64,000 bases of DNA. Source: Taibaiella helva. Its GTDB lineage: Bacteria > Bacteroidota > Bacteroidia > Chitinophagales > Chitinophagaceae. Positions 1 to 64,000 of this stretch are shown in pieces; within the stretch, counting starts at the first letter, position 1, and each line of letters opens with the position of its first letter. Under the pieces are notes generated by a model. That model made no database searches. It was not told where the DNA came from and worked only from the letters and a program-made list of their open reading frames with translations. The translations under genes were made by a program, and so were the position numbers. The stretch covers positions 434,001-498,000 of the forward strand of contig NZ_QUZZ01000003.1 in the NCBI RefSeq assembly GCF_003545695.1, in the 5' to 3' direction.

Positions 1-173
1 GCAAGATCGAATACATCGACACGCCCGAAGATATACGGGCCAACTACCAGTATTATACCGAAGCGGATATGAGCAAGCTGAGGGCGGCGGGTTACGACAA
101 ACCCTTCTTTACACTGGAGCAGGGCATCAGCGATTACCTCGTCCGTTATCTCGAACAAGCCCGCTATTTCTGA
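1..173 (+). CDS. rfaD: ADP-L-glycero-D-manno-heptose 6-epimerase, C-terminal end (partial)
   Basis: The window opens inside this gene; reading starts at base 3 and stops at TGA 171-173, leaving 56 residues. The remaining sequence (IEYIDTPEDIRANYQYYT, then KLRAAGY and a final amphipathic helix) matches the C-terminal end of the extended short-chain dehydrogenase family enzyme RfaD/HldD, which epimerises ADP-glycero-manno-heptose at C6'' for the LPS inner core. The NAD-binding and catalytic parts lie upstream of the window. A KpsF-type arabinose-5-phosphate isomerase at 30.1 kb is another LPS-core enzyme in the window. The family call rests on recognition of the tail only, so other sugar-nucleotide epimerases are not fully excluded. 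Confidence 0.8.
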   Translation, partial: KIEYIDTPEDIRANYQYYTEADMSKLRAAGYDKPFFTLEQGISDYLVRYLEQARYF

Positions 174-305
174 TCTGTTGCATTGAATTACATATAAGCA
201 ACTATAAAAACAAAGCATGCGACGGAGCTATCCTTACCGGAAGGCTCCATCGCTGTTTTATGGAAATTTGATCCAGCTGCTTCTGTAAGATAAAATAACT
301 ATCTT

Positions 306-1148
306 ATGGAAAGCGAAAACATTCTCAGGGCCGACTATCTCGACCTGATCTTTGCACACCGCAATAAACAGTATGGCGGCTATGAGCTGCGCAAGCATTA
401 CAACAGCCGTGCGTTGAAGGCGCTCCTTCTTACCTGTGCATTGCTGCTGCTGGGCATCGGTATCCCGGCGCTGCTGGGGAATACCAAACCCTTGCCCGCA
501 GCTGCGTCCACGGTAGTACGCGAGGTGGAGATCCACAGCATCGATATGCCGGAGCCGCCCGAAGCGCCGAAGCCACCGGAACACAAAGCTGCCGACGCGC
601 CATCGGTAGCGAATACCATACGGAATACAGAACCGGAGATCGTACCCACTAATGATGTGAAGCCCGATCTCAAGCCGCCAACACGCGACGAGCTGATCGA
701 CGCGGTTTCGGGGCCGGTGAGCAACCCCGGTAATGGCGGTGATCACCCTGCGACCACTGCGGATAAGCCGGAAGGGCCCGCCGGCAGCGGCGACCGGACG
801 GGATCGGTAACCGGCAGCGGACCGGGCAAGGAGCAGCCACACGATTTCGTAGAGGAGATGCCGGAGTTTCCCGGTGGCAGGAAAGCGCTGATGGCCTATC
901 TGAAACAGAACCTCTCTTACCCGGTGGCCGCGCGCAGCGATGGCATCGAAGGAAAAGTCATCATCCGCTTTGTGGTAGATGTTGACGGGAATATAGAAAG
1001 TGCAACGGTGCTCAGGGGTATTGGCGGCGGCTGCGATAAGGAAGCCTTACGCGTGGTCAATGCTATGCCGCGCTGGAAGCCCGGCCGGCAAGGCGGTCAT
1101 CCGGTAAAGGTGTATTTCATGTTGCCCGTCTCTTTCGCCCTGAACTAA
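306..1148 (+). CDS. TonB family energy transducer
   Basis: A 280-residue TonB-type protein that would couple the inner-membrane proton motive force to outer-membrane receptors. Seen in the sequence: a short cytoplasmic N-terminus with the Bacteroidota-style start (FAHRNKQYGGYELRKHY), one membrane helix at about residues 37-57, a Pro/Glu/Lys-rich periplasmic stretch at about 80-130 (PEPPEAPKPPEH), a Gly/Ser-rich linker, and a TonB C-terminal domain at about 182-280 that begins EEMPEFPGG and has the expected YP and W-PG residues. The ATG at 306 is the first start after in-frame stops. No exbB/exbD is adjacent. Which of the receptors in this window it energises cannot be told. Confidence 0.93.
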   Translation: MESENILRADYLDLIFAHRNKQYGGYELRKHYNSRALKALLLTCALLLLGIGIPALLGNTKPLPAAASTVVREVEIHSIDMPEPPEAPKPPEHKAADAPSVANTIRNTEPEIVPTNDVKPDLKPPTRDELIDAVSGPVSNPGNGGDHPATTADKPEGPAGSGDRTGSVTGSGPGKEQPHDFVEEMPEFPGGRKALMAYLKQNLSYPVAARSDGIEGKVIIRFVVDVDGNIESATVLRGIGGGCDKEALRVVNAMPRWKPGRQGGHPVKVYFMLPVSFALN

Positions 1149-1150
1149 AA

Positions 1151-1194
1151 AGAGAAAGGATATCTCCGGTATTTGCAGGAGATATCCTTTCTCT
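1151..1194. terminator. Strong hairpin between convergent genes
   Basis: A perfect 17-bp inverted repeat (arms 1151-1167 and 1178-1194, 10-nt loop) begins two bases after the tonB-type stop codon and lies 25 bases from the stop of the convergent gene at 1220. There is no clear U-tract on either side, so it may act as a bidirectional terminator or an mRNA 3'-end stabiliser. Confidence 0.6.
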
Positions 1195-1219
1195 ATGAAT
1201 TATAAGCGGCGGCAGTTCG

Positions 1220-1612
1220 CTAGTTGATGCGTACCCATATGGCGCCGGAGGCAATGGGGCCGTTCAGCTGGAAAATATTCAGACCCGGTTGTATGCTGAT
1301 CACGCCATCGGGTGTGCTGGAGCTGCTGTTGTAAATGCTGGCTTTGGCGCCCACCGGCGGGTTGCTGAAAAACAGGGTTACCGTAGCATCATCCTGGATG
1401 GCGTATTGTAATACGCCGGCCCGGGTACCGCCCGCAGCGATATTGCTGAAAGTCACCATGTCGATAGGAGAAGTAAAACTGATGTTCGTCAGGGTTGACG
1501 CCGTGTTGTTCTCAACCCAAAGGTCGCATGCAGAATTCTGAGCTGCAGCTTTGAAGCCGCTAAAGGAAACCAGGGCCAGGAGGAGGAGAGACAGGAAGGT
1601 GGCTTTGCGCAT
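1220..1612 (-). CDS. Small secreted protein of unknown function
   Basis: A 130-residue protein I do not recognise. I chose the ATG at 1612 because it is followed directly by a clear signal peptide (MRKATFLSLLLLALVSFSGF, then AAAQ as cleavage site); the reading frame runs further upstream but that part has no signal-like sequence. The mature part (about 105 residues) is rich in Ser, Thr, Asn and Gly with alternating hydrophobic residues, which suggests a small beta-sandwich. It has a single Cys near the new N-terminus and no lipobox. It has no T9SS sorting tail. It stands alone, convergent with the TonB gene. Confidence 0.6.
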   Translation of the reverse strand: MRKATFLSLLLLALVSFSGFKAAAQNSACDLWVENNTASTLTNISFTSPIDMVTFSNIAAGGTRAGVLQYAIQDDATVTLFFSNPPVGAKASIYNSSSSTPDGVISIQPGLNIFQLNGPIASGAIWVRIN

Positions 1613-1828
1613 TTTGTTTGGTTTTAGTTTGGTTTTAAATAAAGTATTGCTGTGAAGATATCCCATTTGCGTAAAGCCGGGATCAGTGACATCCTGCTCT
1701 TTTTCGGAACACAAAAAGTAAAGAACTGTTTATTTTTTATAGTCAGTTATTTGCAAGGGCGAATAATAATTACCTGCAAAAATTAATGGCATTTACCGGA
1801 AAGAGCTATAGCGTTTAACCTGTAACGC

Positions 1829-2260
1829 TTATGCTGTTTGTACTTTGGTCTGTTGCCCTGGTGCGCCTTCATACTTGACAAAGAACGCGATCCATATCGA
1901 ACGGGAAAGCCGCATGAGGATGGGTTGTATCAATATCGTCACGGCAATATTGATGCCCAGCCACCAGAAGATGCGGTTGTCATGCAGAGAGATACCTACT
2001 GTGGCGATCCAGATCAGGAAGGAAACAATGCTGAAGAGCAGGGACAGGCCATAGCTCACGTAGCCGGTGCCATAATAGAAGCCGATCTCAACTTCGGTGG
2101 CTTGCCCGCATACAGGGCATTTTTCCGGCATTTCGGTGATCTTGCTCAGGCGGTAGGGATTGGCGCTGGTAAACAGGTGGCCTTTGCGGCAGCGCGGACA
2201 TTTGTTGCCCAGCACGCTGAGCAGGAGCCCGGGCTTGCGGGCGGGAGCGGGAGTATTCAT
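1829..2260 (-). CDS. DUF983 family membrane protein
   Basis: A 143-residue DUF983 protein. Seen: an N-terminal zinc-ribbon-like module with CPRCRKG at about residues 20-26 and CPVCG at about 48-52, followed by EIGFYYGTGYVSYG, a strongly family-typical motif, and two membrane helices (about 66-90 and 98-117). Function is unknown. The start codon overlaps the stop codon of the upstream AraC-type gene by four bases (2257-2260), so the two are co-transcribed and translationally coupled. Confidence 0.88.
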   Translation of the reverse strand: MNTPAPARKPGLLLSVLGNKCPRCRKGHLFTSANPYRLSKITEMPEKCPVCGQATEVEIGFYYGTGYVSYGLSLLFSIVSFLIWIATVGISLHDNRIFWWLGINIAVTILIQPILMRLSRSIWIAFFVKYEGAPGQQTKVQTA

Positions 2261-3159
2261 ACAGAGGATGCTTTAGGCAGGGATGCCGCCAGCGATTTGC
2301 GGAAGGCTTCCGGCGTGATCCCTGTTTGCTTTTTAAAGAATTTGGTAAAGTAAGAGTTGTCGGCGAAGTGAAGCTGCCAGGCGATCTCGTTGATGTGCAG
2401 CGAGGCGTTGACCAGGAGACGTTTGGCCTCCAGCAATATCCTGTCGCGGATCACTTCGCCCGCCGGTTTCCCCAGGAGCTCATTACACAGGCCATTGAGG
2501 TAATTGGGCGTGATGTACAGCAGCGCAGCGTAATCCTTGGGCAGATGCAAACGGGTATAGTGCTGCTCGACCAGCTTGCGGAATTGCCTTAAGGTCATAT
2601 CGCTGCCCGATCCCGCAGGGTTTGTGGCTGCAGGGCTGTTCCGTGCCGTGAGGATGAACAGTTCCATCAGCAGGAGCTGCAGCCGGTCGGTCTGCCACCG
2701 GTCTGTGGTCTTTCGCTCCTGCAGCATTTCTTTCATCAATTGTATTGCCCTCCTGCAGGCCTCTGTACCCAGCTGTATCACTGACTGGGCTGCAATGCCC
2801 TCAAGAAAAGAAAAACGTTCCAGTAGGGAAGCTTGCTCCTGTTGCAACGGGAAAAAGGCCTCTGAGAAATTGATCACATAGCCGTCGATATCGTCGCGGA
2901 ACTGCCAGCTGTGTACCTGGCCGGGAATCATGAAATAGAGTTGTCCCTTATTTACTTCAAACTGTTCGAAGTCGATGGTATGGGCGCCGCTGCCGGCAGT
3001 AAAAAGTACCAGGTGGTAGAAGCTGTGCCGGTGCGGGATGAACAGGTTGGGGTGCCGCCTGAGATAGGCTGCAAAAGGCTCGATCAGGAAGTCGTCCTGC
3101 CGCTGCTGCTCCTGTAGCGAGCAGAGATCGTAGACCGGTATCCTGTTGTCCTTTTTCAT
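2257..3159 (-). CDS. AraC-family transcriptional regulator
   Basis: A 300-residue regulator with an N-terminal cupin-like sensor domain (HRHSFYHLVLFTAGSGAHTIDF, about residues 43-65; GQLYFMIPGQVHSW, about 72-85) and a C-terminal double helix-turn-helix domain of the HTH_18/AraC type (about 200-295: LHLPKDYAALLYITPNYL and HINEIAWQLHFADNSYFTKF). The ligand is unknown. It is the first gene of a two-gene unit with the DUF983 gene. The upstream spacer 3160-3279 should hold its promoter, but I see no convincing TAnnTTTG box in it. Confidence 0.92.
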   Translation of the reverse strand: MKKDNRIPVYDLCSLQEQQRQDDFLIEPFAAYLRRHPNLFIPHRHSFYHLVLFTAGSGAHTIDFEQFEVNKGQLYFMIPGQVHSWQFRDDIDGYVINFSEAFFPLQQEQASLLERFSFLEGIAAQSVIQLGTEACRRAIQLMKEMLQERKTTDRWQTDRLQLLLMELFILTARNSPAATNPAGSGSDMTLRQFRKLVEQHYTRLHLPKDYAALLYITPNYLNGLCNELLGKPAGEVIRDRILLEAKRLLVNASLHINEIAWQLHFADNSYFTKFFKKQTGITPEAFRKSLAASLPKASSV

Positions 3160-3279
3160 GAAGCAAAGATACGATGCGTCCCGGTGATGCAGTGGTAGCG
3201 AATCTGCGTTTTGTGGTACTTTTTACAGGTGGTAGTATAGCTGGTTTCTCTTCAAATGTGTGTCTTGCCATAAATAATA

Positions 3280-3313
3280 CACCCCAAAAGTTTTTTGTCT
3301 AACTTTTGGGGTG
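3280..3313. terminator. 13-bp perfect hairpin after outer-membrane barrel gene
   Basis: A perfect inverted repeat, CACCCCAAAAGTT (3280-3292) and its complement (3301-3313), with an 8-nt T-rich loop. It lies downstream of the minus-strand receptor gene ending at 3365 and separates it from the AraC promoter region. The U-tract is weak on both strands. Confidence 0.55.
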
Positions 3314-3364
3314 CACTACAAACAGGAGACAGCCTCTTTTTATGTTCGCAGATGTTTTCAGCAC

Positions 3365-6328
3365 TTAGTGCATACCGCCCGGAGGGGGCATCATGGGGAC
3401 GCCCGGGGGCGGTCCGTCCATCATGCCGGGGCCTGGCCCCTGGAAGTCGCCGCGGCGGCCACGATTGCTGTTCTCTACGTCCTTCATAGAGGCGCCGCCT
3501 TTAAAGAAACGCAGGTTGTAGGTGAAGGTCAGCATGAAATACTGGCGCAGCACATTGGTCTGGGTATATTGTGTATAGGTTTCCGTTACGGTGGGTACAA
3601 TGCTGTTATTCTGCTTCAGCAGATCATATACCGACAGCTTGATCTCGCCCTGCTGTTTCCTGAACAGCTTTTTGGCCAGGCTCATGTTCCACAGCAGGAA
3701 GTTCTGGTTGAAGCCCTGTGACAGCCCGGTATAGTACTGGTGGTTCAGCTCGGTGTTGAACACGATCCCTTTCCAGAAGATATAGTTGATGGAGAGCCGG
3801 CTGGCCTGGTTGAAGAAGCGGTTGTTCGAAGCGGTAAGCAGGGTATTGTTGACGATATTGTAATTGCTGTTGCTCGACAGGGTAAAGTCTATTTTCTCGC
3901 TGATGTTGCTGCTGATCACCAGTCCCAGTCCCAGGCCGGTATTGTTGGCGTAGTTCTTTTGCTCATTCACGAGGCCGGGCGTACGGGTGTAGGTGGCGCT
4001 GGCATTCACGTTCAGGTTGGATTTCAGCGCGGTTACGGGCAAGCCATAGGTAACGAAGCTGCGCAGGTTATAATAGCCGCTCATGTTAACCGGGCGGGTA
4101 AACTGATCGCCTACACGTAGTACTACCCCGTTGTCCAGCTGCATGGGAGTGCTGGCGATGGTAGTGCTGTTGGCGATATAATTTTGTGTGGCCGTACCGG
4201 CAAGCATAGCAAAGAACGTGCTGCCGGCTTTGGTGTTGGTCGCGCTGTAGCGCGCCATTAGCGTATGCTGGTAGCTCTGCACCAGGTCGGGATTACCGGA
4301 AGATTGCTGCAGCGGATTGCTGTTGTTGATTACATCCTGCAGCTGGTCGACGGAGGGAGCTGTGGTCGAGGTGCGGTAAAACAGGCGCAAGTTCTTTTTC
4401 TTGTCGAAATTGTATTGAAACCGGGCCGAAGGCATGATGGTATTGAAGCTGCGCTGTAAATTGTTACTGTAGGGCAATATCCGTTCGTTGTCCAGGTTGG
4501 CATTCTGGAAATCGACACCAACATTGAAATTAAACGAGGAGTCGGAGTAGCGATAGGTGAGGCCGCCCCTGTGGGTCAGGTAATCGGTATTGAAGGTATT
4601 GCTCAGCAGGGTATCCGGATCAGTATAGGCCTGGGTAATATCGGAGAAATTATAGGTGCGTTTATCCGATTTGCTTTGCTGATAATTTAAACCATACTGT
4701 ACTTGCAGGAAGCTCTTGCGGGACAGGGGTTCGGTATAGTTTACGTTGGAGTTGATGTTCCAGCCGTTTTTCAGGAAGTTCGCGTTTTGATTGAGCACAT
4801 AGCTGGAATCGCTGCTGGTCACGGGTGCATATAAAGAACTGTTGCCGTCGCTGCGGTTGTATCCTCCGTTGGCAAAGAGCGAGAGGGTCCGTCCTCTCTT
4901 TTTGAATTTATGCCGGTACAGGAACAAGCCATTCATGTTATAGCCGGAAAGATCGCTGTTATAAGTATTGTTGGATGAATTGAGCACATCGGAGTTGCTG
5001 TTGAGTGTCCTGATGTCCTGGAACGAATTGCTGTTGTTGCTCTGGAAGGATAAAGACGGAACAAAGAGTATGGAGTTGGAAGAATCTATTGTATAGTTGA
5101 ACCGCATATTGAAGCGGTGGTTGTTGTTTATCGTATTCGAGGTGTTGTTCTCATGATAGGTGAGGCCCTGCATTTCGGGCAGCACATAATTGCTGCGTTC
5201 AATGTCTTGGGTGGTAGTGTTGTTGCTGTTGTTGAAGAAATAGCTGGCGGTCACATCGATCTTCTTGCCCCATTTGTCGGAATAGTTGAGACCGATAGCA
5301 TTGGTTTTGGAAATGCCGTTCTGGGTGCCTACGCTGAAAGCGTTGTTGCCGCCGCCCATCATGCCGCCACCGCCGCTGCCACCGCGGCCCATACCACCGC
5401 CGCCGCCGAAGCCACGTCCGCCGCTGCCTCCTGAAATGCCCAGCAGGTCCTGGGAGGAGAAGTTCTGGATGTTGACATTATTGGTCTGCCCGATCAGGCT
5501 GATCCTGCGGTTACCTTCGAAGAAGTTGATGTTACCGCCCGCGTTATACTTGAAGTCCCGGCTGGCATCGTTATCGGTCACGCCATCGCTGCCGCCACCG
5601 GCATATACCTTGCCAAAAACGCCCTGGCGGCGGTTGGATTTGGTAATGATATTGATCGTTTTGGAGGTATTGCCATCGTCGAAGCCGGTAAACTGCGACT
5701 GGTCGCTTTTTTCGTCGTACACCTGTATTTTATCGATCACCTCGGCCGGCAGGTTCTTGAGCGAAGAGGTGGGGTCGTCGCCGAAGAAAGGCTTGCCATC
5801 GACCAGCACTTTGGCTACCTGTTCGCCTTGAGCCTGTGGTTTACCGCTGCTCAGGTCCATACCCGGCATTTTACGGACCAGGTCTTCTGCCGTGGCATCG
5901 GGATTGACTTTATAAGAGCCGGCATTGAACTGCGTCGTGTCTTCCTTTTGCTGCACCGGCGGTACCCGCTCTACAATCTTGACCTCGTTGAGCTTTGTCG
6001 ATTGGGATACCGACATTTTAATAATGCCGAGATTCACTTCAGCATCCAGCACATTTACTTCTTTATTATAATCCTCGTAACCCAGGTAGGAGACCGTCAG
6101 CCGGTAAGGACCTGCAGGAATATCGCTGATAGCAAAATGCCCGTCGAGGTCTACCGAGGTCCCGGCTACCGTAGAATCTTTACTGTTTTTAAGCGATACA
6201 GAAGCGCCGATGAGCGTCTCGTTTACATTGTCCTTGACGATCCCGGAGATCGTGTGTCCGTTCTGTGCCTGTGCGGGTGCGGCAAAAAGCGCCAGAAGGA
6301 GAATAAGCAGTAAGGGGCGGCAATGCAT
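3365..6328 (-). CDS. TonB-dependent receptor-like outer-membrane beta-barrel protein
   Basis: A 987-residue outer-membrane protein. The ATG at 6328 is preferred because the frame extends upstream only to a TTG (6361) and the ATG is followed by a good signal peptide (MHCRPLLLILLLALFAAPAQA). Then come a carboxypeptidase-regulatory-like domain (about 24-110, ISGIVKDNVNETLIGASV), a plug-like domain (about 140-260, with DLVRKMPGMDLSSG and KVLVDGKPFFGDDP) and a large Asn-rich barrel of the OMP_b-brl_3 type. Two oddities are a Gly/Met-rich insert at about residues 300-330 and a Pro/Met/Gly-rich tail ending in His. The substrate is unknown. No SusD-like partner is adjacent, so it is not a SusCD pair. 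Confidence 0.88.
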   Translation of the reverse strand: MHCRPLLLILLLALFAAPAQAQNGHTISGIVKDNVNETLIGASVSLKNSKDSTVAGTSVDLDGHFAISDIPAGPYRLTVSYLGYEDYNKEVNVLDAEVNLGIIKMSVSQSTKLNEVKIVERVPPVQQKEDTTQFNAGSYKVNPDATAEDLVRKMPGMDLSSGKPQAQGEQVAKVLVDGKPFFGDDPTSSLKNLPAEVIDKIQVYDEKSDQSQFTGFDDGNTSKTINIITKSNRRQGVFGKVYAGGGSDGVTDNDASRDFKYNAGGNINFFEGNRRISLIGQTNNVNIQNFSSQDLLGISGGSGGRGFGGGGGMGRGGSGGGGMMGGGNNAFSVGTQNGISKTNAIGLNYSDKWGKKIDVTASYFFNNSNNTTTQDIERSNYVLPEMQGLTYHENNTSNTINNNHRFNMRFNYTIDSSNSILFVPSLSFQSNNSNSFQDIRTLNSNSDVLNSSNNTYNSDLSGYNMNGLFLYRHKFKKRGRTLSLFANGGYNRSDGNSSLYAPVTSSDSSYVLNQNANFLKNGWNINSNVNYTEPLSRKSFLQVQYGLNYQQSKSDKRTYNFSDITQAYTDPDTLLSNTFNTDYLTHRGGLTYRYSDSSFNFNVGVDFQNANLDNERILPYSNNLQRSFNTIMPSARFQYNFDKKKNLRLFYRTSTTAPSVDQLQDVINNSNPLQQSSGNPDLVQSYQHTLMARYSATNTKAGSTFFAMLAGTATQNYIANSTTIASTPMQLDNGVVLRVGDQFTRPVNMSGYYNLRSFVTYGLPVTALKSNLNVNASATYTRTPGLVNEQKNYANNTGLGLGLVISSNISEKIDFTLSSNSNYNIVNNTLLTASNNRFFNQASRLSINYIFWKGIVFNTELNHQYYTGLSQGFNQNFLLWNMSLAKKLFRKQQGEIKLSVYDLLKQNNSIVPTVTETYTQYTQTNVLRQYFMLTFTYNLRFFKGGASMKDVENSNRGRRGDFQGPGPGMMDGPPPGVPMMPPPGGMH

Positions 6329-6534
6329 GAGTTGTGTTTTGAAGGCTTTTTGACTTGGCAAATATCAGTTAGTTTAAGCTTTACGAAGAGATAATTGCGG
6401 CGAATTTTCGTTATTCGTATGTAAACAGCTACTTAATTTTCCTTTTCACGACAAATAGGAATAAACTATTGATAAATAAAACAAAAAGTAAGCCGCCTTT
6501 GATCGCAATAGAAGGTAGTGCCGCCACGCTTTAC

Positions 6535-6542
6535 TATATTTG
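6535..6542 (+). promoter_or_regulatory. Bacteroidota -7 promoter element before MATE gene
   Basis: TATATTTG matches the Bacteroidota -7 consensus TAnnTTTG and lies about 95 bases before the ATG at 6637. I see no TTTG-like -33 element at the usual 19-21 base distance, so this is a partial promoter match. The rest of 6329-6636 holds no gene that I can support. Confidence 0.45.
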
Positions 6543-6636
6543 CAGCCCTTTTTTCAAAAGGTAACCGACCGGCAGCTTTGCCGCGGTTTGGCTTTCCTCC
6601 CCCGCATTATTTGGCCCTTAATTATAGCAATAGGTT

Positions 6637-7971
6637 ATGTTACGCGAAGAAGCAGGTAAAACGATCAGACTGGCGCTGCCCATCATATTCGGTGAGCTGG
6701 CGCAAATGGCGCTCCACATTATCGACAGTGCTATGGTGGGCCGTGTCGGCTATAAAGAGCTGGCCGCAGCTGCCCTGGTGATGAGCGTGCTCAATATTCC
6801 TTTCGTGATCGGTATCGGTATTACGATAGCCGTATCGCAGATGGTGTCTATGGCCCATGGGCGTCGGGATAGTCAGCAGGTTTCCCATTACCTGTACAAC
6901 GGCTTCTGGCTGTGCGCGGCGTCTGCGCTGCTCATTTCCCTGGGGCTGGAGCTGGGTAAAAATGTGCTTTTTCACCTGGGACAGGACGAGGAGGTAGCCC
7001 GGCTGGCTGTGCCTTTCCTGCAGCTGATGGGCTGGTCGGTAATTCCCATGATCCTTTTCATGGCCCTGAAACAATTTACCGACGGCCTGGAATTTACCCG
7101 CACGGCGATGCTGCTCTCCGTACTGGCGCTGCCGGTCAATGTATTTATCAACTGGCTGCTCATCTTCGGCAACCTGGGCGCGCCCCGGCTGGAGCTGGTC
7201 GGCGCGGGCTGGGGCACGCTTATTACCCGTACGCTGATCTTCCTCGTTATGGGCGCCGTTATCCTGACGCATAAAACGTTTCGTCGCTATATCGCCGTAA
7301 GGGGCAACCAGTGGAAGCTGAAATGGAAAACCATCCGGGAGCTGCTGCATATCGGTATTCCCAGCAGCCTGCAGGTCGGTATGGAAGCCGGCGCCTTCGC
7401 GGTATCGGGCATCCTTATCGGTACCATCAGCCCGGTAGCGCAGGCTGCGCACCAGATTGCGCTGGTATGCGCTTCCTTTACCTTTATGGTATCGATGGGC
7501 CTGGCGCAGGGCGGTTCTATCCGTACCAGCAATGCCTTCGGCCGTAACAGCTGGGTACACATCAATGCCATCGGCAAGAGCACCCTTATCATGGCTTTGC
7601 TGTATGGTCTTTTCTGCGCAATCAGCTTTATTTCTTTACGGAATGTATTGCCCTTTGCCTTTAATGACGAGCAGGTAGTGGTGGAAATGGCCGCTATGCT
7701 GTTGCTGTTTGCCGCCATCTTCCAGATATCCGACAGCACCCAGGCGATAGCTGCCGGCCTGCTGCGGGGCATTAAGGATGTGAAAACACCTACGATACTG
7801 ATCGCTGTAGCCTATTGGGTAGTGGGTATCCCGGTCGGCTGCCTGCTGGCCTTCACTTTTAAGATGGGTGCTTCCGGCATATGGCTGGGCTTTATCACCG
7901 GTCTTACACTGTCAGCACTTTTCCTGTCGCTGCGCTTTTTGCGGATGACGGCGAAGAAGTCAAGTTTCTAA
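6637..7971 (+). CDS. MATE-family multidrug/cation antiporter
   Basis: A 444-residue polytopic inner-membrane protein of the MATE superfamily, NorM-like, expected to export organic cations or other drugs in exchange for Na+ or H+. Seen: about 12 hydrophobic helices in two pseudo-symmetric halves, the family start (REEAGKTIRLALPIIFGELAQM), DSAMVGRVG near residue 30, an internal SQMVSMAHGR segment, and at the start of the second half GIPSSLQVGMEAGAFA. Length is normal for the family. The stop codon TAA (7969-7971) lies in the loop of its own terminator, and a decayed duplicate of the gene's 3' end follows at 7991-8098. Confidence 0.94.
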   Translation: MLREEAGKTIRLALPIIFGELAQMALHIIDSAMVGRVGYKELAAAALVMSVLNIPFVIGIGITIAVSQMVSMAHGRRDSQQVSHYLYNGFWLCAASALLISLGLELGKNVLFHLGQDEEVARLAVPFLQLMGWSVIPMILFMALKQFTDGLEFTRTAMLLSVLALPVNVFINWLLIFGNLGAPRLELVGAGWGTLITRTLIFLVMGAVILTHKTFRRYIAVRGNQWKLKWKTIRELLHIGIPSSLQVGMEAGAFAVSGILIGTISPVAQAAHQIALVCASFTFMVSMGLAQGGSIRTSNAFGRNSWVHINAIGKSTLIMALLYGLFCAISFISLRNVLPFAFNDEQVVVEMAAMLLLFAAIFQISDSTQAIAAGLLRGIKDVKTPTILIAVAYWVVGIPVGCLLAFTFKMGASGIWLGFITGLTLSALFLSLRFLRMTAKKSSF

Positions 7972-7990
7972 AAACTCGACTTCTTTTTTA
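7954..7990 (+). terminator. Intrinsic terminator overlapping the MATE stop codon
   Basis: Arms AAGAAGTCAAGTTT (7954-7967) and AAACTCGACTTCTT (7972-7985) form a 14-bp stem with one mismatch, followed by a T-tract. The loop contains the gene's TAA stop, so the last five sense codons form one arm. Confidence 0.75.
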
Positions 7991-8098
7991 TAGATGTAAA
8001 AACGCCGGTTATACCGATTACTTATTGGGTAGCGGGTGACCGGTAGGCTGATGGCCAGCCTTCTCCCTAAGAGAAGTCAAGTTTTAAAACTTGACTTC
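7991..8098 (+). pseudogene. Decayed duplicate of the MATE gene 3' end and terminator
   Basis: This spacer aligns to the end of the live MATE gene. Bases 7994-8030 read DVKTPVIPITYWVAG, against DVKTPTILIAVAYWVVG encoded from about 7778; an in-frame stop follows. Most of the last 100 coding bases are deleted, and 8073-8098 repeats the live terminator arm (GAAGTCAAGTTTT). It is best read as the remnant of a tandem MATE duplication that collapsed by internal deletion. It is not expressed as protein. Confidence 0.75.
8073..8098. terminator. Perfect 26-nt palindrome, probable bidirectional terminator
   Basis: GAAGTCAAGTTTT and its exact complement run head to head with no loop (8073-8098), two bases from the stop of the minus-strand hydrolase gene. 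It descends from the duplicated MATE terminator, so the hydrolase gene appears to use a terminator derived from its neighbour's relic. Confidence 0.6.
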
Positions 8099-8100
8099 CC

Positions 8101-9432
8101 TTACTCCCGGGTAAACAAAAAGGTCCCACCGCCCTGCTTGAGGGTCATTTCTTTCTGATCGGGTTTGAATTCCAGCACAATGCCGGCAGCGTCAAACCGG
8201 AATTGATCTGTTGCAGTAGCTTCCAGCGGGAAAGCGCTTTGCCCGGTAGCCTGCGCAACCAGGGTAGCGCCTTCTTTGCTGATCGTGATCTTGAGCGGAA
8301 GCTGCTTGCTGGAATAGGTGCCGGTATAGCGGTCCAGCTGTTCGGTGCTAACCGTTATGGTATTGAAGGCCGGAATGACGTAAGGTTTATTGTAAAGAAT
8401 GCTGAGCGCGCCTATTGCAATGTCGTTGGTGCTGAAGCTACTGCTGCCATTGCCGCAATAGGCAAAAGCCAGCTTGTCTGCCGGGATATAGCCGAGCAGG
8501 GAGCTGAAGCCGTCGATACCTCCGTTGTGGCCATATGCTCTCTTATCATCGAAGGGAAAGACGAACATACCCAGGCCGTAATCATCCTGCATCGTTTTCA
8601 TCAGCTCCAGGCTGGCGATGGAAATCAGCTTGCCTGCAAACAAAGCCTCGATAAACAGGCCGAGATCGCCGGGCGTGGATACGATGCCACCGGCGCCGCC
8701 CGGGATGCTCATGTCCGTTTCCGGCATCAGCTGCCAGCCATTCCTGTATTCATATGAACGGCTTTCGTCTTTAGCAGCCTCAGCCTTGCCGCCCATATAA
8801 GTGTTTTTCAGGCCGGCTTTGCTGCATACCCTCTCCTGTAACGCCTTGGCATAAGGTTTCTTCGTTACTTTTTCTACGATATAACCCAGGAGCACATAAT
8901 TGGCATTGCTGTATGCTCCTTTGGTGCCAGGTTCGAAGTCGCTGCCGCCCTTGACGATGATGTCCAGCATTTCCGCTTCAGACTTTGTCTGCTGCATATA
9001 GCCCTGGTACGCTTCATCGTCGGTAAAATTGTGAATGCCGCTGTGGTGCTGCAGCATCTGGCGTATCGTGATCTTTGCAGCATTGGGTACCCGGGAGAAG
9101 TAGCGCGCGAGTGGCGCAGCAAGGTCGATTTTTTTCTCTTCGGCCAGCTGCAATACCATGGTTGCCGTAAACATTTTGGTAATGGAGCCGATGCGGTATT
9201 TGGTGCTGGCTCCGGCTTTCTTCTGCAGATCTGCGAAGCTATAGCCCATGCTGCGCCGGTAAATTTCTTTTCCGTTCTGGCGGATGCAGATGCTGCCCAT
9301 AGCTTTATCCTTGCTTTCCAGCGCACTGAAAAGACTGTCCATTTTAGCCTGGTTGAAGGATTGCGCATAAGATAGGGAATGCAGCAACAGCGTGGCTGCG
9401 ATGGCGATTATTGGTCTGTGGGTCTTCTTCAT
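8101..9432 (-). CDS. Serine hydrolase of the beta-lactamase/DD-peptidase (class C-like) family
   Basis: A 443-residue exported serine hydrolase. Seen: signal peptide (about 1-23, ending SYAQ), catalytic SxxK as S83-I-T-K86, YxN as Y174-S-N176 and the third motif as H302-N-G. These are the marks of the Pfam beta-lactamase family that includes AmpC-like enzymes, DD-carboxypeptidases and esterases. After the catalytic domain (to about residue 335) there is a beta-rich C-terminal domain of about 100 residues (LDRYTGTYSSKQLPLKITIS) common in Bacteroidota members. The H-N-G in place of K-T-G argues for a peptidase or esterase rather than a true lactamase. The substrate is unknown. Confidence 0.9.
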   Translation of the reverse strand: MKKTHRPIIAIAATLLLHSLSYAQSFNQAKMDSLFSALESKDKAMGSICIRQNGKEIYRRSMGYSFADLQKKAGASTKYRIGSITKMFTATMVLQLAEEKKIDLAAPLARYFSRVPNAAKITIRQMLQHHSGIHNFTDDEAYQGYMQQTKSEAEMLDIIVKGGSDFEPGTKGAYSNANYVLLGYIVEKVTKKPYAKALQERVCSKAGLKNTYMGGKAEAAKDESRSYEYRNGWQLMPETDMSIPGGAGGIVSTPGDLGLFIEALFAGKLISIASLELMKTMQDDYGLGMFVFPFDDKRAYGHNGGIDGFSSLLGYIPADKLAFAYCGNGSSSFSTNDIAIGALSILYNKPYVIPAFNTITVSTEQLDRYTGTYSSKQLPLKITISKEGATLVAQATGQSAFPLEATATDQFRFDAAGIVLEFKPDQKEMTLKQGGGTFLFTRE

Positions 9433-9578
9433 GCCATAAAGATAGAGAACGGCACGAAGACCCGCTGCCCTGCTGTGATGATCACCGGCATTTTTTACAC
9501 CAGCTGCCGGGAATAAGGTATCAATGCTGTAAAATTCTGCTTTTGCGGCCCGTTAACATGCAGTATGAAGATAATCCG

Positions 9579-9586
9579 TAGCTTTG
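9579..9586 (+). promoter_or_regulatory. -7 element of the copper-type cluster; near-leaderless start
   Basis: TAGCTTTG matches TAnnTTTG and ends nine bases before the ATG at 9596. Transcription would start only a few bases before, or at, the start codon, so the message is probably leaderless or nearly so. This also rules out the in-frame TTG at 9584, which lies inside the -7 box. Confidence 0.5.
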
Positions 9587-9595
9587 CTGCATCCG

Positions 9596-10024
9596 ATGAA
9601 GAAGCTGATTGCCATACCGCTGCTGATCCTGTATCTCGTTGCCGTGTCCGGCGCGATGGTGCAGTTCCATTTCTGCGGACAGGAATTGGCTTCGTTCTCG
9701 GTTAATGAAGCGAAAGAAGCTTCCTGCTGTTGTGGTCCCAAAGCATCGGCCCGGCCCGGTAAAGCTGTGGTGGCGGACGATGATGATTGCTGCAAGGACA
9801 AGACGGTTACCTTAAAGATTGCCCAGGACCAGAATACGACCCAGGGTGTCTTCCTGCAACTATCTGCTTTGCAGGTGGCTCTGCTGCCCGGATGGCCGGC
9901 GCAGGTTTTTGAAGATCGGCCGCTGGTAAGGCCTGTAATCGCCTACCGCGCCAAAGCCCCGCCCGGCCGATGGCAGGATATTCCCCTGTATAAGCTGCAT
10001 TCCCGTTTCACTTATTACGGCTGA
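9596..10024 (+). CDS. HYC_CC_PP family protein
   Basis: A 142-residue protein of the Bacteroidota family named for its HYC, CC and PP motifs. Seen: N-terminal hydrophobic signal/anchor (MKKLIAIPLLILYLVAVSGA), then FHFCGQ (the HYC position), CCC in a Cys-rich patch, DDDDCCKDK, and a C-terminal APPGRWQDIPLYKLHSRF. The Cys and acidic residues suggest metal binding in the periplasm. It is the first of three genes with an HMA-domain protein and a copper-type TonB receptor, which supports a role in copper or related metal handling. No experimental function is known to me. Confidence 0.8.
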   Translation: MKKLIAIPLLILYLVAVSGAMVQFHFCGQELASFSVNEAKEASCCCGPKASARPGKAVVADDDDCCKDKTVTLKIAQDQNTTQGVFLQLSALQVALLPGWPAQVFEDRPLVRPVIAYRAKAPPGRWQDIPLYKLHSRFTYYG

Positions 10025-10103
10025 GTTGCTGTGCCTGTCCTGAGACAAGGCATTCCCCTTCTTTTTTACAGCAACTATTATTCAACCCGTAATTTCAAAA
10101 AAA

Positions 10104-10457
10104 ATGAAACGTATCCTCGGCATTTTTGCCCTTCTTATCGCCTCCTTCAGCTTTGCTGCTGCCCAGGAGAAAAAAGATATAACCACCGAAAAGATCAAAG
10201 TAAGCGGCACCTGCGGCCAATGCAAAAAGCGCATTGAAAACGCAGCCTATATTCCCGGCGTTAAGCGCGCCGAATGGGATAAAAATACCAAAGAGCTTAC
10301 CATCACTTACCGCGCTTCCAAAACCTCTCTGCACCAGATCGAGGAGAGCATCGCCAAGGCCGGCCATGATGCCGGGGAAGTGAAAGCCTCCGAAAAGGAT
10401 TACAACAATCTTCCTGAATGCTGCGCCTATAAAGAAGAAACTGCTGCCGATCATTAA
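10104..10457 (+). CDS. Exported heavy-metal-associated (HMA) domain protein
   Basis: A 117-residue protein with signal peptide (MKRILGIFALLIASFSFAAA) and one HMA ferredoxin-like domain at about residues 28-95. The metal site is GTC37-GQ-C40, a variant of the MxCxxC loop in which Gly-Thr replaces Met-x, as in other periplasmic Bacteroidota members. A second Cys pair (C106-C107) sits near the C-terminus. It is probably a periplasmic copper (or similar soft metal) chaperone. Its stop overlaps the ATG of the following receptor by one base (TAATG), so the two are translationally coupled. Confidence 0.9.
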   Translation: MKRILGIFALLIASFSFAAAQEKKDITTEKIKVSGTCGQCKKRIENAAYIPGVKRAEWDKNTKELTITYRASKTSLHQIEESIAKAGHDAGEVKASEKDYNNLPECCAYKEETAADH

Positions 10458-12742
10458 TGAAGGCAGGTATAACGATAAGGGCCTGGCACAGGACTTTGCG
10501 CCAGGCATTATGCAGCGTTCTTTCCGGACTATGGCTTATGCCTTCGGATGCATCGGCGCAGGATGCTTCCTTCAGGCAATTGTCCGGAACAGTATACGAC
10601 GAACAGGGTAAGGAAGCCTTACCCGGCGCGGCGATCCGTGCTTTATATACTACTCATGCTACCGTATCTGATGCAGGAGGGCATTTCGAGCTGGAGCTGC
10701 CCGATACTGTAAGCCGGATCGTGGTCAGCTATGTCGGTTTTGAAAATGATACCTTACCTGCTGCCGGGCTGGCTGCGGGAGGCGCTTTGCGGCTGGTGCC
10801 GGCAAAAACCCTGGGCGAAGTGAAGATCGAAAGCCGGAAAAAAAGTACGGAGATCAGCCTGCTGAGCACGGCGAAAGTGGAGAAGATCGGCTCGCGCGAG
10901 CTGATGAAAGCGGCCTGCTGTAACCTGAGCGAAAGCTTTGAGACAACGCCTTCGGTCGATGTCGGTTTTACCGATGCAGTGAGCGGCTATAAGCAGATCC
11001 AGATGCTGGGCCTGGCGGGCAGCTACACTTCCTTTACCCGTGAGAATATACCGGATATCCGGGGATTGGCGGCAATCACCGGCCTTACCTTTACTCCCGG
11101 CGCCTGGGTGGAAAGCATGCAGCTGAGCAAAGGCGCCGGCAGCGTCGTGAATGGTTACGAGGGAACCACGGGACAGATCAACGTGGAGTGGCGCAAGCCT
11201 TTTGCCGATAAAGAGCCGACTTTATACCTGAATGGTTACCAGAACTCTCAGGGCCGCACCGAAGGTAACCTGGTGCTGAGCAAGCGCCTGGGCGAAAGTC
11301 TGAGCACCAACCTGCTGCTGCATGGCCGCAGCGACTGGGCCAAGGTAGATCAGAACGGCGACGGTTTTCTGGATCAGCCCCTGGGCCAGACCTTCGTGGG
11401 CTCCAACCGCTGGTTCTTCTTCGATAAATCGGGCTTCGAGATCCAGGGCGGCGTCAAAGGCGTCTACCTCGATAACACCGGAGGGCAGGAGCGCTATGAA
11501 AAAGGGATGGAACAGGTAGAAGGTAATCCCTGGGGCTACCGGCAAAAGATCCAACGGGTCGAAGGCTGGGCGAAGATCGGGAAGGTATTTTCCGAAAAAG
11601 TATGGAAAAGTATGGGGCTGCAGCTGTCCGGTGTCTACCACGATCAGCAGAGCACCTATGGCGGCAGGAGCTATAAGGGCCGCCAGGAGAGCTTTTATGC
11701 CAACTACATCTACCAGACGATCATTAGCAATACGAACCATATTATCAAAGGCGGCGCCAGCTTTGTGGCCGACAACTATAAAGAAAACTTTGCCGGAACG
11801 CCCTACAGCCGCCGGGAATATGTGCCGGGCGCTTTTGTGGAATACAGCTACAGCTACCTCACCCGGTTCAACCTGGTGGCCGGGCTGCGCGCCGATTATC
11901 ACAATCTTTTCGGCGCTTTCGTGACACCCCGGCTGCATGTGCGCTATGCACCGGCCGACAATAGCGTGTTCCGTGCATCGGTAGGCCGCGCGCAGCGTAC
12001 AGCCAATATCTTTGCCGAGAACCTGGGCTATATGGCCAGCAGCAGAAACTATGTTCTATCGGGCAATGCTACGGACAAGCCTTATGGACTGAACCCTGAA
12101 GTCGCCTGGAACATGGGCGTCAACTTTACGCAGAAGTTCATGCTCAACTACCGCGACGGCTCTTTCAGCACGGACTATTACTACACCGACTTTACCAACC
12201 AGGTTGTGGTGGATATTGAAAAGCCGGGTGAGGTGCGCTTCTACAACCTGGACGGGCGCTCTTTTGCCCACAGCTTTCAGGCGCAGCTCGATTACGAACC
12301 GCTCCGTAAGCTGGATGTACGGTTGGCCTACCGCTATTACAATGTACGCAGCACATACAGCGGCGAACAGAAGCTGAAGCCCCTGGTTGCCGCGCACAGG
12401 GCTTTTCTCAACCTGGGCTATGAAACGAAGAACAGCTGGAAGTTTGACTACACGATACAGTGGATCGGTCCGAAACGCCTGCCACAGCGGTATAGCGACG
12501 ATCATGGCGTAGTGGCCGGCGGCGATTCTCCTTCCTTTGTGCAAATGAATGCGCAGGTCAGCAAAAGCTGGAAGGAGGGAAATATAGAAGTGTACCTGGG
12601 CGGGGAGAACCTGACCGGTTACATGCAGCACGACCTGATCACCGGTGCTGATAATCCTTTCGGGCATAACTTCGACGGCTCCGTTATCTGGGGGCCGGGC
12701 ATGGGCCGGAGCATCTATGCGGGATTACGCTACAAGCTTTAG
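10457..12742 (+). CDS. TonB-dependent receptor of the copper/heavy-metal cluster type
   Basis: A 761-residue TonB-dependent outer-membrane receptor. Seen: signal peptide ending at about residue 35 (DASAQ), a carboxypeptidase-regulatory-like domain (about 40-115, LSGTVYDEQGKEALPGAAI), a plug (about 135-255) carrying the distinctive AACCNLSESFETTPSVDVGF with C154-C155 and SGYKQIQMLGLAGSY, and a C-terminal barrel ending in YAGLRYKL. The Cys-Cys plug type travels with HMA proteins in Bacteroidota, so import of copper or a copper complex is inferred. It is the third gene of the 9596-12742 unit. Confidence 0.9.
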   Translation: MKAGITIRAWHRTLRQALCSVLSGLWLMPSDASAQDASFRQLSGTVYDEQGKEALPGAAIRALYTTHATVSDAGGHFELELPDTVSRIVVSYVGFENDTLPAAGLAAGGALRLVPAKTLGEVKIESRKKSTEISLLSTAKVEKIGSRELMKAACCNLSESFETTPSVDVGFTDAVSGYKQIQMLGLAGSYTSFTRENIPDIRGLAAITGLTFTPGAWVESMQLSKGAGSVVNGYEGTTGQINVEWRKPFADKEPTLYLNGYQNSQGRTEGNLVLSKRLGESLSTNLLLHGRSDWAKVDQNGDGFLDQPLGQTFVGSNRWFFFDKSGFEIQGGVKGVYLDNTGGQERYEKGMEQVEGNPWGYRQKIQRVEGWAKIGKVFSEKVWKSMGLQLSGVYHDQQSTYGGRSYKGRQESFYANYIYQTIISNTNHIIKGGASFVADNYKENFAGTPYSRREYVPGAFVEYSYSYLTRFNLVAGLRADYHNLFGAFVTPRLHVRYAPADNSVFRASVGRAQRTANIFAENLGYMASSRNYVLSGNATDKPYGLNPEVAWNMGVNFTQKFMLNYRDGSFSTDYYYTDFTNQVVVDIEKPGEVRFYNLDGRSFAHSFQAQLDYEPLRKLDVRLAYRYYNVRSTYSGEQKLKPLVAAHRAFLNLGYETKNSWKFDYTIQWIGPKRLPQRYSDDHGVVAGGDSPSFVQMNAQVSKSWKEGNIEVYLGGENLTGYMQHDLITGADNPFGHNFDGSVIWGPGMGRSIYAGLRYKL

Positions 12743-12773
12743 GCCAGCGATAGTATGATGCTCATCAATAAAG

Positions 12774-12803
12774 AAGAGCCGGGCAACGCCTGGCTCTTTC
12801 CTG
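12774..12803 (+). terminator. Intrinsic terminator of the copper-type cluster
   Basis: AAGAGCCGGGC (12774-12784) pairs with GCCTGGCTCTT (12788-12798) with a three-base loop and one G-U pair, followed by a short T-rich run. Confidence 0.65.
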
Positions 12804-12841
12804 TTTAACTAAATGAAGCGATCGTTCCGGTTGTCTTCATG

Positions 12842-12975
12842 CTAATGGATGCTGACTTTCCGTGCTTCGGTTGACTGATCGGTATAAGTGATGCGCACAT
12901 AGATACCCGGTACGAGCAGGCTGCTGAAAGCCTACGGCATCCATGCTCAGCGCTGCGATTGTTTTAAGCGGAAGC
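12842..12975 (-). pseudogene. Relic of a T9SS C-terminal sorting tail
   Basis: On the minus strand, bases 12928 to 12842 read FSSLLVPGIYVRITYTDQ and then STEARKVSIH before a TAG, which is the typical end of a type A T9SS sorting domain (LxPGIYxVRIxxxDGxxxxRKV). Upstream the frame is closed by a stop (12932-12934), but the next frame continues with TIAALSMDAVG, which fits the preceding strand of the same domain. So this is a frameshifted, truncated end of a lost secreted-protein gene. I could not recover the body of the gene in 12976-13170. Confidence 0.55.
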
Positions 12976-13173
12976 AGGGCGCATTGGAGGCCATGTCGGA
13001 TCAAGCGAAAAAGTTGGGAGATGCAATTTAAGTATGCCCTGATGAAATCCGGAACACTACCCAGAGGATGGAACGCTTCTGCACTTATGGGTGAGCTTGT
13101 GCTCTCCTGCACGGCCAGGTCGGTCGGGACGTGCAACGGCCTGAACGGCGGCTGGATACATGCAACCCTGGTT

Positions 13174-13240
13174 TTGCTCCTACGGAGCAAGTTTATGTTT
13201 GTTCATGCTGGTACTACAAACATTCGGCTCCTACGGAGCC
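13174..13240. repeat. Pair of GCTCCTACGGAGC palindromic repeats
   Basis: Two copies of the palindrome GCTCCTACGGAGC lie at 13176-13188 and 13227-13239, each with one extra base pair or more (TTGCTCC...GGAGCAA and GGCTCC...GGAGCC). The spacer includes the phrase GTACTACAAACATTC. Short GC palindromes of this kind recur between genes in Bacteroidota genomes; whether they are mobile, RNA-structural or protein-binding is not known to me. No other copy was noticed in this window. Confidence 0.6.
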
Positions 13241-13265
13241 CTATAGCGTGGATAGCTATAGAATC

Positions 13266-13307
13266 ATCTGCAAGCCTTTCCTATAGGATCGGGAAGGGCT
13301 TGCAGAT
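13266..13307. other. 14-bp hairpin in the relic zone
   Basis: ATCTGCAAGCCTTT (13266-13279) pairs with AAGGGCTTGCAGAT (13294-13307) with one G-U pair and a 14-base loop. No T-tract follows on either strand, so a terminator is unlikely. It may be the end of an old insertion, a structured transcript, or part of the neighbouring repeat unit. Apart from this, the repeat pair and the relic tail, the gene-free stretch 12804-13338 shows nothing I can assign. Confidence 0.4.
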
Positions 13308-13338
13308 CCAATGTCCGTTTTGAGAAACCAGGGAACAC

Positions 13339-13371
13339 AAAAAAGCCAGGTTGAAATAACAACCTGGCTTT
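13339..13371 (-). terminator. Intrinsic terminator after nusG
   Basis: On the minus strand AAGCCAGGTTG pairs with CAACCTGGCTT around a short AT loop, followed by a run of T. It lies 18 bases after the nusG stop, so transcription of secE-nusG ends here rather than running into ribosomal-protein genes. Confidence 0.85.
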
Positions 13372-13388
13372 CTATTTGTAAGAATAAA

Positions 13389-13964
13389 TTAAGCGATCTT
13401 TTCTACCTGCGAGTAATTCAGCTCTACCGGAGTAGCGCGTCCGAAGATCTTTACCACAATCTTCAGCTTCTTTTTCTCTTCATTCACCTCTTCAATAGTG
13501 CCGTTGAAATCGTTGAACGGACCGTCGATGATTTTGATGGTCTCGCCTACGATGTAAGGCTCTGCATAGCCGATACCCTGCTCAGATACTTCATCCAGCT
13601 TGCCGAACATCTTGTTCACTTCGCTTTTGCGCAGTGCGATGGGATGCTCCTTGCCCAGGAAGTGGATCACGCTGGTAACGCCGGTGATGCCCTGGATCAT
13701 GGTATCGTTCAGTTTCCCTTCTACTGCTTCCAGCATAATGTAGCCGGGAAACAGGGTCTTTTCACGCAGCACCTTTTTGCCGTTCTGCACTTTGAATACC
13801 TTTTCCACAGGGCAAAGGATTTGCAGGATGACGTTACCCCATCCGTTAATCTTCACCTCTTTGTCCAGGTGCTCTTTTACCTTTCTTTCTTTTCCGCTCA
13901 CAATGCGGAGCACGTACCATTTGGTTTCCTGCTCGACAGTCTGAGGCGTATTTAGGTCACTCAT
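13389..13964 (-). CDS. nusG: Transcription termination/antitermination protein NusG
   Basis: A 191-residue NusG. Seen: the NGN domain at about residues 14-125 (KWYVLRIVSGKERKVKEHL, LFPGYIMLEAV) and a C-terminal KOW domain at about 137-190 (GETIKIIDGPFNDFNGTIEEV). It binds RNA polymerase and links it to Rho or to the ribosome. It follows secE by 47 bases in the usual order tRNA-Trp, secE, nusG. The usual next genes (rplK, rplA, rplJ, rplL, rpoB, rpoC) are absent: a terminator and a relic zone follow instead. Confidence 0.97.
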   Translation of the reverse strand: MSDLNTPQTVEQETKWYVLRIVSGKERKVKEHLDKEVKINGWGNVILQILCPVEKVFKVQNGKKVLREKTLFPGYIMLEAVEGKLNDTMIQGITGVTSVIHFLGKEHPIALRKSEVNKMFGKLDEVSEQGIGYAEPYIVGETIKIIDGPFNDFNGTIEEVNEEKKKLKIVVKIFGRATPVELNYSQVEKIA

Positions 13965-14011
13965 TTTTGTAATTTAATTGCTTAGGTCCGGTTGGAATAG
14001 CTACCGGCGGC

Positions 14012-14212
14012 TTATTTGCCCGCCATGTTGTAGATCAGGTCTTTCAATACGAATTTGGAGGCAGCGTCCATACCCAGCACCAGCAGGGTGATGATCGCCA
14101 GGGAAACCAGAACAATAAGGGTGGTTTGCTGCAATTCACTCCAGGAAGGCCAGCTTACCTTATGGACCAGCTCGTCGTAAGATTCCTGTATATAGGTTCC
14201 GAATTTGCTCAT
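14012..14212 (-). CDS. secE: Preprotein translocase subunit SecE
   Basis: A 66-residue SecE. The ATG at 14212 gives the expected MSKFGTYIQESYDELVHKVS start; the frame runs on upstream without coding character. The protein has the amphipathic conserved segment (VSWPSWSELQQT, about residues 19-30) followed by one membrane helix (about 32-54), the minimal bacterial SecE form. It works in the inner-membrane SecYEG channel. A TAAATTTG match to the -7 consensus lies on the minus strand at 14249-14242, about 30 bases before the start. Confidence 0.95.
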   Translation of the reverse strand: MSKFGTYIQESYDELVHKVSWPSWSELQQTTLIVLVSLAIITLLVLGMDAASKFVLKDLIYNMAGK

Positions 14213-14283
14213 AAAATGTTGTAAATTAAAAATGCAAAAATCAAATTTAACAATTAAAATCAATTTTTGCATCAAAAAATTTG

Positions 14284-14354
14284 CACGGGTACTAGGATTC
14301 GAACCCAGATCAAAGGTTTTGGAGACCCGTATGCTACCGTTGCACCATACCCGT
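14284..14354 (-). tRNA. tRNA-Trp (anticodon CCA)
   Basis: On the minus strand a 71-nt tRNA folds with acceptor arms ACGGGTA and TACCCGT (perfect 7 bp), discriminator G, D stem GTGC/GCAT, anticodon loop CTCCAAA (anticodon CCA, Trp), and T stem CTGGG/CCTAG around TTCGAAT. The 3' CCA is not encoded. It precedes secE-nusG, as is usual in Bacteroidota, but the usual upstream tuf gene is missing. Confidence 0.95.
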
Positions 14355-14648
14355 GTATTGGAAAGAACTCAAAACAAAAAGTCAAAAGAGTGCCTTTTGA
14401 CTTTTGCAATTGGTCCGCAAAGATAAAGAACTTTTTCAAAACGGGAAAAAAATTTTTGATCTGTGATTGCAGGGCAATGGGAATACTTAACCGCCGGTAT
14501 CATGACAAAGCTCAATAGATTCCTGGTCCCGAGCAGCTATTTTGCAATAACTTTTGTGAAGTGAAGGTGGTTTCCTAATTTAGCAGCCCGATAGAAAATG
14601 CTCTTTTTCTGGAGAGATACAAAATTAGCTAATCATATTTTTCATTCC

Positions 14649-15869
14649 ATGATTGAAATAAAAGTGCCCCCCGTTGGCGAATCCATCAGCGAAGTAACCC
14701 TTGTAAAATGGATCAAAAATGACGGCGATTGGGTAGAGCGCGATGAGATCATCTGCGAGCTGGAATCAGAGAAAGCTACGTTCGAGCTGAACGCTGAGCA
14801 GGCAGGCATACTGCAAACCGTTGCCAAAGAAGGAGATACCCTCAATATCGGCGACATTGCCTGCAAGATCGATGAAACTGCCGAAAGGCCCGCAGCAGCT
14901 GCCGCTCCCAAAGCGGAAGAAAAGAAAGCAGAAGCCCCCAGGCAGGAAGCGCCTGCCGCCGCAGCCCAGCCTGCTGCCGATCCTTCTGTAAAGGCTTCTC
15001 CTGTAGCGAATGCGATCATGGCCGACAAACAAGTGAAGCCCGATACCGTGAAAGGAACAGGCGCTAATGGCCGTATCATGAAGCATGACGTGCTGGCCGC
15101 GCTGGAAAATCCCGGCCGAACTCCGGGCAAGCCGCTGTTCAGCCGCGAGAACCGTCCCGAGAAGATGAGCAATCTGCGTAAGACAGTTTCCCGCCGCCTG
15201 GTGGAAGCGAAGAACACAACGGCAATGCTGACCACCTTCAACGAGATTGATATGACCCGCATCATGGAGATCAGGAAGGTATATAAAGATAAATTCAAAG
15301 AAACACACGGCGTCAACCTGGGCTTTATGTCCTTCTTTACCAAGGCCTGCTGCATCGCCCTGCAGGAATGGCCTGCCGTGAATGCCTATATCGACGGTGA
15401 ATCCATTATCTACCACGAATACTGCGATATCTCTATCGCCGTATCGGCCCCCAAAGGCCTTGTGGTGCCGGTGATCCGTAATGCCGAGAGCCTGGGCATG
15501 TTCGAGATTGAGCAAAAAGTGATGGAGCTGGCCGGCAAAGCCCGCGATAACAAGCTGACCATCGAAGAGATGACCGGCGGTACCTTTACCATCACCAACG
15601 GCGGCGTGTTCGGCTCCCTCATGAGCACGCCTATCATCAATATCCCACAGTCGGCTATCCTGGGCATGCACAAGATCCAGGACCGTCCTATGGCGATCAA
15701 TGGTAAAGTAGAGATCCGCCCTATGATGTATGTGGCCCTCAGCTACGACCACCGTATTATTGATGGCCGCGAATCCGTAGGGTTCCTGGTAAGGGTGAAG
15801 GAGCTGCTGGAAAGCCCCGAGCTGTTGCTCATCGGGAAAGATCCCGTAAAAGCTTTGCTGGAACTGTAA
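14649..15869 (+). CDS. odhB: Dihydrolipoyllysine-residue succinyltransferase (2-oxoglutarate dehydrogenase E2)
   Basis: A 406-residue E2 component of the 2-oxoglutarate dehydrogenase complex, transferring succinyl from lipoamide to CoA in the TCA cycle. The ATG at 14649 gives [15 protein letters not shown], the classic start; upstream codons in the frame are not conserved. Seen: lipoyl domain (1-75, lipoyl Lys42 in ESEKATFE), an Ala/Pro/Glu linker, the peripheral subunit-binding domain (about 125-165, [11 protein letters not shown] and [11 protein letters not shown]), and the catalytic domain with H368-xxx-D372 in [10 protein letters not shown]. The E1 gene is not adjacent. The gene has its own terminator. 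Confidence 0.95.
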
Positions 15870-15898
15870 CACTGCGTTGAACACGATTTATAAGCATG

Positions 15899-15930
15899 AA
15901 GCGTTGCCCCGGTAGGAGCAACGCTTTTTT
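15899..15930 (+). terminator. Intrinsic terminator after odhB
   Basis: AAGCGTTGC (15899-15907) pairs with GCAACGCTT (15918-15926) and is followed by a run of T. Confidence 0.85.
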
Positions 15931-16033
15931 GTTTGGTACAGAATTGGAGTTGTTTCCGGTTTTGTGGTGTGCAGCCCGTTGACAGGGTAGATGCTACAGG
16001 GCTGCTATGGGTAGAGAGGGGCTTGTTAATTAT

Positions 16034-18013
16034 TTAATGCAGCACTTCAAACTTCCGGACGACGAAGCCTTTATCCGTGCGGACCCGCACCGTGTATACG
16101 CCGGCAGCCAGCCCGGATACGGCCAGCTTGTGCTGCCCGCCGCCATCGGCCTTGCGATCGTACACCACCGCGCCCAGCACATTGAATACCGTTACCTGTT
16201 CCATACGGAGGTCTTGGCTCCTGTTGCCGATTGTTACCTGGTCTCTCGAAGGATTGGGATACAGTATCATATCGGCCTGGCTGGTATTGAGGAGAACGAT
16301 CCCCGTGGTCAGATCGACATTGATGGTCTGGCTGATGGAGAAGTCGCCGCAGCCGTTGAATACTTTAAGCGTAACATTGTAGTAACCGCTGGCCGCGTAC
16401 ACATGCAGCGGGTTGACGTCTGTGCTCCCCGGACTGTTGTCGCCGAAATCCCATTCGTACGCATATACATTAGTCGGGTTCAGGGGCGAGAACCTTACCT
16501 TGCCCAGGTCTTCGTAAAATAAAGGAATGAAATTGAAGCCTTCCACGAGAGGAGAGGGCAGGTAGGCGATATGCATACTGTCGGCAGCCACGCAGGCATA
16601 CGGTGTGGTTATGGTAACTGTATAGGTGCCGGAGTCGGCGGCCGAAATGGTTTGGGTGGTCGCACCGGTACTCCAGTCGTAGCTGTAGCCGGGGTTGGCG
16701 GCGTCGAGGGTAATGGCATCGCCCCTGCAGATCGCCGTATCGTTGCCGAGGGAAGGTACGGGCAGCGGGCGGATCACCACATTGGTGCTGCTGCTGATCA
16801 CGCAACCGTTCACGCTTTTGATCTGTGCGGTATAGGTGCCGGCAGTGGTAACGTTGATACTTTGCGTAGTGGCGCTGCCCGGTGTCCAGCTGAAGGCGCT
16901 GCCGGCATTGCCGGCATTCAGCGTGGCGGTTTCACCGCTGCAGAGATTGGTGGTGGCCGGGAGCACGTTGACGGGAACGATACCCGGCGTGATGGTAATG
17001 GCATCGGAGCCGCTGCAGCCGCTGGGCAGGGTCACGGCCACAGAGTAGGTACCTGCAGCATTGACATTGATCGTTTTGGTTGCTGCCCCGGTGTTCCAGG
17101 CGTAGGTAGCGCCGGGATTACCGGCATCCAGTGTATAGGTGACACCTGGGCAAATGGTCGTGTCGTTGCCCAGGTTAACCGCTATGGAATTGACGCTCAC
17201 ACTTACGGGGGTAGCGTCTGCCGTTCCGCCGCCTGTGCTGGTGCAGGTCACACGGCAACGGAACTGGGTGCTCTGGGTAATGGGTGGTGTGGTCTGGGTG
17301 GCGGCGTTGGTACCGAAGTTGACCCAGGTGCCGCTGGTATTGTATTGCCATTGGTAGCTGATGGTGGGACCCGAAGTATTGCCGGTGAGGCTGAGAGTAG
17401 TGGTGGCATTGCAGGCCACAGCAGTGGCGGCAGCGTTGGTAGTGCCCGGTGTTGGCGTACCGCTACAGGTCAGGGATCCGATAATGACGTTGTAATCGGT
17501 GACTTCGCCGTAGAGCCCTGACATGAAGCAGGCATCGGCGCCGGTGATCGCCGTAGAAAAACGGACCCTTACACGCATGCGGGTGGTGCCCGAGAGCGCG
17601 CCGGCCGGTATGGAAATGGTGCCGGTCATGGCCTGCCCCGCTGTCGTGGAAGAACTGCCGCCGTTCAGTATGGTGAATTCGCTGGCATCAAAAGTATTGT
17701 TCTGGTTGTAGTCGATCCATACCGCAGCATAATCGCTCGTGGTACCCACACTTACCGATATGGGGTAGCTGCTGCCCTGGACCACATCGCCCGGTGTTAC
17801 GCTGGCGGTGTAGTCATTGTAGCCTGTGGTGGCATTACAGCTGGGATTGTGATTTATGCCGGCAAAGGTAACATTGGTGGCGCGGTCATCATCGGTGCAG
17901 TCGATGGCGCCCGTAGGGACACAATATTGCGCACGGCCCGGAGCGGAGGCCGCTAAGAACAGAAGCAGGAGTAAAAGATGCGGTGAAAACTGGAATGATA
18001 AAGATTTTTTCAT
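16034..18013 (-). CDS. T9SS cargo protein with GEVED, Ig-like, PKD and type A sorting domains (paralogue A)
   Basis: A 659-residue secreted protein. Seen in order: signal peptide (about 1-29, ending GRAQ), a GEVED domain (about 65-175, AVWIDYNQNNTFDASEF and GLYGEVTDYNV), several short Ig-like repeats (about 180-490; NLGNDTTICPG and SLGNDTAICRGD mark repeat starts), a PKD domain (about 515-565, YAYEWDFGDNSPGS), and a type A T9SS sorting tail (about 585-659, LYPNPSRDQVTI to KFEVLH). It would be exported by Sec, then secreted by T9SS and anchored or released at the cell surface. A ligand or substrate is not evident. It is a tandem paralogue of 18144-20189. Confidence 0.88.
   Translation of the reverse strand: MKKSLSFQFSPHLLLLLLFLAASAPGRAQYCVPTGAIDCTDDDRATNVTFAGINHNPSCNATTGYNDYTASVTPGDVVQGSSYPISVSVGTTSDYAAVWIDYNQNNTFDASEFTILNGGSSSTTAGQAMTGTISIPAGALSGTTRMRVRVRFSTAITGADACFMSGLYGEVTDYNVIIGSLTCSGTPTPGTTNAAATAVACNATTTLSLTGNTSGPTISYQWQYNTSGTWVNFGTNAATQTTPPITQSTQFRCRVTCTSTGGGTADATPVSVSVNSIAVNLGNDTTICPGVTYTLDAGNPGATYAWNTGAATKTINVNAAGTYSVAVTLPSGCSGSDAITITPGIVPVNVLPATTNLCSGETATLNAGNAGSAFSWTPGSATTQSINVTTAGTYTAQIKSVNGCVISSSTNVVIRPLPVPSLGNDTAICRGDAITLDAANPGYSYDWSTGATTQTISAADSGTYTVTITTPYACVAADSMHIAYLPSPLVEGFNFIPLFYEDLGKVRFSPLNPTNVYAYEWDFGDNSPGSTDVNPLHVYAASGYYNVTLKVFNGCGDFSISQTINVDLTTGIVLLNTSQADMILYPNPSRDQVTIGNRSQDLRMEQVTVFNVLGAVVYDRKADGGGQHKLAVSGLAAGVYTVRVRTDKGFVVRKFEVLH
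16812..17053. repeat. 242-bp block identical to 18922-19163
   Basis: The two neighbouring T9SS cargo genes are identical base for base over 16812-17053 and 18922-19163 (offset 2110), covering one Ig-like repeat and parts of its neighbours. Identity falls off sharply on both sides, with synonymous and non-synonymous differences. This pattern fits recent gene conversion between tandem paralogues in direct orientation. Confidence 0.85.
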
Positions 18014-18091
18014 TGCGAAGGAATAGGTGAACTGTAAATATACAATTAAATTTTTGACCTACATTATTATGTAGTATTTATTTGACGAAAC

Positions 18092-18123
18092 AAAAAAGCG
18101 ACCCCTTAAGGGGCCGCTTTTGG
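18092..18123 (-). terminator. Intrinsic terminator after paralogue B
   Basis: On the minus strand AAAAGCGGCCCC pairs with GGGGTCGCTTTT (one G-U pair) around TTAA, followed by a T run. It lies between the two paralogous genes, so they are probably separate transcription units. Confidence 0.8.
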
Positions 18124-18143
18124 CGTAAGCCGCTATTAAAAAA

Positions 18144-20189
18144 TTACCTGATCTTTTCCAGTTTACGGACAACAAAGCCCTTGTCCGTAAGGATACGGAC
18201 GGTATAGATGCCGGCTGCCAGTCCGGATACGGTCAGCTGATGTTGCCGATCTCCGTCGGCCTTTTGATCACAGACCATTGCGCCCAGCGTGTTGAACACT
18301 GCTACGCGCTCCATACGGATATTGCTGCTCCTGTTGTCGATCGTCACCCGGCTTTTTGAAGGATTCGGATAAAGCATTACATCGGCCCGGCCGGCATTAA
18401 GGGTGGCGATACCCGTGGCAAGGTCGACATTGATGGTCTGGCTGATGGAGAAGTCGCCGCAGCCGTTGAATACTTTAAGTGTAACATTGTAAAAGCCGGT
18501 GGCTGCATAAATATGTAATGGCATCGTGTCTGTGCTATGCTCGCTACCATCGCCGAAATCCCATTCATAGGCATATACATTAGTTGGGTTCAGGGGGGCA
18601 AATCTCACCTTGCCCAGGTCTTCATAGAAGAGAGGAACGAAGTTGAATCCTTCTACCACAGGGGAGGGCAGGTAGGCGATATGCATACTGTCGGCAGCCA
18701 CGCAGGCATACGGTGTGGTTATGGTAACTGTATAGGCGCCGGAGTCGGCGGCCGAAATGGTTTGGGTAGTCGCACCGGTACTCCAGTCGTAGCTGTAGCC
18801 GGGATTGGCGGCATCGAGGGTAATGGCATCGCCTTTGCAGATCGCCGTATCGTTGCCGAGGGAAGGTACGGGCAGCGGGCGGATCACCACATTGGTGCTG
18901 CTACTGATCACACAGCCGTTTACGCTTTTGATCTGTGCGGTATAGGTGCCGGCAGTGGTAACGTTGATACTTTGCGTAGTGGCGCTGCCCGGTGTCCAGC
19001 TGAAGGCGCTGCCGGCATTGCCGGCATTCAGCGTGGCGGTTTCACCGCTGCAGAGATTGGTGGTGGCCGGGAGCACGTTGACGGGAACGATACCCGGCGT
19101 GATGGTAATGGCATCGGAGCCGCTGCAGCCGCTGGGCAGGGTCACGGCCACAGAGTAGGTACCCGGGGTGGCGACATTGATCGTCTGTGTGGTGGCGCCG
19201 GTGTTCCAGGCATAGGTAGCGCCGGGATTACCGGCATTAAAGGTATAGCTAATGCCGGGGCAAATGGTTGTATCGTTGCCCAGGTTGACCCCGATAGCAT
19301 TTATGCCTACCGTTACCGGTGCCGAATTGCTGTTGCTGCCGCCGGGATTGGTACAGGTAAGCCGGCAACGGAACTGGGTGGTCTGGGTAATGGGTGGTGT
19401 GGTCTGGGTGGCGGCGTTGGTACCGAAATTGACCCAGGTGCCGCTGGTATTGTATTGCCATTGGTAGCTGATGGTGGGCCCGCCGGAATTGCCGGTGAGG
19501 CTGAGGGTAGTGGTGGCGTTGCAGGCAACGGAAGTTGCGGCCGCATTGGTTGTGCCAGGTGTCGGGGTGCCGCTGCAGGAAGCCGACATCACATTGACAG
19601 TATAATCTTCTATTTCGCCATAAAGGCCGTTGGTGCAGGGCAGCAAGGGATCGGTAGCCCAGTCTCTCAGTATGCGTATTCTCATCCTGGTATTGCCGGT
19701 AGTGGCCGTGGCCGGAATCGTAACCGATGTGGTAATGGTCGACACACCGGTGCTCGATAAAAGCGTATATACCGTCTCCCCGGGATCGTCGAAGTCGCCA
19801 TCGTGGTTCCAGTCGATCCATACTGCCCATTTGTAGGTAAACAGGGCATCGGAGTTGGATGTCAGCGTGAAGCTGTTGCCGGCAATTGCCGTAACCACCA
19901 TAGCGGTGTAGTCGGCATAGCCGTTCACCGAAGCAGTGGTGCCGGTGTTATTGATGTTCGTTGAGCCGCCGGTAGTGGTTACGCTGGCGATATAATAGAT
20001 GCCGGTATTGGTATTGCTCGTAGCGGCGCAATAGGTTTGGGCTGAAGCACTGCGCGGAAGATTCAGCAGGATAGCCAGGATGAGCAAGGCCTGAAGGGCA
20101 TGGCCTATACTGCCGGAGGTTTTCCTGAATAAAGTTTTCCTGGATAAATGGTTGATAGGAGTGTTCAGTGTAAATGGTTTGGTCATCAT
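18144..20189 (-). CDS. T9SS cargo protein with GEVED, Ig-like, PKD and type A sorting domains (paralogue B)
   Basis: A 681-residue secreted protein with the same layout as its downstream neighbour: a longer N-terminal region with hydrophobic signal (about 27-50, ALQALLILAILLNLPRSASA), GEVED domain (about 85-205, WAVWIDWNHDGDFDDPGE and GLYGEIEDYTV), Ig-like repeats (about 210-515), PKD (about 540-590, YAYEWDFGDGSEHS) and a type A T9SS tail (about 605-681, LYPNPSKSRVTI to KLEKIR). Two ATG codons stand in a row at 20189 and 20186. The N-terminal GEVED region differs clearly from paralogue A, while the Ig-like region is nearly identical. Function beyond surface exposure is not evident. Confidence 0.88.
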   Translation of the reverse strand: MMTKPFTLNTPINHLSRKTLFRKTSGSIGHALQALLILAILLNLPRSASAQTYCAATSNTNTGIYYIASVTTTGGSTNINNTGTTASVNGYADYTAMVVTAIAGNSFTLTSNSDALFTYKWAVWIDWNHDGDFDDPGETVYTLLSSTGVSTITTSVTIPATATTGNTRMRIRILRDWATDPLLPCTNGLYGEIEDYTVNVMSASCSGTPTPGTTNAAATSVACNATTTLSLTGNSGGPTISYQWQYNTSGTWVNFGTNAATQTTPPITQTTQFRCRLTCTNPGGSNSNSAPVTVGINAIGVNLGNDTTICPGISYTFNAGNPGATYAWNTGATTQTINVATPGTYSVAVTLPSGCSGSDAITITPGIVPVNVLPATTNLCSGETATLNAGNAGSAFSWTPGSATTQSINVTTAGTYTAQIKSVNGCVISSSTNVVIRPLPVPSLGNDTAICKGDAITLDAANPGYSYDWSTGATTQTISAADSGAYTVTITTPYACVAADSMHIAYLPSPVVEGFNFVPLFYEDLGKVRFAPLNPTNVYAYEWDFGDGSEHSTDTMPLHIYAATGFYNVTLKVFNGCGDFSISQTINVDLATGIATLNAGRADVMLYPNPSKSRVTIDNRSSNIRMERVAVFNTLGAMVCDQKADGDRQHQLTVSGLAAGIYTVRILTDKGFVVRKLEKIR

Positions 20190-20399
20190 CTTTCACGTTT
20201 TTTTGGTTACTAAAAAACCGGAATTGGTTTATGGGGCATCATGGCTGAAGAAAGGCCATTTCCCAAGATACAATTACCTAATGAAAAATCATAATTTAAT
20301 TTACACTGCCTCTTTCTGCAGGCGCCGGAACATTTATATCCGGGGCGATGGGACGGGTTGGAGCATTAAGCAGCCGGAACTCCGCTAAAAGGACAGGGC

Positions 20400-21782
20400 T
20401 TAGATATTACCTACCGTAACGTTGCTGTTTTGCAAGGCCCGCTCGATCTCCTTTTCCCGGCGGATCAGCTGCACGCGGAGCGGGCTGAGCAGCCAGCGCC
20501 CCCGGATACGCTTCAGCCGGTCTTCGGGTGTCAGTAGGAACAATCGTTTAAGCCAGGTCCAGGGAAGGAAAGTGCGGAAGGTGTCGGAGAGCTTGACGTA
20601 ATACACAACCGTTTCGGCGCTGCATTGATCCAGCAGCTGTGCCACTTCCGCAGGGTCGTTGAAGGAAGAAATACAGAGGACAGAGCCATAGCGCGGCTCG
20701 AAGTAGCCGGTGAGCTCGCGGTCCCTGTGCCAGGCGCTGTTACTGATCACTCTTTGCACGAAGGCAGCGCCATTGAGCTGCTCAGGCACCTGCAATTGCT
20801 GATCGGGAATGAATCTGACTTCCCATTCCCTGCCGGTAAGGGTCTCATAGGCAGTCCATACCCGCTCCTTATAATAGTTCAGCATCTCGGCAGCAAAGTC
20901 GTTGTGACGTTGCCCGCTTCTGATAGAGGTATGGAAGCTGGCATAGAAATAAACATGAGAGGCGTAAGGATCAAAGATCTCAGGCACCCTAACCACCAGC
21001 TCCCGGCTCTTGGCATATACTTTCCACACAATGCGGCGCACATCATCGCCGCCTTCAAAGCCTTTATAATTCAGGTATTCTCCCTCGACCTTCCTCAGCT
21101 GGTCGATACGGGTATCGGTCTGCTCGGTTTTGCGGGGCAAGGCTTCTTTCTCATGCAGCTGTACCTGGTCGGGCGCCTGGTAAAAATGTCCTTTGACCTT
21201 CTGGATGACGGGAAGGGAAAAGAGCTGCAGCATATCTTCAAAGTACACCGCGCCGCCATTGATGGCATATTCTTTAATGTCGGGCAGCAGTATCCTGCTT
21301 TTGCCGGCCACACCTTCGCGCCAGAATTGCTGCGCCTTACGTTTGTTGGAAGCCAGAGGGAACTTATCGGTCATGTGGCGGTCATCATAAAAAAGCCGGC
21401 CTTTAATAAAGCCCAGGAAGGGACGCCGGGCTTTGCGCAACAGGGTTTCTATCCACAGACCCTTGTTCTTTTCCGCAGGTCTGAATTCAAATTCCAGCTG
21501 GTAACGGTGACGACGGCGTAGCCACAGGTAATGCAGCCAGCAGAGAAATGTAGTGAGGACGGAAAAGCCGATGAGCGCTACCACGAACCATAGCGCCGTT
21601 TTACCCATCAGGAGGATCAACGGCTTGAAGGAGGAAATATCCTCGCCTTTTACCGGTTCTGCAGGCTTCACGATCTTAAAGCATAGCCACAAGGCTATTG
21701 CGACAACGAAGGCATTAAGGGTTAACGGAAAATATTGCCCATAATAACGCAGACGCGTCCTGAGGTTTTTCCACTGTATCAT
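20400..21782 (-). CDS. DUF58 domain-containing membrane protein
   Basis: A 460-residue protein with two N-terminal membrane helices (about 13-35 and 55-78) and a soluble C-terminal part with the DUF58 signature, here YKGFEGGDDVRRIVWKVYAK at about residues 250-270 (usual form GDDxRxIxW). DUF58 proteins usually sit next to a MoxR ATPase and von Willebrand-domain proteins in Bat-type operons; none is adjacent here, so it is a stand-alone copy. Function is unknown. Divergent from the inositol-lipid group 1 promoter with a spacer of 21783-22085. Confidence 0.85.
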   Translation of the reverse strand: MIQWKNLRTRLRYYGQYFPLTLNAFVVAIALWLCFKIVKPAEPVKGEDISSFKPLILLMGKTALWFVVALIGFSVLTTFLCWLHYLWLRRRHRYQLEFEFRPAEKNKGLWIETLLRKARRPFLGFIKGRLFYDDRHMTDKFPLASNKRKAQQFWREGVAGKSRILLPDIKEYAINGGAVYFEDMLQLFSLPVIQKVKGHFYQAPDQVQLHEKEALPRKTEQTDTRIDQLRKVEGEYLNYKGFEGGDDVRRIVWKVYAKSRELVVRVPEIFDPYASHVYFYASFHTSIRSGQRHNDFAAEMLNYYKERVWTAYETLTGREWEVRFIPDQQLQVPEQLNGAAFVQRVISNSAWHRDRELTGYFEPRYGSVLCISSFNDPAEVAQLLDQCSAETVVYYVKLSDTFRTFLPWTWLKRLFLLTPEDRLKRIRGRWLLSPLRVQLIRREKEIERALQNSNVTVGNI

Positions 21783-22017
21783 TTGCCGGGAAAGTTACGG
21801 ATTAAATGAATAGCCCCCACACTCATTTCTTGCCGCTCCGTGGCGGCAAAAATGCGCTGTGTACAGATACCCTTTCCCCTATACAGCTCTTTTTGTAGAG
21901 GTATAAATATTCTCAATAATATTTTTGGTCGGGATTTACGCCAACAATTACGACCTTTGCCCGCGTTTCGGGCTTAAGCCCAACCGCAACCGGCGAATGC
22001 GGCCAAAGAAAGTTTAA

Positions 22018-22055
22018 TTAAACGTTTGTTTAATTTCTGAAATTGGTTAATTTTG
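22018..22055 (+). promoter_or_regulatory. Promoter and TTAAAC-N4-GTTTAA operator of inositol-lipid group 1
   Basis: The palindrome TTAAACGTTTGTTTAA spans 22018-22033. A -33 element TTTG (22025-22028) lies inside it and a -7 element TAATTTTG (22048-22055, consensus TAnnTTTG) follows at a spacing of 19 bases. A protein bound to the palindrome would therefore cover the -33 region. The same 12 fixed bases recur before the serine palmitoyltransferase gene (36418) and the inositol-phosphate synthase gene (40176). The rest of the spacer 21783-22017 holds nothing I can name. Confidence 0.75.
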
Positions 22056-22085
22056 CATCTGAAAACAGTGACAATTATCTGGTGT

Positions 22086-23411
22086 ATGAGTGATGTTTCT
22101 TTCAGGGAAAGGGCGCAAAAGGGCATTTATAAGATTATTAATCCTTTTGTGCGTTTTCTGATCCGGCTGGGGCTGACGCCCAATGCGGTAACAACAATAG
22201 GGTTGTTGCTGAACATAGGGGTGGCGGTGATCTTCATCATCGGCGCAGAAAAGGGGAACCGCGGCGAGCTGGGTTATGTCGGCTGGGCCGGTGGTCTGAT
22301 CCTGTTTGCAGGCCTTTTCGACATGCTGGATGGCCAGGTGGCGCGTTTGGGCAAGATGTCCTCTACTTTCGGCGCCCTGTACGATTCGGTGCTGGACCGT
22401 TACAGCGAGCTGATCCTGTTCCTCGGTATCTGTTACTATCTTATCTCCCATCACTATTTTTTAAGCTCTTTGTTTGCCTTTATCGCCATGATCGGCTCGA
22501 TGATGGTGAGCTATACCAGGGCCCGCAGCGAAGGGCTCGGTATTGAGAACAAGGGCGGGTTGATGCAAAGGCCCGAGCGCGTGATCCTGATCGCCCTGTC
22601 GGCGATCACCACCGGTGTCGCAGCCGCATTTGTAGAGGGCGACGGCAAAGTATTTATTCCTGGTATCCGTTTTCATGTGTTTGAATTAATGAGCATCTTT
22701 ACAATCCCCATAGCAATAATGGCTGTTTTAACCAATATCACTGCGTTCAAGCGTCTTATCGATGCCAAAAAAGCACTGGATAAGATCGATGCAGAAAAAG
22801 CGAAAAAAGTTTCCACCACCAATATAGCCGCCGTGCTCCTGCTGGGTGCTACTTTATTTGCCGCGCCGGCGATGGCGCATCCCCCGCGTATCGACGACGG
22901 CCGTGCAACCTTTACCGAAGCGGTCGATACTTTTCCGGTACCTAAGTTCAATGCCAAGACCCAGTTCTACGTACAGCGTACCCCCAATACCAATACAATC
23001 ATGTACGAGCTGAACATGAAGAACGGCGAGCTGAACGAAGACAATCCCATTCATGTGTACTGGATAAGATATACGGAGGGTGGCGGCACAAAGGAATTAT
23101 CATATATTCAGCGTAAATTTGCCTATGGTGTTAAAACGGTGAAGATCGCGGATGAAAAATTCAAGCTCCTCTTCGCCGCTTACGACAAAATTCCTTTTTA
23201 CCTGATGAAATCCACTGCCGGTATCTACCACACTTACGTGGAGCTGGACGGCAAAATGGTTGTGCTGAAAAGGTTGTATATCCGTATCGATCCGGGTGGC
23301 ACCTTTTGGGCGCCCAATGTAAAATACGTGGAGTTCAAAGGGACGGAAGTCGCGAGCGGAAAGGAAGTGATCAAAAGGATCAACCCGAAGTGGAAGCCCC
23401 CGAAGCAGTAG
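22086..23411 (+). CDS. Phosphatidylinositol-phosphate synthase (CDP-alcohol phosphatidyltransferase) fused to a DUF4833 domain
   Basis: A 441-residue fusion. Residues 1 to about 220 are a CDP-alcohol phosphatidyltransferase with a complete active-site motif: D79-xx-D82-G83-xx-A86-R87, G96, D100, D104, plus several membrane helices. With inositol-lipid genes around it, transfer of inositol phosphate to CDP-diacylglycerol is inferred. Then comes a Lys-rich linker, a signal-peptide-like helix (about 245-264, ending APAMA) and a DUF4833-like domain (about 265-441, FYVQRTPNTNTIMYELN, PIHVYWIRY). The upstream TTG at 22053 is rejected because it lies in the -7 box; ATG 22086 is the first usable start. 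The second domain should be periplasmic; its function is unknown. Confidence 0.85.
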   Translation: MSDVSFRERAQKGIYKIINPFVRFLIRLGLTPNAVTTIGLLLNIGVAVIFIIGAEKGNRGELGYVGWAGGLILFAGLFDMLDGQVARLGKMSSTFGALYDSVLDRYSELILFLGICYYLISHHYFLSSLFAFIAMIGSMMVSYTRARSEGLGIENKGGLMQRPERVILIALSAITTGVAAAFVEGDGKVFIPGIRFHVFELMSIFTIPIAIMAVLTNITAFKRLIDAKKALDKIDAEKAKKVSTTNIAAVLLLGATLFAAPAMAHPPRIDDGRATFTEAVDTFPVPKFNAKTQFYVQRTPNTNTIMYELNMKNGELNEDNPIHVYWIRYTEGGGTKELSYIQRKFAYGVKTVKIADEKFKLLFAAYDKIPFYLMKSTAGIYHTYVELDGKMVVLKRLYIRIDPGGTFWAPNVKYVEFKGTEVASGKEVIKRINPKWKPPKQ

Positions 23412-23450
23412 CGGCATACCGGCAAAGGCCTGATCAGAAAAAAAAAGACA

Positions 23451-24077
23451 ATGAAAAAGAATTACGTTTCCAACTCTACCGAATCCATACGCATGTTCAA
23501 AAGCAACTTCCTGGAAACCTTTTCAAAGGTTCACTGGACGGTGCCCATGATCCTGTATGTACCGGTGGTGCTGGTATTTGCCTACCTGGGGTTGTTTGTA
23601 GCGCATACCCCTGTGCTGACTTTCCTGGGTATGTTTGCTGCCGGCCTGCTTTCCTGGACCCTGTTCGAATATGTGCTGCACCGCTGGATCTTCCATTATG
23701 TACCCAAGGCCAAATGGGCGCTGCGCCTGCACTTTATATTCCATGGCGTACACCACGACTACCCCAACGACATGAAAAGGCTGGTTATGCCGCCTTCCGT
23801 AAGCATTCCCCTGGCATTTGGCGTGTATTTTGCTTTACGCGCGCTGATGCCGCCTGTATACCTCTATCCCTTCTTTTCCGCGTTTGTGGTAGGCTACATC
23901 ATTTACGATACTATGCACTACGCGCTGCACCATTTCAATTTTAAAGGTGAATTCTGGAAAAAGATCAAGAAGCACCATATGCTGCATCACTACTCCGACG
24001 CGAGCAAAGGCTTTGGCGTGAGTTCAGAACTGTGGGATAAAGTGCTGAATTCCGGCTTCCCGAAGAAGAAAAACTAA
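23451..24077 (+). CDS. Sterol desaturase/fatty-acid hydroxylase family protein (FA2H/Scs7-like)
   Basis: A 208-residue membrane di-iron enzyme. Seen: four membrane helices and the histidine ladder H77-xxxx-H82, H94-xxx-H98-xx-H101-H102, H156-xxx-H160-H161 and H175-H176-xx-H179-H180. This set and the short length resemble the catalytic part of fatty-acid 2-hydroxylases (Scs7/FA2H) that act on ceramide acyl chains. Between a PIP synthase and an IPC synthase, 2-hydroxylation of the ceramide N-acyl chain is the likely role (inference). Its stop overlaps the next ATG by one base (TAATG, 24075-24079). A beta-carotene hydroxylase is the main alternative. Confidence 0.85.
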   Translation: MKKNYVSNSTESIRMFKSNFLETFSKVHWTVPMILYVPVVLVFAYLGLFVAHTPVLTFLGMFAAGLLSWTLFEYVLHRWIFHYVPKAKWALRLHFIFHGVHHDYPNDMKRLVMPPSVSIPLAFGVYFALRALMPPVYLYPFFSAFVVGYIIYDTMHYALHHFNFKGEFWKKIKKHHMLHHYSDASKGFGVSSELWDKVLNSGFPKKKN

Positions 24078-25033
24078 TGAGTTCAACAACCATAACGAAT
24101 GTTTCCCGTATCAGTCCCATGCCCGTGCACCGGCGGCTGCTGCTTGCGGGAGGTATCAGCGTCGCGTATCTGATCCTTTCCTTTTTCCTGATCGGTTTCC
24201 GTCCCGAGCAGATCTTTATATCGGGTGTGTTCTTCCTCCTGTATACGCTTTCCAAGAAGACACGCAACTTCGTCCTTACCCTGATGCCTTTTATCGTTTT
24301 CTGGGTGATCTTCGATTATATGAAGGCCTTTCCCAATTACCGGTTCAATACAGTGCATATCGGGGATCTGTATGCCCTGGAAAAAAAGTACTTTGGCTTC
24401 AGCTACCAGGGTAGCCTGCACACCATTAACGAATTCTGGACCCAGAACCGCAACACCTTTCTCGATGTGCTCAACGGCTTCTTCTACCTTTGCTGGATGC
24501 CGGTACCCATTTCTTTTGCCGGCTACCTGTTTTTTAAGAACCGGCGGGCAGCTATCGAATTCTGTCTCACTTTCCTGCTTACCAATTTCGTAGGCTTTAT
24601 CGGCTATTATGGCTACCCGGCGGCGCCGCCATGGTATATCCACGAGCATGGCCTCGCCTTCAATCCGGCCACACCCGGTAATATTGCCGGACTGGCAGGC
24701 TTCGATCATTTCTTTGGCGTGCAGATCTTCCACGGTCTCTACGCCAAAAGCTCCAATGTATTTGCGGCGATGCCTTCCCTGCATACCGCCTATGCATTGC
24801 TCTCGGTTTATTATGCGTTCAGGAAGAATGTAGCCCTGGGCTGGAAAATATTCCTTACCATCGTTTGCCTGGGTACCTGGTTTGCGGCCCTCTATACCGA
24901 TCACCATTACCTGCTGGATGTGCTGGTCGGTATCCTGTGCGCGATCATAGGGATCACCCTTTTCCGCAGTGTACTGTTGAGAACCCGCGGCTTTAAGAAA
25001 TTTATGGACGGTTATTACCAGCAGGTAGCCTGA
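24077..25033 (+). CDS. PAP2-superfamily inositol phosphoceramide synthase-like protein
   Basis: A 318-residue polytopic membrane protein of the PAP2/Aur1 type. Seen: six or more helices, GYYGYPAAPPWY at about 176-187, AAMPSLHTAY at about 230-239 with catalytic His236, and YTDHHYLLDVLVG at about 273-285 (His276/277 and Asp281 complete the triad). The GYPxAPPWY plus MPSLH plus HHYxxDV combination is that of fungal Aur1 and the bacterial IPC synthases of Bacteroides. It would move phosphoinositol from phosphatidylinositol to ceramide and release diacylglycerol. It is translationally coupled to the hydroxylase gene and ends six bases from the convergent diacylglycerol kinase gene. Confidence 0.87.
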   Translation: MSSTTITNVSRISPMPVHRRLLLAGGISVAYLILSFFLIGFRPEQIFISGVFFLLYTLSKKTRNFVLTLMPFIVFWVIFDYMKAFPNYRFNTVHIGDLYALEKKYFGFSYQGSLHTINEFWTQNRNTFLDVLNGFFYLCWMPVPISFAGYLFFKNRRAAIEFCLTFLLTNFVGFIGYYGYPAAPPWYIHEHGLAFNPATPGNIAGLAGFDHFFGVQIFHGLYAKSSNVFAAMPSLHTAYALLSVYYAFRKNVALGWKIFLTIVCLGTWFAALYTDHHYLLDVLVGILCAIIGITLFRSVLLRTRGFKKFMDGYYQQVA

Positions 25034-25039
25034 GGCATA

Positions 25040-25390
25040 TCAGCAAAGGAATACCAGGATGCCGATCGCTGCAGCCAGCACCGCTGCGATCAGTACCGCT
25101 GCAGCACCGATATCTTTAGCCTGCCCGATCAGCGGATGATGCGCTTTGCTCACCGCATTAGCCAGCCGTTCCAGTGCGGTGTTAAGCGCTTCGGTGAGCC
25201 ACACAACACCTATAGCTAACAGGAGCAAGGCCCAGCGAAGCGGGCTTAAGCCGCGTATGCTGCCGGCGCACAGCACCACCACGGTCGCCAGAGCATGCAG
25301 CTGCATATTGCGCTCCGAACGGATTAAGGTATACAAGCCTTGAAAAGCGTAACGAAAGCTTTTCCCCAGCCGCGATAGTTCCTTTCTCAT
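25040..25390 (-). CDS. dgkA: Diacylglycerol kinase family protein (DgkA-type)
   Basis: A 116-residue small membrane kinase of the DgkA family (diacylglycerol or undecaprenol as acceptor). The ATG at 25390 is used; the frame extends only to a TTG upstream. Seen: N-terminal amphipathic part with RSERNMQLHALAT (about 24-36), three membrane helices and the active-site stretch TEALNTALERLANAV with HPLIGQAKDIGAAAVL. It is convergent with the IPC synthase-like gene, six bases apart. Since IPC synthesis releases diacylglycerol, a recycling role to phosphatidic acid is plausible but inferred; undecaprenol kinase is the main alternative. Confidence 0.88.
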   Translation of the reverse strand: MRKELSRLGKSFRYAFQGLYTLIRSERNMQLHALATVVVLCAGSIRGLSPLRWALLLLAIGVVWLTEALNTALERLANAVSKAHHPLIGQAKDIGAAAVLIAAVLAAAIGILVFLC

Positions 25391-25517
25391 AAGCAATTTC
25401 CTTTACAAAAGGCGACAATTCTGCTGCCAAAAGGTTGGCCCCGCAACGCATAAGCTGCAGGGCAACCGGCATAGGGCAGGGGCTTGGGTAGAAAAAAGAA
25501 CAGGTGTAATACTAAGC

Positions 25518-25997
25518 TCAGGCGGCCAGCCGGATCCGGTTACGTACCGCCTCAATGGGTTGCTGTACTAAGCTGAACCAGTTCAGCCGGTTCAGCGAGG
25601 GCGTGCTGCGGCCCCTGATCCAGGCCCGCCGGAAAACACCCCATTTCTCGGGCATAAGGAGCAGGCCCACCGCTACGCTGAACAGCACAGGGGCGGTAAT
25701 ACGACCGTTAGCCAGCATAAAGCATTGCAGGCATACCTCTCCTTCTTCCGTAGGCGGATAACCCAGCACCACATGCTTGATGTCGTGCTTCTCGTAATGA
25801 GGCAGCAGGTGAAGATCATTGTCTTCAAAAAAGGAATACAGCGCTTTGCCTACCGTGCCATCAGGTAGCTTTTGCAATTGCTTTAGCGAATAGGGAAAGC
25901 GGTAGCCCCTACGGACAAGCTTGAAATAGGGCAGGGCGACCTCATGTGCAAGGTAGACCAGGAGCCGTTTGCGCAGGGAACTGAGTTGTATTTTCAT
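25518..25997 (-). CDS. Coq4-like protein
   Basis: A 159-residue protein resembling the Coq4 family of ubiquinone biosynthesis. Seen: LPDGTVGKALYSFF at about residues 44-57 and an exact zinc-site motif HDxxH-x11-E (H71, D72, H75, E87). Length is shorter than the eukaryotic protein. Bacteroidota normally use menaquinone, so a classical CoQ role is not expected; such homologues probably act on another lipophilic substrate. No quinone gene is adjacent. The family call rests on the motif and the flanking LP-G-GxA pattern. Confidence 0.7.
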   Translation of the reverse strand: MKIQLSSLRKRLLVYLAHEVALPYFKLVRRGYRFPYSLKQLQKLPDGTVGKALYSFFEDNDLHLLPHYEKHDIKHVVLGYPPTEEGEVCLQCFMLANGRITAPVLFSVAVGLLLMPEKWGVFRRAWIRGRSTPSLNRLNWFSLVQQPIEAVRNRIRLAA

Positions 25998-26081
25998 AAT
26001 AGTGACATTTTTTTGAGGGAGAGAAATGAATAGTCAGGGCTTCGGAATGCTTGTATTGCCGGTTGCTCAGCGTACATCCAG

Positions 26082-26192
26082 CTACCGCAGGCAAGCTGTA
26101 ATGACCGCAACTGTAAACAGGAGGAAGCAGCCGATAGCAATCATCGTAGCTGTTGTCCATCTTGCTTTTATCAGGAATGTTTTGTAGATCAT
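26082..26192 (-). CDS. Possible 36-residue single-helix membrane protein
   Basis: A short frame reading MIYKTFLIKARWTTATMIAI and on to TACLR, with a basic N-terminus and one hydrophobic helix (about 15-33), starts 28 bases after the end of 26221-26547 on the same strand. It looks like a small membrane protein. There is no good ribosome-binding site, and no family is recognised, so it could be chance. Confidence 0.35.
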   Translation of the reverse strand: MIYKTFLIKARWTTATMIAIGCFLLFTVAVITACLR

Positions 26193-26220
26193 AGTATAAA
26201 AGAGCTGGCCTGTGGGCCTG

Positions 26221-26547
26221 TTAGAACTTAAGGTCTCCCATTGCTGAACCGGCTGCCAATACGATCAGTGTAATGATACAAGCAGCAATGCCGAAGAAGA
26301 TCGCTAAGACAGTTCCTACTGCAGAAAGGACAGCCCAATCGCCCGGCCGGTGCTGCCGCATCCATCGCCGTCCTTTTTGCAGCAGCCGGAACAGCAGGCC
26401 GCAACTTGCGCTGACCGGTATGCCTGTCAATAACACCCAAGCACCTTTACCGCCCATACTTTGGTTCAGCAGGTTGATGCCGGCAAGCACAAACTGCAGG
26501 TAGCAGGCTGCAGCGACAATGATCGGGTATGCCCATTCTTGTTTCAT
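26221..26547 (-). CDS. Small membrane protein of unknown function
   Basis: A 108-residue hydrophobic protein with about three membrane helices (YPIIVAAACYLQFVLAGINL, then WVLLTGIPVSASCGLLF, then AVGTVLAIFFGIAACIITLI). The ATG at 26547 is chosen because the frame upstream begins at a TTG that falls inside a palindromic operator (26555-26571). That palindrome ends eight bases before the start, in the same place as the matching one upstream of the gene at 26935-27609, so the two genes are probably controlled by the same winged-helix regulator. No family recognised. Confidence 0.6.
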   Translation of the reverse strand: MKQEWAYPIIVAAACYLQFVLAGINLLNQSMGGKGAWVLLTGIPVSASCGLLFRLLQKGRRWMRQHRPGDWAVLSAVGTVLAIFFGIAACIITLIVLAAGSAMGDLKF

Positions 26548-26554
26548 TAAAAGT

Positions 26555-26571
26555 ACTTTGTTTTTCAAAGT
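26555..26571. promoter_or_regulatory. Operator palindrome ACTTTG-N5-CAAAGT, copy 1
   Basis: A 17-bp palindrome (extended by one pair to TACTTTG...CAAAGTA) sits seven bases before the start of the small membrane protein gene at 26547. An identical pair of arms is found at 27616-27632, six bases before the gene that is co-transcribed with a winged-helix regulator. Confidence 0.65.
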
Positions 26572-26634
26572 AAATAGATAAAATAAGAGCTGCGCTTTTT
26601 GCCGGCGGCGTTGAGCGCCCGGCTTGCGCAGCCT

Positions 26635-26934
26635 TTAGTTAACGCTTTTGATGATCTTTTCGAGCGCGTCGAGGTGCTGGCGGAAAGCCTTCTCGCCGGC
26701 GCGGGTAATGGAATAGACGGTATTGGTCTTACGCCCGATAAATCCTTTTTCCACTTTAATATACTTGTGCTCCTCCAGGGTTTTCAGGTGGGTAGCCAGG
26801 TTACCGTCGGTAGCATCGATCAGCGCCTTGAGGTCGTTGAAGTTGATGTCTTCATTCACCATTAGGGCGCTCATGATGCCGATCCGGATACGGCTGTCGA
26901 AAACCTTGTTGAGCTGTTCGAGTTCTTTCCTCAT
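26635..26934 (-). CDS. Winged-helix transcriptional regulator
   Basis: A 99-residue regulator made of one winged-helix domain (Bacteroidota 'winged helix DNA-binding' type, related to ArsR/PadR folds). Seen: VFDSRIRIGIMSALMVNEDI, DLKALIDATDGNLATHLKTL as the recognition helix region, and a wing with KVEKGFIGRKTNTVYSIT. No metal-binding Cys/His pattern. Its ATG (26932-26934) directly abuts the stop of the membrane-protein gene 26935-27609, so the two form an operon. It probably binds the palindromes ACTTTG-N5-CAAAGT at 26555 and 27616 (inference). Confidence 0.88.
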   Translation of the reverse strand: MRKELEQLNKVFDSRIRIGIMSALMVNEDINFNDLKALIDATDGNLATHLKTLEEHKYIKVEKGFIGRKTNTVYSITRAGEKAFRQHLDALEKIIKSVN

Positions 26935-27609
26935 TTACTGATCATATTTGCGCCACATGATAATGCCATAGACAATGTGCAGCACGCCAAAGCCGAGAGC
27001 CCAAAGATAAAGCCCATATCCCGGTGAAAGAAATAATCCGATGCAGCCCAGGATCACTTCCGTTAAACCCAGGTATTTAATATCCGAAACGGTATACTTG
27101 CTGCCATTGATAAGCGCCAGACCATAGAAGATCAGGCAGGCGGGTGAAATGTAGATCCAATCGCCACGATAAGCAAAAGCTAAAGTAACAATAGCTCCGG
27201 CGACTAGCGGAATAGCCAGGTTGATCACCATTTTACGGGAAACTGCATTCCACATTTTTACCTCGGTCTGCTTATTCTTTCTGTAGGTGAAATAGAAGCC
27301 ACCGATAAAGGCTACAGTAAAGGTGCTGATAGCAAGAACGAGGAACTGCAGCATATAGCTTCTGAAATCTTCAAGATAATTTTCAATAGCGCCAGCAGCA
27401 GAAAGCTCAGCCTCAAATGAGCCATAATAGTAAGTAAAACCATGGGATTTTTCTAGCCACCCAAAGGCTATTGCGGCGCCGGCAAGAGCCACTGTGCCCG
27501 CCCATACGCCGCTCCAGCCGCTAAGCGAGAGAAAGCGTGCCGAACGTTCCATAATACTGCGGATCTGTTGCAGGGTTTCCAGCGAATTGTCTTTTTCTTC
27601 CGTGTTCAT
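26935..27609 (-). CDS. Polytopic membrane protein co-transcribed with a winged-helix regulator
   Basis: A 224-residue protein. The ATG at 27609 is preferred: the frame runs upstream but through a palindromic operator (27616-27632). Seen: a soluble N-terminal part with LETLQQIRSIMERSARFLSL (about 10-29), then about six membrane helices ending in VLHIVYGIIMWRKYDQ. This pattern, a short amphipathic start followed by a membrane bundle and then a winged-helix regulator, is common in Bacteroidota but I know of no assigned function. Confidence 0.75.
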   Translation of the reverse strand: MNTEEKDNSLETLQQIRSIMERSARFLSLSGWSGVWAGTVALAGAAIAFGWLEKSHGFTYYYGSFEAELSAAGAIENYLEDFRSYMLQFLVLAISTFTVAFIGGFYFTYRKNKQTEVKMWNAVSRKMVINLAIPLVAGAIVTLAFAYRGDWIYISPACLIFYGLALINGSKYTVSDIKYLGLTEVILGCIGLFLSPGYGLYLWALGFGVLHIVYGIIMWRKYDQ

Positions 27610-27615
27610 AAAAGC

Positions 27616-27632
27616 ACTTTGAAAAACAAAGT
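27616..27632. promoter_or_regulatory. Operator palindrome ACTTTG-N5-CAAAGT, copy 2
   Basis: Exact 6+6 inverted repeat with an AAAAA centre, six bases upstream of the ATG at 27609. So close to the start, a bound protein would block both transcription start and translation initiation signals. Matches the copy at 26555-26571. Confidence 0.65.
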
Positions 27633-27697
27633 AAGTCGATATTTTTTTAACAAACAACTATCGGGTCAAAAATATTTTTGACTTCTTCATCCCTATT

Positions 27698-29797
27698 TCA
27701 GCTGATCTTGCTCCATTGCATCTGTTGGTTGCGGCTCCGGTGGATATCCGTTTTCAGACGCTGGTGCTGTTCCAGGTAGGGATCGGCCGACAGGATTTCC
27801 TGAGCGGCGATCTTTGTTTCTTCCATAATATCGACATCGTGAATGATGTCGGCGATCTTGAAATCCAGCGCACCGCTCTGGCGGGTGCCATAGATATCGC
27901 CGGGACCGCGCATCTTCAGGTCTTCTTCTGCAATCAGGAAACCGTCGTTAGTCTGTGTCATGATGTGCATGCGCTGGCGGCTTTCTTTGCTCAGTTCGTA
28001 GCCGGTAAGGAGGATGCAATAGCTTTTTTCGCTGCCGCGTCCTACACGGCCCCGCAGCTGGTGCAGCTGGGACAAGCCGAAGCGTTCGGCGCTTTCGATC
28101 ACCATTACCGAGGCATTGGGCACATTCACGCCCACCTCGATCACCGTGGTGGCCACCAATATATGGGCATCGCCGCCGACAAAGCGCTCCATATTGCGCT
28201 CCCGCTCGTCCAGGGCTTGCCTGCCGTGCACCATGGCCACGCGGTATTGGGGATCGGGAAACCAGGCCCGCACTTGTTCGTAGCCGGCCTTCAGGCTTTC
28301 GTAATCCAGCTTTTCCGATTCTTCGATCAAGGGATACACAATATAGATCTGGCGGCCCTTTTCGATCTCGTGCTTCATGAACTGCATCACTTTGGGCCTG
28401 AAATTCTCGCTGCGGTGGATCGTTTCGATAGGCTTACGTCCTGGTGGCAGCTCGTCGATCACCGATACATCCAGGTCGCCGTACACTGTCATGGCGAGCG
28501 TGCGGGGTATAGGTGTGGCCGTCATCACCAGCACATGCGGCGGACGCTCATTCTTGGCCCAGAGCTTGGCCCGCTGGGTAACGCCGAAGCGGTGCTGCTC
28601 GTCGATCACCGCGAGGCCCAGGTTGCGGAACTTTACCGAATCTTCCACCAGCGCATGCGTACCGATCACCACCGGGATCAATCCCTTGGCCAGGCCTTCC
28701 AGCACTTGTTTGCGTTCTTTGCCTTTTACGGATCCGGTAAGCAGGGCAACCGGGATCTGCAGTGGCTCCAGCAGCTCTTTAATGCCGTGATAGTGTTGCT
28801 GGGCCAGTATTTCGGTAGGCGCCATCAGGCTGGCCTGGAAGCCGTTGTCGAGGGCCAGGAGCATGGCCATGAGGGCCACGATCGTTTTGCCGCTGCCGAC
28901 GTCTCCCTGCACCAGGCGGTTCATTTGCTTGCCGGAAAAAGTATCCTGCCTGATCTCCCGCAGCACTCTTTTCTGCGCACCCGTAAGCGCGAAGGGCAGG
29001 TGTTTTTCGAAGAAGCTGTTGAAATAGGCGCCTACTGTGGGGAATACAAAGCCCGCTTGCTGGTGGTGGTTCAGCTTCAGGCGCTGAATGCGCAGCTGGG
29101 TAATCAATAGTTCCTCCCATTTGAGCCGCCGTTCCGCTGCCTTGCGGTGGTCTTCACCCGCAGGAAAATGGATCTGCCGGTAAGCTTCGAAACGTGGGGC
29201 CAGCCTGTAATGCTGTCGCAGCGCTTCCGGCAGGATCTCGGGGATATCGTTGGGCTGTAGTCGTTCCCACAGGGCCTGCAGCACTTTGGCAAAAGCACGG
29301 TTGCTCAGGCCTTTGGCCTTCAGCTTTTCGGTGGTGGAATATACAGGCTGCATACCGCCGATCTTTTGCGCATTGGGCTGGAACAGCTCTATTTCCGGAT
29401 GGCTGATGGTTGGTAGCCCGTTGAAATAGGTCAGCTTGCCGAACACGCTGTACGTGGCATTGGGCTGTATGCTCTTCTGGACATAGCTGATGCCCTGGAA
29501 CCAGATCAGCTCTACCCGGCCGGTCTTATCGTATAAAGTAGCGGTGAGCCTTTTTTTGAAAGATTTGCCCTCTTCGCTCAGGTTGACAATAGTGCCCTGG
29601 AGCTGTACATAATCCTGCTCCGGGGATAAAGCGCCGATATGCTGGACCTGCGCGCTGTCGAGGTAGCGTAGGGGGAAATGCTGCAACAGGTCGCCGAAGG
29701 TATGAATATCCAGCTCTTTGCGCAGGAGCTCACCCCTGAGCGGGCCCACCCCTTTCAGAAATTCGACGGGTGTATCTAAGACGGTTTCGTTTGGCAA
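27698..29797 (-). CDS. recG: ATP-dependent DNA helicase RecG
   Basis: A 699-residue RecG, which remodels stalled replication forks and branched DNA. Seen: N-terminal wedge/OB region (VEFLKGVGPLRGELLRKELD, residues about 12-31; YVQLQGTIVNLSEEGKSF), Walker A QGDVGSGKT, motif II DEQHRFG, motif III TATPIPRTLA, and motif VI QLRGRVGRG. Length is normal. The start appears to be TTG at 29797: a stop lies two codons upstream, there is no nearby in-frame ATG, and the N-terminus is already complete. A -7 element TATTTTTG (minus strand, 29826-29819) fits a short leader. Confidence 0.95.
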   Translation of the reverse strand: MPNETVLDTPVEFLKGVGPLRGELLRKELDIHTFGDLLQHFPLRYLDSAQVQHIGALSPEQDYVQLQGTIVNLSEEGKSFKKRLTATLYDKTGRVELIWFQGISYVQKSIQPNATYSVFGKLTYFNGLPTISHPEIELFQPNAQKIGGMQPVYSTTEKLKAKGLSNRAFAKVLQALWERLQPNDIPEILPEALRQHYRLAPRFEAYRQIHFPAGEDHRKAAERRLKWEELLITQLRIQRLKLNHHQQAGFVFPTVGAYFNSFFEKHLPFALTGAQKRVLREIRQDTFSGKQMNRLVQGDVGSGKTIVALMAMLLALDNGFQASLMAPTEILAQQHYHGIKELLEPLQIPVALLTGSVKGKERKQVLEGLAKGLIPVVIGTHALVEDSVKFRNLGLAVIDEQHRFGVTQRAKLWAKNERPPHVLVMTATPIPRTLAMTVYGDLDVSVIDELPPGRKPIETIHRSENFRPKVMQFMKHEIEKGRQIYIVYPLIEESEKLDYESLKAGYEQVRAWFPDPQYRVAMVHGRQALDERERNMERFVGGDAHILVATTVIEVGVNVPNASVMVIESAERFGLSQLHQLRGRVGRGSEKSYCILLTGYELSKESRQRMHIMTQTNDGFLIAEEDLKMRGPGDIYGTRQSGALDFKIADIIHDVDIMEETKIAAQEILSADPYLEQHQRLKTDIHRSRNQQMQWSKIS

Positions 29798-29907
29798 CGG
29801 CGATCAATTCTGTTCGCGCAAAAATAAGAAGTATGGGGCAGGCAGAAAAGTGATCCGGCTGGTGGCGTTTTTGGAATAAGCCCGTGGTGCGATCCGAAGC
29901 TAAGGGT

Positions 29908-29937
29908 CAAAAAGAAACCCGGCAAAAGCTTGCCGGG
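29908..29937 (-). terminator. Intrinsic terminator, minus strand
   Basis: CCCGGCAA and TTGCCGGG arms (29918-29925 and 29930-29937) form a hairpin followed on the minus strand by a T-rich run. It would end transcripts from the isomerase gene at 30108-31076. The stretch 29938-30107 holds nothing else I can name. Confidence 0.75.
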
Positions 29938-30107
29938 CCCTTCATTTGAACCAATTTGCATAATCGAACCTGGCTATTAGAATAGTTACAGGAGCAAAAG
30001 TTTAATCGCCTTGCGAAAAGAAAATATATAAATATTGTCCTCCTGTTTGGTCGTATCCCTTTGCCGGTTGAATATCTGGAAATGTTCGTTCTATTTGCTG
30101 CCGGTCT

Positions 30108-31076
30108 TCAGATCAATCCTTCGCGTACCAGGTCGTGCAGGTGCACCATACCAGCATACTCGCCCTCATGGGTGACGATGAGCTGGGTAATGTCGTGTTG
30201 CCGCATCAGCTCAAGCGCCTGGACAGCCAGCTCGCTATCCTCGATGCTTTTGGGATTGCGGGTGCAAATGTCTTTCGCGGTAAGCAGCGAAGTGTCGGTA
30301 TTGTTTTCCAGCATGCGGCGAAGATCGCCGTCGGTGATCACCCCGATCAGCAGCCCGTCTTCCATTACCGCGGTAGCCCCGAGGAATTTGCCCGATATCT
30401 CGATAATGATCTCCCGCAGCAAAGCGCCGGCATCAACTTTAGGACGGGCATTCCGGCTGCTGAGCTCCTGAACGGTGAGGTAAAGCCGTTTGCCCAGGGC
30501 GCCGCCGGGATGAAAGCGCGCAAAGTCGCGATCGCTGAAGCCCTTCAGCTGCAGCAGGCTTACTGCCAGGGCGTCGCCCATGACCAGCTGGGCCGTGGTG
30601 CTGGTGGTCGGCGCGAGGTTGTTGGGACAAGCCTCCGCATCGATGGTCGTGTTGATGAAATAGTCGGCATGAGTAGCCAGGTAAGCGTCCTTATTGCCGC
30701 AGATAGCGATCACTTTGTTGCCGAAGTTCTTTACAAAGGGTAGCAGCGCTTTGATCTCAGGGCTTTCGCCGCTTTTGGAGATCACCACCACTACATCGTC
30801 GGGCTGTATCATGCCCAGGTCGCCATGTATCGCGTCGGCGGCATGCATGAACAAGGCGGGCGTGCCGGTCGAGTTCATGGTCGCCACGATCTTTTGGGCA
30901 ATGATGGCGCTTTTGCCGATACCGGTGATCACCACACGGCCTTTGGCCTCATGCATCAGCATCACCGCCTGCACAAAATTGTCGTCGACAAACTCGTTCA
31001 TGCGCTGCAAAGCAGCGATCTCACTTTGTATCGTATGAATAGCGTATTCGCGTATCTTTTCCGGGTTGGGTAACAT
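30108..31076 (-). CDS. kdsD: KpsF/GutQ family arabinose-5-phosphate isomerase
   Basis: A 322-residue sugar isomerase converting ribulose 5-phosphate to arabinose 5-phosphate, the first step to Kdo in LPS. Seen: an N-terminal SIS domain (about 30-170: GIGKSAIIAQKIVATMNSTG, SKSGESPEI, CGNKDAYLATHAD) and two CBS repeats (about 205-262 and 270-322). Length is that of the family. It is transcribed toward recG but separated by its own terminator. The neighbouring genes do not belong to Kdo synthesis. Confidence 0.94.
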   Translation of the reverse strand: MLPNPEKIREYAIHTIQSEIAALQRMNEFVDDNFVQAVMLMHEAKGRVVITGIGKSAIIAQKIVATMNSTGTPALFMHAADAIHGDLGMIQPDDVVVVISKSGESPEIKALLPFVKNFGNKVIAICGNKDAYLATHADYFINTTIDAEACPNNLAPTTSTTAQLVMGDALAVSLLQLKGFSDRDFARFHPGGALGKRLYLTVQELSSRNARPKVDAGALLREIIIEISGKFLGATAVMEDGLLIGVITDGDLRRMLENNTDTSLLTAKDICTRNPKSIEDSELAVQALELMRQHDITQLIVTHEGEYAGMVHLHDLVREGLI

Positions 31077-31240
31077 GGGCGCAAAGGTATCGAGTTTTTC
31101 ACCGTCTTTGCTGAAAACAGGTCTTTCTTCAAAATTGACGGATTTTACCCCTTATTTGTCGGTGTAACCCGTGCCGGAGCCCGTGCGGTCCCGGTATCTT
31201 TGCCTGTACAAGTTTCCAGAACCTTTAAAACTGATATACG

Positions 31241-31471
31241 ATGTCCTTCCAGGCTTATCTCGACAATATCCGGGCCAAGACCGGTAAAAGTCCTTCTGAT
31301 TTTAAACAGCTGGCCGAACAAAAGGGCTTTCTGAAAGCGGGAAAGCTGGCAGCAGACGTTAAAGCCGGCGAGATCGTGCAATGGCTCAAAGACGACTATG
31401 CGCTGGGGCATGGCCATGCGATGGCGTTATTCGCCCTGTTTAAAGGCATTAAGAAAGAAGGCGATCAATAA
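31241..31471 (+). CDS. DUF4287 domain-containing protein
   Basis: A 76-residue protein consisting of one DUF4287 domain: FQAYLDNIRAKTGKSPSDF at residues 3-21, GEIVQWLKDDYALGHGHAMA at about 43-62. The function is unknown; relatives often appear next to DUF1801 or small stress-related proteins. A -7 element TATCTTTG (31195-31202) lies about 40 bases upstream. The following NTF2-like gene starts 31 bases later and is probably co-transcribed. Confidence 0.88.
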   Translation: MSFQAYLDNIRAKTGKSPSDFKQLAEQKGFLKAGKLAADVKAGEIVQWLKDDYALGHGHAMALFALFKGIKKEGDQ

Positions 31472-31502
31472 TAAGGGTACCTTGTTTTAAAAATCACTAA
31501 CC

Positions 31503-31859
31503 ATGACCAATAAAGAAGTTGTAGCCGAATACATGCAGGGCTTCCGCGAAACGGACCATGCCCGTATTCTCGCCTGCCTTACTGATGATGTCGAATGGTA
31601 TATGCCGGGCTATTTTCATCACAAAGGGATCGATGCCTTCGACAAAGAGATCGAGAACGACGCCTTTACCGGCAGCCCGGCGATAGCCATTTTCCGCATG
31701 ACAGAAGAAGGCGATGTGGTAATTGCCGAAGGCGCGGTGCAGTGCACGATGAAGAGCGGCTTTGTGCTGGACGCCTTGTTCTGCGACGTATTTGAAATGC
31801 GCGGAGGCAGGATCAGCAAGTTGATCACCTACCAGGTTAATAAAATACCGGCAGCGTAA
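31503..31859 (+). CDS. NTF2-like/SnoaL-like family protein
   Basis: A 118-residue protein with the NTF2-like cone fold pattern: an N-terminal helix pair (EVVAEYMQGFRETDHARILACL), DDVEWYMPGYFHHKGIDAF, then beta strands ending in DVFEMRGGRISKLITYQV. The family includes small isomerases, dehydratases and proteins of unknown role; no specific activity can be assigned. It follows the DUF4287 gene on the same strand. Confidence 0.85.
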   Translation: MTNKEVVAEYMQGFRETDHARILACLTDDVEWYMPGYFHHKGIDAFDKEIENDAFTGSPAIAIFRMTEEGDVVIAEGAVQCTMKSGFVLDALFCDVFEMRGGRISKLITYQVNKIPAA

Positions 31860-31928
31860 CCGTATCCGCATGGGCTTGACGGAACATGTGATTAAATCGT
31901 TAGCCCGCTCCTCGCCTTTCCTGCAGCG

Positions 31929-32894
31929 TTATTGGTTGTACTCAAGTTCGGCATTATCGACCGGAGTTGCCGGATCGTTCTGTACCATGCGGGCAATATC
32001 CACTTTACGCAGGAAGATTACACCTTGTTTAGCCCTGGCATAACGGATAAACGCTTCGACCGCCTGTACCATAGCCGGGCTGCCGCCGATCCTGTCGTGG
32101 AGGCTTACGCTCATCATACGGCGCTGTGTTGCCCCCTCGGCATAGAGCTGGTCAAATTCCATCTTCAGCTGCGCCAGGAATTGATCGGGGCTCCAGTGCC
32201 GGCCTTCGATATTGACGATGTCATTATTGCGCAAGGTATAGGGGATGATCACAAAGTTTTTGCCGCGCACTTTGGTAATGAATGGCTCGTCGTGGCTCAG
32301 GTCGTCGATATGATATATATAACCCAGGTCCTGCAACACTTTGAGCGTATTGGGACTGCGGCGGAGCCAGTTGCAGTTGTAACCGGCCGGACGCTGACCG
32401 GTAATGGCCGCTACCGTATCTGTTCCTTTCCTGACGAAGTCCAGCTCCTGTTCATAGCTCATGTTCCACTGGTTATCCCAGGCCAGGCCATGGCCTGCGA
32501 TCTCATGTCCGCCGGCAGCTATAGCACGGGCTACCTCCGGGTAACGTGCGGCTGCAACGCCCACCACATGCGAGGTCACTTTGATGTCGTATTTCTTCCA
32601 TAATGCCAGCATCCGGTAGATACCCTCCGTAGCACCGTAGCGGAACCAGCTTTCCGCAGGCAGGTCAGGGCGCCCTTTGGGCAGGGGATTGCCCGAGAAG
32701 GGGCTTTCCGCGCCTTCGGGCTGGCCACCTGTTTCAAATTGCATGGAAAAGGAAATGACCAGGCGGGCGCCGTTCGGCCAATAGGTCTTTGCCTGCTTAT
32801 CGGCGCCTGCCGGGCGATTGCGTTGCTGTGCCGGCACAGCGCCCGGAAATAGGGTGCCGAGCAGCAGGACCAGGATGAAGTAGTATGTTCTCAT
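31929..32894 (-). CDS. Exported polysaccharide deacetylase (NodB/PuuE-like)
   Basis: A 321-residue secreted deacetylase. Seen: signal peptide (about 1-22, GAVPAQ), then a NodB homology barrel with WFRYGATEGIYRML, HVVGVAAARYPEVARAIAAG, HEIAGHGLAWDNQW (about 130-143), GQRPAGYNCNWLRRSPNTL and a late SLHDRIGG. The layout is of the HpPgdA/PuuE (allantoinase-like) branch. The substrate could be an acetylated sugar polymer or an amide; not resolved. It diverges from an AraC-type gene, which may regulate it; the start codons are about 95 bases apart. Confidence 0.87.
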   Translation of the reverse strand: MRTYYFILVLLLGTLFPGAVPAQQRNRPAGADKQAKTYWPNGARLVISFSMQFETGGQPEGAESPFSGNPLPKGRPDLPAESWFRYGATEGIYRMLALWKKYDIKVTSHVVGVAAARYPEVARAIAAGGHEIAGHGLAWDNQWNMSYEQELDFVRKGTDTVAAITGQRPAGYNCNWLRRSPNTLKVLQDLGYIYHIDDLSHDEPFITKVRGKNFVIIPYTLRNNDIVNIEGRHWSPDQFLAQLKMEFDQLYAEGATQRRMMSVSLHDRIGGSPAMVQAVEAFIRYARAKQGVIFLRKVDIARMVQNDPATPVDNAELEYNQ

Positions 32895-32989
32895 TTTTTT
32901 TACTTTTTACGGGAGCAAAAGTACCGGACAAGGCTATAGCAAACCAGGTAAAAAGCAAAGGTATTTTTGTAAAAAACGATCTTTGCCGG

Positions 32990-33814
32990 ATGGAACGCTT
33001 TAATAGCTTTTACGCGCTTAATGTGTTTGTGCTGGAAAGGGATACCTGGGAATATCCCCGTCACCGGCATAACTTTTACGAGCTGATCCTGATCGAAAGC
33101 GGTTCGGGAAAGCATTTGCTGAATGATATCGAGATACCCTACCGCAAAGGCGACGTATTCCTGATGGGGCCCGACGACGCGCATTATTTTGTTGTGGCAC
33201 GGAAGACCCGTTTCCTTTTCGTGAAATTTACCGAACAGATCCTGTTTGAAAAGCTGGACGGGAACAGGAAAGGAAAGTGGGCTGATGCTGTGCGGGGGCT
33301 GCTGCGGCCGCGTTATGCTACTACGGGCAGTATCGTGCGGCGGGCAGAAGACCGCCGTCCTGTATTCCTGCTGGCCCGGTTGTTGCTCGCAGAATTCGGA
33401 AAATCCTGCCTTTACAGCCGGGAAGCGGTGCTGGAGCTGTTCGGTGCGCTGATGATCTTTATCGCACGTAATGATAACCCTGCGCCGCTCAACCGGGAAA
33501 AAGACAGGACCGGCGATATACTGGGCTATATCCGCCTGCATGTAGGCGACCGGGAAAAAGTAACGCGGGAGGCCCTGGCGGCTCAGTTTCATTTGTCGCC
33601 CAATTATATCGGCATCTATGTAAGAAAACATACCGGGCTTTCTCTGCAGCAGCACATTATGCAGACCCGGATCAAAGCCGCTGAATTGCTGCTGAAGCAA
33701 AGCCGGCTCAACATCAGCGAGATCGCCGAACGCCTGGGCTTCAACGACGCCAGCCATTTCAATAAGCTGTTCCGTAAATACCGCGGGATGAACCCGGGCG
33801 CTTTTACCCGCTGA
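32990..33814 (+). CDS. AraC-family transcriptional regulator
   Basis: A 274-residue regulator. ATG 32990 is chosen because it starts the sensor domain (MERFNSFYALNVFVLERDTW); the longer frame upstream overlaps the divergent deacetylase gene and its promoter. Seen: cupin-like domain (HRHNFYELILIESGSGKHLL, then YRKGDVFLMGPDDAHYF) and an HTH_18 domain (about 175-272, VTREALAAQFHLSPNYIGIY and NISEIAERLGFNDASHFNKL). A TATTTTTG element at 32962-32969 could be its -7 box. The likely target is the divergent deacetylase gene (inference). Confidence 0.9.
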   Translation: MERFNSFYALNVFVLERDTWEYPRHRHNFYELILIESGSGKHLLNDIEIPYRKGDVFLMGPDDAHYFVVARKTRFLFVKFTEQILFEKLDGNRKGKWADAVRGLLRPRYATTGSIVRRAEDRRPVFLLARLLLAEFGKSCLYSREAVLELFGALMIFIARNDNPAPLNREKDRTGDILGYIRLHVGDREKVTREALAAQFHLSPNYIGIYVRKHTGLSLQQHIMQTRIKAAELLLKQSRLNISEIAERLGFNDASHFNKLFRKYRGMNPGAFTR

Positions 33815-33839
33815 ATCTTTCTGCGGTTCCTGGTGTTGC

Positions 33840-33881
33840 CCACAGGCCACGTAGCCGGTCTCCGTATCCTGTGGTTTTTTG
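33840..33881 (+). terminator. Intrinsic terminator after AraC gene
   Basis: CCACAGG (33840-33846) and CCTGTGG (33868-33874) enclose a structured loop and are followed by six T. The typA -7 element TACCTTTG follows at 33894-33901. Confidence 0.65.
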
Positions 33882-33994
33882 TCATATTTTCCTTACCTTT
33901 GCGCACTTTTTAGAAACTATCTGGGGGAAATGGTAAAGACATCTTAACACCCGGTATCGCCGGTAAAACCTTTTCTCTGTTTTATTTTGCACAT

Positions 33995-35797
33995 ATGAAC
34001 ATTCGTAACATTGCCATCATCGCTCACGTTGACCACGGCAAAACATCATTGGTGGATAAGATCATCCACGCTACGCAGGTATTCCGCGACAACCAGGAAA
34101 CCGGCGAGCTGATCATGGACAACAATGACCTGGAGCGAGAACGGGGCATTACTATCCTGAGCAAGAACATTTCTGTGACTTACAAAGGTGTAAAGATCAA
34201 TGTGATCGATACTCCTGGCCACGCCGACTTCGGTGGCGAGGTAGAACGCGTGCTCAAGATGGCGGATGGTGTGCTGCTGCTGGTCGACGCTTTCGAAGGC
34301 CCTATGCCGCAAACCCGTTTCGTACTGCAAAAGGCGCTGGGTCTGGGCCTGCGTCCGATCGTGGTGATCAATAAGGTGGACAAGCCCAATTGCCGTCCCG
34401 ATGAAGTGCACGATAAGGTATTTGACCTGTTCTTCCAGCTCGATGCTACCGAAGAGCAGCTCGACTTCCCCACGCTGTACGGCTCGGCTAAACAAGGCTG
34501 GTACAATACTTCCCTCACGCCTACAGACAATATCAATGCTGTGCTGGATGCCGTGCTGGAAAAAGTGCCCGAGCCGGTAGTGTCTGAAGGTAACCTGCAG
34601 ATGCAGATCACCTCCCTGGATTATTCTTCCTTCCTGGGCCGTATCGCCGTAGGCCGTGTTGCCCGCGGAACGATCAAAGAAGGACAAAATATACAGCTGT
34701 GCAAGCTGGACGGCAGCATGGTGCGCAATAAAGTGAAAGAACTGTACACCTTTGAGGGTATGGGCAAAAAGAAGGTATCTGAAGTAGCAGCCGGTGATAT
34801 CTGCGCCGTCGTGGGTATCGACGATTTCCAGATCGGTGAGACCATTGCCGATTTCGAAAACCCCGAGCCGCTGCCTGTGATCCATATCGACGAGCCGACG
34901 ATGAACATGCAGTTCAGCATTAACAACTCGCCTTTCTTCGGCCGCGAAGGTAAATTCGTTACCAGCCGTAATCTGCGCGACCGCCTGACCAAAGAGCTTG
35001 AAAAGAACCTGGCGCTGCGTGTAAAAGATACCGATGATGCTGATAAATTCCTGGTCTATGGCCGTGGTATCCTGCACTTGTCCGTATTGGTGGAGACTAT
35101 GCGCCGCGAAGGCTACGAGCTTACAGTAGGTCAGCCCCAGGTAATTACCAAGGAGATCGATGGCCAGAAATGCGAGCCCTTTGAAACCCTGGTGGTGGAT
35201 GTGCCCGAAGAATTTGCCAGCAAGGTGATCAACCTGGTTACCATCCGCAAAGGAGAGCTGCTGATCATGGAGTCCAAAGGAGAAATGCAGCACCTGGAAT
35301 TCGATATGCCTTCCCGCGGCCTGATCGGTCTGCGTTCGCAGATGCTGACCGCTACTGCCGGAGAGGCTGTAATGGCGCACAACTTTGCCGCTTACAAGCC
35401 CTGGAAGGGTGTAATCCCCGGCCGTAACAACGGTGTGCTGATCGCCAAGCAGGGCGGCAGCGCTACCGGCTACTCTATCGACAAGCTGCAGGATCGCGGT
35501 TCCTTCTTCATCGATCCGGGTGAGGAAGTCTATACCGGCCAGATCGTGGCGGAACATATCAAACCAGGCGATCTGAACGTTAATGTGGTAGAAGGGAAGA
35601 AGCTGACCAATATGCGGGCCAGCGGCAGCGATGCAGCTACCAGCATTGCCCCCAAGATCCAGATGTCGCTGGAAGAATGTATGGAGTACATCCAGCAGGA
35701 CGAATGCATCGAGTGTACGCCGCAAAGCATCAGGCTGCGTAAGATCTTGCTGGATGAAAACGAGCGGAACAAGTACGCCAAGACGATGAAGGCTTAA
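33995..35797 (+). CDS. typA: Ribosome-binding GTPase TypA/BipA
   Basis: A 600-residue translational GTPase that helps 50S assembly and stress adaptation. Seen: G1 [12 protein letters not shown], switch region [13 protein letters not shown]3 [13 protein letters not shown]4 [10 protein letters not shown], then the EF-G-like domains and the BipA-specific C-terminal domain ([17 protein letters not shown]-like segment [16 protein letters not shown]). Length is normal. A -7 element TACCTTTG (33894-33901) lies upstream and a hairpin (35868-35898) follows. Confidence 0.97.
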
Positions 35798-35867
35798 TAG
35801 ATTGATAATAAACTATTAAGGTAGTAGCCAATCGTTCTGCTCCCACTATAAAAGAGAACAAAACAAC

Positions 35868-35902
35868 GCAAAAGCTGCCGGGGTCTGGTGGCTTTTGCCT
35901 TA
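35868..35902 (+). terminator. Hairpin between typA and arfB
   Basis: GCAAAAGC (35868-35875) and GCTTTTGC (35891-35898) pair around a GC-rich loop, followed by CTTATT. The weak T-run makes partial termination possible. Confidence 0.55.
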
Positions 35903-35917
35903 TTAATAGAGAGGGTC

Positions 35918-36310
35918 ATGATCGATTTTTCGAAGGAAATAACATTCCGCACGGCCCGCAGCGGCGGAAAAGGCGGTCAGAACGTGAACAAGGTAGAGAC
36001 GCTGGCCGAGGCGCTCTGGGACATCAGTAACACAGGTTTCTTTAATGCGGAACAACAGGCGATGATCCGCGAAAAGCTGGCCGGCAGAATCAGCAGCGAA
36101 GGTTGGCTGCAGGTCAGATCAAGCGAGGCGCGCACCCAATTGGGCAATAAGAAAAAGGCTGTGGAAAAAATGTTGCTCCTTGTCAATCAGAGCGTCCTGA
36201 AGCCCAGGAAGCGGTTGGCGTCGAAGCCCTCAAAAGCTGTGGTAGAAAAACGGTTGAATATGAAGAAGCGGTTGTCAGAGAAGAAGTTACACAGGAGAAA
36301 AGATTGGTAA
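35918..36310 (+). CDS. arfB: Alternative ribosome-rescue peptidyl-tRNA hydrolase ArfB (YaeJ)
   Basis: A 130-residue class I release-factor-like protein. ATG 35918 follows a GAGAGGG ribosome-binding site; the longer frame begins at a GTG. Seen: RTARSGGKGGQNVNKVET with the catalytic GGQ at residues 19-21, and a basic C-terminal tail (KPRKRLASKPSKAVVEKRLN onward, ending RRKDW) that enters the empty mRNA channel. There is no codon-recognition domain, which separates it from RF1/RF2. It rescues ribosomes stalled on non-stop messages. Confidence 0.94.
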   Translation: MIDFSKEITFRTARSGGKGGQNVNKVETLAEALWDISNTGFFNAEQQAMIREKLAGRISSEGWLQVRSSEARTQLGNKKKAVEKMLLLVNQSVLKPRKRLASKPSKAVVEKRLNMKKRLSEKKLHRRKDW

Positions 36311-36410
36311 TTTTGAAGAAAAGAAGGCAAAAAGTATAGGAAAGAAACGGGGCTTTTTAGTATTAAATTTATTTCATTAACTTCTCCTTAGTAAATTATT
36401 AATGCGCTTT

Positions 36411-36443
36411 TTTGCCTTTAAACAAGTGTTTAATTTATTTTTG
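36411..36443 (+). promoter_or_regulatory. Promoter and TTAAAC-N4-GTTTAA operator of the serine palmitoyltransferase gene
   Basis: A -33 TTTG (36411-36414) and -7 TATTTTTG (36436-36443) are 21 bases apart, and the palindrome TTAAACAAGTGTTTAA (36418-36433) fills the spacer between them. The central four bases differ from the copies at 22018 and 40176 but all 12 arm bases match. The 5' leader is about 140 bases and contains an AT-rich inverted repeat (CTAAATTAA...TTAATTTAG) near 36543-36569. Confidence 0.75.
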
Positions 36444-36562
36444 TACTTAATTTTTTAATTAGCTTTGGGAACCCGGCGTCGTGCTTTGCGCGGAAATGAG
36501 GAAGGAACGCCGGCCTTATATCCCCAAAACAAAAAGGGAGCACTAAATTAAATTTATATTAA

Positions 36563-37792
<1,230 letters not shown>

Positions 37793-37820
37793 TTTGCCCC
37801 CTGCAAATGAACGATAATAA

Positions 37821-37865
37821 AAACAGAACGCTGAACGGATCAATGATCGGCGTTCTGTTTTTTTA
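37821..37865 (+). terminator. Intrinsic terminator after serine palmitoyltransferase gene
   Basis: AAACAGAACGCTGA (37821-37834) pairs with TCGGCGTTCTGTTT (37847-37860), one G-U pair, followed by a T run. The next gene therefore needs read-through or its own promoter; I see no TAnnTTTG box in 37866-37932. Confidence 0.85.
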
Positions 37866-37932
37866 GGGCCTTAGCGCCTGCACCAATGACCATTAACCAC
37901 CCATTGATTTACGCACTTAATCATACCATGCA

Positions 37933-39063
37933 ATGATCAAAGTAGCTGCCATCCCCTCCAAAGGAAAAGACCTGAGGACCTTTATCGATTTTCCGCACGA
38001 TCTGCACCGCGACGATCCCTATTACGTACCGGAGCTTTTCATGGCCCAGCGCGACCTGCTGAACCCCGACAAGCATCCTTTTTTCAAGCACGGCCGCATG
38101 CAGCTGTTCCTGGCGCATAAGGACGGGAAGCTTGCCGGCCGTGTGGCGGCGATCTTCAACGGCAACCACAACACCTTTAATAAAGGTAACGACGGTTTTT
38201 TCGGCTTCTTCGATTGCATCGACGACCAGGAAGTGGCTAATGCCCTGCTGCAGACTGCGGAAGGCTGGCTGCGCGATCAGGGCCTGTCCACGATGATCGG
38301 ACCGGTGAACCCCTCTACCAACGAGCCCTGCGGCCTGCTGGTCGATGGCTTCGACAGTTCGCCCATGATCCTGATGCCCTACAATCCGCTTTACTATAAA
38401 ACCTTGCTGGAGCGCTACGGCCTGACCAAGCAGGTGGATCTTGTGGCCTATGCTTTGTACGATAACGATTTGGGCGATAAACCAATACGTCTTCAGGAAG
38501 CGCTTACCGAGCGCCTTGCCTCAAAGGGAATTGTGGTACGCCCTTTCGACCTCAAGCATAATTTCAAAAGAGAGCTGGAGCAGTTCGGCAAAGTGTACAA
38601 TGCAGCGTGGGATAAGAATATGGGCTTCGTACCCATGACCAAAGAGGAGTTTGACTTTATGGGCAAGGATATGAAAATGATCGCCGATACCGACTTTTGC
38701 CTGGCCGCCGAGCACAACGGCGAAGTGGTGGGTATCGCCTTATGCCTGCCCGATATCAACCAGGTACTGAAAAAGATCAAAAGAGGCCGGCTGTTTCCTG
38801 CCGGTGTGTTCAAATTCCTGTTTGGCCGCAAAAAGATCAACGCCTTGCGGATACTGGCATTGGGCGTGCTGGAACCTTACCGCAAAATGGGGATTGAAGC
38901 CTGCTTCTATGCCACCATTATGAAAAAGGGCAGGGAGAAGGGCTTCAAAATGGCTGAAGCTTCCTGGATGCTGGAGCATAATGATCTGATGAATAAAGCG
39001 ATAGAGCATATGCATGGTGTGCGGTATAAAACCTACCGGATTTTTGAAAAACAATTGTCCTGA
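37933..39063 (+). CDS. GNAT-family N-acyltransferase, bacterial ceramide synthase-like
   Basis: A 376-residue protein of the large GNAT-like family that includes the bacterial ceramide synthase (bCerS) found in Caulobacter. Seen: YVPELFMAQRDLLNPDKHPF (about 36-55), LAGRVAAIFNGNHN, GFFGFFDCIDD, MIGPVNPSTNEPCGLLVDGF, then a second GNAT half with VGIALCLPD and RILALGVLEPYRKMGIEA, the acyl-CoA pyrophosphate loop. Position between SPT and a CerR-like reductase supports N-acylation of the sphingoid base. The Bacteroidota enzyme is not proven here; another N-acyltransferase role is possible. Confidence 0.8.
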   Translation: MIKVAAIPSKGKDLRTFIDFPHDLHRDDPYYVPELFMAQRDLLNPDKHPFFKHGRMQLFLAHKDGKLAGRVAAIFNGNHNTFNKGNDGFFGFFDCIDDQEVANALLQTAEGWLRDQGLSTMIGPVNPSTNEPCGLLVDGFDSSPMILMPYNPLYYKTLLERYGLTKQVDLVAYALYDNDLGDKPIRLQEALTERLASKGIVVRPFDLKHNFKRELEQFGKVYNAAWDKNMGFVPMTKEEFDFMGKDMKMIADTDFCLAAEHNGEVVGIALCLPDINQVLKKIKRGRLFPAGVFKFLFGRKKINALRILALGVLEPYRKMGIEACFYATIMKKGREKGFKMAEASWMLEHNDLMNKAIEHMHGVRYKTYRIFEKQLS

Positions 39064-39119
39064 TGATAGCTTCCGGCGCTGCCGGAGGTTAATGAGAAAA
39101 GAAAACCAAACGAAAACGA

Positions 39120-40121
39120 GTGGCGACGCAGGGTAAAATCTTTCTTACCGGGGCTTCCGGCTTCATCGGCTATCACCTGGTAGCCGAGGCAGTAGCGCGG
39201 GGCTTCGAGGTCGTAGCAGCGGTGCGCAAAAGCAGCCGGCTCGATCAGCTAAAGGATTTCCCGGTACAATATGTCTATCCCGATTTTTACGATATAGCCT
39301 CCTTGCAGCAAGTGCTGGCTGCCGGGCGGTTCGATTACATCATCCATATGGCCGGCGCTATCCGCGCCAAAAACCAGGAGGCTTTCAACCAGGTCAATGC
39401 CGGGTTGACCCGGAACCTGGCCCAGGCTGCCTTACAGGCAAATATTCCTTTAAAGAAGTTCGTGTTCCTGAGCAGCCTCGCCGTGATGGGGCCCGTGACC
39501 TACGATAGCCCAACACCCATCACGGAAGCGAAAACAGCTGAGCCGATCACGGCTTACGGTCGCAGCAAGCTGCTGGCCGAGCAGTACCTGTCCGGGCTGG
39601 AAGCCCTGCCTCTGGTGACGCTGCGGCCTACAGTGGTATATGGCCCCGGGGAAAAAGACCTGTTTGTAATGCTGCGCAGCCTGTCGAAGGGCTGGGAGCC
39701 TTATATCGGGCGGCAGAGCCAATGGCTGAGCTTTGTTTATGTGGCAGACCTGGTAAACCTTTGCCTCGACGTGTTGCTGAAGAATACGACGGCTGGTGTT
39801 GCCTGCAATATCAGCGACGGCAAGGTCTATGCCCGGGAGGAAGTAGCGCAGATCATCAAAAAGATATTGGGAAGGAAGACTTTCCGCTTTTATATACCGG
39901 TAGGGGTGGTCAGGGCTTTGGCTGTCCTTCTGGAGCGGATATATCGTAACAGCGCTAAGCTGCCTTTGCTGTACCCCGAAAGAGTGGGTGAGATCACTGC
40001 GCCCAACTGGAACGTGGGCATCGAAAAAGCGAGGACGGAACTGGATTATGAACCGCGTCATTTCCTGGAAGAAGGAATGGCGAAAAGCCTGGCCTGGTAC
40101 CGGGAGCAGAAGTGGTTGTAA
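39120..40121 (+). CDS. NAD(P)-dependent epimerase/dehydratase, CerR-like ceramide reductase candidate
   Basis: A 333-residue extended short-chain dehydrogenase. Start is GTG 39120; the only nearby ATG is out of frame. Seen: FLTGASGFIGYHL (8-20, nucleotide-binding GxxGxxG), catalytic S118/S119 and Y146-xxx-K150 (AYGRSKLLAEQYL), and LRPTVVYGPGEKD. Most relatives act on sugar nucleotides, but in the bacterial ceramide gene sets a member of this family (CerR) reduces the 3-keto group of the sphingoid product. Its place after SPT and the ceramide synthase-like gene supports that role (inference). Confidence 0.8.
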   Translation: MATQGKIFLTGASGFIGYHLVAEAVARGFEVVAAVRKSSRLDQLKDFPVQYVYPDFYDIASLQQVLAAGRFDYIIHMAGAIRAKNQEAFNQVNAGLTRNLAQAALQANIPLKKFVFLSSLAVMGPVTYDSPTPITEAKTAEPITAYGRSKLLAEQYLSGLEALPLVTLRPTVVYGPGEKDLFVMLRSLSKGWEPYIGRQSQWLSFVYVADLVNLCLDVLLKNTTAGVACNISDGKVYAREEVAQIIKKILGRKTFRFYIPVGVVRALAVLLERIYRNSAKLPLLYPERVGEITAPNWNVGIEKARTELDYEPRHFLEEGMAKSLAWYREQKWL

Positions 40122-40175
40122 AGTACAATCGTTGGGGAATACAACGAAAAGGAATAAGCCAATTGAAAAAATTAA

Positions 40176-40215
40176 TTAAACGTTTGTTTAAATTAGGTAA
40201 TTGTTATTATCTTTG
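40176..40215 (+). promoter_or_regulatory. Promoter and TTAAAC-N4-GTTTAA operator of the inositol-phosphate synthase operon
   Basis: The palindrome TTAAACGTTTGTTTAA (40176-40191) is identical over all 16 bases to the one at 22018-22033. It contains the -33 TTTG (40183-40186); the -7 TATCTTTG (40208-40215) is 21 bases away. The start codon is at 40277. Confidence 0.78.
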
Positions 40216-40276
40216 CGGCATTAATTGACGCTTTTCATTTTAGCCTTTATACAATTTACATACAAAACAGAATACA

Positions 40277-41602
40277 ATGGATTATCAAATCGAAGCAGCA
40301 AAAGGTAAGCTGGGTGTGCTGATACCCGGTATGGGCGCCGTAGCCACTACCTTCATTGCCGGTGTGGAAGCGACAAAAAAAGGTATTGCCAAGCCGATCG
40401 GCTCCCTGACCCAGCTCGGCAATATCCGCCTGGGTAAGCGTACCGAGAACCGTTACCCCAAGATCAAGGATTTTGTGCCCCTGGCTACACTGGAAGATAT
40501 CGTTTTCGGCGGTTGGGATGTGTACAGCGACAACGTGTACGAAGCCGCTTCGAATGCCAAAGTGCTGCAGCAGCACCAGCTGGATGCGATCAAAACCGAG
40601 CTCGAGCAGATCAAGCCGATGAAGGCTGTATTCGACCACGAATATGTGAAGAACCTCGACGGTACCCATATCAAGGCAAAGGATACCAAATATAACTGGG
40701 CCCTGGCTTTGATGGAAGATATCCGCAACTTTAAAGAGCAGAACAATTGCGAGCGCCTGGTAATGGTGTGGTGCGCTTCTACAGAAAAATATATCGAGCC
40801 GGCCGATATCCACAACGATATCGCCCTGTTTGAAGAAGCGATGAAGAACGACGACCCCCGTATCGCGCCCAGCATGGTCTATGCTTATGCCGCGATCAAG
40901 ATGGGCGTTCCCTTTGCCAATGGCGCACCCAATCTCTCCTGCGATATCCCCGCCCTGGTAGAGCTGTCCAAAGAGTTGAACGTGGCCATTGCCGGTAAAG
41001 ATTTCAAAACCGGTCAGACCCTGATGAAAACCATCGTAGCCCCCGGCCTGGCTGCACGTGCCCTGGGCGTGAACGGCTGGTTCTCCAGCAATATCCTGGG
41101 CAACCGCGACGGCCTGGTGCTGGACGATCCCGAAAACTTCAAGACCAAGGAAGTATCCAAGCTGAGCGTGCTGGAGGAGATCTTCCAGCCCGAGCATAAT
41201 CCTGAGCTGTACGGCGAGCTGTACCACAAAGTACGGATCAACTACTACCCGCCTCACGGCGATAACAAAGAAAGCTGGGACAACATCGACATCTTCGGAT
41301 GGATGGGCTATCCTATGCAGATCAAGATCAATTTCCTGTGCCGCGACTCTATCCTGGCAGCGCCTATCGTACTCGATCTGGCCCTGTTCATGGACCTGGC
41401 CCAGCGCGCCAATATGAGCGGTATCCAGGAGTGGCTGTCGTTCTACTTCAAGTCGCCGCAAACTGCCGAAGGCCTGAAGCCCGAGCACGACATCTTCAAG
41501 CAATTGATCAAACTGCAGAATACGCTGCGCCACATTATGGGCGAAGACCTCATTACGCACCTGGGCCTCGATTACTACCAGGACCTGGTAGAGGCCCTCT
41601 AA
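40277..41602 (+). CDS. ino1: myo-Inositol-1-phosphate synthase (inositol-3-phosphate synthase)
   Basis: A 441-residue NAD-dependent cyclase that turns glucose 6-phosphate into myo-inositol phosphate. Seen: KLGVLIPGMGAVATTFIAG (dinucleotide-binding start), IGSLTQLGNIRLGKRTENR, GKDFKTGQT, NGWFSSNILGNRDGLVLDDP, and RDSILAAPIVLDL near the C-terminus, all typical of the bacterial MIPS family. Length fits. It supplies the head group for phosphatidylinositol and inositol sphingolipids. It starts an operon with a PgpA-like phosphatase, GtrA and DUF5686 genes and is preceded by the shared operator. Confidence 0.95.
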   Translation: MDYQIEAAKGKLGVLIPGMGAVATTFIAGVEATKKGIAKPIGSLTQLGNIRLGKRTENRYPKIKDFVPLATLEDIVFGGWDVYSDNVYEAASNAKVLQQHQLDAIKTELEQIKPMKAVFDHEYVKNLDGTHIKAKDTKYNWALALMEDIRNFKEQNNCERLVMVWCASTEKYIEPADIHNDIALFEEAMKNDDPRIAPSMVYAYAAIKMGVPFANGAPNLSCDIPALVELSKELNVAIAGKDFKTGQTLMKTIVAPGLAARALGVNGWFSSNILGNRDGLVLDDPENFKTKEVSKLSVLEEIFQPEHNPELYGELYHKVRINYYPPHGDNKESWDNIDIFGWMGYPMQIKINFLCRDSILAAPIVLDLALFMDLAQRANMSGIQEWLSFYFKSPQTAEGLKPEHDIFKQLIKLQNTLRHIMGEDLITHLGLDYYQDLVEAL

Positions 41603-41631
41603 ACCGGCGCAAGCATTAAGCAGCTTCATTA

Positions 41632-42075
41632 ATGAAATGGATCGCTTCTATTTTCGGAATAGGATATATACGCAAAGGCGGTGGTACGGTTGCTGCCGCC
41701 TTTGCTGCATTTGTATGGTGGCTCCTGTTCCATAACTATGGCACATTATTTGTATGGCAGGTAGTGCTTACCCTGGCTATCACCCTGCTGGGCGTATGGG
41801 CCGGCAATGTGGTGGAGAAAGACTGGGGCAAGGATAGCTACCGGGTCGTGATCGACGAGGTGGCCGGTATGTTCATCAGTGTGCTGTTCATTCCTATTGA
41901 CTGGCAGTGGCTGCTCACCGGCTTTGTGCTGTTCCGCTTTTTCGATATCGCCAAGCCGCTTTACATCCGCAGGATGGAAGCGTTCAAAGGCGGCTGGGGC
42001 GTGATGCTGGACGATGTGCTGGCAGGTATATATGCCAACATCCTTTTGCAGATCATTGTCGTTCTTTTTAAATAA
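41632..42075 (+). CDS. Phosphatidylglycerophosphatase A family protein, probable PI-phosphate phosphatase
   Basis: A 147-residue membrane phosphatase of the PgpA family. Seen: IGYIRKGGGTVAAAFAAFVWW (PgpA start motif GxGxxPxAPGT-like, modified here), DWGKDSYRVVIDEVAGMFIS with the conserved DExAG, FVLFRFFDIAKPLYIRRMEA, and GGWGVMLDDVLAGIYANI. PgpA proteins dephosphorylate phosphatidylglycerophosphate, but in Bacteroides inositol-lipid gene sets this homologue next to MIPS is thought to remove phosphate from phosphatidylinositol phosphate. The 29-base gap to MIPS supports co-transcription and that role (inference). Confidence 0.87.
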   Translation: MKWIASIFGIGYIRKGGGTVAAAFAAFVWWLLFHNYGTLFVWQVVLTLAITLLGVWAGNVVEKDWGKDSYRVVIDEVAGMFISVLFIPIDWQWLLTGFVLFRFFDIAKPLYIRRMEAFKGGWGVMLDDVLAGIYANILLQIIVVLFK

Positions 42076-42115
42076 TTGTTTTTTTAAACTGCCGGGACAA
42101 CCGCTCATCACGGTA

Positions 42116-42505
42116 ATGCGAACTTTCTTAAAAGCCCAGGCCTCGTCGCTGATCTCGACCGGGGTTGACTTTGGGGTCACTTTTATTGGCAAGCAACTGC
42201 TCGAGTGGTTTTTTGCAGCCAGTGTGGTCGGCAATATCTCCGGCGGAATTACCAATTTCTTGCTGGGCAGGAACTGGGTTTTTTCGTCTAAGGAGAACGG
42301 GGCAGGTTGGCAGGCATTAAAATATATCATCGTGTGGGCCGGTAATCTCCTGCTTAATGCCGGCGGAGTGTATGTGTTCACCGAAATCATCAAACTAGAG
42401 GATTGGATATCCAAGATCGCGATATCATTGCTCGTAGGCATAGGTTATAATTATGTACTTCAGAAATTTTTTGTTTTCAGAAAGCAGCGACAGCAAAGGG
42501 CTTAA
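42116..42505 (+). CDS. GtrA family membrane protein
   Basis: A 129-residue protein with four membrane helices of the GtrA type (SSLISTGVDFGVTFIGKQLL, GNISGGITNFLLGRNWVF, IIVWAGNLLLNAGGVYVF, SLLVGIGYNYVLQKFFVF; the NFxxxRxWVF and YxxxKxxVF motifs are family marks). ATG 42116 starts a sensible N-terminus; the longer frame overlaps the phosphatase gene. GtrA proteins are linked to transfer of lipid-linked sugars across the membrane. In this operon a role in moving inositol lipid or a precursor is an inference. Its end overlaps the next gene by 53 bases. Confidence 0.85.
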   Translation: MRTFLKAQASSLISTGVDFGVTFIGKQLLEWFFAASVVGNISGGITNFLLGRNWVFSSKENGAGWQALKYIIVWAGNLLLNAGGVYVFTEIIKLEDWISKIAISLLVGIGYNYVLQKFFVFRKQRQQRA

Positions 42506-45044
42506 GACCGGCAAATGGCTGGCGCTGGTATTGCTGCTGCTTATTGCCGGACAGGTGCAGGGATGGGCGCAGACCATTGTTCGCGGCACTGTAAAGGATG
42601 CGACTTCGGGCGATCCTATGCCCTTTGTGAGCGTGGCCATCAAAGGAACAACTTCTGGCACCACTACCGATGTGCAGGGTAATTACGAGCTGCAGACCTC
42701 TGAGCAGGCCGCTAAAATACAATTCACCTTCCTGGGATATATTACCGAGACCCGCGACCTCGTGATCGGGCAGACACAGACGATCAATATATCACTGAAG
42801 GAAAGCAACAAGACCCTGGACGAAGTAGTGATCAAGCCCAAGAAAGAAAAATACCGTAACAAGAATAATCCTGCCGTAGAGCTCATCCGCAGGGTGATCG
42901 AGCATAAGAAGCAGAACCGGATGGAACATTATGACTATGTTTCCTACCAGGAATACGAAAAGATGCAGGTGGCCATCAACAATACGCCCGAAGCCATCAA
43001 GAAGAATTTCCTGTTCCGGAAGTATAAGTTTGTGCTGGACAATGTAGATACTACCAAGATCGCCGGTAAGGCGCTGCTGCCGGTTTACCTTGAAGAAAAT
43101 ATTTCCCAGAAGTACTTCCGTAAGAGCCCGGAAAAGAAAAAGGTGATCATAACGGCGACCAAGCGCATCAATTTCGACGAGCGCTATATCAACAACGAAA
43201 GCATTACGACTTATCTCAAGCACCTGTACCAGGATGTAGATCTTTATGAAAATAATGTCTACGTAGTGACGAACTCCTTCCTGAGTCCTATTGCCGATAT
43301 GTCGCCCACTTTTTACAAATTCTATATTACCGATACCGTATCTGCCGATGGGATCAAGCTGGTGGAGCTGTCTTTGTTTCCGCGCAATAAGAACGACCTG
43401 CTTTTCCAGGGTAAGCTGTATGTCACGCTCGACGGCAATTACGCCGTACAGAAAGCGGTGCTGGGTGTAAACAAAGATGTGAACCTGAACTGGGTGACCA
43501 GCCTGGACCTTACACTGGACTTCGAACGCAGCGCTGACGGCCGCTACCATCCTTCCAAAAGCAATCTGTTGGTGAACTTTGGCTTGTTCCAGGGTAAGAA
43601 AGGACTCTTCGGAGAGCGTTCGGTAACGATCCGTAACTTCAACATGACCGATCGTATCGCCGACAGTATATTCAAAGGGCAGGAGACCGTAAGGGCCGAC
43701 AGCTCGCTCAACCACAGCAACGATTACTGGCTGCAAAACCGCCCGGACTCGCTCTCTGCCGTGGAGGCGAATACCTACCGCAACATGGACAGCCTCAACA
43801 ACATGAAGTCGTTCAAGACGCTGATGTGGATCGGTACTACCTTCCTCGCCGGTTATAATGTAAACGGTCCCGTAGAAATAGGCCCCCTGAGCACTTTCTA
43901 CAGCTTCAACCCGGTCGAAGGCTTCCGCCTGCGTTTCGGTGGCCGTACCACTACCCAGTTCAGCAAGCGTTTCTATACCGAGGCATACGGCGCTTACGGT
44001 TTCAAGGATGAGCGCTGGAAGTTCTACCTCGGCGGTACTTATTCGATCAACAATAAGAGCATCTACACCTACCCCCTGAATTATTTCAGGGCCAGCTTCC
44101 AGCGGGAAACGAGCATTCCCGGCCAGGATCTGCAGTTTGTACAAGAGGACAACCTGCTGCTTTCCTTCAAGCGGGGCATCAATGATAAGTGGATGTATAA
44201 CGACATCTTAAAACTGGAGTATGTATACGAATTCGGCGACCATATGAGCGTAAGGGCGCAGTACAAGAACCAGAAGCAGGAAGCAGCCGGCGGCCTCGAC
44301 TTTATCTATGCCGACGGCAGCCTGAAAGATACCGTGCAATCGTACCGCAACTCCGAAGTCGGGCTGGAATGGCGTTGGGCGCCCCACGAGCAGTTCTTCC
44401 AGCGCAAGCTATACCGCACACCCATTCCCAATGCTTATCCCATCATTACCGTGCGCTTTAACGCCGGCGTGAAAGGCTTGTTTGGCGGGCAATACAACTA
44501 CCAGGCCATCAGGGGCAATATTTATAAGCGTTTTTATTTATCGCAGCTGGGCCTGGCCGACGTGATTATCGGCGGCGGCTATATTTTCGGAAAAGTACCT
44601 TATCCTTTGCTGGATATCGCCAAAGCCAACCAGACCTATGCCTACCAACTGCAGGCCTACTCGCTGATGAACTTCCTGGAATTTGTGAGCGACCGTTATG
44701 TCAACCTGAATATCGATTACCACATGTATGGCTTTATCTTTAACAAAATACCCCTGTTCAAAAAGCTGAAGCTGCGTGAGGTGGCCACCTTCAAGCTGCT
44801 GTATGGCGGCGTACGGGCTGAGAACCGGCCTCAGAACGACCCGGGCCTGTTCCGCTTCCCCGTCGACCAGTACGGACGCACAACTACCTATTCGCTCGAA
44901 AAGGAGCCTTATATGGAAGTGAGCGTAGGCGTGGAGAATATTCTTAACCTGTTCCGGGTCGACCTGGTGAAACGCCTCTCCTACCTGGATCATCCTTATA
45001 TTTCCGACCTGGGTGTCCGGGCCAGGATCAACTTCGATTTCTAG
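42453..45044 (+). CDS. DUF5686 and carboxypeptidase-regulatory-like outer-membrane protein
   Basis: An 863-residue protein. Seen: signal peptide (about 18-40, WLALVLLLLIAGQVQGWAQ), a carboxypeptidase-regulatory-like domain (about 42-128, VRGTVKDATSGDPMPFVSV), then the long DUF5686 region with PAVELIRRVIEHKKQN and a C-terminal beta-barrel ending in LGVRARINFDF. Such proteins are outer-membrane barrels of unknown function in Bacteroidota. The ATG at 42453 lies within the 3' end of the GtrA gene (53-base overlap, another frame); no in-frame ATG that keeps the signal peptide exists later. Operon membership with the inositol genes could be functional or only positional. Confidence 0.88.
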   Translation: MYFRNFLFSESSDSKGLKTGKWLALVLLLLIAGQVQGWAQTIVRGTVKDATSGDPMPFVSVAIKGTTSGTTTDVQGNYELQTSEQAAKIQFTFLGYITETRDLVIGQTQTINISLKESNKTLDEVVIKPKKEKYRNKNNPAVELIRRVIEHKKQNRMEHYDYVSYQEYEKMQVAINNTPEAIKKNFLFRKYKFVLDNVDTTKIAGKALLPVYLEENISQKYFRKSPEKKKVIITATKRINFDERYINNESITTYLKHLYQDVDLYENNVYVVTNSFLSPIADMSPTFYKFYITDTVSADGIKLVELSLFPRNKNDLLFQGKLYVTLDGNYAVQKAVLGVNKDVNLNWVTSLDLTLDFERSADGRYHPSKSNLLVNFGLFQGKKGLFGERSVTIRNFNMTDRIADSIFKGQETVRADSSLNHSNDYWLQNRPDSLSAVEANTYRNMDSLNNMKSFKTLMWIGTTFLAGYNVNGPVEIGPLSTFYSFNPVEGFRLRFGGRTTTQFSKRFYTEAYGAYGFKDERWKFYLGGTYSINNKSIYTYPLNYFRASFQRETSIPGQDLQFVQEDNLLLSFKRGINDKWMYNDILKLEYVYEFGDHMSVRAQYKNQKQEAAGGLDFIYADGSLKDTVQSYRNSEVGLEWRWAPHEQFFQRKLYRTPIPNAYPIITVRFNAGVKGLFGGQYNYQAIRGNIYKRFYLSQLGLADVIIGGGYIFGKVPYPLLDIAKANQTYAYQLQAYSLMNFLEFVSDRYVNLNIDYHMYGFIFNKIPLFKKLKLREVATFKLLYGGVRAENRPQNDPGLFRFPVDQYGRTTTYSLEKEPYMEVSVGVENILNLFRVDLVKRLSYLDHPYISDLGVRARINFDF

Positions 45045-45061
45045 AAAAGCGATTCGCCTGA

Positions 45062-45445
45062 TCAGGCAATCTTCACCGGCCTTTTGTTTTCATCGATCGC
45101 GACGAAAGTGAAAGTGCCGGTGATCGCTTTTTCACGCATTACCGAATACATTTCCTCAATGTAGATATCCACCTTCACCTTAAGGCTGGTGGTGCCGATA
45201 TAAGTTACCCTGCCGATCAGCTCGATAATGGTGCCGCCCGGGATAGGCATTTTAAAGTCGATCTTGTCGGAGGATACTGTCACTACCTTTTTGCGGGTGA
45301 AACGCGTAGCGGCAATAAAGGCGACTTCATCCATCAGCTGCATGGCCGTGCCGCCGAATAGGGTATCGTAATGGTTGGTATTGTTGGGAAAAACGGCTTT
45401 AAAAATACGGGTTTCCGAATCCAGGATTCTTTGTTCTAAGGTCAT
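45062..45445 (-). CDS. Acyl-CoA thioesterase (hotdog fold, YciA-like)
   Basis: A 127-residue hotdog thioesterase. Seen: NHYDTLFGGTAMQLMDEVAFIAATRF (residues about 24-49, with the conserved N and D/E of the active site), SSDKIDFKMPIPGGTIIEL and a C-terminal GTFTFVAIDENKRPV strand. These enzymes hydrolyse medium to long acyl-CoA. Its ATG overlaps the stop of the upstream CWC-type gene by four bases (45442-45445), so the two are coupled. Convergent with the DUF5686 gene. Confidence 0.92.
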   Translation of the reverse strand: MTLEQRILDSETRIFKAVFPNNTNHYDTLFGGTAMQLMDEVAFIAATRFTRKKVVTVSSDKIDFKMPIPGGTIIELIGRVTYIGTTSLKVKVDIYIEEMYSVMREKAITGTFTFVAIDENKRPVKIA

Positions 45446-45684
45446 TGCTTTTGTGTGGGAGGAAAAATCTGGTTTAGTTTCTCATTGAAGGTCTCGACGC
45501 GCATCTCATGGCGGATTTCCAGCAGGCATTTGCGGCACAGGCAATCGGCATAGCGGCGGGCGATATAGTCCTTCTCGGTATCCTTGAAGCTGATGCCGCT
45601 GCATTGGCACTCGGTCACATTGCCCACTTTGCATTCAAAGGGGGCATTGCAGCGCGGGCAATATTTGGTTTCATGACAGGGCAT
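45442..45684 (-). CDS. Cysteine-rich CWC family protein
   Basis: An 80-residue protein with a zinc-ribbon-like pattern: KYCPRCNAPFECKVGNVTECQC at about residues 7-28 and CLCRKCLLEIR at about 47-57. ATG 45684 gives the family's usual N-terminus; the longer frame runs back into metE. CWC proteins are small, probably zinc-binding, and of unknown role. Coupled to the thioesterase gene by a four-base overlap. Confidence 0.85.
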   Translation of the reverse strand: MPCHETKYCPRCNAPFECKVGNVTECQCSGISFKDTEKDYIARRYADCLCRKCLLEIRHEMRVETFNEKLNQIFPPTQKQ

Positions 45685-45723
45685 ACCGGCAAAGTTAAGC
45701 GGTTGGAAATTAAGAGGAGTATA

Positions 45724-45757
45724 GCTCCGGCGCTTTCCGTCAGGAAAGTGCCGGAGC
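45724..45757 (-). terminator. Hairpin after metE
   Basis: A 15-bp stem, GCTCCGGCGCTTTCC (45724-45738) with GGAAAGTGCCGGAGC (45743-45757), one G-U pair and a four-base loop, begins seven bases after the metE stop. No T-tract follows on the minus strand, so it may be a weak or Rho-assisted terminator or a 3'-end stabiliser. Confidence 0.6.
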
Positions 45758-45764
45758 CGTGTTG

Positions 45765-48062
45765 TCAGGCGGTCGGCACCATCTCGCGGGCTTTCGTCGC
45801 TGCGGCGACCATATGCCGCAACGCCGTCTCGGTCTCGGGCCAGTTGCGGGTCTTCAGCCCGCAGTCGGGATTTACCCACAGGTTCTTTGCCGGCAGCAAA
45901 GCCGCAGCCTTCTGCAGCAGCTCGCTCATCTCTGCTATCGAAGGTACCCTGGGTGAATGAATATCGTACACACCCGGCCCTATTTCATTGGGATACCTGA
46001 ATGTGGCAAAGGCTTCCAGCAGTTCCATCTGGGAACGGGAGGTCTCGATGGTGATCACGTCGGCATCCATTGCAGCGATGTGCGCGATGATGTCGTTGAA
46101 TTCGGAATAGCACATGTGGGTATGGATCTGCGTGCTGTCCTGCACACCGCCCGCGGCAATGCGGAAAGCCTTTACTGCCCATTGCAGGTAATGGTCCTGC
46201 TTGTGGCGGCGTAAAGGGAGCCCTTCTCTTATAGCCGGCTCATCGATCTGTATCATACGGATGCCGGCCGTTTCCAGGGCCAGCACTTCTTCCCTTATCG
46301 CCAGCGCGATCTGGTTGGCCGTCGCTTCACGCGGCTGATCATCCCTTACAAAGGACCATTGCAATATAGTTACCGGTCCGGTAAGCATGCCCTTCATAGG
46401 CTTATCGGTCAAGGATTGGGCGTAGCGGCTCCAGGCAACGGTCATGTCGCCCGGACGGTTGATATCGCCGTAGATCACCGGCGGCTTCACACAACGGCTG
46501 CCATAGCTCTGCACCCATCCGTTTTGAGTGAAGGTAAACCCTTCGAGCTGCTCGCCGAAGTATTCGACCATATCGTTGCGCTCAAACTCCCCATGCACCA
46601 GCACATCCAGGCCAATGTCCTCCTGCAGGCGTACGGTGCGTTCCGTTTCTTCCTGTAGCAGCGCTTCATACTGTGCTGTGCTCAGCTGACCTTTCTTCCA
46701 TTGCTGCCGCCATTGCCGTATAGCTGCCGTCTGGGGAAAGGAGCCTATGGTTGTGGTGGGAAACAGCGGCAACCCGAAGGCCTGCTGCTGCAATACCTGT
46801 CTGCCGGGAAAGGCTTGTTGCCGTCGGGCATCGGCATCAGTGATCGCCGCGGTCTTTTGCTGTACGGCCTCCTTATGGATCAGGGGTGAAGCACGGCGCC
46901 GGGCAATGCTCTGGCAGCGCGCTTCCAGCAAAGCGGTATCCCCGTTGACAATGTCTTTCAGCGCTTTCAGCTCCTGCAGCTTCTGCTGTGCAAAGGCCAT
47001 CCAGTCTTTGATCTCTTCGGGCAACCTGGTTTCAAGGCTAAGGTCCACGGGGCTATGCAGCAGGGAGCAGGAAGGCGCGATCATGATGCGGTCCGCTCCA
47101 ATGTGTTCCAGTGCGGTTTGCAGCAGCTGCAGCGATTGCTCATAATCATTCTTCCAGATATTACGCCCGTCGATCAGGCCGAGCGAAAGTATGCGTTCTT
47201 CGGGGATGGCCGCAAGCGCGGCTTCCAGCTGCTGCGGCGCTCTCACCAGGTCCAGGTGCAGTGCACAGACCGGCAGGCTGAGCGCCAGTGGCATGTTCTC
47301 TTCTAGTCCTTCGAAATAGGTGGTCAGTAAGATCCTGATCTGCGGGCATGCTCTTTTGATGGCCTGGTAGGCGCTTACGAAAGCTTTTTTATCCTGTTCC
47401 CGCAGATCCAGGCCCAGCATCGGCTCATCGAGCTGCACCCAGTCCGCACCATAGTCGGCCAGCCGGCTAAGCAGGCTGATATATACCGGCAGCAGCCGGG
47501 GCAACAGATCGATTCGGTCAAAGCCCGCTCCCTTCTCCTTGCCCAGCAGCAGGAAAGACACCGGGCCGATCAAAACGGGTTTAGGCACACGGCCCAATGT
47601 TTCCCTGGCGCCGTTGAATGCTTCGAACACCCGCTGGGAAAAGAGCTGAAAGGTTTGCTCCGCCTGGAATTCGGGCACGATATAATGGTAATTGGTGTCG
47701 AACCATTTGGTCATTTCCATGGCAGTGATGTCAAAGCCGTCTTTCTGATAGCCCCTGGCCATAGCAAAACAAAGATCGAGCTCCGTATTGCCTTTCACAT
47801 TGGTCAGAACCGGTGTATAGCGCTCGGGGATAACGCCCAGGGTAAGGCTCATGTCGAGCACATGATCGTAAAAGCTGAAATCGTTGCAGGGTACCAGGTC
47901 AATGCCGCTGTCAGCCTGGATCTGCCAGTGCCTGCGGCTCAGCTCGCGCGCTGTATCGTACAGCTGATCCCGGTTAATCTCGCCTGCCCAATATTGTTCG
48001 CAGGCTTTTTTTAGTTCGCGTCGGGCACCAATGCGCGGGTAGCCCAGGTTGTTGAGTAACAT
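45765..48062 (-). CDS. metE: Cobalamin-independent methionine synthase
   Basis: A 765-residue MetE, which transfers methyl from 5-methyltetrahydropteroyl-triglutamate to homocysteine without B12. Seen: the N-terminal barrel start NLGYPRIGARRELKKA (residues about 5-20), FDTNYHYIVPEF, and the catalytic C-terminal barrel with TTTIGSFPQTAAIRQWR, VHGEFERNDMVEYF, HTHMCYSEF (zinc His and Cys) and WVNPDCGLKTR (second zinc Cys). Length is that of the family. It is preceded by a cobalamin riboswitch (48231-48350), consistent with repression when B12 is available and MetH can be used. Confidence 0.97.
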   Translation of the reverse strand: MLLNNLGYPRIGARRELKKACEQYWAGEINRDQLYDTARELSRRHWQIQADSGIDLVPCNDFSFYDHVLDMSLTLGVIPERYTPVLTNVKGNTELDLCFAMARGYQKDGFDITAMEMTKWFDTNYHYIVPEFQAEQTFQLFSQRVFEAFNGARETLGRVPKPVLIGPVSFLLLGKEKGAGFDRIDLLPRLLPVYISLLSRLADYGADWVQLDEPMLGLDLREQDKKAFVSAYQAIKRACPQIRILLTTYFEGLEENMPLALSLPVCALHLDLVRAPQQLEAALAAIPEERILSLGLIDGRNIWKNDYEQSLQLLQTALEHIGADRIMIAPSCSLLHSPVDLSLETRLPEEIKDWMAFAQQKLQELKALKDIVNGDTALLEARCQSIARRRASPLIHKEAVQQKTAAITDADARRQQAFPGRQVLQQQAFGLPLFPTTTIGSFPQTAAIRQWRQQWKKGQLSTAQYEALLQEETERTVRLQEDIGLDVLVHGEFERNDMVEYFGEQLEGFTFTQNGWVQSYGSRCVKPPVIYGDINRPGDMTVAWSRYAQSLTDKPMKGMLTGPVTILQWSFVRDDQPREATANQIALAIREEVLALETAGIRMIQIDEPAIREGLPLRRHKQDHYLQWAVKAFRIAAGGVQDSTQIHTHMCYSEFNDIIAHIAAMDADVITIETSRSQMELLEAFATFRYPNEIGPGVYDIHSPRVPSIAEMSELLQKAAALLPAKNLWVNPDCGLKTRNWPETETALRHMVAAATKAREMVPTA

Positions 48063-48230
48063 GCGTTATCGCTTTTAAAGATGAATAAACAGGGTTGCGA
48101 TATGCTTGCGAAGAGTAAGATAGGGGAAAGACGAAGAGACAGGAACAACCTGTAGGTTGCCTTATGGACAGGTGGGTCTGCTCTTTTTCGTCGGCGCCAT
48201 AGCTTCAGATCGCGAAAGCATGAACCAAAC

Positions 48231-48399
48231 ATAGCAGGCAAGTATCTGACTCTCCCTTGCGGGATCACAGTTGCGCGACAGCCCGTGAATTGCACACGGT
48301 TCCTTTTTAATCCCTTCCGGTAACGGTTTTACCAAAGGGCGCCAGGCTATGAGAAAATATGATAAAGAACAATGTTGGCGGAGCAACGGGGCAAATATA
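48231..48399 (-). promoter_or_regulatory. Promoter and cobalamin riboswitch of metE
   Basis: On the minus strand a -7 element TATATTTG (48399-48392) is followed by a cobalamin aptamer at about 48350-48231. Seen: closing stem ATAGC/GCTAT, GGAACCGTGTGCAATTCACGG, the core CTGTCGCGCAACTGTGATCCC (in two parts here: CTGTCGCGCAAC and TGTGATCCC) and the B12 box AGTCAGATACTTGCC (48251-48237). It is a compact form, about 120 nt. The leader of about 170 bases from there to metE should hold the expression platform. Upstream of it, 48400-48629 is AT-rich low-complexity sequence with no gene. Confidence 0.9.
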
Positions 48400-48629
48400 A
48401 GGAGCCTAAGCAATAAATTCCAAATCAAAGTTTACAGTACAATTGCCAATTTCGAAAATCTAATTTCCGGTTTCCAGATCTGAGCGCCCGGGGAAACAGG
48501 TATTAATCAAGACGGTAAGAATCAAGTATCTCTGGTATTAAGTGCGAAGTATCCCCAACCCAAAACTTCCAACTTCTGGTATCTAACACCTAATGTCTAA
48601 CATCTGATCTCTGAATTATTTTGAAAATA

Positions 48630-48650
48630 AGACTGATTGGTCTATATTTG
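48630..48650 (+). promoter_or_regulatory. Autoregulatory operator and -7 element of the TetR gene
   Basis: The palindrome AGACTGATTGGTCT (48630-48643) shares its last base with the -7 element TATATTTG (48643-48650), and the ATG is at 48656. The transcript is thus nearly leaderless and a bound repressor would block the promoter. A second copy lies at 49320. Confidence 0.7.
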
Positions 48651-48655
48651 TATTG

Positions 48656-49252
48656 ATGTTATCCAAAGCAGAAAGAACGAGACAAATGATTGTGGAACGG
48701 GCGGCGCCGGTATTCAACCGGAAAGGCTATGCCGGTACCTCGATGCAGGACATACTGGATGCGACCGGTCTGGCGAAAGGGGGCATTTACGGCAATTTTC
48801 AGAACAAGGATGAGCTGGCAGCGGCAGTGTTCGATTATGCCTACCGGGCGGTGCTGGCGGCGATCAGGGCCAGGGTGCTGAGCAAAAGATCGGCGCAGGA
48901 CAAGCTGCAGGCGATCTTTAAATTTTATCATAATTATACCGTAAATCCACTGTTCCCCGGCGGATGCCCTGTGCTGAATACCGCCGTGGAAACGGATGAT
49001 CAGCTACCTTTTCTCAAGCAGAAAGCGGCGGCTGCCATGCAGGAAATGCTGGGATCGCTGCAGTACATTATCCGGAGGGGCATCGATACCGGGGAGTTCG
49101 ACCCGGAGCTGGATGCCCGGCAGGAAGCAATGCTCATCTACAGCATCATAGAGGGAGGCATTATGATGAGCAAGCTCTCCGATCAGCCCGGTATCCTGAA
49201 CAAGCTGCTGAGGCATTTAAAGAAAGAAGTAGAACAGCGTTTTGTCGTTTGA
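48656..49252 (+). CDS. TetR/AcrR-family transcriptional regulator
   Basis: A 198-residue TetR-type repressor. ATG 48656 is used; a TTG one codon earlier is less likely. Seen: N-terminal HTH domain (about 8-54, MIVERAAPVFNRKGYAGTSM, QDILDATGLAKGGIYGNFQN) and a C-terminal ligand domain with FPGGCPVLNTAVETDD, the TetR_C group typical of this branch. Two AGACYGATYGGTCT palindromes, one at its own promoter and one before the next gene (49349), mark the likely regulon. The ligand is unknown. Confidence 0.93.
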   Translation: MLSKAERTRQMIVERAAPVFNRKGYAGTSMQDILDATGLAKGGIYGNFQNKDELAAAVFDYAYRAVLAAIRARVLSKRSAQDKLQAIFKFYHNYTVNPLFPGGCPVLNTAVETDDQLPFLKQKAAAAMQEMLGSLQYIIRRGIDTGEFDPELDARQEAMLIYSIIEGGIMMSKLSDQPGILNKLLRHLKKEVEQRFVV

Positions 49253-49319
49253 TTTTTCAGCCGCAATCCGCTTAAGCAAAGGGTTTCCGTACGGCAATCC
49301 TGTTTTTTTTAATAAAAAC

Positions 49320-49333
49320 AGACCGATCGGTCT
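49320..49333. promoter_or_regulatory. TetR operator before the thioesterase gene
   Basis: AGACCGATCGGTCT is a perfect 14-bp palindrome 15 bases upstream of the ATG at 49349. It matches the operator at 48630 except at two symmetric positions. Confidence 0.7.
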
Positions 49334-49348
49334 TTAAATTAATTAACT

Positions 49349-49846
49349 ATGCATAAGATTCCTTCTTCCGGCTACGGTATCCGTTTTGCCGATTGTGACC
49401 CCTTCGGTCATTTGAATAATGCGCGGTACCTCGATTATTTCCTGCAGGCGCGGGAAGATCACCTGCTGCAGGCTTACCAGCTCAGCCTGGCCGATTATTA
49501 CCAGCAAGGGCTCAGCTGGCTGGTGGGCGGGCACCAGATCACCTACCTGAAACCAGCAGCTTATCGGGAACAGGTAATCATCAGCAGCATGCTGATCGGC
49601 GCAGACACGGAGAGTCTATTGGTAGAGATGCAGATGACGAACGAAGCACAGACGCAGCTGAAGGCGCTGCTCTGGACAAAATTTATCCCGGTGAACATCC
49701 AGTCCGGCAAGCGGCAGGAGCATCCCGCAGAATTTATGGCCTTTGCACAGTCGATCGCTGTTGATGATGTGAACGTCAGCGCGGGCTACGATCTCCGCCT
49801 GAAAGCCGTAGTGGCCGCTTTTAAGAAGGAAGCGCCGCGCGTATAG
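49349..49846 (+). CDS. Acyl-CoA thioesterase (4-hydroxybenzoyl-CoA thioesterase-like)
   Basis: A 165-residue hotdog thioesterase of the 4HBT type. Seen: RFADCDPFGHLNNARYLDYF (about residues 10-29), where Asp at the DxDPFGHLNN motif is the catalytic acid region, then EDHLLQAYQLSLADYYQQGL and the second strand HQITYLKPAAYREQVIISSM. It hydrolyses an acyl- or aryl-CoA; the substrate is not clear. The palindrome at 49320-49333 suggests induction through the adjacent TetR protein. Confidence 0.88.
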   Translation: MHKIPSSGYGIRFADCDPFGHLNNARYLDYFLQAREDHLLQAYQLSLADYYQQGLSWLVGGHQITYLKPAAYREQVIISSMLIGADTESLLVEMQMTNEAQTQLKALLWTKFIPVNIQSGKRQEHPAEFMAFAQSIAVDDVNVSAGYDLRLKAVVAAFKKEAPRV

Positions 49847-49872
49847 CGCTCTGCTGTATCGGTTTGTCCGAA

Positions 49873-49903
49873 CAAAAAAGTCCCCGGCAATGCCGGGGAC
49901 TTT
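49873..49903. terminator. Bidirectional terminator between thioesterase and nrdA
   Basis: AAAGTCCCCGGCA (49878-49890) pairs with TGCCGGGGACTTT (49891-49903). On the minus strand six or more T follow, which fits nrdA termination; the plus side also serves the thioesterase gene. Confidence 0.85.
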
Positions 49904-49943
49904 CGGGTTAAGGCCAGGGGCCTTTATAACTATTCAAAAAAAC

Positions 49944-52304
49944 TTAGCTTCCGCAAGCCAGGCACTCGTCGCGGTTATCGAGCGAGCAGGCGATCTCGCT
50001 CTGCTGCTGAGCCTGTGCTTCCACCTGCGGGCGGTTAAGCGCAGCAACGTCAACCGTGAATTTGATGGCATCGGCAGCCGCTTTGGTACGCAGATAATAC
50101 ATACCGGTCTTCAGACCCTTGCGCCAGGCGTGGAAATGCATGGAGGTCAGCTTGGCAAAGTTGGGCTGATCCACAAACAGGTTCAGGGATTGCGACTGGC
50201 AGATGTAGGCGCCCCTGTCGGCTGCCAGGTCAATAATGGTACGCTGCTTGATCTCCCATACGGTTTTATAGATGTCTTTCAGCTCCTGGGGAATCTCCGC
50301 AATATTCTGTACAGAGCCGTTCTCGGCGATCAGCCTGTTCTTCATGCTGTCGTTCCAGAGCCCCAGCCCGATCAGGTCTTTCAGCAGGTGCTTGTTTACT
50401 ACCGCAAACTCACCGGAGAGTACGCGGCGATTGTACACATTGCTGGTATAAGGCTCAAAGCATTCGTTGTTACCCAGGATTTGTGAAGTGGAAGCGGTGG
50501 GCATGGGTGCGAGCAGCAGGGAATTGCGCACGCCGTATTGCATGACCTCCTTGCGCAGGCTATCCCAATCCCAGCGATCGGTAGGCGTTACATTCCACAG
50601 GTCGAACTGGAATTGTCCTTCGCTCAGCGGCGAACCTTTGAACGTTTCGTAAGCGCCATGTTCCTTAGCCAGCTCCATGGACGCTTCCATGGCACCGAAG
50701 TAAATGGTCTCAAAAATATCGCGGTTCAGCAGCGCGGCCTCTTCGCTTTCAAAAGGCAGGCGCAGCAGCATGAATGCATCGGCCAGGCCCTGTACGCCGA
50801 TGCCGATGGGACGATGGCGCCTGTTGGAGTTTTCGGCCTCAGGCAGCGGGTAGTAGTTACCGTCGATCACCTTGTTGAGGTTGCGGGTCACAATCTTGGA
50901 TATCTCGTACAGCTTTTTGAAGTCGAAAGCCTTGCCGTCAACAAAACGGGGCAGGGAGATCGAAGCCAGGTTGCATACCGCTACTTCATCGGGAGCAGTG
51001 TATTCGATGATCTCGGTGCAGAGATTGGAGCACTTGATAGTACCCAGGTTCTTCTGGTTGGACTTTTCGTTGGCCGAATCCTTGTACAGGATATAAGGGG
51101 TTCCGGTCTCGATCTGCGCTTCCAGGATAGCGTTCCACAGCTCACGGGCGGGCATCGTTTTCCGCGCCCGGCCTTCCCGTTCGTATTGGATAAAGCGTTC
51201 TTCAAATGCAGCGCCATACAGCTCTTCCAGGCCTTGTGCTTCGTTGGGGCAAAACAGTGCCCAGTCACCATTCTCTTCCACACGTTTCATGAACAGGTCT
51301 GAAACCCAGAGTGCGGGGAACAGGTCCCTGGCTCTCATTTCTTCTTTACCGTGGTTCTTGCGCAGCTCCAGGAAGTCGAGGATATCGGCATGCCAGGTCT
51401 CCAGGTAAATGGCAAAAGCGCCTTTACGCTTGCCGCCGCCCTGGTCTACATAACGTGCGGTATCGTTGAATACCCGCAGCATGGGAATAATGCCGTTGCT
51501 CACGCCGTTGGTGCCCTTGATATAGCTTCCAGTGGCGCGGATGTTGTGGATGTTTAGGCCTATGCCGCCTGCGCTCTGCGAGATCACGGCGCAGCGCTTC
51601 AGGGTCTCGAAGATACCGTCGATGCTGTCCTCTTTCATGCTCAGCAGGAAGCAGGAAGACATCTGCGCTTTGGGCGTACCGGCGTTGAACAGGGTGGGTG
51701 TGGCATGCACAAACCACTTTTCGCTCATCAGGTTGTAGGTCTCGATGGCTGCGTCGATATCGTTCTTGTGAATGCCGATGGCCACGCGCATGAACATATG
51801 CTGGGGGCGTTCGGTGATCTGCCCGTCGGTACGCAGCAGGTAGGAACGCTCCAGGGTCTTGAATCCGAAATAGTCGAAGTGATAATCCCTTTCGTAGATA
51901 ATAGCCGAATCGATACGGTCAGCATTCTCTTGCACGATGTCATATACCTCGTCGGAATACAGCGGCGCCTTCTCGTTCGTTTTCGGGTCGATATAGTTGT
52001 ACAGGATCTCCGCCACCTCGGAAAAGGATTTGCGGGTATTCTTGTGCAGGTTGCTAACGGCAATGCGCGCCGCAAGCACGGCAAAGTCGGGATGCTGGGT
52101 GGTAAAGGAAGCAGAGGTTTCTGCAGCCAGGTTGTCCAGCTCCGTAGTCGTAACGTTGTTGTAAATACCCTGGATCACCTTTTTTGCGATCTCGATGATG
52201 TCGTCCGAGCTCACCTGGAGGCCATAGCTCAGTTTCATGATACGGGAGGTGATCTTGTCGAAGTGTACGGCTTCCGGCTTGCCGCTGCGTTTAATTACAA
52301 ACAT
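49944..52304 (-). CDS. nrdA: Ribonucleoside-diphosphate reductase class Ia, alpha subunit
   Basis: A 786-residue catalytic subunit of aerobic, B12-independent ribonucleotide reductase. Seen: N-terminal ATP-cone (about 1-90, [20 protein letters not shown]), the active-site loop around [43 protein letters not shown] with the Asn-Cys-Glu active site, [22 protein letters not shown], and the C-terminal redox pair CLAC. The gene order is nrdB then nrdA, opposite to the usual. Together with nrdB it lies behind a cobalamin riboswitch. Confidence 0.97.
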
Positions 52305-52354
52305 ATGTGGAGGTATTTTAGTCGATGGGGGTTATGTAATGGGGTTTATAGTGT

Positions 52355-52379
52355 GGGTATTGGGTATTGGGTATTGGGG
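52355..52379 (+). repeat. GGGTATT tandem repeat with G-quadruplex pattern
   Basis: Four G-tracts (52355-52357, 52362-52364, 52369-52371, 52376-52379) are separated by identical TATT loops, which is a formal G-quadruplex pattern made of a 7-bp tandem repeat. It lies in the 111-base spacer between nrdB and nrdA; the G-rich strand is the template strand of these genes, so the mRNA is C-rich there. More G-runs at 52327-52331 and 52341-52344 precede it. Confidence 0.75.
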
Positions 52380-52415
52380 TTCTTACTACTCATTACTCAC
52401 AACTCAACACAATTT

Positions 52416-53390
52416 CTAAAAATCTTCGTCCAGCGAGAAAGAAGATGAGCCTTTATCTTTATTTGCTACGCCGCTCTTCTGGTATTCGCCCACACGTCTT
52501 TCAAAGAAGTTGGTCTTGCCTTGCAGGGAGATCAGCTCCATGAAATCGAAAGGATTGGTGGCATGCCATATCTTGGAGCAGCCGAGGGCCACGAGCAGGC
52601 GGTCGGCGACAAACTCAATATACTGGCACATCAGGTCGGCATTCATGCCAATGAGCCTTACCGGGAGCGCATCGCGGACAAATTCTTTCTCGATCTCCAC
52701 AGCATTGCTGATAATATCTTTTACCGTAGCTTCCGGCAGCGGGTTGATGATATGGCTTTGGTACAGCAGGCAGGCGAAATCGCAATGCAGGCCTTCATCA
52801 CGGCTGATCAGCTCGTTGGAGAAAGTAAGGCCGGGCATCAGACCGCGTTTTTTCAGCCAGAAGATAGAGCAGAAGCTGCCGGAGAAGAAGATACCCTCCA
52901 CTGCGGCGAAGGCGATCAGGCGCTCGGCAAAAGTTCCTTGCTGGATCCAGCGCAAAGCCCATTCCGCTTTTTTCTGAACGCAGGGAATGGTATCGACGGC
53001 GCGCAGCAGACGGTCCTTTTCCTGGTTGTCTTTGATATAGGTGTCGATCAGCAGGGAGTACATTTCCGAGTGGATGTTCTCGATCATGATCTGGAAGCCA
53101 TAAAAACAGCGAGCTTCGGGATACTGTACTTCCTGCAGGAAGTTGATGGCCAGGTTCTCGTTCACGATACCGTCGCTGGCTGCGAAAAAGGCCAGGATAT
53201 GCGAGATGAAATAGCGTTCATCGGCATTCAGCTTATTGTTCCAGTCGTTGAGGTCGGGAGAGAGGTCCACCTCTTCCGCAGTCCAGAAGCTGGCTTCCGC
53301 TTTTTTGTAAAATTGCCAGATGTCATCGTGCTTGATGGGGAAAATGACAAAGCGGTCTTTATTGTCTTCAAGTATAGGTTCGATCTGCAT
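52416..53390 (-). CDS. nrdB: Ribonucleoside-diphosphate reductase class Ia, beta subunit
   Basis: A 324-residue radical-generating subunit. Seen: [16 protein letters not shown] (first carboxylate ligand region, about 36-50), [24 protein letters not shown] (Glu and His ligands and the radical Tyr region, about 92-115), [15 protein letters not shown] (second Glu and His ligands) and the C-terminal acidic tail SSFSLDEDF that docks to NrdA. Length is that of class Ia/b R2. It is the first gene behind the riboswitch at 53526-53712. Confidence 0.97.
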
Positions 53391-53525
53391 ATTGCATTTA
53401 TTTTTTCCAGCGATATGCTCCGGGAGAAAATGGCGGGGTCAGCAAAACGTTCCTGTTTCTGTTGATCAAAGACAGGAAGATGATAAAGCACCGCTTTTCC
53501 TCCGAAAGCAAAAATGATTGTAAGC

Positions 53526-53725
53526 ATTGAGGCAGGTCTTCTGGCTTGTAGTCGTTTCCTTTTGCGCCTTCCCGTTTCTATGGTATCAGTGGCCTGTGCA
53601 AAACGATCATCCCATTCAGGAGCTACTTACAGCTGCGGGGACAGCGCCGGCTCTGAACCGGACTTCCCTTTTGATGAGACGTTTTCAGCAGAATTTGAAA
53701 ACAAATCAACCTAATGCAATACAAA
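53526..53725 (-). promoter_or_regulatory. Cobalamin riboswitch of nrdB-nrdA
   Basis: On the minus strand, about 53712 down to 53526 is a full-length cobalamin riboswitch. Seen: AAAAGGGAAGTCCGG with the complementary CCGGCGCTGTCCCCGCAGCTGTAAG, GGCCACTG, and the B12 box AAGCCAGAAGACCTGCC (53547-53531). A weak -7 match ATCTTTG lies at about 53724-53718. The 130 bases from 53525 to nrdB should hold the expression platform; 53713-53788 otherwise shows nothing. Confidence 0.92.
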
Positions 53726-53788
53726 GATGGTTCTGAAAAAATAAAAAGCAGACCGAAGATTTACACAAGGTGTGCATAACGTGGAAAA

Positions 53789-54178
53789 CTATTTTTTGTC
53801 CTTTGCCTGGTTGCGGCGGGCGCGCCATTCATCGAGGGTAGTACGGTCTCCGCGCTCCAGATCTTCGATATAGATCATGTTGCCGGCAAGGTCCACGTAG
53901 AAGTAAAAATGAGGCTGGAAGCGGTTGTTGCCCTGGTAGCCGGCTTCGACATGGTACATGGGCACCGCCGAATCGGGTGGGGTGATCTTAATGATAATGT
54001 TTTGCTTTCTGTTGGTCAGGGAATCATACACGTGATCTTTTTCTTTTACTTCTGGCAAGGCTTCTATAAGGTTACGTACCGAATCTTCGGCAGTAAGCGT
54101 TACTTGCTGCCGCTGCTGCGCCGGGCAAACATACACGGCAGCAAAGATCATGAAAAATAAACTATATAGCTTTTTCAT
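53789..54178 (-). CDS. Small exported protein of unknown function
   Basis: A 129-residue protein I do not recognise. ATG 54178 is followed by a signal peptide (MKKLYSLFFMIFAAVYVCPA); the frame upstream of it is non-coding in character. The mature part has LTAEDSVRNLIEALPEVKEK, then beta strands (NIIIKITPPDSAVPMYHVEA, FYFYVDLAGNMIYIEDLERG) and a basic C-terminus. The pattern resembles small periplasmic PepSY/YkwD-size domains but no motif fixes the family. It stands alone, divergent from the two-component genes. Confidence 0.65.
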   Translation of the reverse strand: MKKLYSLFFMIFAAVYVCPAQQRQQVTLTAEDSVRNLIEALPEVKEKDHVYDSLTNRKQNIIIKITPPDSAVPMYHVEAGYQGNNRFQPHFYFYVDLAGNMIYIEDLERGDRTTLDEWRARRNQAKDKK

Positions 54179-54500
54179 ATCCGTTTTAACAACCGGAAGG
54201 TCTTTTTGTTCAATACCGTACAGGGCTCCGGCCTTTAGCAACCTGTTTTGAGCGGTGCAAAGAAAGGCGCCGGGGGAATAGAGCAGCTGTAAGGGGCGTC
54301 CGGAAAACAAAAAAACAAACAAGGAATTACGGGCCTTTCTGAAACGTTGCAACAGGTCACTTGTTGCTGTTGACACAACGAGTCCGCTTTAATCGCAGAG
54401 CATTCCGGGTTAAAAACCGTTTATTTGTGTTAAATAGTGCGAACTGCATAGAAAAGCGCTTGACATTCAAATATCTTTGTTTGGTTGAAAACTGTATTAG
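54179..54500. promoter_or_regulatory. Divergent spacer with promoter of the two-component system
   Basis: This 322-base gene-free stretch holds a -7 element TATCTTTG at 54472-54479, about 20 bases before the kinase ATG at 54501. I see no matching -33 element. Nothing else in it could be assigned. Confidence 0.5.
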
Positions 54501-55922
54501 ATGCGTTTGAAACTCACCCGGCTGGTTTGGATCACCTGTATTGCGTTGCTCGGTATCGTTGCGCTGCAGGTGTTCTGGTTGTTCAAGGCCTACCAGGAAC
54601 AGGAAGAGAAGCTGCTGAATGCTGCAAGTGCCGTCTTGCTGCAAACGCATATCAGAACAGGAGTCAATGCTAATCTCAACCGTTCGGTACAATCGCTGGC
54701 GACCGATATGCTGGACAAGCTGGATCCTAAAGGGACCGATAAGGATACCATTGTGCTGAACGGGATCGAACAATATTCTGTAGGCAATATTCAGCCGGAA
54801 ACGCTGATCGCGGGAAGGGCCGAGATCAAGCAGCGCCTGATGAAAGCTTTGAAGGTGGACAGTGCCCAACGTCAGCATTATACGCTTTCCGGCTATAAGG
54901 AGCAGCTGGAGCAGACCCTGCACCAGATAGGCCTCGATGCGCCCTTCGAGCTGGCCCTTGTCGATGGCAACGGTGGTATCATCGCCACCAGCGGGCTGCA
55001 AGGATCCTTTGAAAAGGCGGGATTGAAAACGGACCTCAACAGCTCGATTCCTGTTACCCTGGGCCCGGATCTGGAAGGACGTATGCAACTGGCTTTTCCG
55101 GGCGCCGGCTTTTACTTGCTCAAAGGTATGTGGGTGGTGCTGGTGCTGTCGCTTTGCCTCATCGGGGTTTGTGCTTTTTCCTTCTCTTACATGGTGGCCT
55201 TGTTCTATAAGCAAAAACGGGAAGCCGAGGTCCGTACCGATTTCATGAACAACATGACGCATGAGCTCAAAACGCCTATTGCCTCGATCTCAGTAGCGCT
55301 GGAGTTGCTCCAGGACCATTCCGTTACCGTTTCTGATGAGGTGAAGGACGAATACTTTCAAATTGCCGGCAATGAGCTGGGACGCCTGTCAGGACTGATC
55401 GATAAAGTGCTGCGCATGTCGGCTTTCGAAAGGACGCAGATCAAGATCAATCCCCAGACCTTCGATGTCAGGGAATGGATCGATACAGTGATGCATTCGG
55501 TAAGACCCCTTGCCGAGGCTAACCAGGCACATTTCCGGATTGCCATATATCCCGAAACGCTGCAGTTTGACGCGGACAGGCAGCAGCTGAGCAGCGTACT
55601 GCAGAATCTCCTGGAAAATGCGATCAAATATGCCGACAAGAATAAGCCACGGCTCAACATAGAGGTCATCGCCGGCCGGCGCAACGGTAAAATGTACCTG
55701 CAGGTAAAAGACAACGGGAAAGGTATCCCCGAACAATACCAGGACCGGATCTTCGATAAATTCTTCAGGGTACCTACCGGCGATCAGCACGAGATCAAGG
55801 GCTACGGCCTGGGTCTCAGCTACGCCTATGCTATTGTCCGGCTGCATCATGGCGATATCGTGATGGACAGCGAAGTGAAAAGAGGCACGACCTTTACAAT
55901 TACCCTACCGGAAAAAGATTAA
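54501..55922 (+). CDS. Sensor histidine kinase
   Basis: A 473-residue membrane sensor kinase. Seen: first membrane helix (about 8-28), a periplasmic sensor region of about 175 residues with no recognised fold, second helix (about 208-235), HisKA with phospho-acceptor H254 in MNNMTHELKTP, and an HATPase domain with N box LLENAIKYADKN, VKDNGKGIP and GYGLGLSYAY. It would phosphorylate the OmpR-type regulator that starts four bases after its stop codon. The signal it senses is unknown. Confidence 0.94.
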   Translation: MRLKLTRLVWITCIALLGIVALQVFWLFKAYQEQEEKLLNAASAVLLQTHIRTGVNANLNRSVQSLATDMLDKLDPKGTDKDTIVLNGIEQYSVGNIQPETLIAGRAEIKQRLMKALKVDSAQRQHYTLSGYKEQLEQTLHQIGLDAPFELALVDGNGGIIATSGLQGSFEKAGLKTDLNSSIPVTLGPDLEGRMQLAFPGAGFYLLKGMWVVLVLSLCLIGVCAFSFSYMVALFYKQKREAEVRTDFMNNMTHELKTPIASISVALELLQDHSVTVSDEVKDEYFQIAGNELGRLSGLIDKVLRMSAFERTQIKINPQTFDVREWIDTVMHSVRPLAEANQAHFRIAIYPETLQFDADRQQLSSVLQNLLENAIKYADKNKPRLNIEVIAGRRNGKMYLQVKDNGKGIPEQYQDRIFDKFFRVPTGDQHEIKGYGLGLSYAYAIVRLHHGDIVMDSEVKRGTTFTITLPEKD

Positions 55923-55926
55923 GCAT

Positions 55927-56619
55927 ATGGCAACAATACTGCTGGCAGAAGATGAAATCGTATTGGGCAAGCTGGTTAAGGAAGCCCTGGAAAGAAAATC
56001 CTTCGAGGTGCTCTGGGCGAAGGACGGGCAGGAGGCCTACGACCTGTTTTGCAGCAATCAGCCCGACCTGTGCATCCTGGATGTCATGATGCCGGCGATC
56101 AACGGCTTTGTGCTGGCGGAAATGATACGATCCCTGACCAAAGATATTCCTTTGCTCTTCCTGACAGCCCGCTCGGAAACTGATGATGTGGTCAAGGGCT
56201 TTGAGGTAGGCGGCAACGACTATCTGAAAAAACCCTTCAGCCTGGAAGAGCTGACGCTGCGCATTAAAGAGCTGCTGCGCCGCAACAGCCAGCCGGTTCC
56301 CGATACGGCTCCGTCCGAGCAGCACCAGATCGGTAAATACCAGTTCAGCCCGGTGACCCAGATATTGCGGTCTGAAGAGGAGACGTTCAAGCTCTCCTTC
56401 AAGGAGTCGGAGCTGCTCAATGCGCTCATCGCCTACAAGAATACGCTGATGCCCCGTAAAGAGATACTGCTGCAGCTCTGGGGCGACGACAGCTTTTTTC
56501 ACAGCCGTACCATGGATGTGTACATTGCCAAGCTGCGCAAATACCTCAAGCATGATCCCGCTTTGTCGATCGTAAATATCCGGGGCTTCGGCTTCAAGCT
56601 GGTGGTGGAAAACCTTTAG
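55927..56619 (+). CDS. OmpR/PhoB-family response regulator
   Basis: A 230-residue response regulator. Seen: receiver domain (about 1-118) with acidic pocket E8-D9, phospho-acceptor D52 in LCILDVMMP, T80 and K101/K102 in YLKKPF, then a winged-helix DNA-binding domain (about 130-229, FKLSFKESELLNALIAYKNT and SRTMDVYIAKLRKYL, NIRGFGFKLV). It pairs with the upstream kinase, four bases apart. Targets unknown; no tandem operator was noticed at their promoter. Confidence 0.95.
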   Translation: MATILLAEDEIVLGKLVKEALERKSFEVLWAKDGQEAYDLFCSNQPDLCILDVMMPAINGFVLAEMIRSLTKDIPLLFLTARSETDDVVKGFEVGGNDYLKKPFSLEELTLRIKELLRRNSQPVPDTAPSEQHQIGKYQFSPVTQILRSEEETFKLSFKESELLNALIAYKNTLMPRKEILLQLWGDDSFFHSRTMDVYIAKLRKYLKHDPALSIVNIRGFGFKLVVENL

Positions 56620-56668
56620 CCCGGGCTTGGTATGACCTTGCAATTTACTGTCATCCCAGGCAAGGCTA

Positions 56669-58075
56669 TTACAGATTTTTCAGCTCGCTGACCAGCTCCT
56701 GCAGCACCTTTTTGGCATCGCCGAACAGCATAGATGTTTTGGGTTTGAAGAAGAGGTCGTTCTCAATGCCGGCATAGCCTGGCTTCATGCTGCGTTTGTT
56801 CACGATAATGTGCTCGGCCAGCTCTACCTCCAGGATAGGCATACCGTAAATAGGACTTGAAGGGTCTTCTTTGGCTGCAGGGTTCACCACGTCGTTTGCG
56901 CCCAGTATCAGCACTACATTAGTAGTGGAAAATTCCTGGTTGGCCTCTTCCATTTCCAGCAGCTTTTCATAAGGTACATCGGCCTCGGCCAGCAACACAT
57001 TCATGTGTCCCGGCATGCGGCCGGCCACCGGGTGAATGCCATATTTGACCTCTACACCCTTTTCTTCCAGCAGCTTTTCCAGCTCGTGGCATACGTGCTG
57101 CGCCTGGGCGACCGCCAGGCCATAGCCCGGGATGATGAACACCTTACGGGCATACGCCATCAGTACTGCCGAGTCGTTAATGGAAATCTCTTTGTAATTG
57201 CCTTGTTCCTTGCTGCCACCCGCGCTTGCCGTCTTATTGCCTCCCAGCGCGCCGATCAGCACGTTCTTCAGCGAGCGGTTCATCGCTTTGCACATCATAA
57301 TGGTAAGTATCGTACCTGCGGAGCCGACCAGGATACCGCCGGTGAGCATAACGGGGTTGTCGTACAGGAAGCCGCCGCAGGCTGCAGCTACACCGGTAAA
57401 GGAATTCAGCAGGGAGATCACCACCGGCATATCGGCGCCACCGATCGGCATCACGAAAAGAATACCATATAAAGCCGCCAGCGCCAGCGTGGCATAGAAC
57501 AGCACGTCAGGGTTGATGCCGCTACCAGCCAACAACAGCACGGCCAGCACCACAATACCGGCCAGCAAAATGAAATTCAGCATTTGCCCGCCGGGGATAC
57601 GGCGATCCCTGATGCTGCCGTTGAGCTTACCCCAGGCAATAATGCTGCCGGCAAAGGATACCGTGCCGATGATCAGTCCCAGGATAATGATGAGCAGGAT
57701 ACCTTTCCCAATGTTTTCCGTACCGGCATGCAGCAGGTGATTGAACTCGACAATAGAAATGAGCATAGCGCAGGCGCCGCCCATACCATTGAACAGGCTT
57801 ACCATTTCGGGCATGGCCGTCATCTTTACCCTCTTTGCTGCTAGCGTACCGACTACGGCTCCTATAGCCAGCCCGCCGAAGATCCATCCGTAATTGTGCA
57901 AAGGAGCGCCGCTGTCCCTGCCATAGAGGAAGATCGTGGCGATGATTGCCAGGGTCATGCCGAAAGCCGCTACCAGGTTACCTTTCCGGGCAGAATCGGG
58001 ATGCGACAGCATTTTAAGGCCTACGATAAACGTAATAGAACCGATGAGGTAGGAAAGCAGAAGGATGGCATTCAT
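56669..58075 (-). CDS. pntB: NAD(P) transhydrogenase subunit beta
   Basis: A 468-residue beta subunit of the proton-translocating transhydrogenase. Seen: N-terminal membrane domain with about eight to nine helices (ILLLSYLIGSITFIVGLKML to LTGGILVGSAGTILTIM) and the soluble NADP-binding domain III from about residue 290 (VFIIPGYGLAVAQAQHVCHE, GRMPGHMNVLLAEADVPYE, VVLILGANDVVNPAA, MKPGYAGIEN). It works with the alpha subunits at 58630-60137. A short insert with a broken four-helix-bundle gene lies between this gene and the alpha-2 gene, where the two would normally be close. Confidence 0.96.
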   Translation of the reverse strand: MNAILLLSYLIGSITFIVGLKMLSHPDSARKGNLVAAFGMTLAIIATIFLYGRDSGAPLHNYGWIFGGLAIGAVVGTLAAKRVKMTAMPEMVSLFNGMGGACAMLISIVEFNHLLHAGTENIGKGILLIIILGLIIGTVSFAGSIIAWGKLNGSIRDRRIPGGQMLNFILLAGIVVLAVLLLAGSGINPDVLFYATLALAALYGILFVMPIGGADMPVVISLLNSFTGVAAACGGFLYDNPVMLTGGILVGSAGTILTIMMCKAMNRSLKNVLIGALGGNKTASAGGSKEQGNYKEISINDSAVLMAYARKVFIIPGYGLAVAQAQHVCHELEKLLEEKGVEVKYGIHPVAGRMPGHMNVLLAEADVPYEKLLEMEEANQEFSTTNVVLILGANDVVNPAAKEDPSSPIYGMPILEVELAEHIIVNKRSMKPGYAGIENDLFFKPKTSMLFGDAKKVLQELVSELKNL

Positions 58076-58097
58076 ATTTTTAATACAAGGTTTTATT

Positions 58098-58655
58098 ACA
58101 GTTCAAATTCCAATAAGCAAATTCCAGGTACCAAATTCCAAAATCCAAATTCCAAGTATCAAATTCCAAATAACAAAAAATCAAAATCCAAAATAATGCC
58201 TCACGGCAGCTTATTGATGATCGAGGGAAGTATTTTTCTCAATTCTTCTGCTTCCTGGTAGAGGCGCAATCTTGTCTGCTCATCATCGGTAAAGATCAGT
58301 TGCAGCCAGTACTGGGTCTCTTTTGCTTCTTTCCTGGCAATGCGCATGTGCATTTTAATATCCTGTTTGCCCAGATTTTCATTGGCTTCGATATAGTTCG
58401 CTCCAATTGAAGACGACGAACGGATTAGCTGTTTAATGTATATCAGGTTTTATAGTGTCTTTCTTTAGGCTACGACAGAAGCCTCTTACCGCCATAGCAA
58501 AATCCAGGCACCGTTGTTCCAGGTTGTAAGACATAGATGAAGTTTGATCCAATAATCAATGCTCTTTTGGTCTCATATGGTATTGGTTGTTATCCGACAC
58601 TTAGTTTGGAATTTGGATTTTGGAATTTGTTATTTCGAATTTGCACTTTTCTTCT
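58098..58655. mobile_element. Small inverted-repeat-bounded insert in the pnt operon (putative mobile element)
   Basis: A stretch of about 560 bases between pntB and the alpha-2 gene is bounded by arrays of CAAATTCCAA-like units in opposite orientation. A 24-base core is exactly inverted: left copy 58132-58155, right copy 58606-58629. The left array continues over 58098-58185 with several diverged units. The right one runs into the alpha-2 stop codon (58630-58632). Inside is a frameshifted four-helix-bundle gene (58201-58534). No transposase is present. The layout suggests a non-autonomous mobile unit, but the ends and target-site duplication are not resolved. Confidence 0.55.
58201..58534 (-). 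pseudogene. Frameshifted four-helix-bundle protein gene (S23/IVP family)
   Basis: From ATG 58534 the minus strand reads MSYNLEQRCLDFAMAVRGFC and RSLKKDTIKPD, then the frame shifts near 58440 and continues YIKQLIRSSSSIGANYIEAN, ENLGKQDIKMHMRIARKEAK, ETQYWLQLIFTDDEQ to a TGA at 58201-58203. This is the 23S rRNA intervening-sequence/four-helix-bundle family, related in fold to the Avd accessory protein of diversity-generating retroelements. The span of 334 bases is not a multiple of three, so the gene is broken by one indel. The function of the family is not established. Confidence 0.88.
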
Positions 58656-58953
58656 TTTTGAACATCTCCAGCATCCTGTCGGTAACCACGAAGCCGCCGA
58701 CCACATTCAATGTGCCCAGCACTACGGCAAGGAAGCCCAGGATCAGCGCGAGGTAATTGTCGGCTTCGGCCTGCCCCATAATGATGATCGCGCCGATTAC
58801 CACCACACCATGTATAGCATTGGCGCCGCTCATCAGCGGTGTATGCAGCACGGAAGGTACCCGGCCGATGATCTCCACGCCCAGGAAAATGGAAAGGATC
58901 ACGATGGTGATCTTGTCATAATGTTCGGTAAAGAAGGCAATGATCTGCTCCAT
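58630..58953 (-). CDS. pntA2: NAD(P) transhydrogenase subunit alpha, membrane part (alpha-2)
   Basis: A 107-residue membrane subunit with three helices (KITIVILSIFLGVEIIG, ANAIHGVVVIGAIIIMG, LALILGFLAVVLGTLNVVGG) and the family motif VPSVLHTPLMSGANAIHG (about 32-49). In organisms with a split alpha subunit this corresponds to the C-terminal part of PntA. The usual C-terminus VTDRMLEMFKKKK is followed here by SANSK, five residues that are encoded by the right end of the adjoining insert (58630-58647), a small sign that the insert landed at or near the gene's stop. Confidence 0.95.
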   Translation of the reverse strand: MEQIIAFFTEHYDKITIVILSIFLGVEIIGRVPSVLHTPLMSGANAIHGVVVIGAIIIMGQAEADNYLALILGFLAVVLGTLNVVGGFVVTDRMLEMFKKKKSANSK

Positions 58954-59006
58954 AACAAATGTGCTATTTTAAAACCTCCGGCAGAAGGATAATGGCTTGA
59001 TAAATT

Positions 59007-60137
59007 TTAACCTGCAACCAGCTGCGCCACGCGTTCGTTCACGATCTTTCCGTCGTGGGTAATGCAGCAGCCCTGTACCAGGTCGTCCCGGAAGTTCAGG
59101 TTCAGCTGTCCTTCATTGTCGAGGATCAGCTTCATGAAATTCTGGATGTTCTTGCTGTATAATTTGCTGGCGTCGGCAGGCGCCGTGGTGTGCAAGGCAG
59201 AGTTGCCGATGATCGTAACGCCATGCTCGGTTACGGTCTCATTGTTCTTTGTATAAGCCGTATTGCCGCCGGTAACTGCTGCCAGGTCGATAATGACCGA
59301 GCCGGCTTTCATCGCAGCGATCATTTCTGCGGTGATGAGCACCGGGGCCTTTTTCCCTGGGATTTGCGCGGTAGTGATGATCACATCTGCTTTAGCAGCA
59401 TGTTCGGCGATCTTTGCTTTTTGCTTTTGCTGGAAGTCTTCCGATTGCTCTACCGCATAGCCGCCCGCCTTGCTGGCATCGGCCGCACCTTCCACTTCAA
59501 TGAATTTGGCGCCGAGGCTCATCACCTCTTCTTTTACCGCAGGCCGGGTATCGAATACTTCCACTACCGCGCCGAGCCTGCGCGCCGTGGCGATAGCCTG
59601 CAGGCCGGCAACACCGGCGCCGAGTATCAGCACTTTGGCCGGCGGGATACTACCCGCCGCGGTCATGAACATTGGAAAATAGCGCGGGTATACACTGGCC
59701 GCCAGCAGCACAGCTTTATAGCCGGCAATATTGGCTTGCGAGCTCAATACATCCATGGCCTGCGCCCTGGTGGTCCGGGGCAGGGTATCCATACTGAAGG
59801 TGGTGATCGCTTTACCCGCCCAATGCTTCATCTTATCCGCATGGAACAGGGGTTGGTAAACACCCAGTACGATACGGCCGGGGAGCAGCGCAGCGATTTC
59901 TTCATCTGTGGGAGCATTGATGGAAAGCAGGATATCGGCGCGCGAAAGAAGCTCATCCCTGCCGGCAGCAGCAGCGCCTGCTTGTTCATATTGCTGGTCG
60001 GAGTGGAAGGCCCTGCTCCCGGCGCCTTTTTCTACCAGTACGGTAAGCTTGTTCTTTATAAAGGCTGCTGCTATATCCGGTACCAGCGATACGCGCGTGT
60101 CGTGTTCAGGCTCTTTCAATACACCTATTACCAGCAT
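59007..60137 (-). CDS. pntA: NAD(P) transhydrogenase subunit alpha, soluble NAD-binding part (alpha-1)
   Basis: A 376-residue NAD(H)-binding subunit (domain I). ATG 60137 gives MLVIGVLKEPEHDTRVSLVP, the conserved start. Seen: alanine dehydrogenase-like fold with SRADILLSINAPTDEEI, STLPRTTRAQAMD-like segment (MDTLPRTTRAQAMDVLSSQA, RQD-loop region), VLILGAGVAGLQAIATARRL (NAD Rossmann loop) and AIIPGKPAP-like TAQIPGKKAPVLI. First gene of the operon alpha-1, alpha-2, beta. The enzyme links proton flow to NADPH supply. Confidence 0.95.
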   Translation of the reverse strand: MLVIGVLKEPEHDTRVSLVPDIAAAFIKNKLTVLVEKGAGSRAFHSDQQYEQAGAAAAGRDELLSRADILLSINAPTDEEIAALLPGRIVLGVYQPLFHADKMKHWAGKAITTFSMDTLPRTTRAQAMDVLSSQANIAGYKAVLLAASVYPRYFPMFMTAAGSIPPAKVLILGAGVAGLQAIATARRLGAVVEVFDTRPAVKEEVMSLGAKFIEVEGAADASKAGGYAVEQSEDFQQKQKAKIAEHAAKADVIITTAQIPGKKAPVLITAEMIAAMKAGSVIIDLAAVTGGNTAYTKNNETVTEHGVTIIGNSALHTTAPADASKLYSKNIQNFMKLILDNEGQLNLNFRDDLVQGCCITHDGKIVNERVAQLVAG

Positions 60138-60314
60138 GAAGTGGAACGATTTTAAGTGATGAGCAATTGAAAACACAATATAAGCATTTGAACAGGGAAA
60201 GCAAATTTTTTTGAGCTGCTTCTTTCAATATTAAATTGTTGCGATGAAATGCAATTGGGGGAAATTCCCTTACTTTGTGCGGCATAAAAAATGATTACGC
60301 TGTAAAAAAATCAT

Positions 60315-60971
60315 ATGGCTTTAGATAAAAATCAGATTGCAAAAAGGATATCCAGGGAGCTGAAGGATGGTATGTATGTGAACCTGGGCATCGGTATTCC
60401 CACGCTGGTCGCCAATTTTGTACCGGAAGATATCGAGATCGAGCTGCAAAGCGAGAATGGCATGCTGGGCATCGGTCCTTTCCCGACGGAAGAGGAAGTG
60501 GACGCTGACCTGATCAATGCCGGCAAGCAAACCGTAACCCTGCGCACCGGCGGCAGCTATTTCGATAGCGCCTTAAGCTTCGGCATGATCCGTGCCGGCA
60601 AGGTGGACATCACCGTGCTGGGTGCAATGGAAGTAGCGGACAATGGCGACATCGCCAACTGGAAAGTGCCGGGCAAGATGGTAAAGGGCATGGGCGGCGC
60701 TATGGACCTGGTGGCTTCGGCCAAGAACATCATCGTTGCGATGCAGCACACCGATAAAGCCGGGAACTCCAAGCTGCTGCCGGAATGTACTTTGCCCATC
60801 ACCGGTCTGAAATGCGTGAAGAAGGTGGTGACCGACCTGGGTGTGTTTGAGATCACACCCGAAGGCTTCCTTTGTACAGAGTATGCTCCTGGTGTTACGA
60901 TCGATGAGATCAAAGCCAAAACGGCCGGTCGCCTGGTGATCTCCGACCAGGTAAAAGAAGTTCAGCTGTAA
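60315..60971 (+). CDS. scoB: 3-oxoacid CoA-transferase subunit B
   Basis: A 218-residue CoA-transferase beta subunit that works with subunit A to move CoA from succinyl-CoA to a 3-oxoacid. Seen: DGMYVNLGIGIPTLVANF (18-35), catalytic Glu47 in QSENGMLGIGPFP, GGSYFDSALSFGMIRAGKVD and VLGAMEVADNGDIANWKVPG. The gene for subunit A is not adjacent in either direction here, which is unusual since the two are commonly paired; it may be elsewhere. It has its own terminator. Confidence 0.94.
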   Translation: MALDKNQIAKRISRELKDGMYVNLGIGIPTLVANFVPEDIEIELQSENGMLGIGPFPTEEEVDADLINAGKQTVTLRTGGSYFDSALSFGMIRAGKVDITVLGAMEVADNGDIANWKVPGKMVKGMGGAMDLVASAKNIIVAMQHTDKAGNSKLLPECTLPITGLKCVKKVVTDLGVFEITPEGFLCTEYAPGVTIDEIKAKTAGRLVISDQVKEVQL

Positions 60972-60994
60972 AGATATAAAGGCAAAAAGAAGTC

Positions 60995-61025
60995 GATCCC
61001 GGCCTGCAGGCCGGGATCTTTTTAT
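60995..61025 (+). terminator. Intrinsic terminator after scoB
   Basis: A perfect 12-bp arm palindrome GATCCCGGCCTG/CAGGCCGGGATC (60995-61018) followed by five T. Confidence 0.88.
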
Positions 61026-61040
61026 GTGGGAAATGAAAAA

Positions 61041-61137
61041 TCACCCTTTCCGGGTGATGCTGAAATGCGCTATGGTAAAGCATTTCACCCGGTTGGGGTT
61101 ATGGTTTCGGGTAAAGGCCGGGCTTACCTTTAAGCCC
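61041..61137 (+). promoter_or_regulatory. Structured leader with alternative hairpins before the barrel gene
   Basis: TCACCC (61041-61046) can pair with GGGTGA (61052-61057). The same GGGTGA with its flank CCGGGT (61050-61055) can instead pair with ACCCGG (61087-61092), reinforced by TGAAATGC (61061-61068) with GCATTTCA (61080-61087). The two folds are mutually exclusive. A third hairpin, GGGCTTA/TAAGCCC (61120-61126, 61131-61137), lies 12 bases before the ATG. This suggests an attenuator or RNA switch, but no known riboswitch class is recognised. Confidence 0.4.
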
Positions 61138-61149
61138 TAAACCTTTCCT

Positions 61150-63588
61150 ATGAAATTACCGCTACTGTTATCCTTCCTTTGTTTCTATTCCGGTAGCATC
61201 GCCCTGGCGCAGACCGGCCATTCTCTTTCAGGCCGGCTCATGGATGACAAGCAGGAGCCCTTAGCCGGTGCATCCCTGATGCTCTGCCGGGATACGGTTC
61301 TGCTGAGGACGACGCTCTCCGATGCCGATGGTAAATTCATGCTTGAGGAGGTACCCGAAGATACTTATATACTAAAAGCCTCTTCGATTGGCTTTGCCCC
61401 GTATATTTCGGAAGTCATTGCGCTTCGTACAGACCTTATGCTGCCCGATATTATCCTGGAAGCGCAAAGCGGCCAGCTGCAGGAGGTCACGATACAGGAA
61501 CAGAAGCCCTTCATTGAAGTGAAAGCCGATAAGATTGTGGTTAATGTGGAGAGCAGCATTGTCAGCGCCGGCTCTTCTGTGATGGACGTGCTGCAGCGTT
61601 CGCCGGGTGTCAAGGTAGACAACAACGATAACATCTCCCTGAAGGGGAAGAACGGCGTCGCCATCTGGATCGACGGTAAGCCCTCGCCCATGCAGGGCGC
61701 CGACCTGGCGACGGTGCTAAGGGCTATGCCTGCCGGCTCGGTGGATAAGATAGAGATCATCGCCAACCCCGGCGCTCGTTTTGATGCCGCCGGAAACGGA
61801 GGAATTATTAATATCAAAACCCGGAAGGATAAGCGGTTGGGCACGAATGGCATGGTCACACTGAGCTACGGACAGGGCAAGTATCCTAAATACGGGACAG
61901 GGCTTAACCTTAATTACCGCAATAAGAAGCTGAACGTATATGCCAACTATAACTATGCTTATCGCTACTGGTTCAACCACCTTTTGCTGGACCGGAAATT
62001 CCTGGACACAGCAGGTGACAGCCGCCAGCTCTTTCGTTATAACCAGGACAATTATGCGCTGTTCAATTTCAGCAACCACATTGCCGGTACTGGCCTGGAC
62101 TATAGTATAGGGCCACGCACGACCATCGGGACCTCGCTGAGCTTCAGCAGCAATAGCTTCGATCCTAAAGCTGATAATGCTTCGCAGGCACTTGACGGCA
62201 ACAATAAGGTATTGTATGATTTTAATACGGCCGGCCGGCACAGCAGTTTCTACTATAACTATGCAGCGAACCTCAATCTGCGTCACAGCTTCGACAGCAG
62301 CGGAAGAGCATTGAGCATAGATGCCGACTATGCGGCTTTTGACACCAGGAGCAAGCAATTTTTTGTAACTGCTTACCGTAATCCTGACGGTAGTGTTTAC
62401 CAGCCCGACTATTACCTGAAAAGCAACCTGGATGGCGTTACCCGGATACAGTCGTTGAAAGCCGACTATGTTCATCCCCTGGATAAGACGCTGCGGCTGG
62501 AAGGTGGTCTGAAAGCCAGCTTTGCCCAGGCTGATAATAAGCCGATGTTCTACGAAAAGATCGATGGCGACTATACGCTCGATACGAAAAGGAGCAATCA
62601 TTTCCTGTATAAGGAGAACATCAATGCCGCTTATGTCAATGCCGGTAAAGACTGGTCCAAATGGAACATGCAGCTGGGCCTGAGAATGGAAAATACCAAT
62701 GCGCAATGGGAGCAGCGCGCCACCGGTCAGCAATACGATACCAGCTATGTTCAGCTGTTTCCCAGCCTAGCGCTGCAGTATCATCTCCATCCCAAACATG
62801 ACCTGGGTGTCACTTTCAGCCGCAGGATCGAAAGACCCAATTACCAGCAGCTGAATCCGTTCAAATACTTCATCGATAAAACAACTTACCGTGAAGGTTA
62901 TCCCTATCTGCAACCTGCTTCCTTTTATTCGGTCGAGCTGGCGCATACCTTTAATCAGCGTTTCATAACCACCTTTACCTTCGGTGTCAATAAAGGGATC
63001 ATCACGGAAGTGATCCAGCCCAGCGAGAACAAAGATTCTGTTACGGTGCAGACCAATAAGAACCTGAAGCGGATGACCTTTGTGGGGTTGAGCGGAGCTT
63101 ATCCTTTCCAGTTCACACGCTGGTGGAGCAATGTCACCAATGTCAATATTTACTATGCTTTGTACGAAGGCAATATAGCCAATACACCTTTGCGTAACGG
63201 CAGTCCCACCTTCGATCTGAATACCAGCAATACCTTCCTGCTGCCGGGTGATTGCTCAGCCGAGCTGGGATTGTTTTACCAGGCACGTCAGGTATATGGT
63301 TACATGGATGTACAGCCGCTCTGGATGCTGAATGCCGGCATACAAAAACATTTGCTGGATAAAAGGGCGACGATAAAGCTGAATATCCAGGATATCTTCT
63401 TTACCGGCTATCCCAGGGCGACTTCGACCTATACCGGGTACCGCGAGGATTTTGTGGCGGAAAGGGAAATCCGGGTAGCGAACATTGCTTTCATTTACCG
63501 TTTCGGGAAAAATACGGTTTCGCCCATCCGCAAGCGCAGTGGTGGTGCGGAAGAAGAAAAGAACAGGGCCGCCAGCGGCAATTCCTGA
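61150..63588 (+). CDS. TonB-dependent receptor-like outer-membrane beta-barrel protein
   Basis: An 812-residue outer-membrane protein. Seen: signal peptide (about 1-21, SIALAQ), carboxypeptidase-regulatory-like domain (about 23-105, LSGRLMDDKQEPLAGASL), plug (about 115-235, DKIVVNVESSIVSAGSSVMD, VLQRSPGVKVDNNDNISL, GKNGVAIWIDGKPSP) and a barrel of the OMP_b-brl_3 type. No SusD-like partner follows. The tail after the barrel strand (FIYRFGKNTV) is a short basic/acidic stretch. The substrate is unknown. The preceding leader has alternative hairpins. Confidence 0.9.
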   Translation: MKLPLLLSFLCFYSGSIALAQTGHSLSGRLMDDKQEPLAGASLMLCRDTVLLRTTLSDADGKFMLEEVPEDTYILKASSIGFAPYISEVIALRTDLMLPDIILEAQSGQLQEVTIQEQKPFIEVKADKIVVNVESSIVSAGSSVMDVLQRSPGVKVDNNDNISLKGKNGVAIWIDGKPSPMQGADLATVLRAMPAGSVDKIEIIANPGARFDAAGNGGIINIKTRKDKRLGTNGMVTLSYGQGKYPKYGTGLNLNYRNKKLNVYANYNYAYRYWFNHLLLDRKFLDTAGDSRQLFRYNQDNYALFNFSNHIAGTGLDYSIGPRTTIGTSLSFSSNSFDPKADNASQALDGNNKVLYDFNTAGRHSSFYYNYAANLNLRHSFDSSGRALSIDADYAAFDTRSKQFFVTAYRNPDGSVYQPDYYLKSNLDGVTRIQSLKADYVHPLDKTLRLEGGLKASFAQADNKPMFYEKIDGDYTLDTKRSNHFLYKENINAAYVNAGKDWSKWNMQLGLRMENTNAQWEQRATGQQYDTSYVQLFPSLALQYHLHPKHDLGVTFSRRIERPNYQQLNPFKYFIDKTTYREGYPYLQPASFYSVELAHTFNQRFITTFTFGVNKGIITEVIQPSENKDSVTVQTNKNLKRMTFVGLSGAYPFQFTRWWSNVTNVNIYYALYEGNIANTPLRNGSPTFDLNTSNTFLLPGDCSAELGLFYQARQVYGYMDVQPLWMLNAGIQKHLLDKRATIKLNIQDIFFTGYPRATSTYTGYREDFVAEREIRVANIAFIYRFGKNTVSPIRKRSGGAEEEKNRAASGNS

Positions 63589-63634
63589 AGAGGGTAGTAG
63601 TCCCAGGCAGCAGCCGCATACCGGCTTTTGCCGC

Positions 63635-63659
63635 AGCCGGTGGTCTCACCGGCTTTTTT
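63635..63659 (+). terminator. Intrinsic terminator after the barrel gene
   Basis: GCCGGTG (63636-63642) pairs with CACCGGC (63647-63653) around GTCT and is followed by six T. Confidence 0.85.
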
Positions 63660-63783
63660 CAGGTATATGATATTCCTGTTTCGGGTAGATTCTTCTTCCG
63701 GAATCACCGTGAACGGGTATTTTGAATTGCGCTTTGTTTTTATACTTTTATATCGAAGCCATTAAACCTGTGCCGCAGCCCGT

Positions 63784-64000
63784 ATGAAAAGACGCCTGCT
63801 CGCCATATTGTTTTTCCTGCCGGTAGCGGCTGCTTTTTCTCAGACCAGGGCGATCGACAGCATACGCCGGGAGATCTGCAGCGCTGCAGATCCTGCCCGG
63901 GAAAAACAGCTGTTGCTGGATGCCCTGCAGCTGCAGCGTTCGCTCAACCTGGACAGTTTGCATCGCTACATTGTTCAGGCTGCTGCGCTTCCTCCTTTTA
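63784..64000 (+). CDS. Exported protein, N-terminal part (partial, runs off the window)
   Basis: The first 72 residues of a gene cut by the window end. Seen: signal peptide (MKRRLLAILFFLPVAAAFSQ) and then a helical Gln/Leu/Ala-rich stretch (SIRREICSAADPAREKQLLL, DALQLQRSLNLDSLHRYIVQ) that looks like the start of tetratricopeptide-type helices, as in periplasmic sensor regions of Bacteroidota kinases. The family cannot be fixed from this part. Confidence 0.6.
   Translation, partial: MKRRLLAILFFLPVAAAFSQTRAIDSIRREICSAADPAREKQLLLDALQLQRSLNLDSLHRYIVQAAALPPF

What the first reader, a model, noticed from the sequence alone, without database searches (positions are those of the whole stretch)
22018..45044. 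Near-complete inositol-sphingolipid pathway in two linked gene groups
Within about 23 kb the sequence encodes serine palmitoyltransferase (36587), a GNAT-type ceramide synthase-like protein (37933), a CerR-like reductase (39120), an FA2H-like hydroxylase (23451), myo-inositol-phosphate synthase (40277), a CDP-alcohol phosphatidyltransferase (22086), a PgpA-type phosphatase (41632), an Aur1-like PAP2 protein (24077) and a diacylglycerol kinase (25040) that could recycle the released diacylglycerol. Known families: the inositol-lipid genes resemble the set described in Bacteroides thetaiotaomicron (MIPS, PIP synthase, PIP phosphatase, IPC synthase), and SPT/CerS/CerR resemble the Caulobacter ceramide genes. 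Having both branches, plus a ceramide acyl-chain hydroxylase, side by side predicts 2-hydroxylated inositol phosphoceramide in this organism.
Basis: partly seen in the sequence, partly recalled or inferred. Interest (0 to 1): 0.9.

Follow-up and report, generated by a model that had tools for sequence, protein, structure and literature searches.

The report
Bacterial hydroxylated inositol-sphingolipid gene set
This bacterium carries, in two nearby gene groups, a set of genes predicted to build a yeast-like membrane lipid (an inositol sphingolipid, probably with an extra hydroxyl group), and in some relatives the same genes, with one protein of unknown function among them, stand in a single row.

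Summary
The window is from a Taibaiella-like bacterium. Group 1 (22086-25033) encodes PIP synthase fused to a DUF4833 domain, an SCS7/FA2H-type hydroxylase and an AUR1-like IPC synthase. Group 2 (36587-45044) encodes SPT, a GNAT ceramide synthase, CerR, MIPS, a PgpA-type (probably PIP) phosphatase, GtrA and DUF5686. Promoter-consensus matches precede PIPS, SPT and MIPS. In 22 of 80 named DUF4833 loci all 11 genes stand in one identical order on one strand, so the window's split is probably derived from a conserved operon. The genome's only PgpA is the cluster's, and no PgsA-type enzyme was found. The diacylglycerol kinase is not part of the system (3 of 80 loci, all Taibaiella).

The head-group route is known from Bacteroides thetaiotaomicron and the ceramide trio from Caulobacter. 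New here are the joint gene row, an FA2H-type gene inside it, and DUF4833: probably secreted, all-beta, without a solved structural match, found beside three kinds of CDP-alcohol transferase, and named in no held paper. Its role and the hydroxylated lipid are predictions; close FA2H homologues also occur outside such loci.

The parts
22025..22055 (+). Promoter-consensus match (TTTG-N17-23-TAnnTTTG; that this is the Bacteroidota consensus is recalled) before PIPS
   Evidence: 7 matches in the window, mean 1.52 in 100 shuffles, 0 of 100 shuffles reach 7
22086..23411 (+). PIP synthase (about aa 1-240) joined through a signal-peptide-like segment to a C-terminal DUF4833 domain (aa 294-431)
   Evidence: (NF052561 391.7 bits; PF16117 157.8 bits); motif DxxDGxxAR...GxxxDxxxD (given for BT_1523 in PMC9246714) read in the sequence
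23451..24077 (+). SCS7/FA2H-type fatty acid (2-)hydroxylase without a cytochrome b5 domain; its stop overlaps the IPCS start (TAATG)
   Evidence: histidine clusters invariant in 8 of 8; only PDB matches at E <= 0.001 are yeast SCS7, 147 bits
24077..25033 (+). AUR1-like PAP2 inositol phosphoceramide (PI-dihydroceramide) synthase
   Evidence: 325.6 bits, below cut-off 480; H236, H277, D281 invariant in 8 of 8; only PDB matches at E <= 0.01 are AUR1, E 4e-21
36411..36443 (+). Promoter-consensus match before SPT
36587..37792 (+). serine palmitoyltransferase
   Evidence: NF047600 731.3 bits, cut-off 640; SPT 8guh/3a2b 602 bits; cysteate acyltransferase 28eh 238 bits
37933..39063 (+). bacterial ceramide synthase (bCerS-type GNAT)
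39120..40121 (+). ceramide reductase (CerR-type extended SDR)
40183..40215 (+). Promoter-consensus match before MIPS
40277..41602 (+). myo-inositol-phosphate synthase
   Evidence: 7nwr inositol-3-phosphate synthase, 575 bits
41632..42075 (+). PgpA-family phosphatase, probably PIP phosphatase
   Evidence: only PgpA match of the genome; no PgsA-type CDP-alcohol transferase found
42113..42505 (+). GtrA-family membrane protein (counterpart of BT_1524 by family and place)
42453..45044 (+). CarboxypepD_reg + DUF5686 protein (probable BT_1527 counterpart, not compared directly; start may lie further downstream)
   Evidence: DUF5686 in 69 of 80 loci

Best explanation
The two groups are the displaced halves of one conserved operon that makes inositol phosphoceramide, probably alpha-hydroxylated on its N-acyl chain. 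[quoted passage not shown] MIPS makes myo-inositol phosphate, PIPS joins it to CDP-diacylglycerol, and the PgpA-like enzyme removes the extra phosphate to give PI. The AUR1-like PAP2 enzyme moves phosphoinositol from PI to ceramide. The FA2H-type protein hydroxylates the ceramide N-acyl chain. DUF4833 lies outside the cytoplasm, as a fused domain here and as a separate, probably secreted protein in relatives, and probably helps finish, hold or export the phosphosphingolipid. Shown here: gene families, conserved gene row, key residues, absence of competing PgpA and PgsA paralogues. Inferred: chemistry, order of steps, site of hydroxylation, placement and role of DUF4833.
For: Family. PDB profile matches: SCS7 only, SPT (29), inositol-3-phosphate synthase 7nwr, AUR1 only. 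Gene row: 22 of 80 loci have all 11 genes in one order on one strand; PIPS in 60 and IPCS in 63 of 80. In 60 family genomes, PIPS over cut-off occurs in 9 and a strong IPCS match in the same 9. One PgpA in the genome and no PgsA-type enzyme found. CerR/bCerS homology to AOS-linked genes. Promoter-consensus matches at the heads of three gene units. Overlapping stop and start FA2H-IPCS (100). Experimental precedent for BT_1522/1523/1525/1526 (PMC9246714, passages; PMC8791184, passages).
Against: IPCS scores 325.6, below the curated cut-off 480 of NF052609; the 9 strong family members score 323-350. PgpA scores 73 against a cut-off of 226 on the NCBIfam PgpA equivalog, which neither names it a PIP phosphatase nor excludes it. 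The hydroxylase lacks a cytochrome b5 domain and no electron donor was looked for. FA2H is not within 10 kb in 18 of 60 PIPS-positive loci. FA2H-type genes are wider than the pathway: 88 of 296 phylum genomes match at E <= 1e-20, and of 9 high-scoring FA2H loci whose surroundings I saw, 3 (G061, G201, G291; 317-324 bits) have no pathway gene in 20 kb. Of 5 plasmid loci of the GNAT opened, 1 (Diaphorobacter) has no AOS or SDR beside it. No lipid data.
Confidence: 0.77

Rival explanations
1. The hydroxylase acts on the sphingoid base (C4, Sur2-like) or on another lipid rather than on C2 of the N-acyl chain.
For: PF04116 covers several hydroxylase/desaturase chemistries (recalled); the match to SCS7 is at family level; close homologues occur away from the pathway in 3 of 9 loci seen.
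Against: The profile's only PDB matches are the yeast ceramide fatty-acid hydroxylase SCS7 (147 bits, E 6e-42), with the histidine clusters and the RLVMPP stretch in register.
Confidence: 0.22
2. The PAP2 protein is a lipid phosphatase, or makes another phosphosphingolipid, and the inositol branch ends at PI.
For: Below the NF052609 cut-off (325.6 against 480). One genome (G304) has PIPS and IPCS but no SPT match at E <= 1e-100, 6 of 9 candidates having been scored.
Against: Only PDB matches are AUR1; PIPS and IPCS occur together in 60 of 80 loci and in the same 9 of 60 family genomes.
Confidence: 0.1
3. DUF4833 is a structural or regulatory appendage of PIP synthase with no part in sphingolipid traffic.
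For: Fused to PIPS in 28 of 80 loci; 18 PIPS-positive loci have it without FA2H.
Against: It is a separate protein with a hydrophobic leader in most loci and also sits beside other CDP-alcohol transferases without classical PIPS.
Confidence: 0.35
4. The neighbouring DgkA kinase (25040) recycles diacylglycerol released by IPCS as part of the system.
For: Its 3' end lies 6 bases past IPCS in the window; DAGK_prokar 114 bits.
Against: Opposite strand; found in 3 of 80 DUF4833 loci, all Taibaiella.
Confidence: 0.1

Closest known systems
Bacteroides thetaiotaomicron BT_1522-BT_1527 inositol lipid cluster (PMC9246714, PMC8791184; passages seen)
   Same: MIPS, PgpA-type PIP phosphatase, GtrA, PIP synthase, AUR1-like IPC synthase, and a carboxypeptidase-regulatory-like neighbour.
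   Different: Here the genes are joined with SPT, bCerS and CerR, with an FA2H-type hydroxylase and with DUF4833; the IPCS scores below the curated equivalog cut-off. The BT proteins were compared only through NCBIfam models and 7nwr.
Caulobacter/Rhodobacteria ceramide genes spt, cerS, cerR (PMC11087976, part 1 of 4 read; PMC11324152, passages seen)
   Same: AOS-family SPT, GNAT-type ceramide synthase, extended-SDR reductase.
   Different: No acpR or aasR between 36587 and 45044 (the rest of the genome was not searched for them); here adjoining an inositol branch. PMC11334938 (passage) says the three genes are not close together in sphingolipid-producing Bacteroidota; they are adjacent here, and all three lie within 10 kb of DUF4833 in 38 of 80 loci.
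Alternative inositol cluster of PMC9246714 (NTP transferase, CDP-alcohol transferase, HAD hydrolase; passages seen)
   Same: Found near DUF4833 with SPT-bCerS-CerR-MIPS-DUF5686 and FA2H in G018, and with CerR-DUF5686 in 8 Runella/Larkinella loci.
   Different: Not seen in the window.
Yeast SCS7 (FA2H family)
   Same: Histidine-rich core aligned over 186 residues.
   Different: No cytochrome b5 domain; bacterial.

Membership tests
BT-like inositol sphingolipid cluster | PIP synthase over the curated NF052561 cut-off | tested here: met
   391.7 bits against 350
BT-like inositol sphingolipid cluster | IPC synthase over the curated NF052609 cut-off | tested here: not met
   325.6 against 480; 0 of 60 family genomes reach it
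AUR1-type IPC synthase | Sequence relationship to AUR1 and PAP2 catalytic H/H/D | tested here: met
   Only PDB matches at E <= 0.01 are 9vj3/9ivc, E 4e-21; H236, H277, D281 invariant in 8 of 8 aligned (their catalytic role is recalled)
AUR1-type IPC synthase | Transfers phosphoinositol to ceramide | not testable with these tools
   needs enzymology or lipidomics
BT-like inositol sphingolipid cluster | MIPS of the BT_1526 type | tested here: met
   7nwr 575 bits, next best 211; that 7nwr is BT_1526 is recalled
BT-like inositol sphingolipid cluster | PgpA-family PIP phosphatase | tested here: inconclusive
   Family met; sole PgpA and no PgsA found in the genome; substrate untested
Serine palmitoyltransferase, Bacteroidota type | NF047600 over cut-off and nearest solved relative an SPT | tested here: met
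bCerS | Full-length homology to the GNAT of a five-gene ceramide set | tested here: met
   33% over 383 columns to the Rahnella plasmid GNAT beside AOS, ACP, SDR and acyl-AMP ligase; that set was identified by its annotation against the gene list in PMC11324152
bCerS | Direct comparison with Caulobacter CCNA_01212 or B. fragilis BF9343_4218 | not tested
   sequences not fetched
CerR | Groups with AOS-linked SDRs, apart from other SDRs of the genome | tested here: met
   116-137 bits to 4 of 4 AOS-linked SDRs, at most 75 bits to own paralogues; tree fork 91/91 for the six CerR plus four AOS-linked SDRs (not starred), 95/91 with 2 own rows added
SCS7/FA2H hydroxylase | Histidine clusters in register with SCS7 | tested here: met
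SCS7/FA2H hydroxylase | Cytochrome b5 domain (yeast, mammals; recalled) | tested here: not met
   208 aa, Pfam finds only FA_hydroxylase

The most novel reading that the evidence does not exclude
DUF4833 is a dedicated extracytoplasmic carrier or adaptor for Bacteroidota phosphosphingolipids. It would take the finished, often alpha-hydroxylated lipid from IPCS on the outer face of the inner membrane towards the outer membrane, perhaps handing it to the DUF5686 protein, and in the fused form it would be delivered at the site of head-group synthesis. This would be a first component of an unknown sphingolipid export route in this phylum.
Probability: 0.22. Interest if true: 0.8.

Novelty: new variant of a known kind. 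Interest (0 to 1): 0.55.

Why it matters
Bacterial inositol sphingolipids were worked out in gut Bacteroides; [quoted passage not shown] Here the route from backbone to head group stands in one gene row in Chitinophaga, Pontibacter and others (and, without a GtrA match, in Mucilaginibacter), with a candidate gene for the N-acyl hydroxyl group and an uncharacterised protein, DUF4833, tied to it. That makes two questions testable by single-gene deletions in cultured strains: which enzyme hydroxylates Bacteroidota sphingolipids, and how these lipids reach the outer membrane (stated as unknown in PMC11324152, passage).

Tried and rejected
DUF4833 as a partner of FA2H only: rejected, because 18 of 60 PIPS-positive loci have DUF4833 without FA2H within 10 kb and one nearly full gene row (no GtrA match) has FA2H without DUF4833 (G154, L139). 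DUF4833 as strictly inositol-specific: weakened by 3 Olivibacter loci and by six unnamed-genome loci, where another CDP-alcohol transferase is present or likely. DUF4833 function by fold: a good model (pLDDT 90.5) but no PDB match at E <= 0.001 (best 0.024, TM-score 0.21) and no PDB sequence relative at E <= 1. The fused PIPS-DUF4833 model was poor (pLDDT 66.8), so topology was not taken from it. The AxA count (24 of 28 fused, 32 of 51 separate) has no chance control and is suggestive only. Sigma-70 scan: 20 sites against 17.7 expected, uninformative. The second SPT of the genome (C31) has no other marker gene in its 20 kb, and the second FA_hydroxylase (C11) lies beside a PaaA_PaaC-family gene; neither was followed further. 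Literature: searches, judged from their listings, showed no paper on an FA2H-type gene in a bacterial sphingolipid operon; 0 papers hold the term DUF4833.
Full report
WHAT IS THERE. Three pieces were overlooked: a DUF4833 domain (PF16117, 157.8 bits) fused to the C-terminus of the PIP synthase; a GtrA protein (42113-42505); and a CarboxypepD_reg/DUF5686 protein (42453-45044). The closest named relative found is Taibaiella koreensis (95% identity over DUF4833; records of the window's own genome may be left out there). The window is part of a 4.82 Mb genome in 34 contigs, 100% complete by the tool's estimate.

IDENTITY OF THE ENZYMES. SPT: NF047600 731.3 bits (cut-off 640); best PDB matches are SPT entries 8guh and 3a2b, 602 bits (that they come from Sphingobacterium is recalled), against 238 for cysteate acyltransferase. 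FA2H: the profile's only PDB matches at E <= 0.001 are yeast SCS7, 147 bits, with the histidine clusters in register and invariant in 8 of 8 relatives aligned. IPCS: the only PDB matches at E <= 0.01 are AUR1 entries, E 4e-21, with PAP2 residues H236/H277/D281 invariant in the 8 sequences aligned (G004, the ninth genome, was left out). Against this, it scores 325.6 on NF052609 where the cut-off is 480, and 0 of 60 family genomes reach the cut-off. MIPS: 575 bits to 7nwr. PIPS: 391.7 bits on NF052561 (cut-off 350).

PIP PHOSPHATASE. The PgpA protein is the only PgpA match in the genome. The genome has two CDP-alcohol transferase matches, PIPS and a PssA-like protein (103.1 bits on TIGR00473, cut-off 107), and no PgsA-type one was found. 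With no PGP synthase found, a PGP phosphatase would have no evident substrate, so the PIP-phosphatase role assigned to BT_1525 (PMC9246714, passages) is the likely one.

CERAMIDE TRIO. The GNAT finds 44 plasmid records, 43 with a place covering at least 80% of it, all under 60% identity. I opened 5. Rubrobacter, Streptomyces and Rahnella have AOS, GNAT and SDR together, and Rahnella also an acyl carrier protein and a fatty acyl-AMP ligase, matching the five genes named for Rhodobacteria in PMC11324152 (passages). Aureispira has AOS and GNAT together with an SDR nearby. Diaphorobacter has no annotated AOS or SDR in the stretch: its GNAT sits with LptF/LptG permeases, a CDP-alcohol transferase and nucleotidyltransferases. 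Of the 15 rows listed, most Roseomonas ones also name a nucleotidyltransferase under the match; they were not opened. So the GNAT family is not confined to AOS neighbours. The window SDR scores 116-137 bits against the four AOS-linked SDRs and at most 75 against own-genome paralogues; it groups with the four in the tree (91/91, unstarred; 95/91 with two own rows added). Of 36 SDR matches in the genome, 24 besides CerR were offered to the script and 23 entered the tree. Caulobacter and B. fragilis CerS/CerR were not compared directly.

THE GENE ROW. Of 60 family genomes, PIPS over cut-off occurs in 9 and a strong IPCS match (323-350 bits) in the same 9 (a tenth genome has a 24-bit match). In 4 of these 9 (G006, G026, G029, G034) all genes form one run; G015 lacks bCerS and CerR in its run; G000 and G001 are split; G004 and G035 have no DUF4833 in the genome and no FA2H or SPT in the 20 kb fetched. 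Among named genomes, 278 DUF4833 relatives were found and the best 80 kept, so this set leans towards close relatives, and some loci are cut by contig ends. In it, 74 of 80 have at least one of PIPS, IPCS, other CDP-alcohol transferase, SPT, bCerS, CerR or MIPS within 10 kb; 60 have PIPS, 63 IPCS, 51 FA2H (one, L204, on the other strand), 38 the whole SPT-bCerS-CerR trio, and 22 all 11 genes. The six without are five Hymenobacter loci and one Runella contig (L209) that has only three genes of the alternative cluster. All 22 have the same order on the same strand, SPT-bCerS-CerR-MIPS-PIPPh-GtrA-DUF5686-PIPS-DUF4833-FA2H-IPCS; 3 of the 22 have a gap over 300 bases, and two of the 22 (L215, L216) come from one strain. 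The 22 include Chitinophaga, Taibaiella soli, Terrimonas, Segetibacter, Pontibacter and Dawidia. In the window and in the loci of T. koreensis, T. lutea and T. chishuiensis the PIPS-FA2H-IPCS part stands apart from the other genes (none within the 10 kb seen in the three; about 11.5 kb off in the window), so the split looks derived in that group. In the window the units that begin with PIPS, SPT and MIPS each follow a TTTG-N17-23-TAnnTTTG match (7 in the window, the other 4 elsewhere; 1.52 expected, 0 of 100 shuffles reach 7).

FA2H OUTSIDE THE ROW. In the phylum sample 88 of 296 genomes match the FA2H profile at E <= 1e-20, far more than have DUF4833. I saw the surroundings of 9 high-scoring loci: 6 lie in the gene row (G000, G029, G034, G154, G269, G315) and 3 do not (G061, G201, G291; 317-324 bits, no marker in 20 kb). 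The family is therefore wider than this pathway, and its link to sphingolipids rests on the loci where it stands in the row.

DUF4833. In the same sample 20 of 296 genomes have it. I looked at 19 loci (2 fragment matches, in G225 and G229, were not fetched). Six lie with classical PIPS/IPCS (G000, G029, G034, G269, G304, G315). One lies in the alternative cluster of PMC9246714 (G245). Six have no marker gene (G061, G105, G113, G160, G205, a second G245 locus). So 13 of 19 are linked, or probably linked, to a head-group module. Of the named 80, 28 are fused to PIPS. Of 51 separate ones analysed, 46 have a strongly hydrophobic stretch (Kyte-Doolittle at least 2.0 over 12 residues) before the domain; of the 28 fused ones 27 do (mean 2.68), with net positive charge just before it in 25 (one locus of 80 gave no result). 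This fits a domain placed outside the cytoplasm, but no signal-peptide predictor was run. The AlphaFold model is confident (pLDDT 90.5) and nearly all beta, and Foldseek finds no PDB match at E <= 0.001. Its function is unknown; the carrier or adaptor idea is inference from place and company.

MECHANISM AND LIMITS. The head-group route is established in B. thetaiotaomicron by deletions (PMC9246714 and PMC8791184, passages). Spt and bCerS are cytoplasmic and CerR periplasmic in Caulobacter (PMC11087976, part 1 of 4 read). If that holds here, ceramide reduction, IPCS chemistry (PAP2 enzymes act on the outer face, recalled) and DUF4833 would share the periplasmic side. The hydroxylase should need O2 (recalled), so the product should depend on aeration. 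That 2-hydroxy sphingolipids and inositol-ceramides occur in Sphingobacterium is recalled and was not confirmed in the library. The lipid itself may therefore not be new; the gene assignment and the joint gene row are the new part.

DGKA. The kinase at 25040 is convergent with IPCS and occurs in 3 of 80 loci, all Taibaiella; DAG recycling by it is not supported as part of the system.

Noticed in passing
G000 C31:119586-120764 (locus L227): A second SPT over the NF047600 cut-off (706 bits) in the same genome, with no other pathway marker in its 20 kb.
   Followed up: partly
G304 C1 (locus L126): PIPS-DUF4833 fusion and IPCS in a near-complete genome with no SPT match at E <= 1e-100 (6 of 9 candidates scored): perhaps IPCS without an evident ceramide source.
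   Followed up: no
   Followed up: partly
L163, L166, L170 (Olivibacter): SPT-bCerS-DUF5686-FA2H with another CDP-alcohol transferase, GtrA and DUF4833: a third head-group variant.
   Followed up: no
window 25518-25997 (-): A Coq4-like protein (40.8 bits) close to the lipid genes, also present in the T. koreensis, T. lutea and T. chishuiensis loci.
   Followed up: no
G000 C11:381170-381751 (locus L228): A second FA_hydroxylase paralogue beside a PaaA_PaaC-family gene.
   Followed up: partly
L140 (G061), L141 (G201), L142 (G291): Close FA2H homologues (317-324 bits) with no sphingolipid or inositol gene in 20 kb; their substrate is open.
   Followed up: no
G193 C9:754515-754965 (locus L134): DUF4833 appears in two reading frames, perhaps a broken gene or a sequencing slip.
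   Followed up: no
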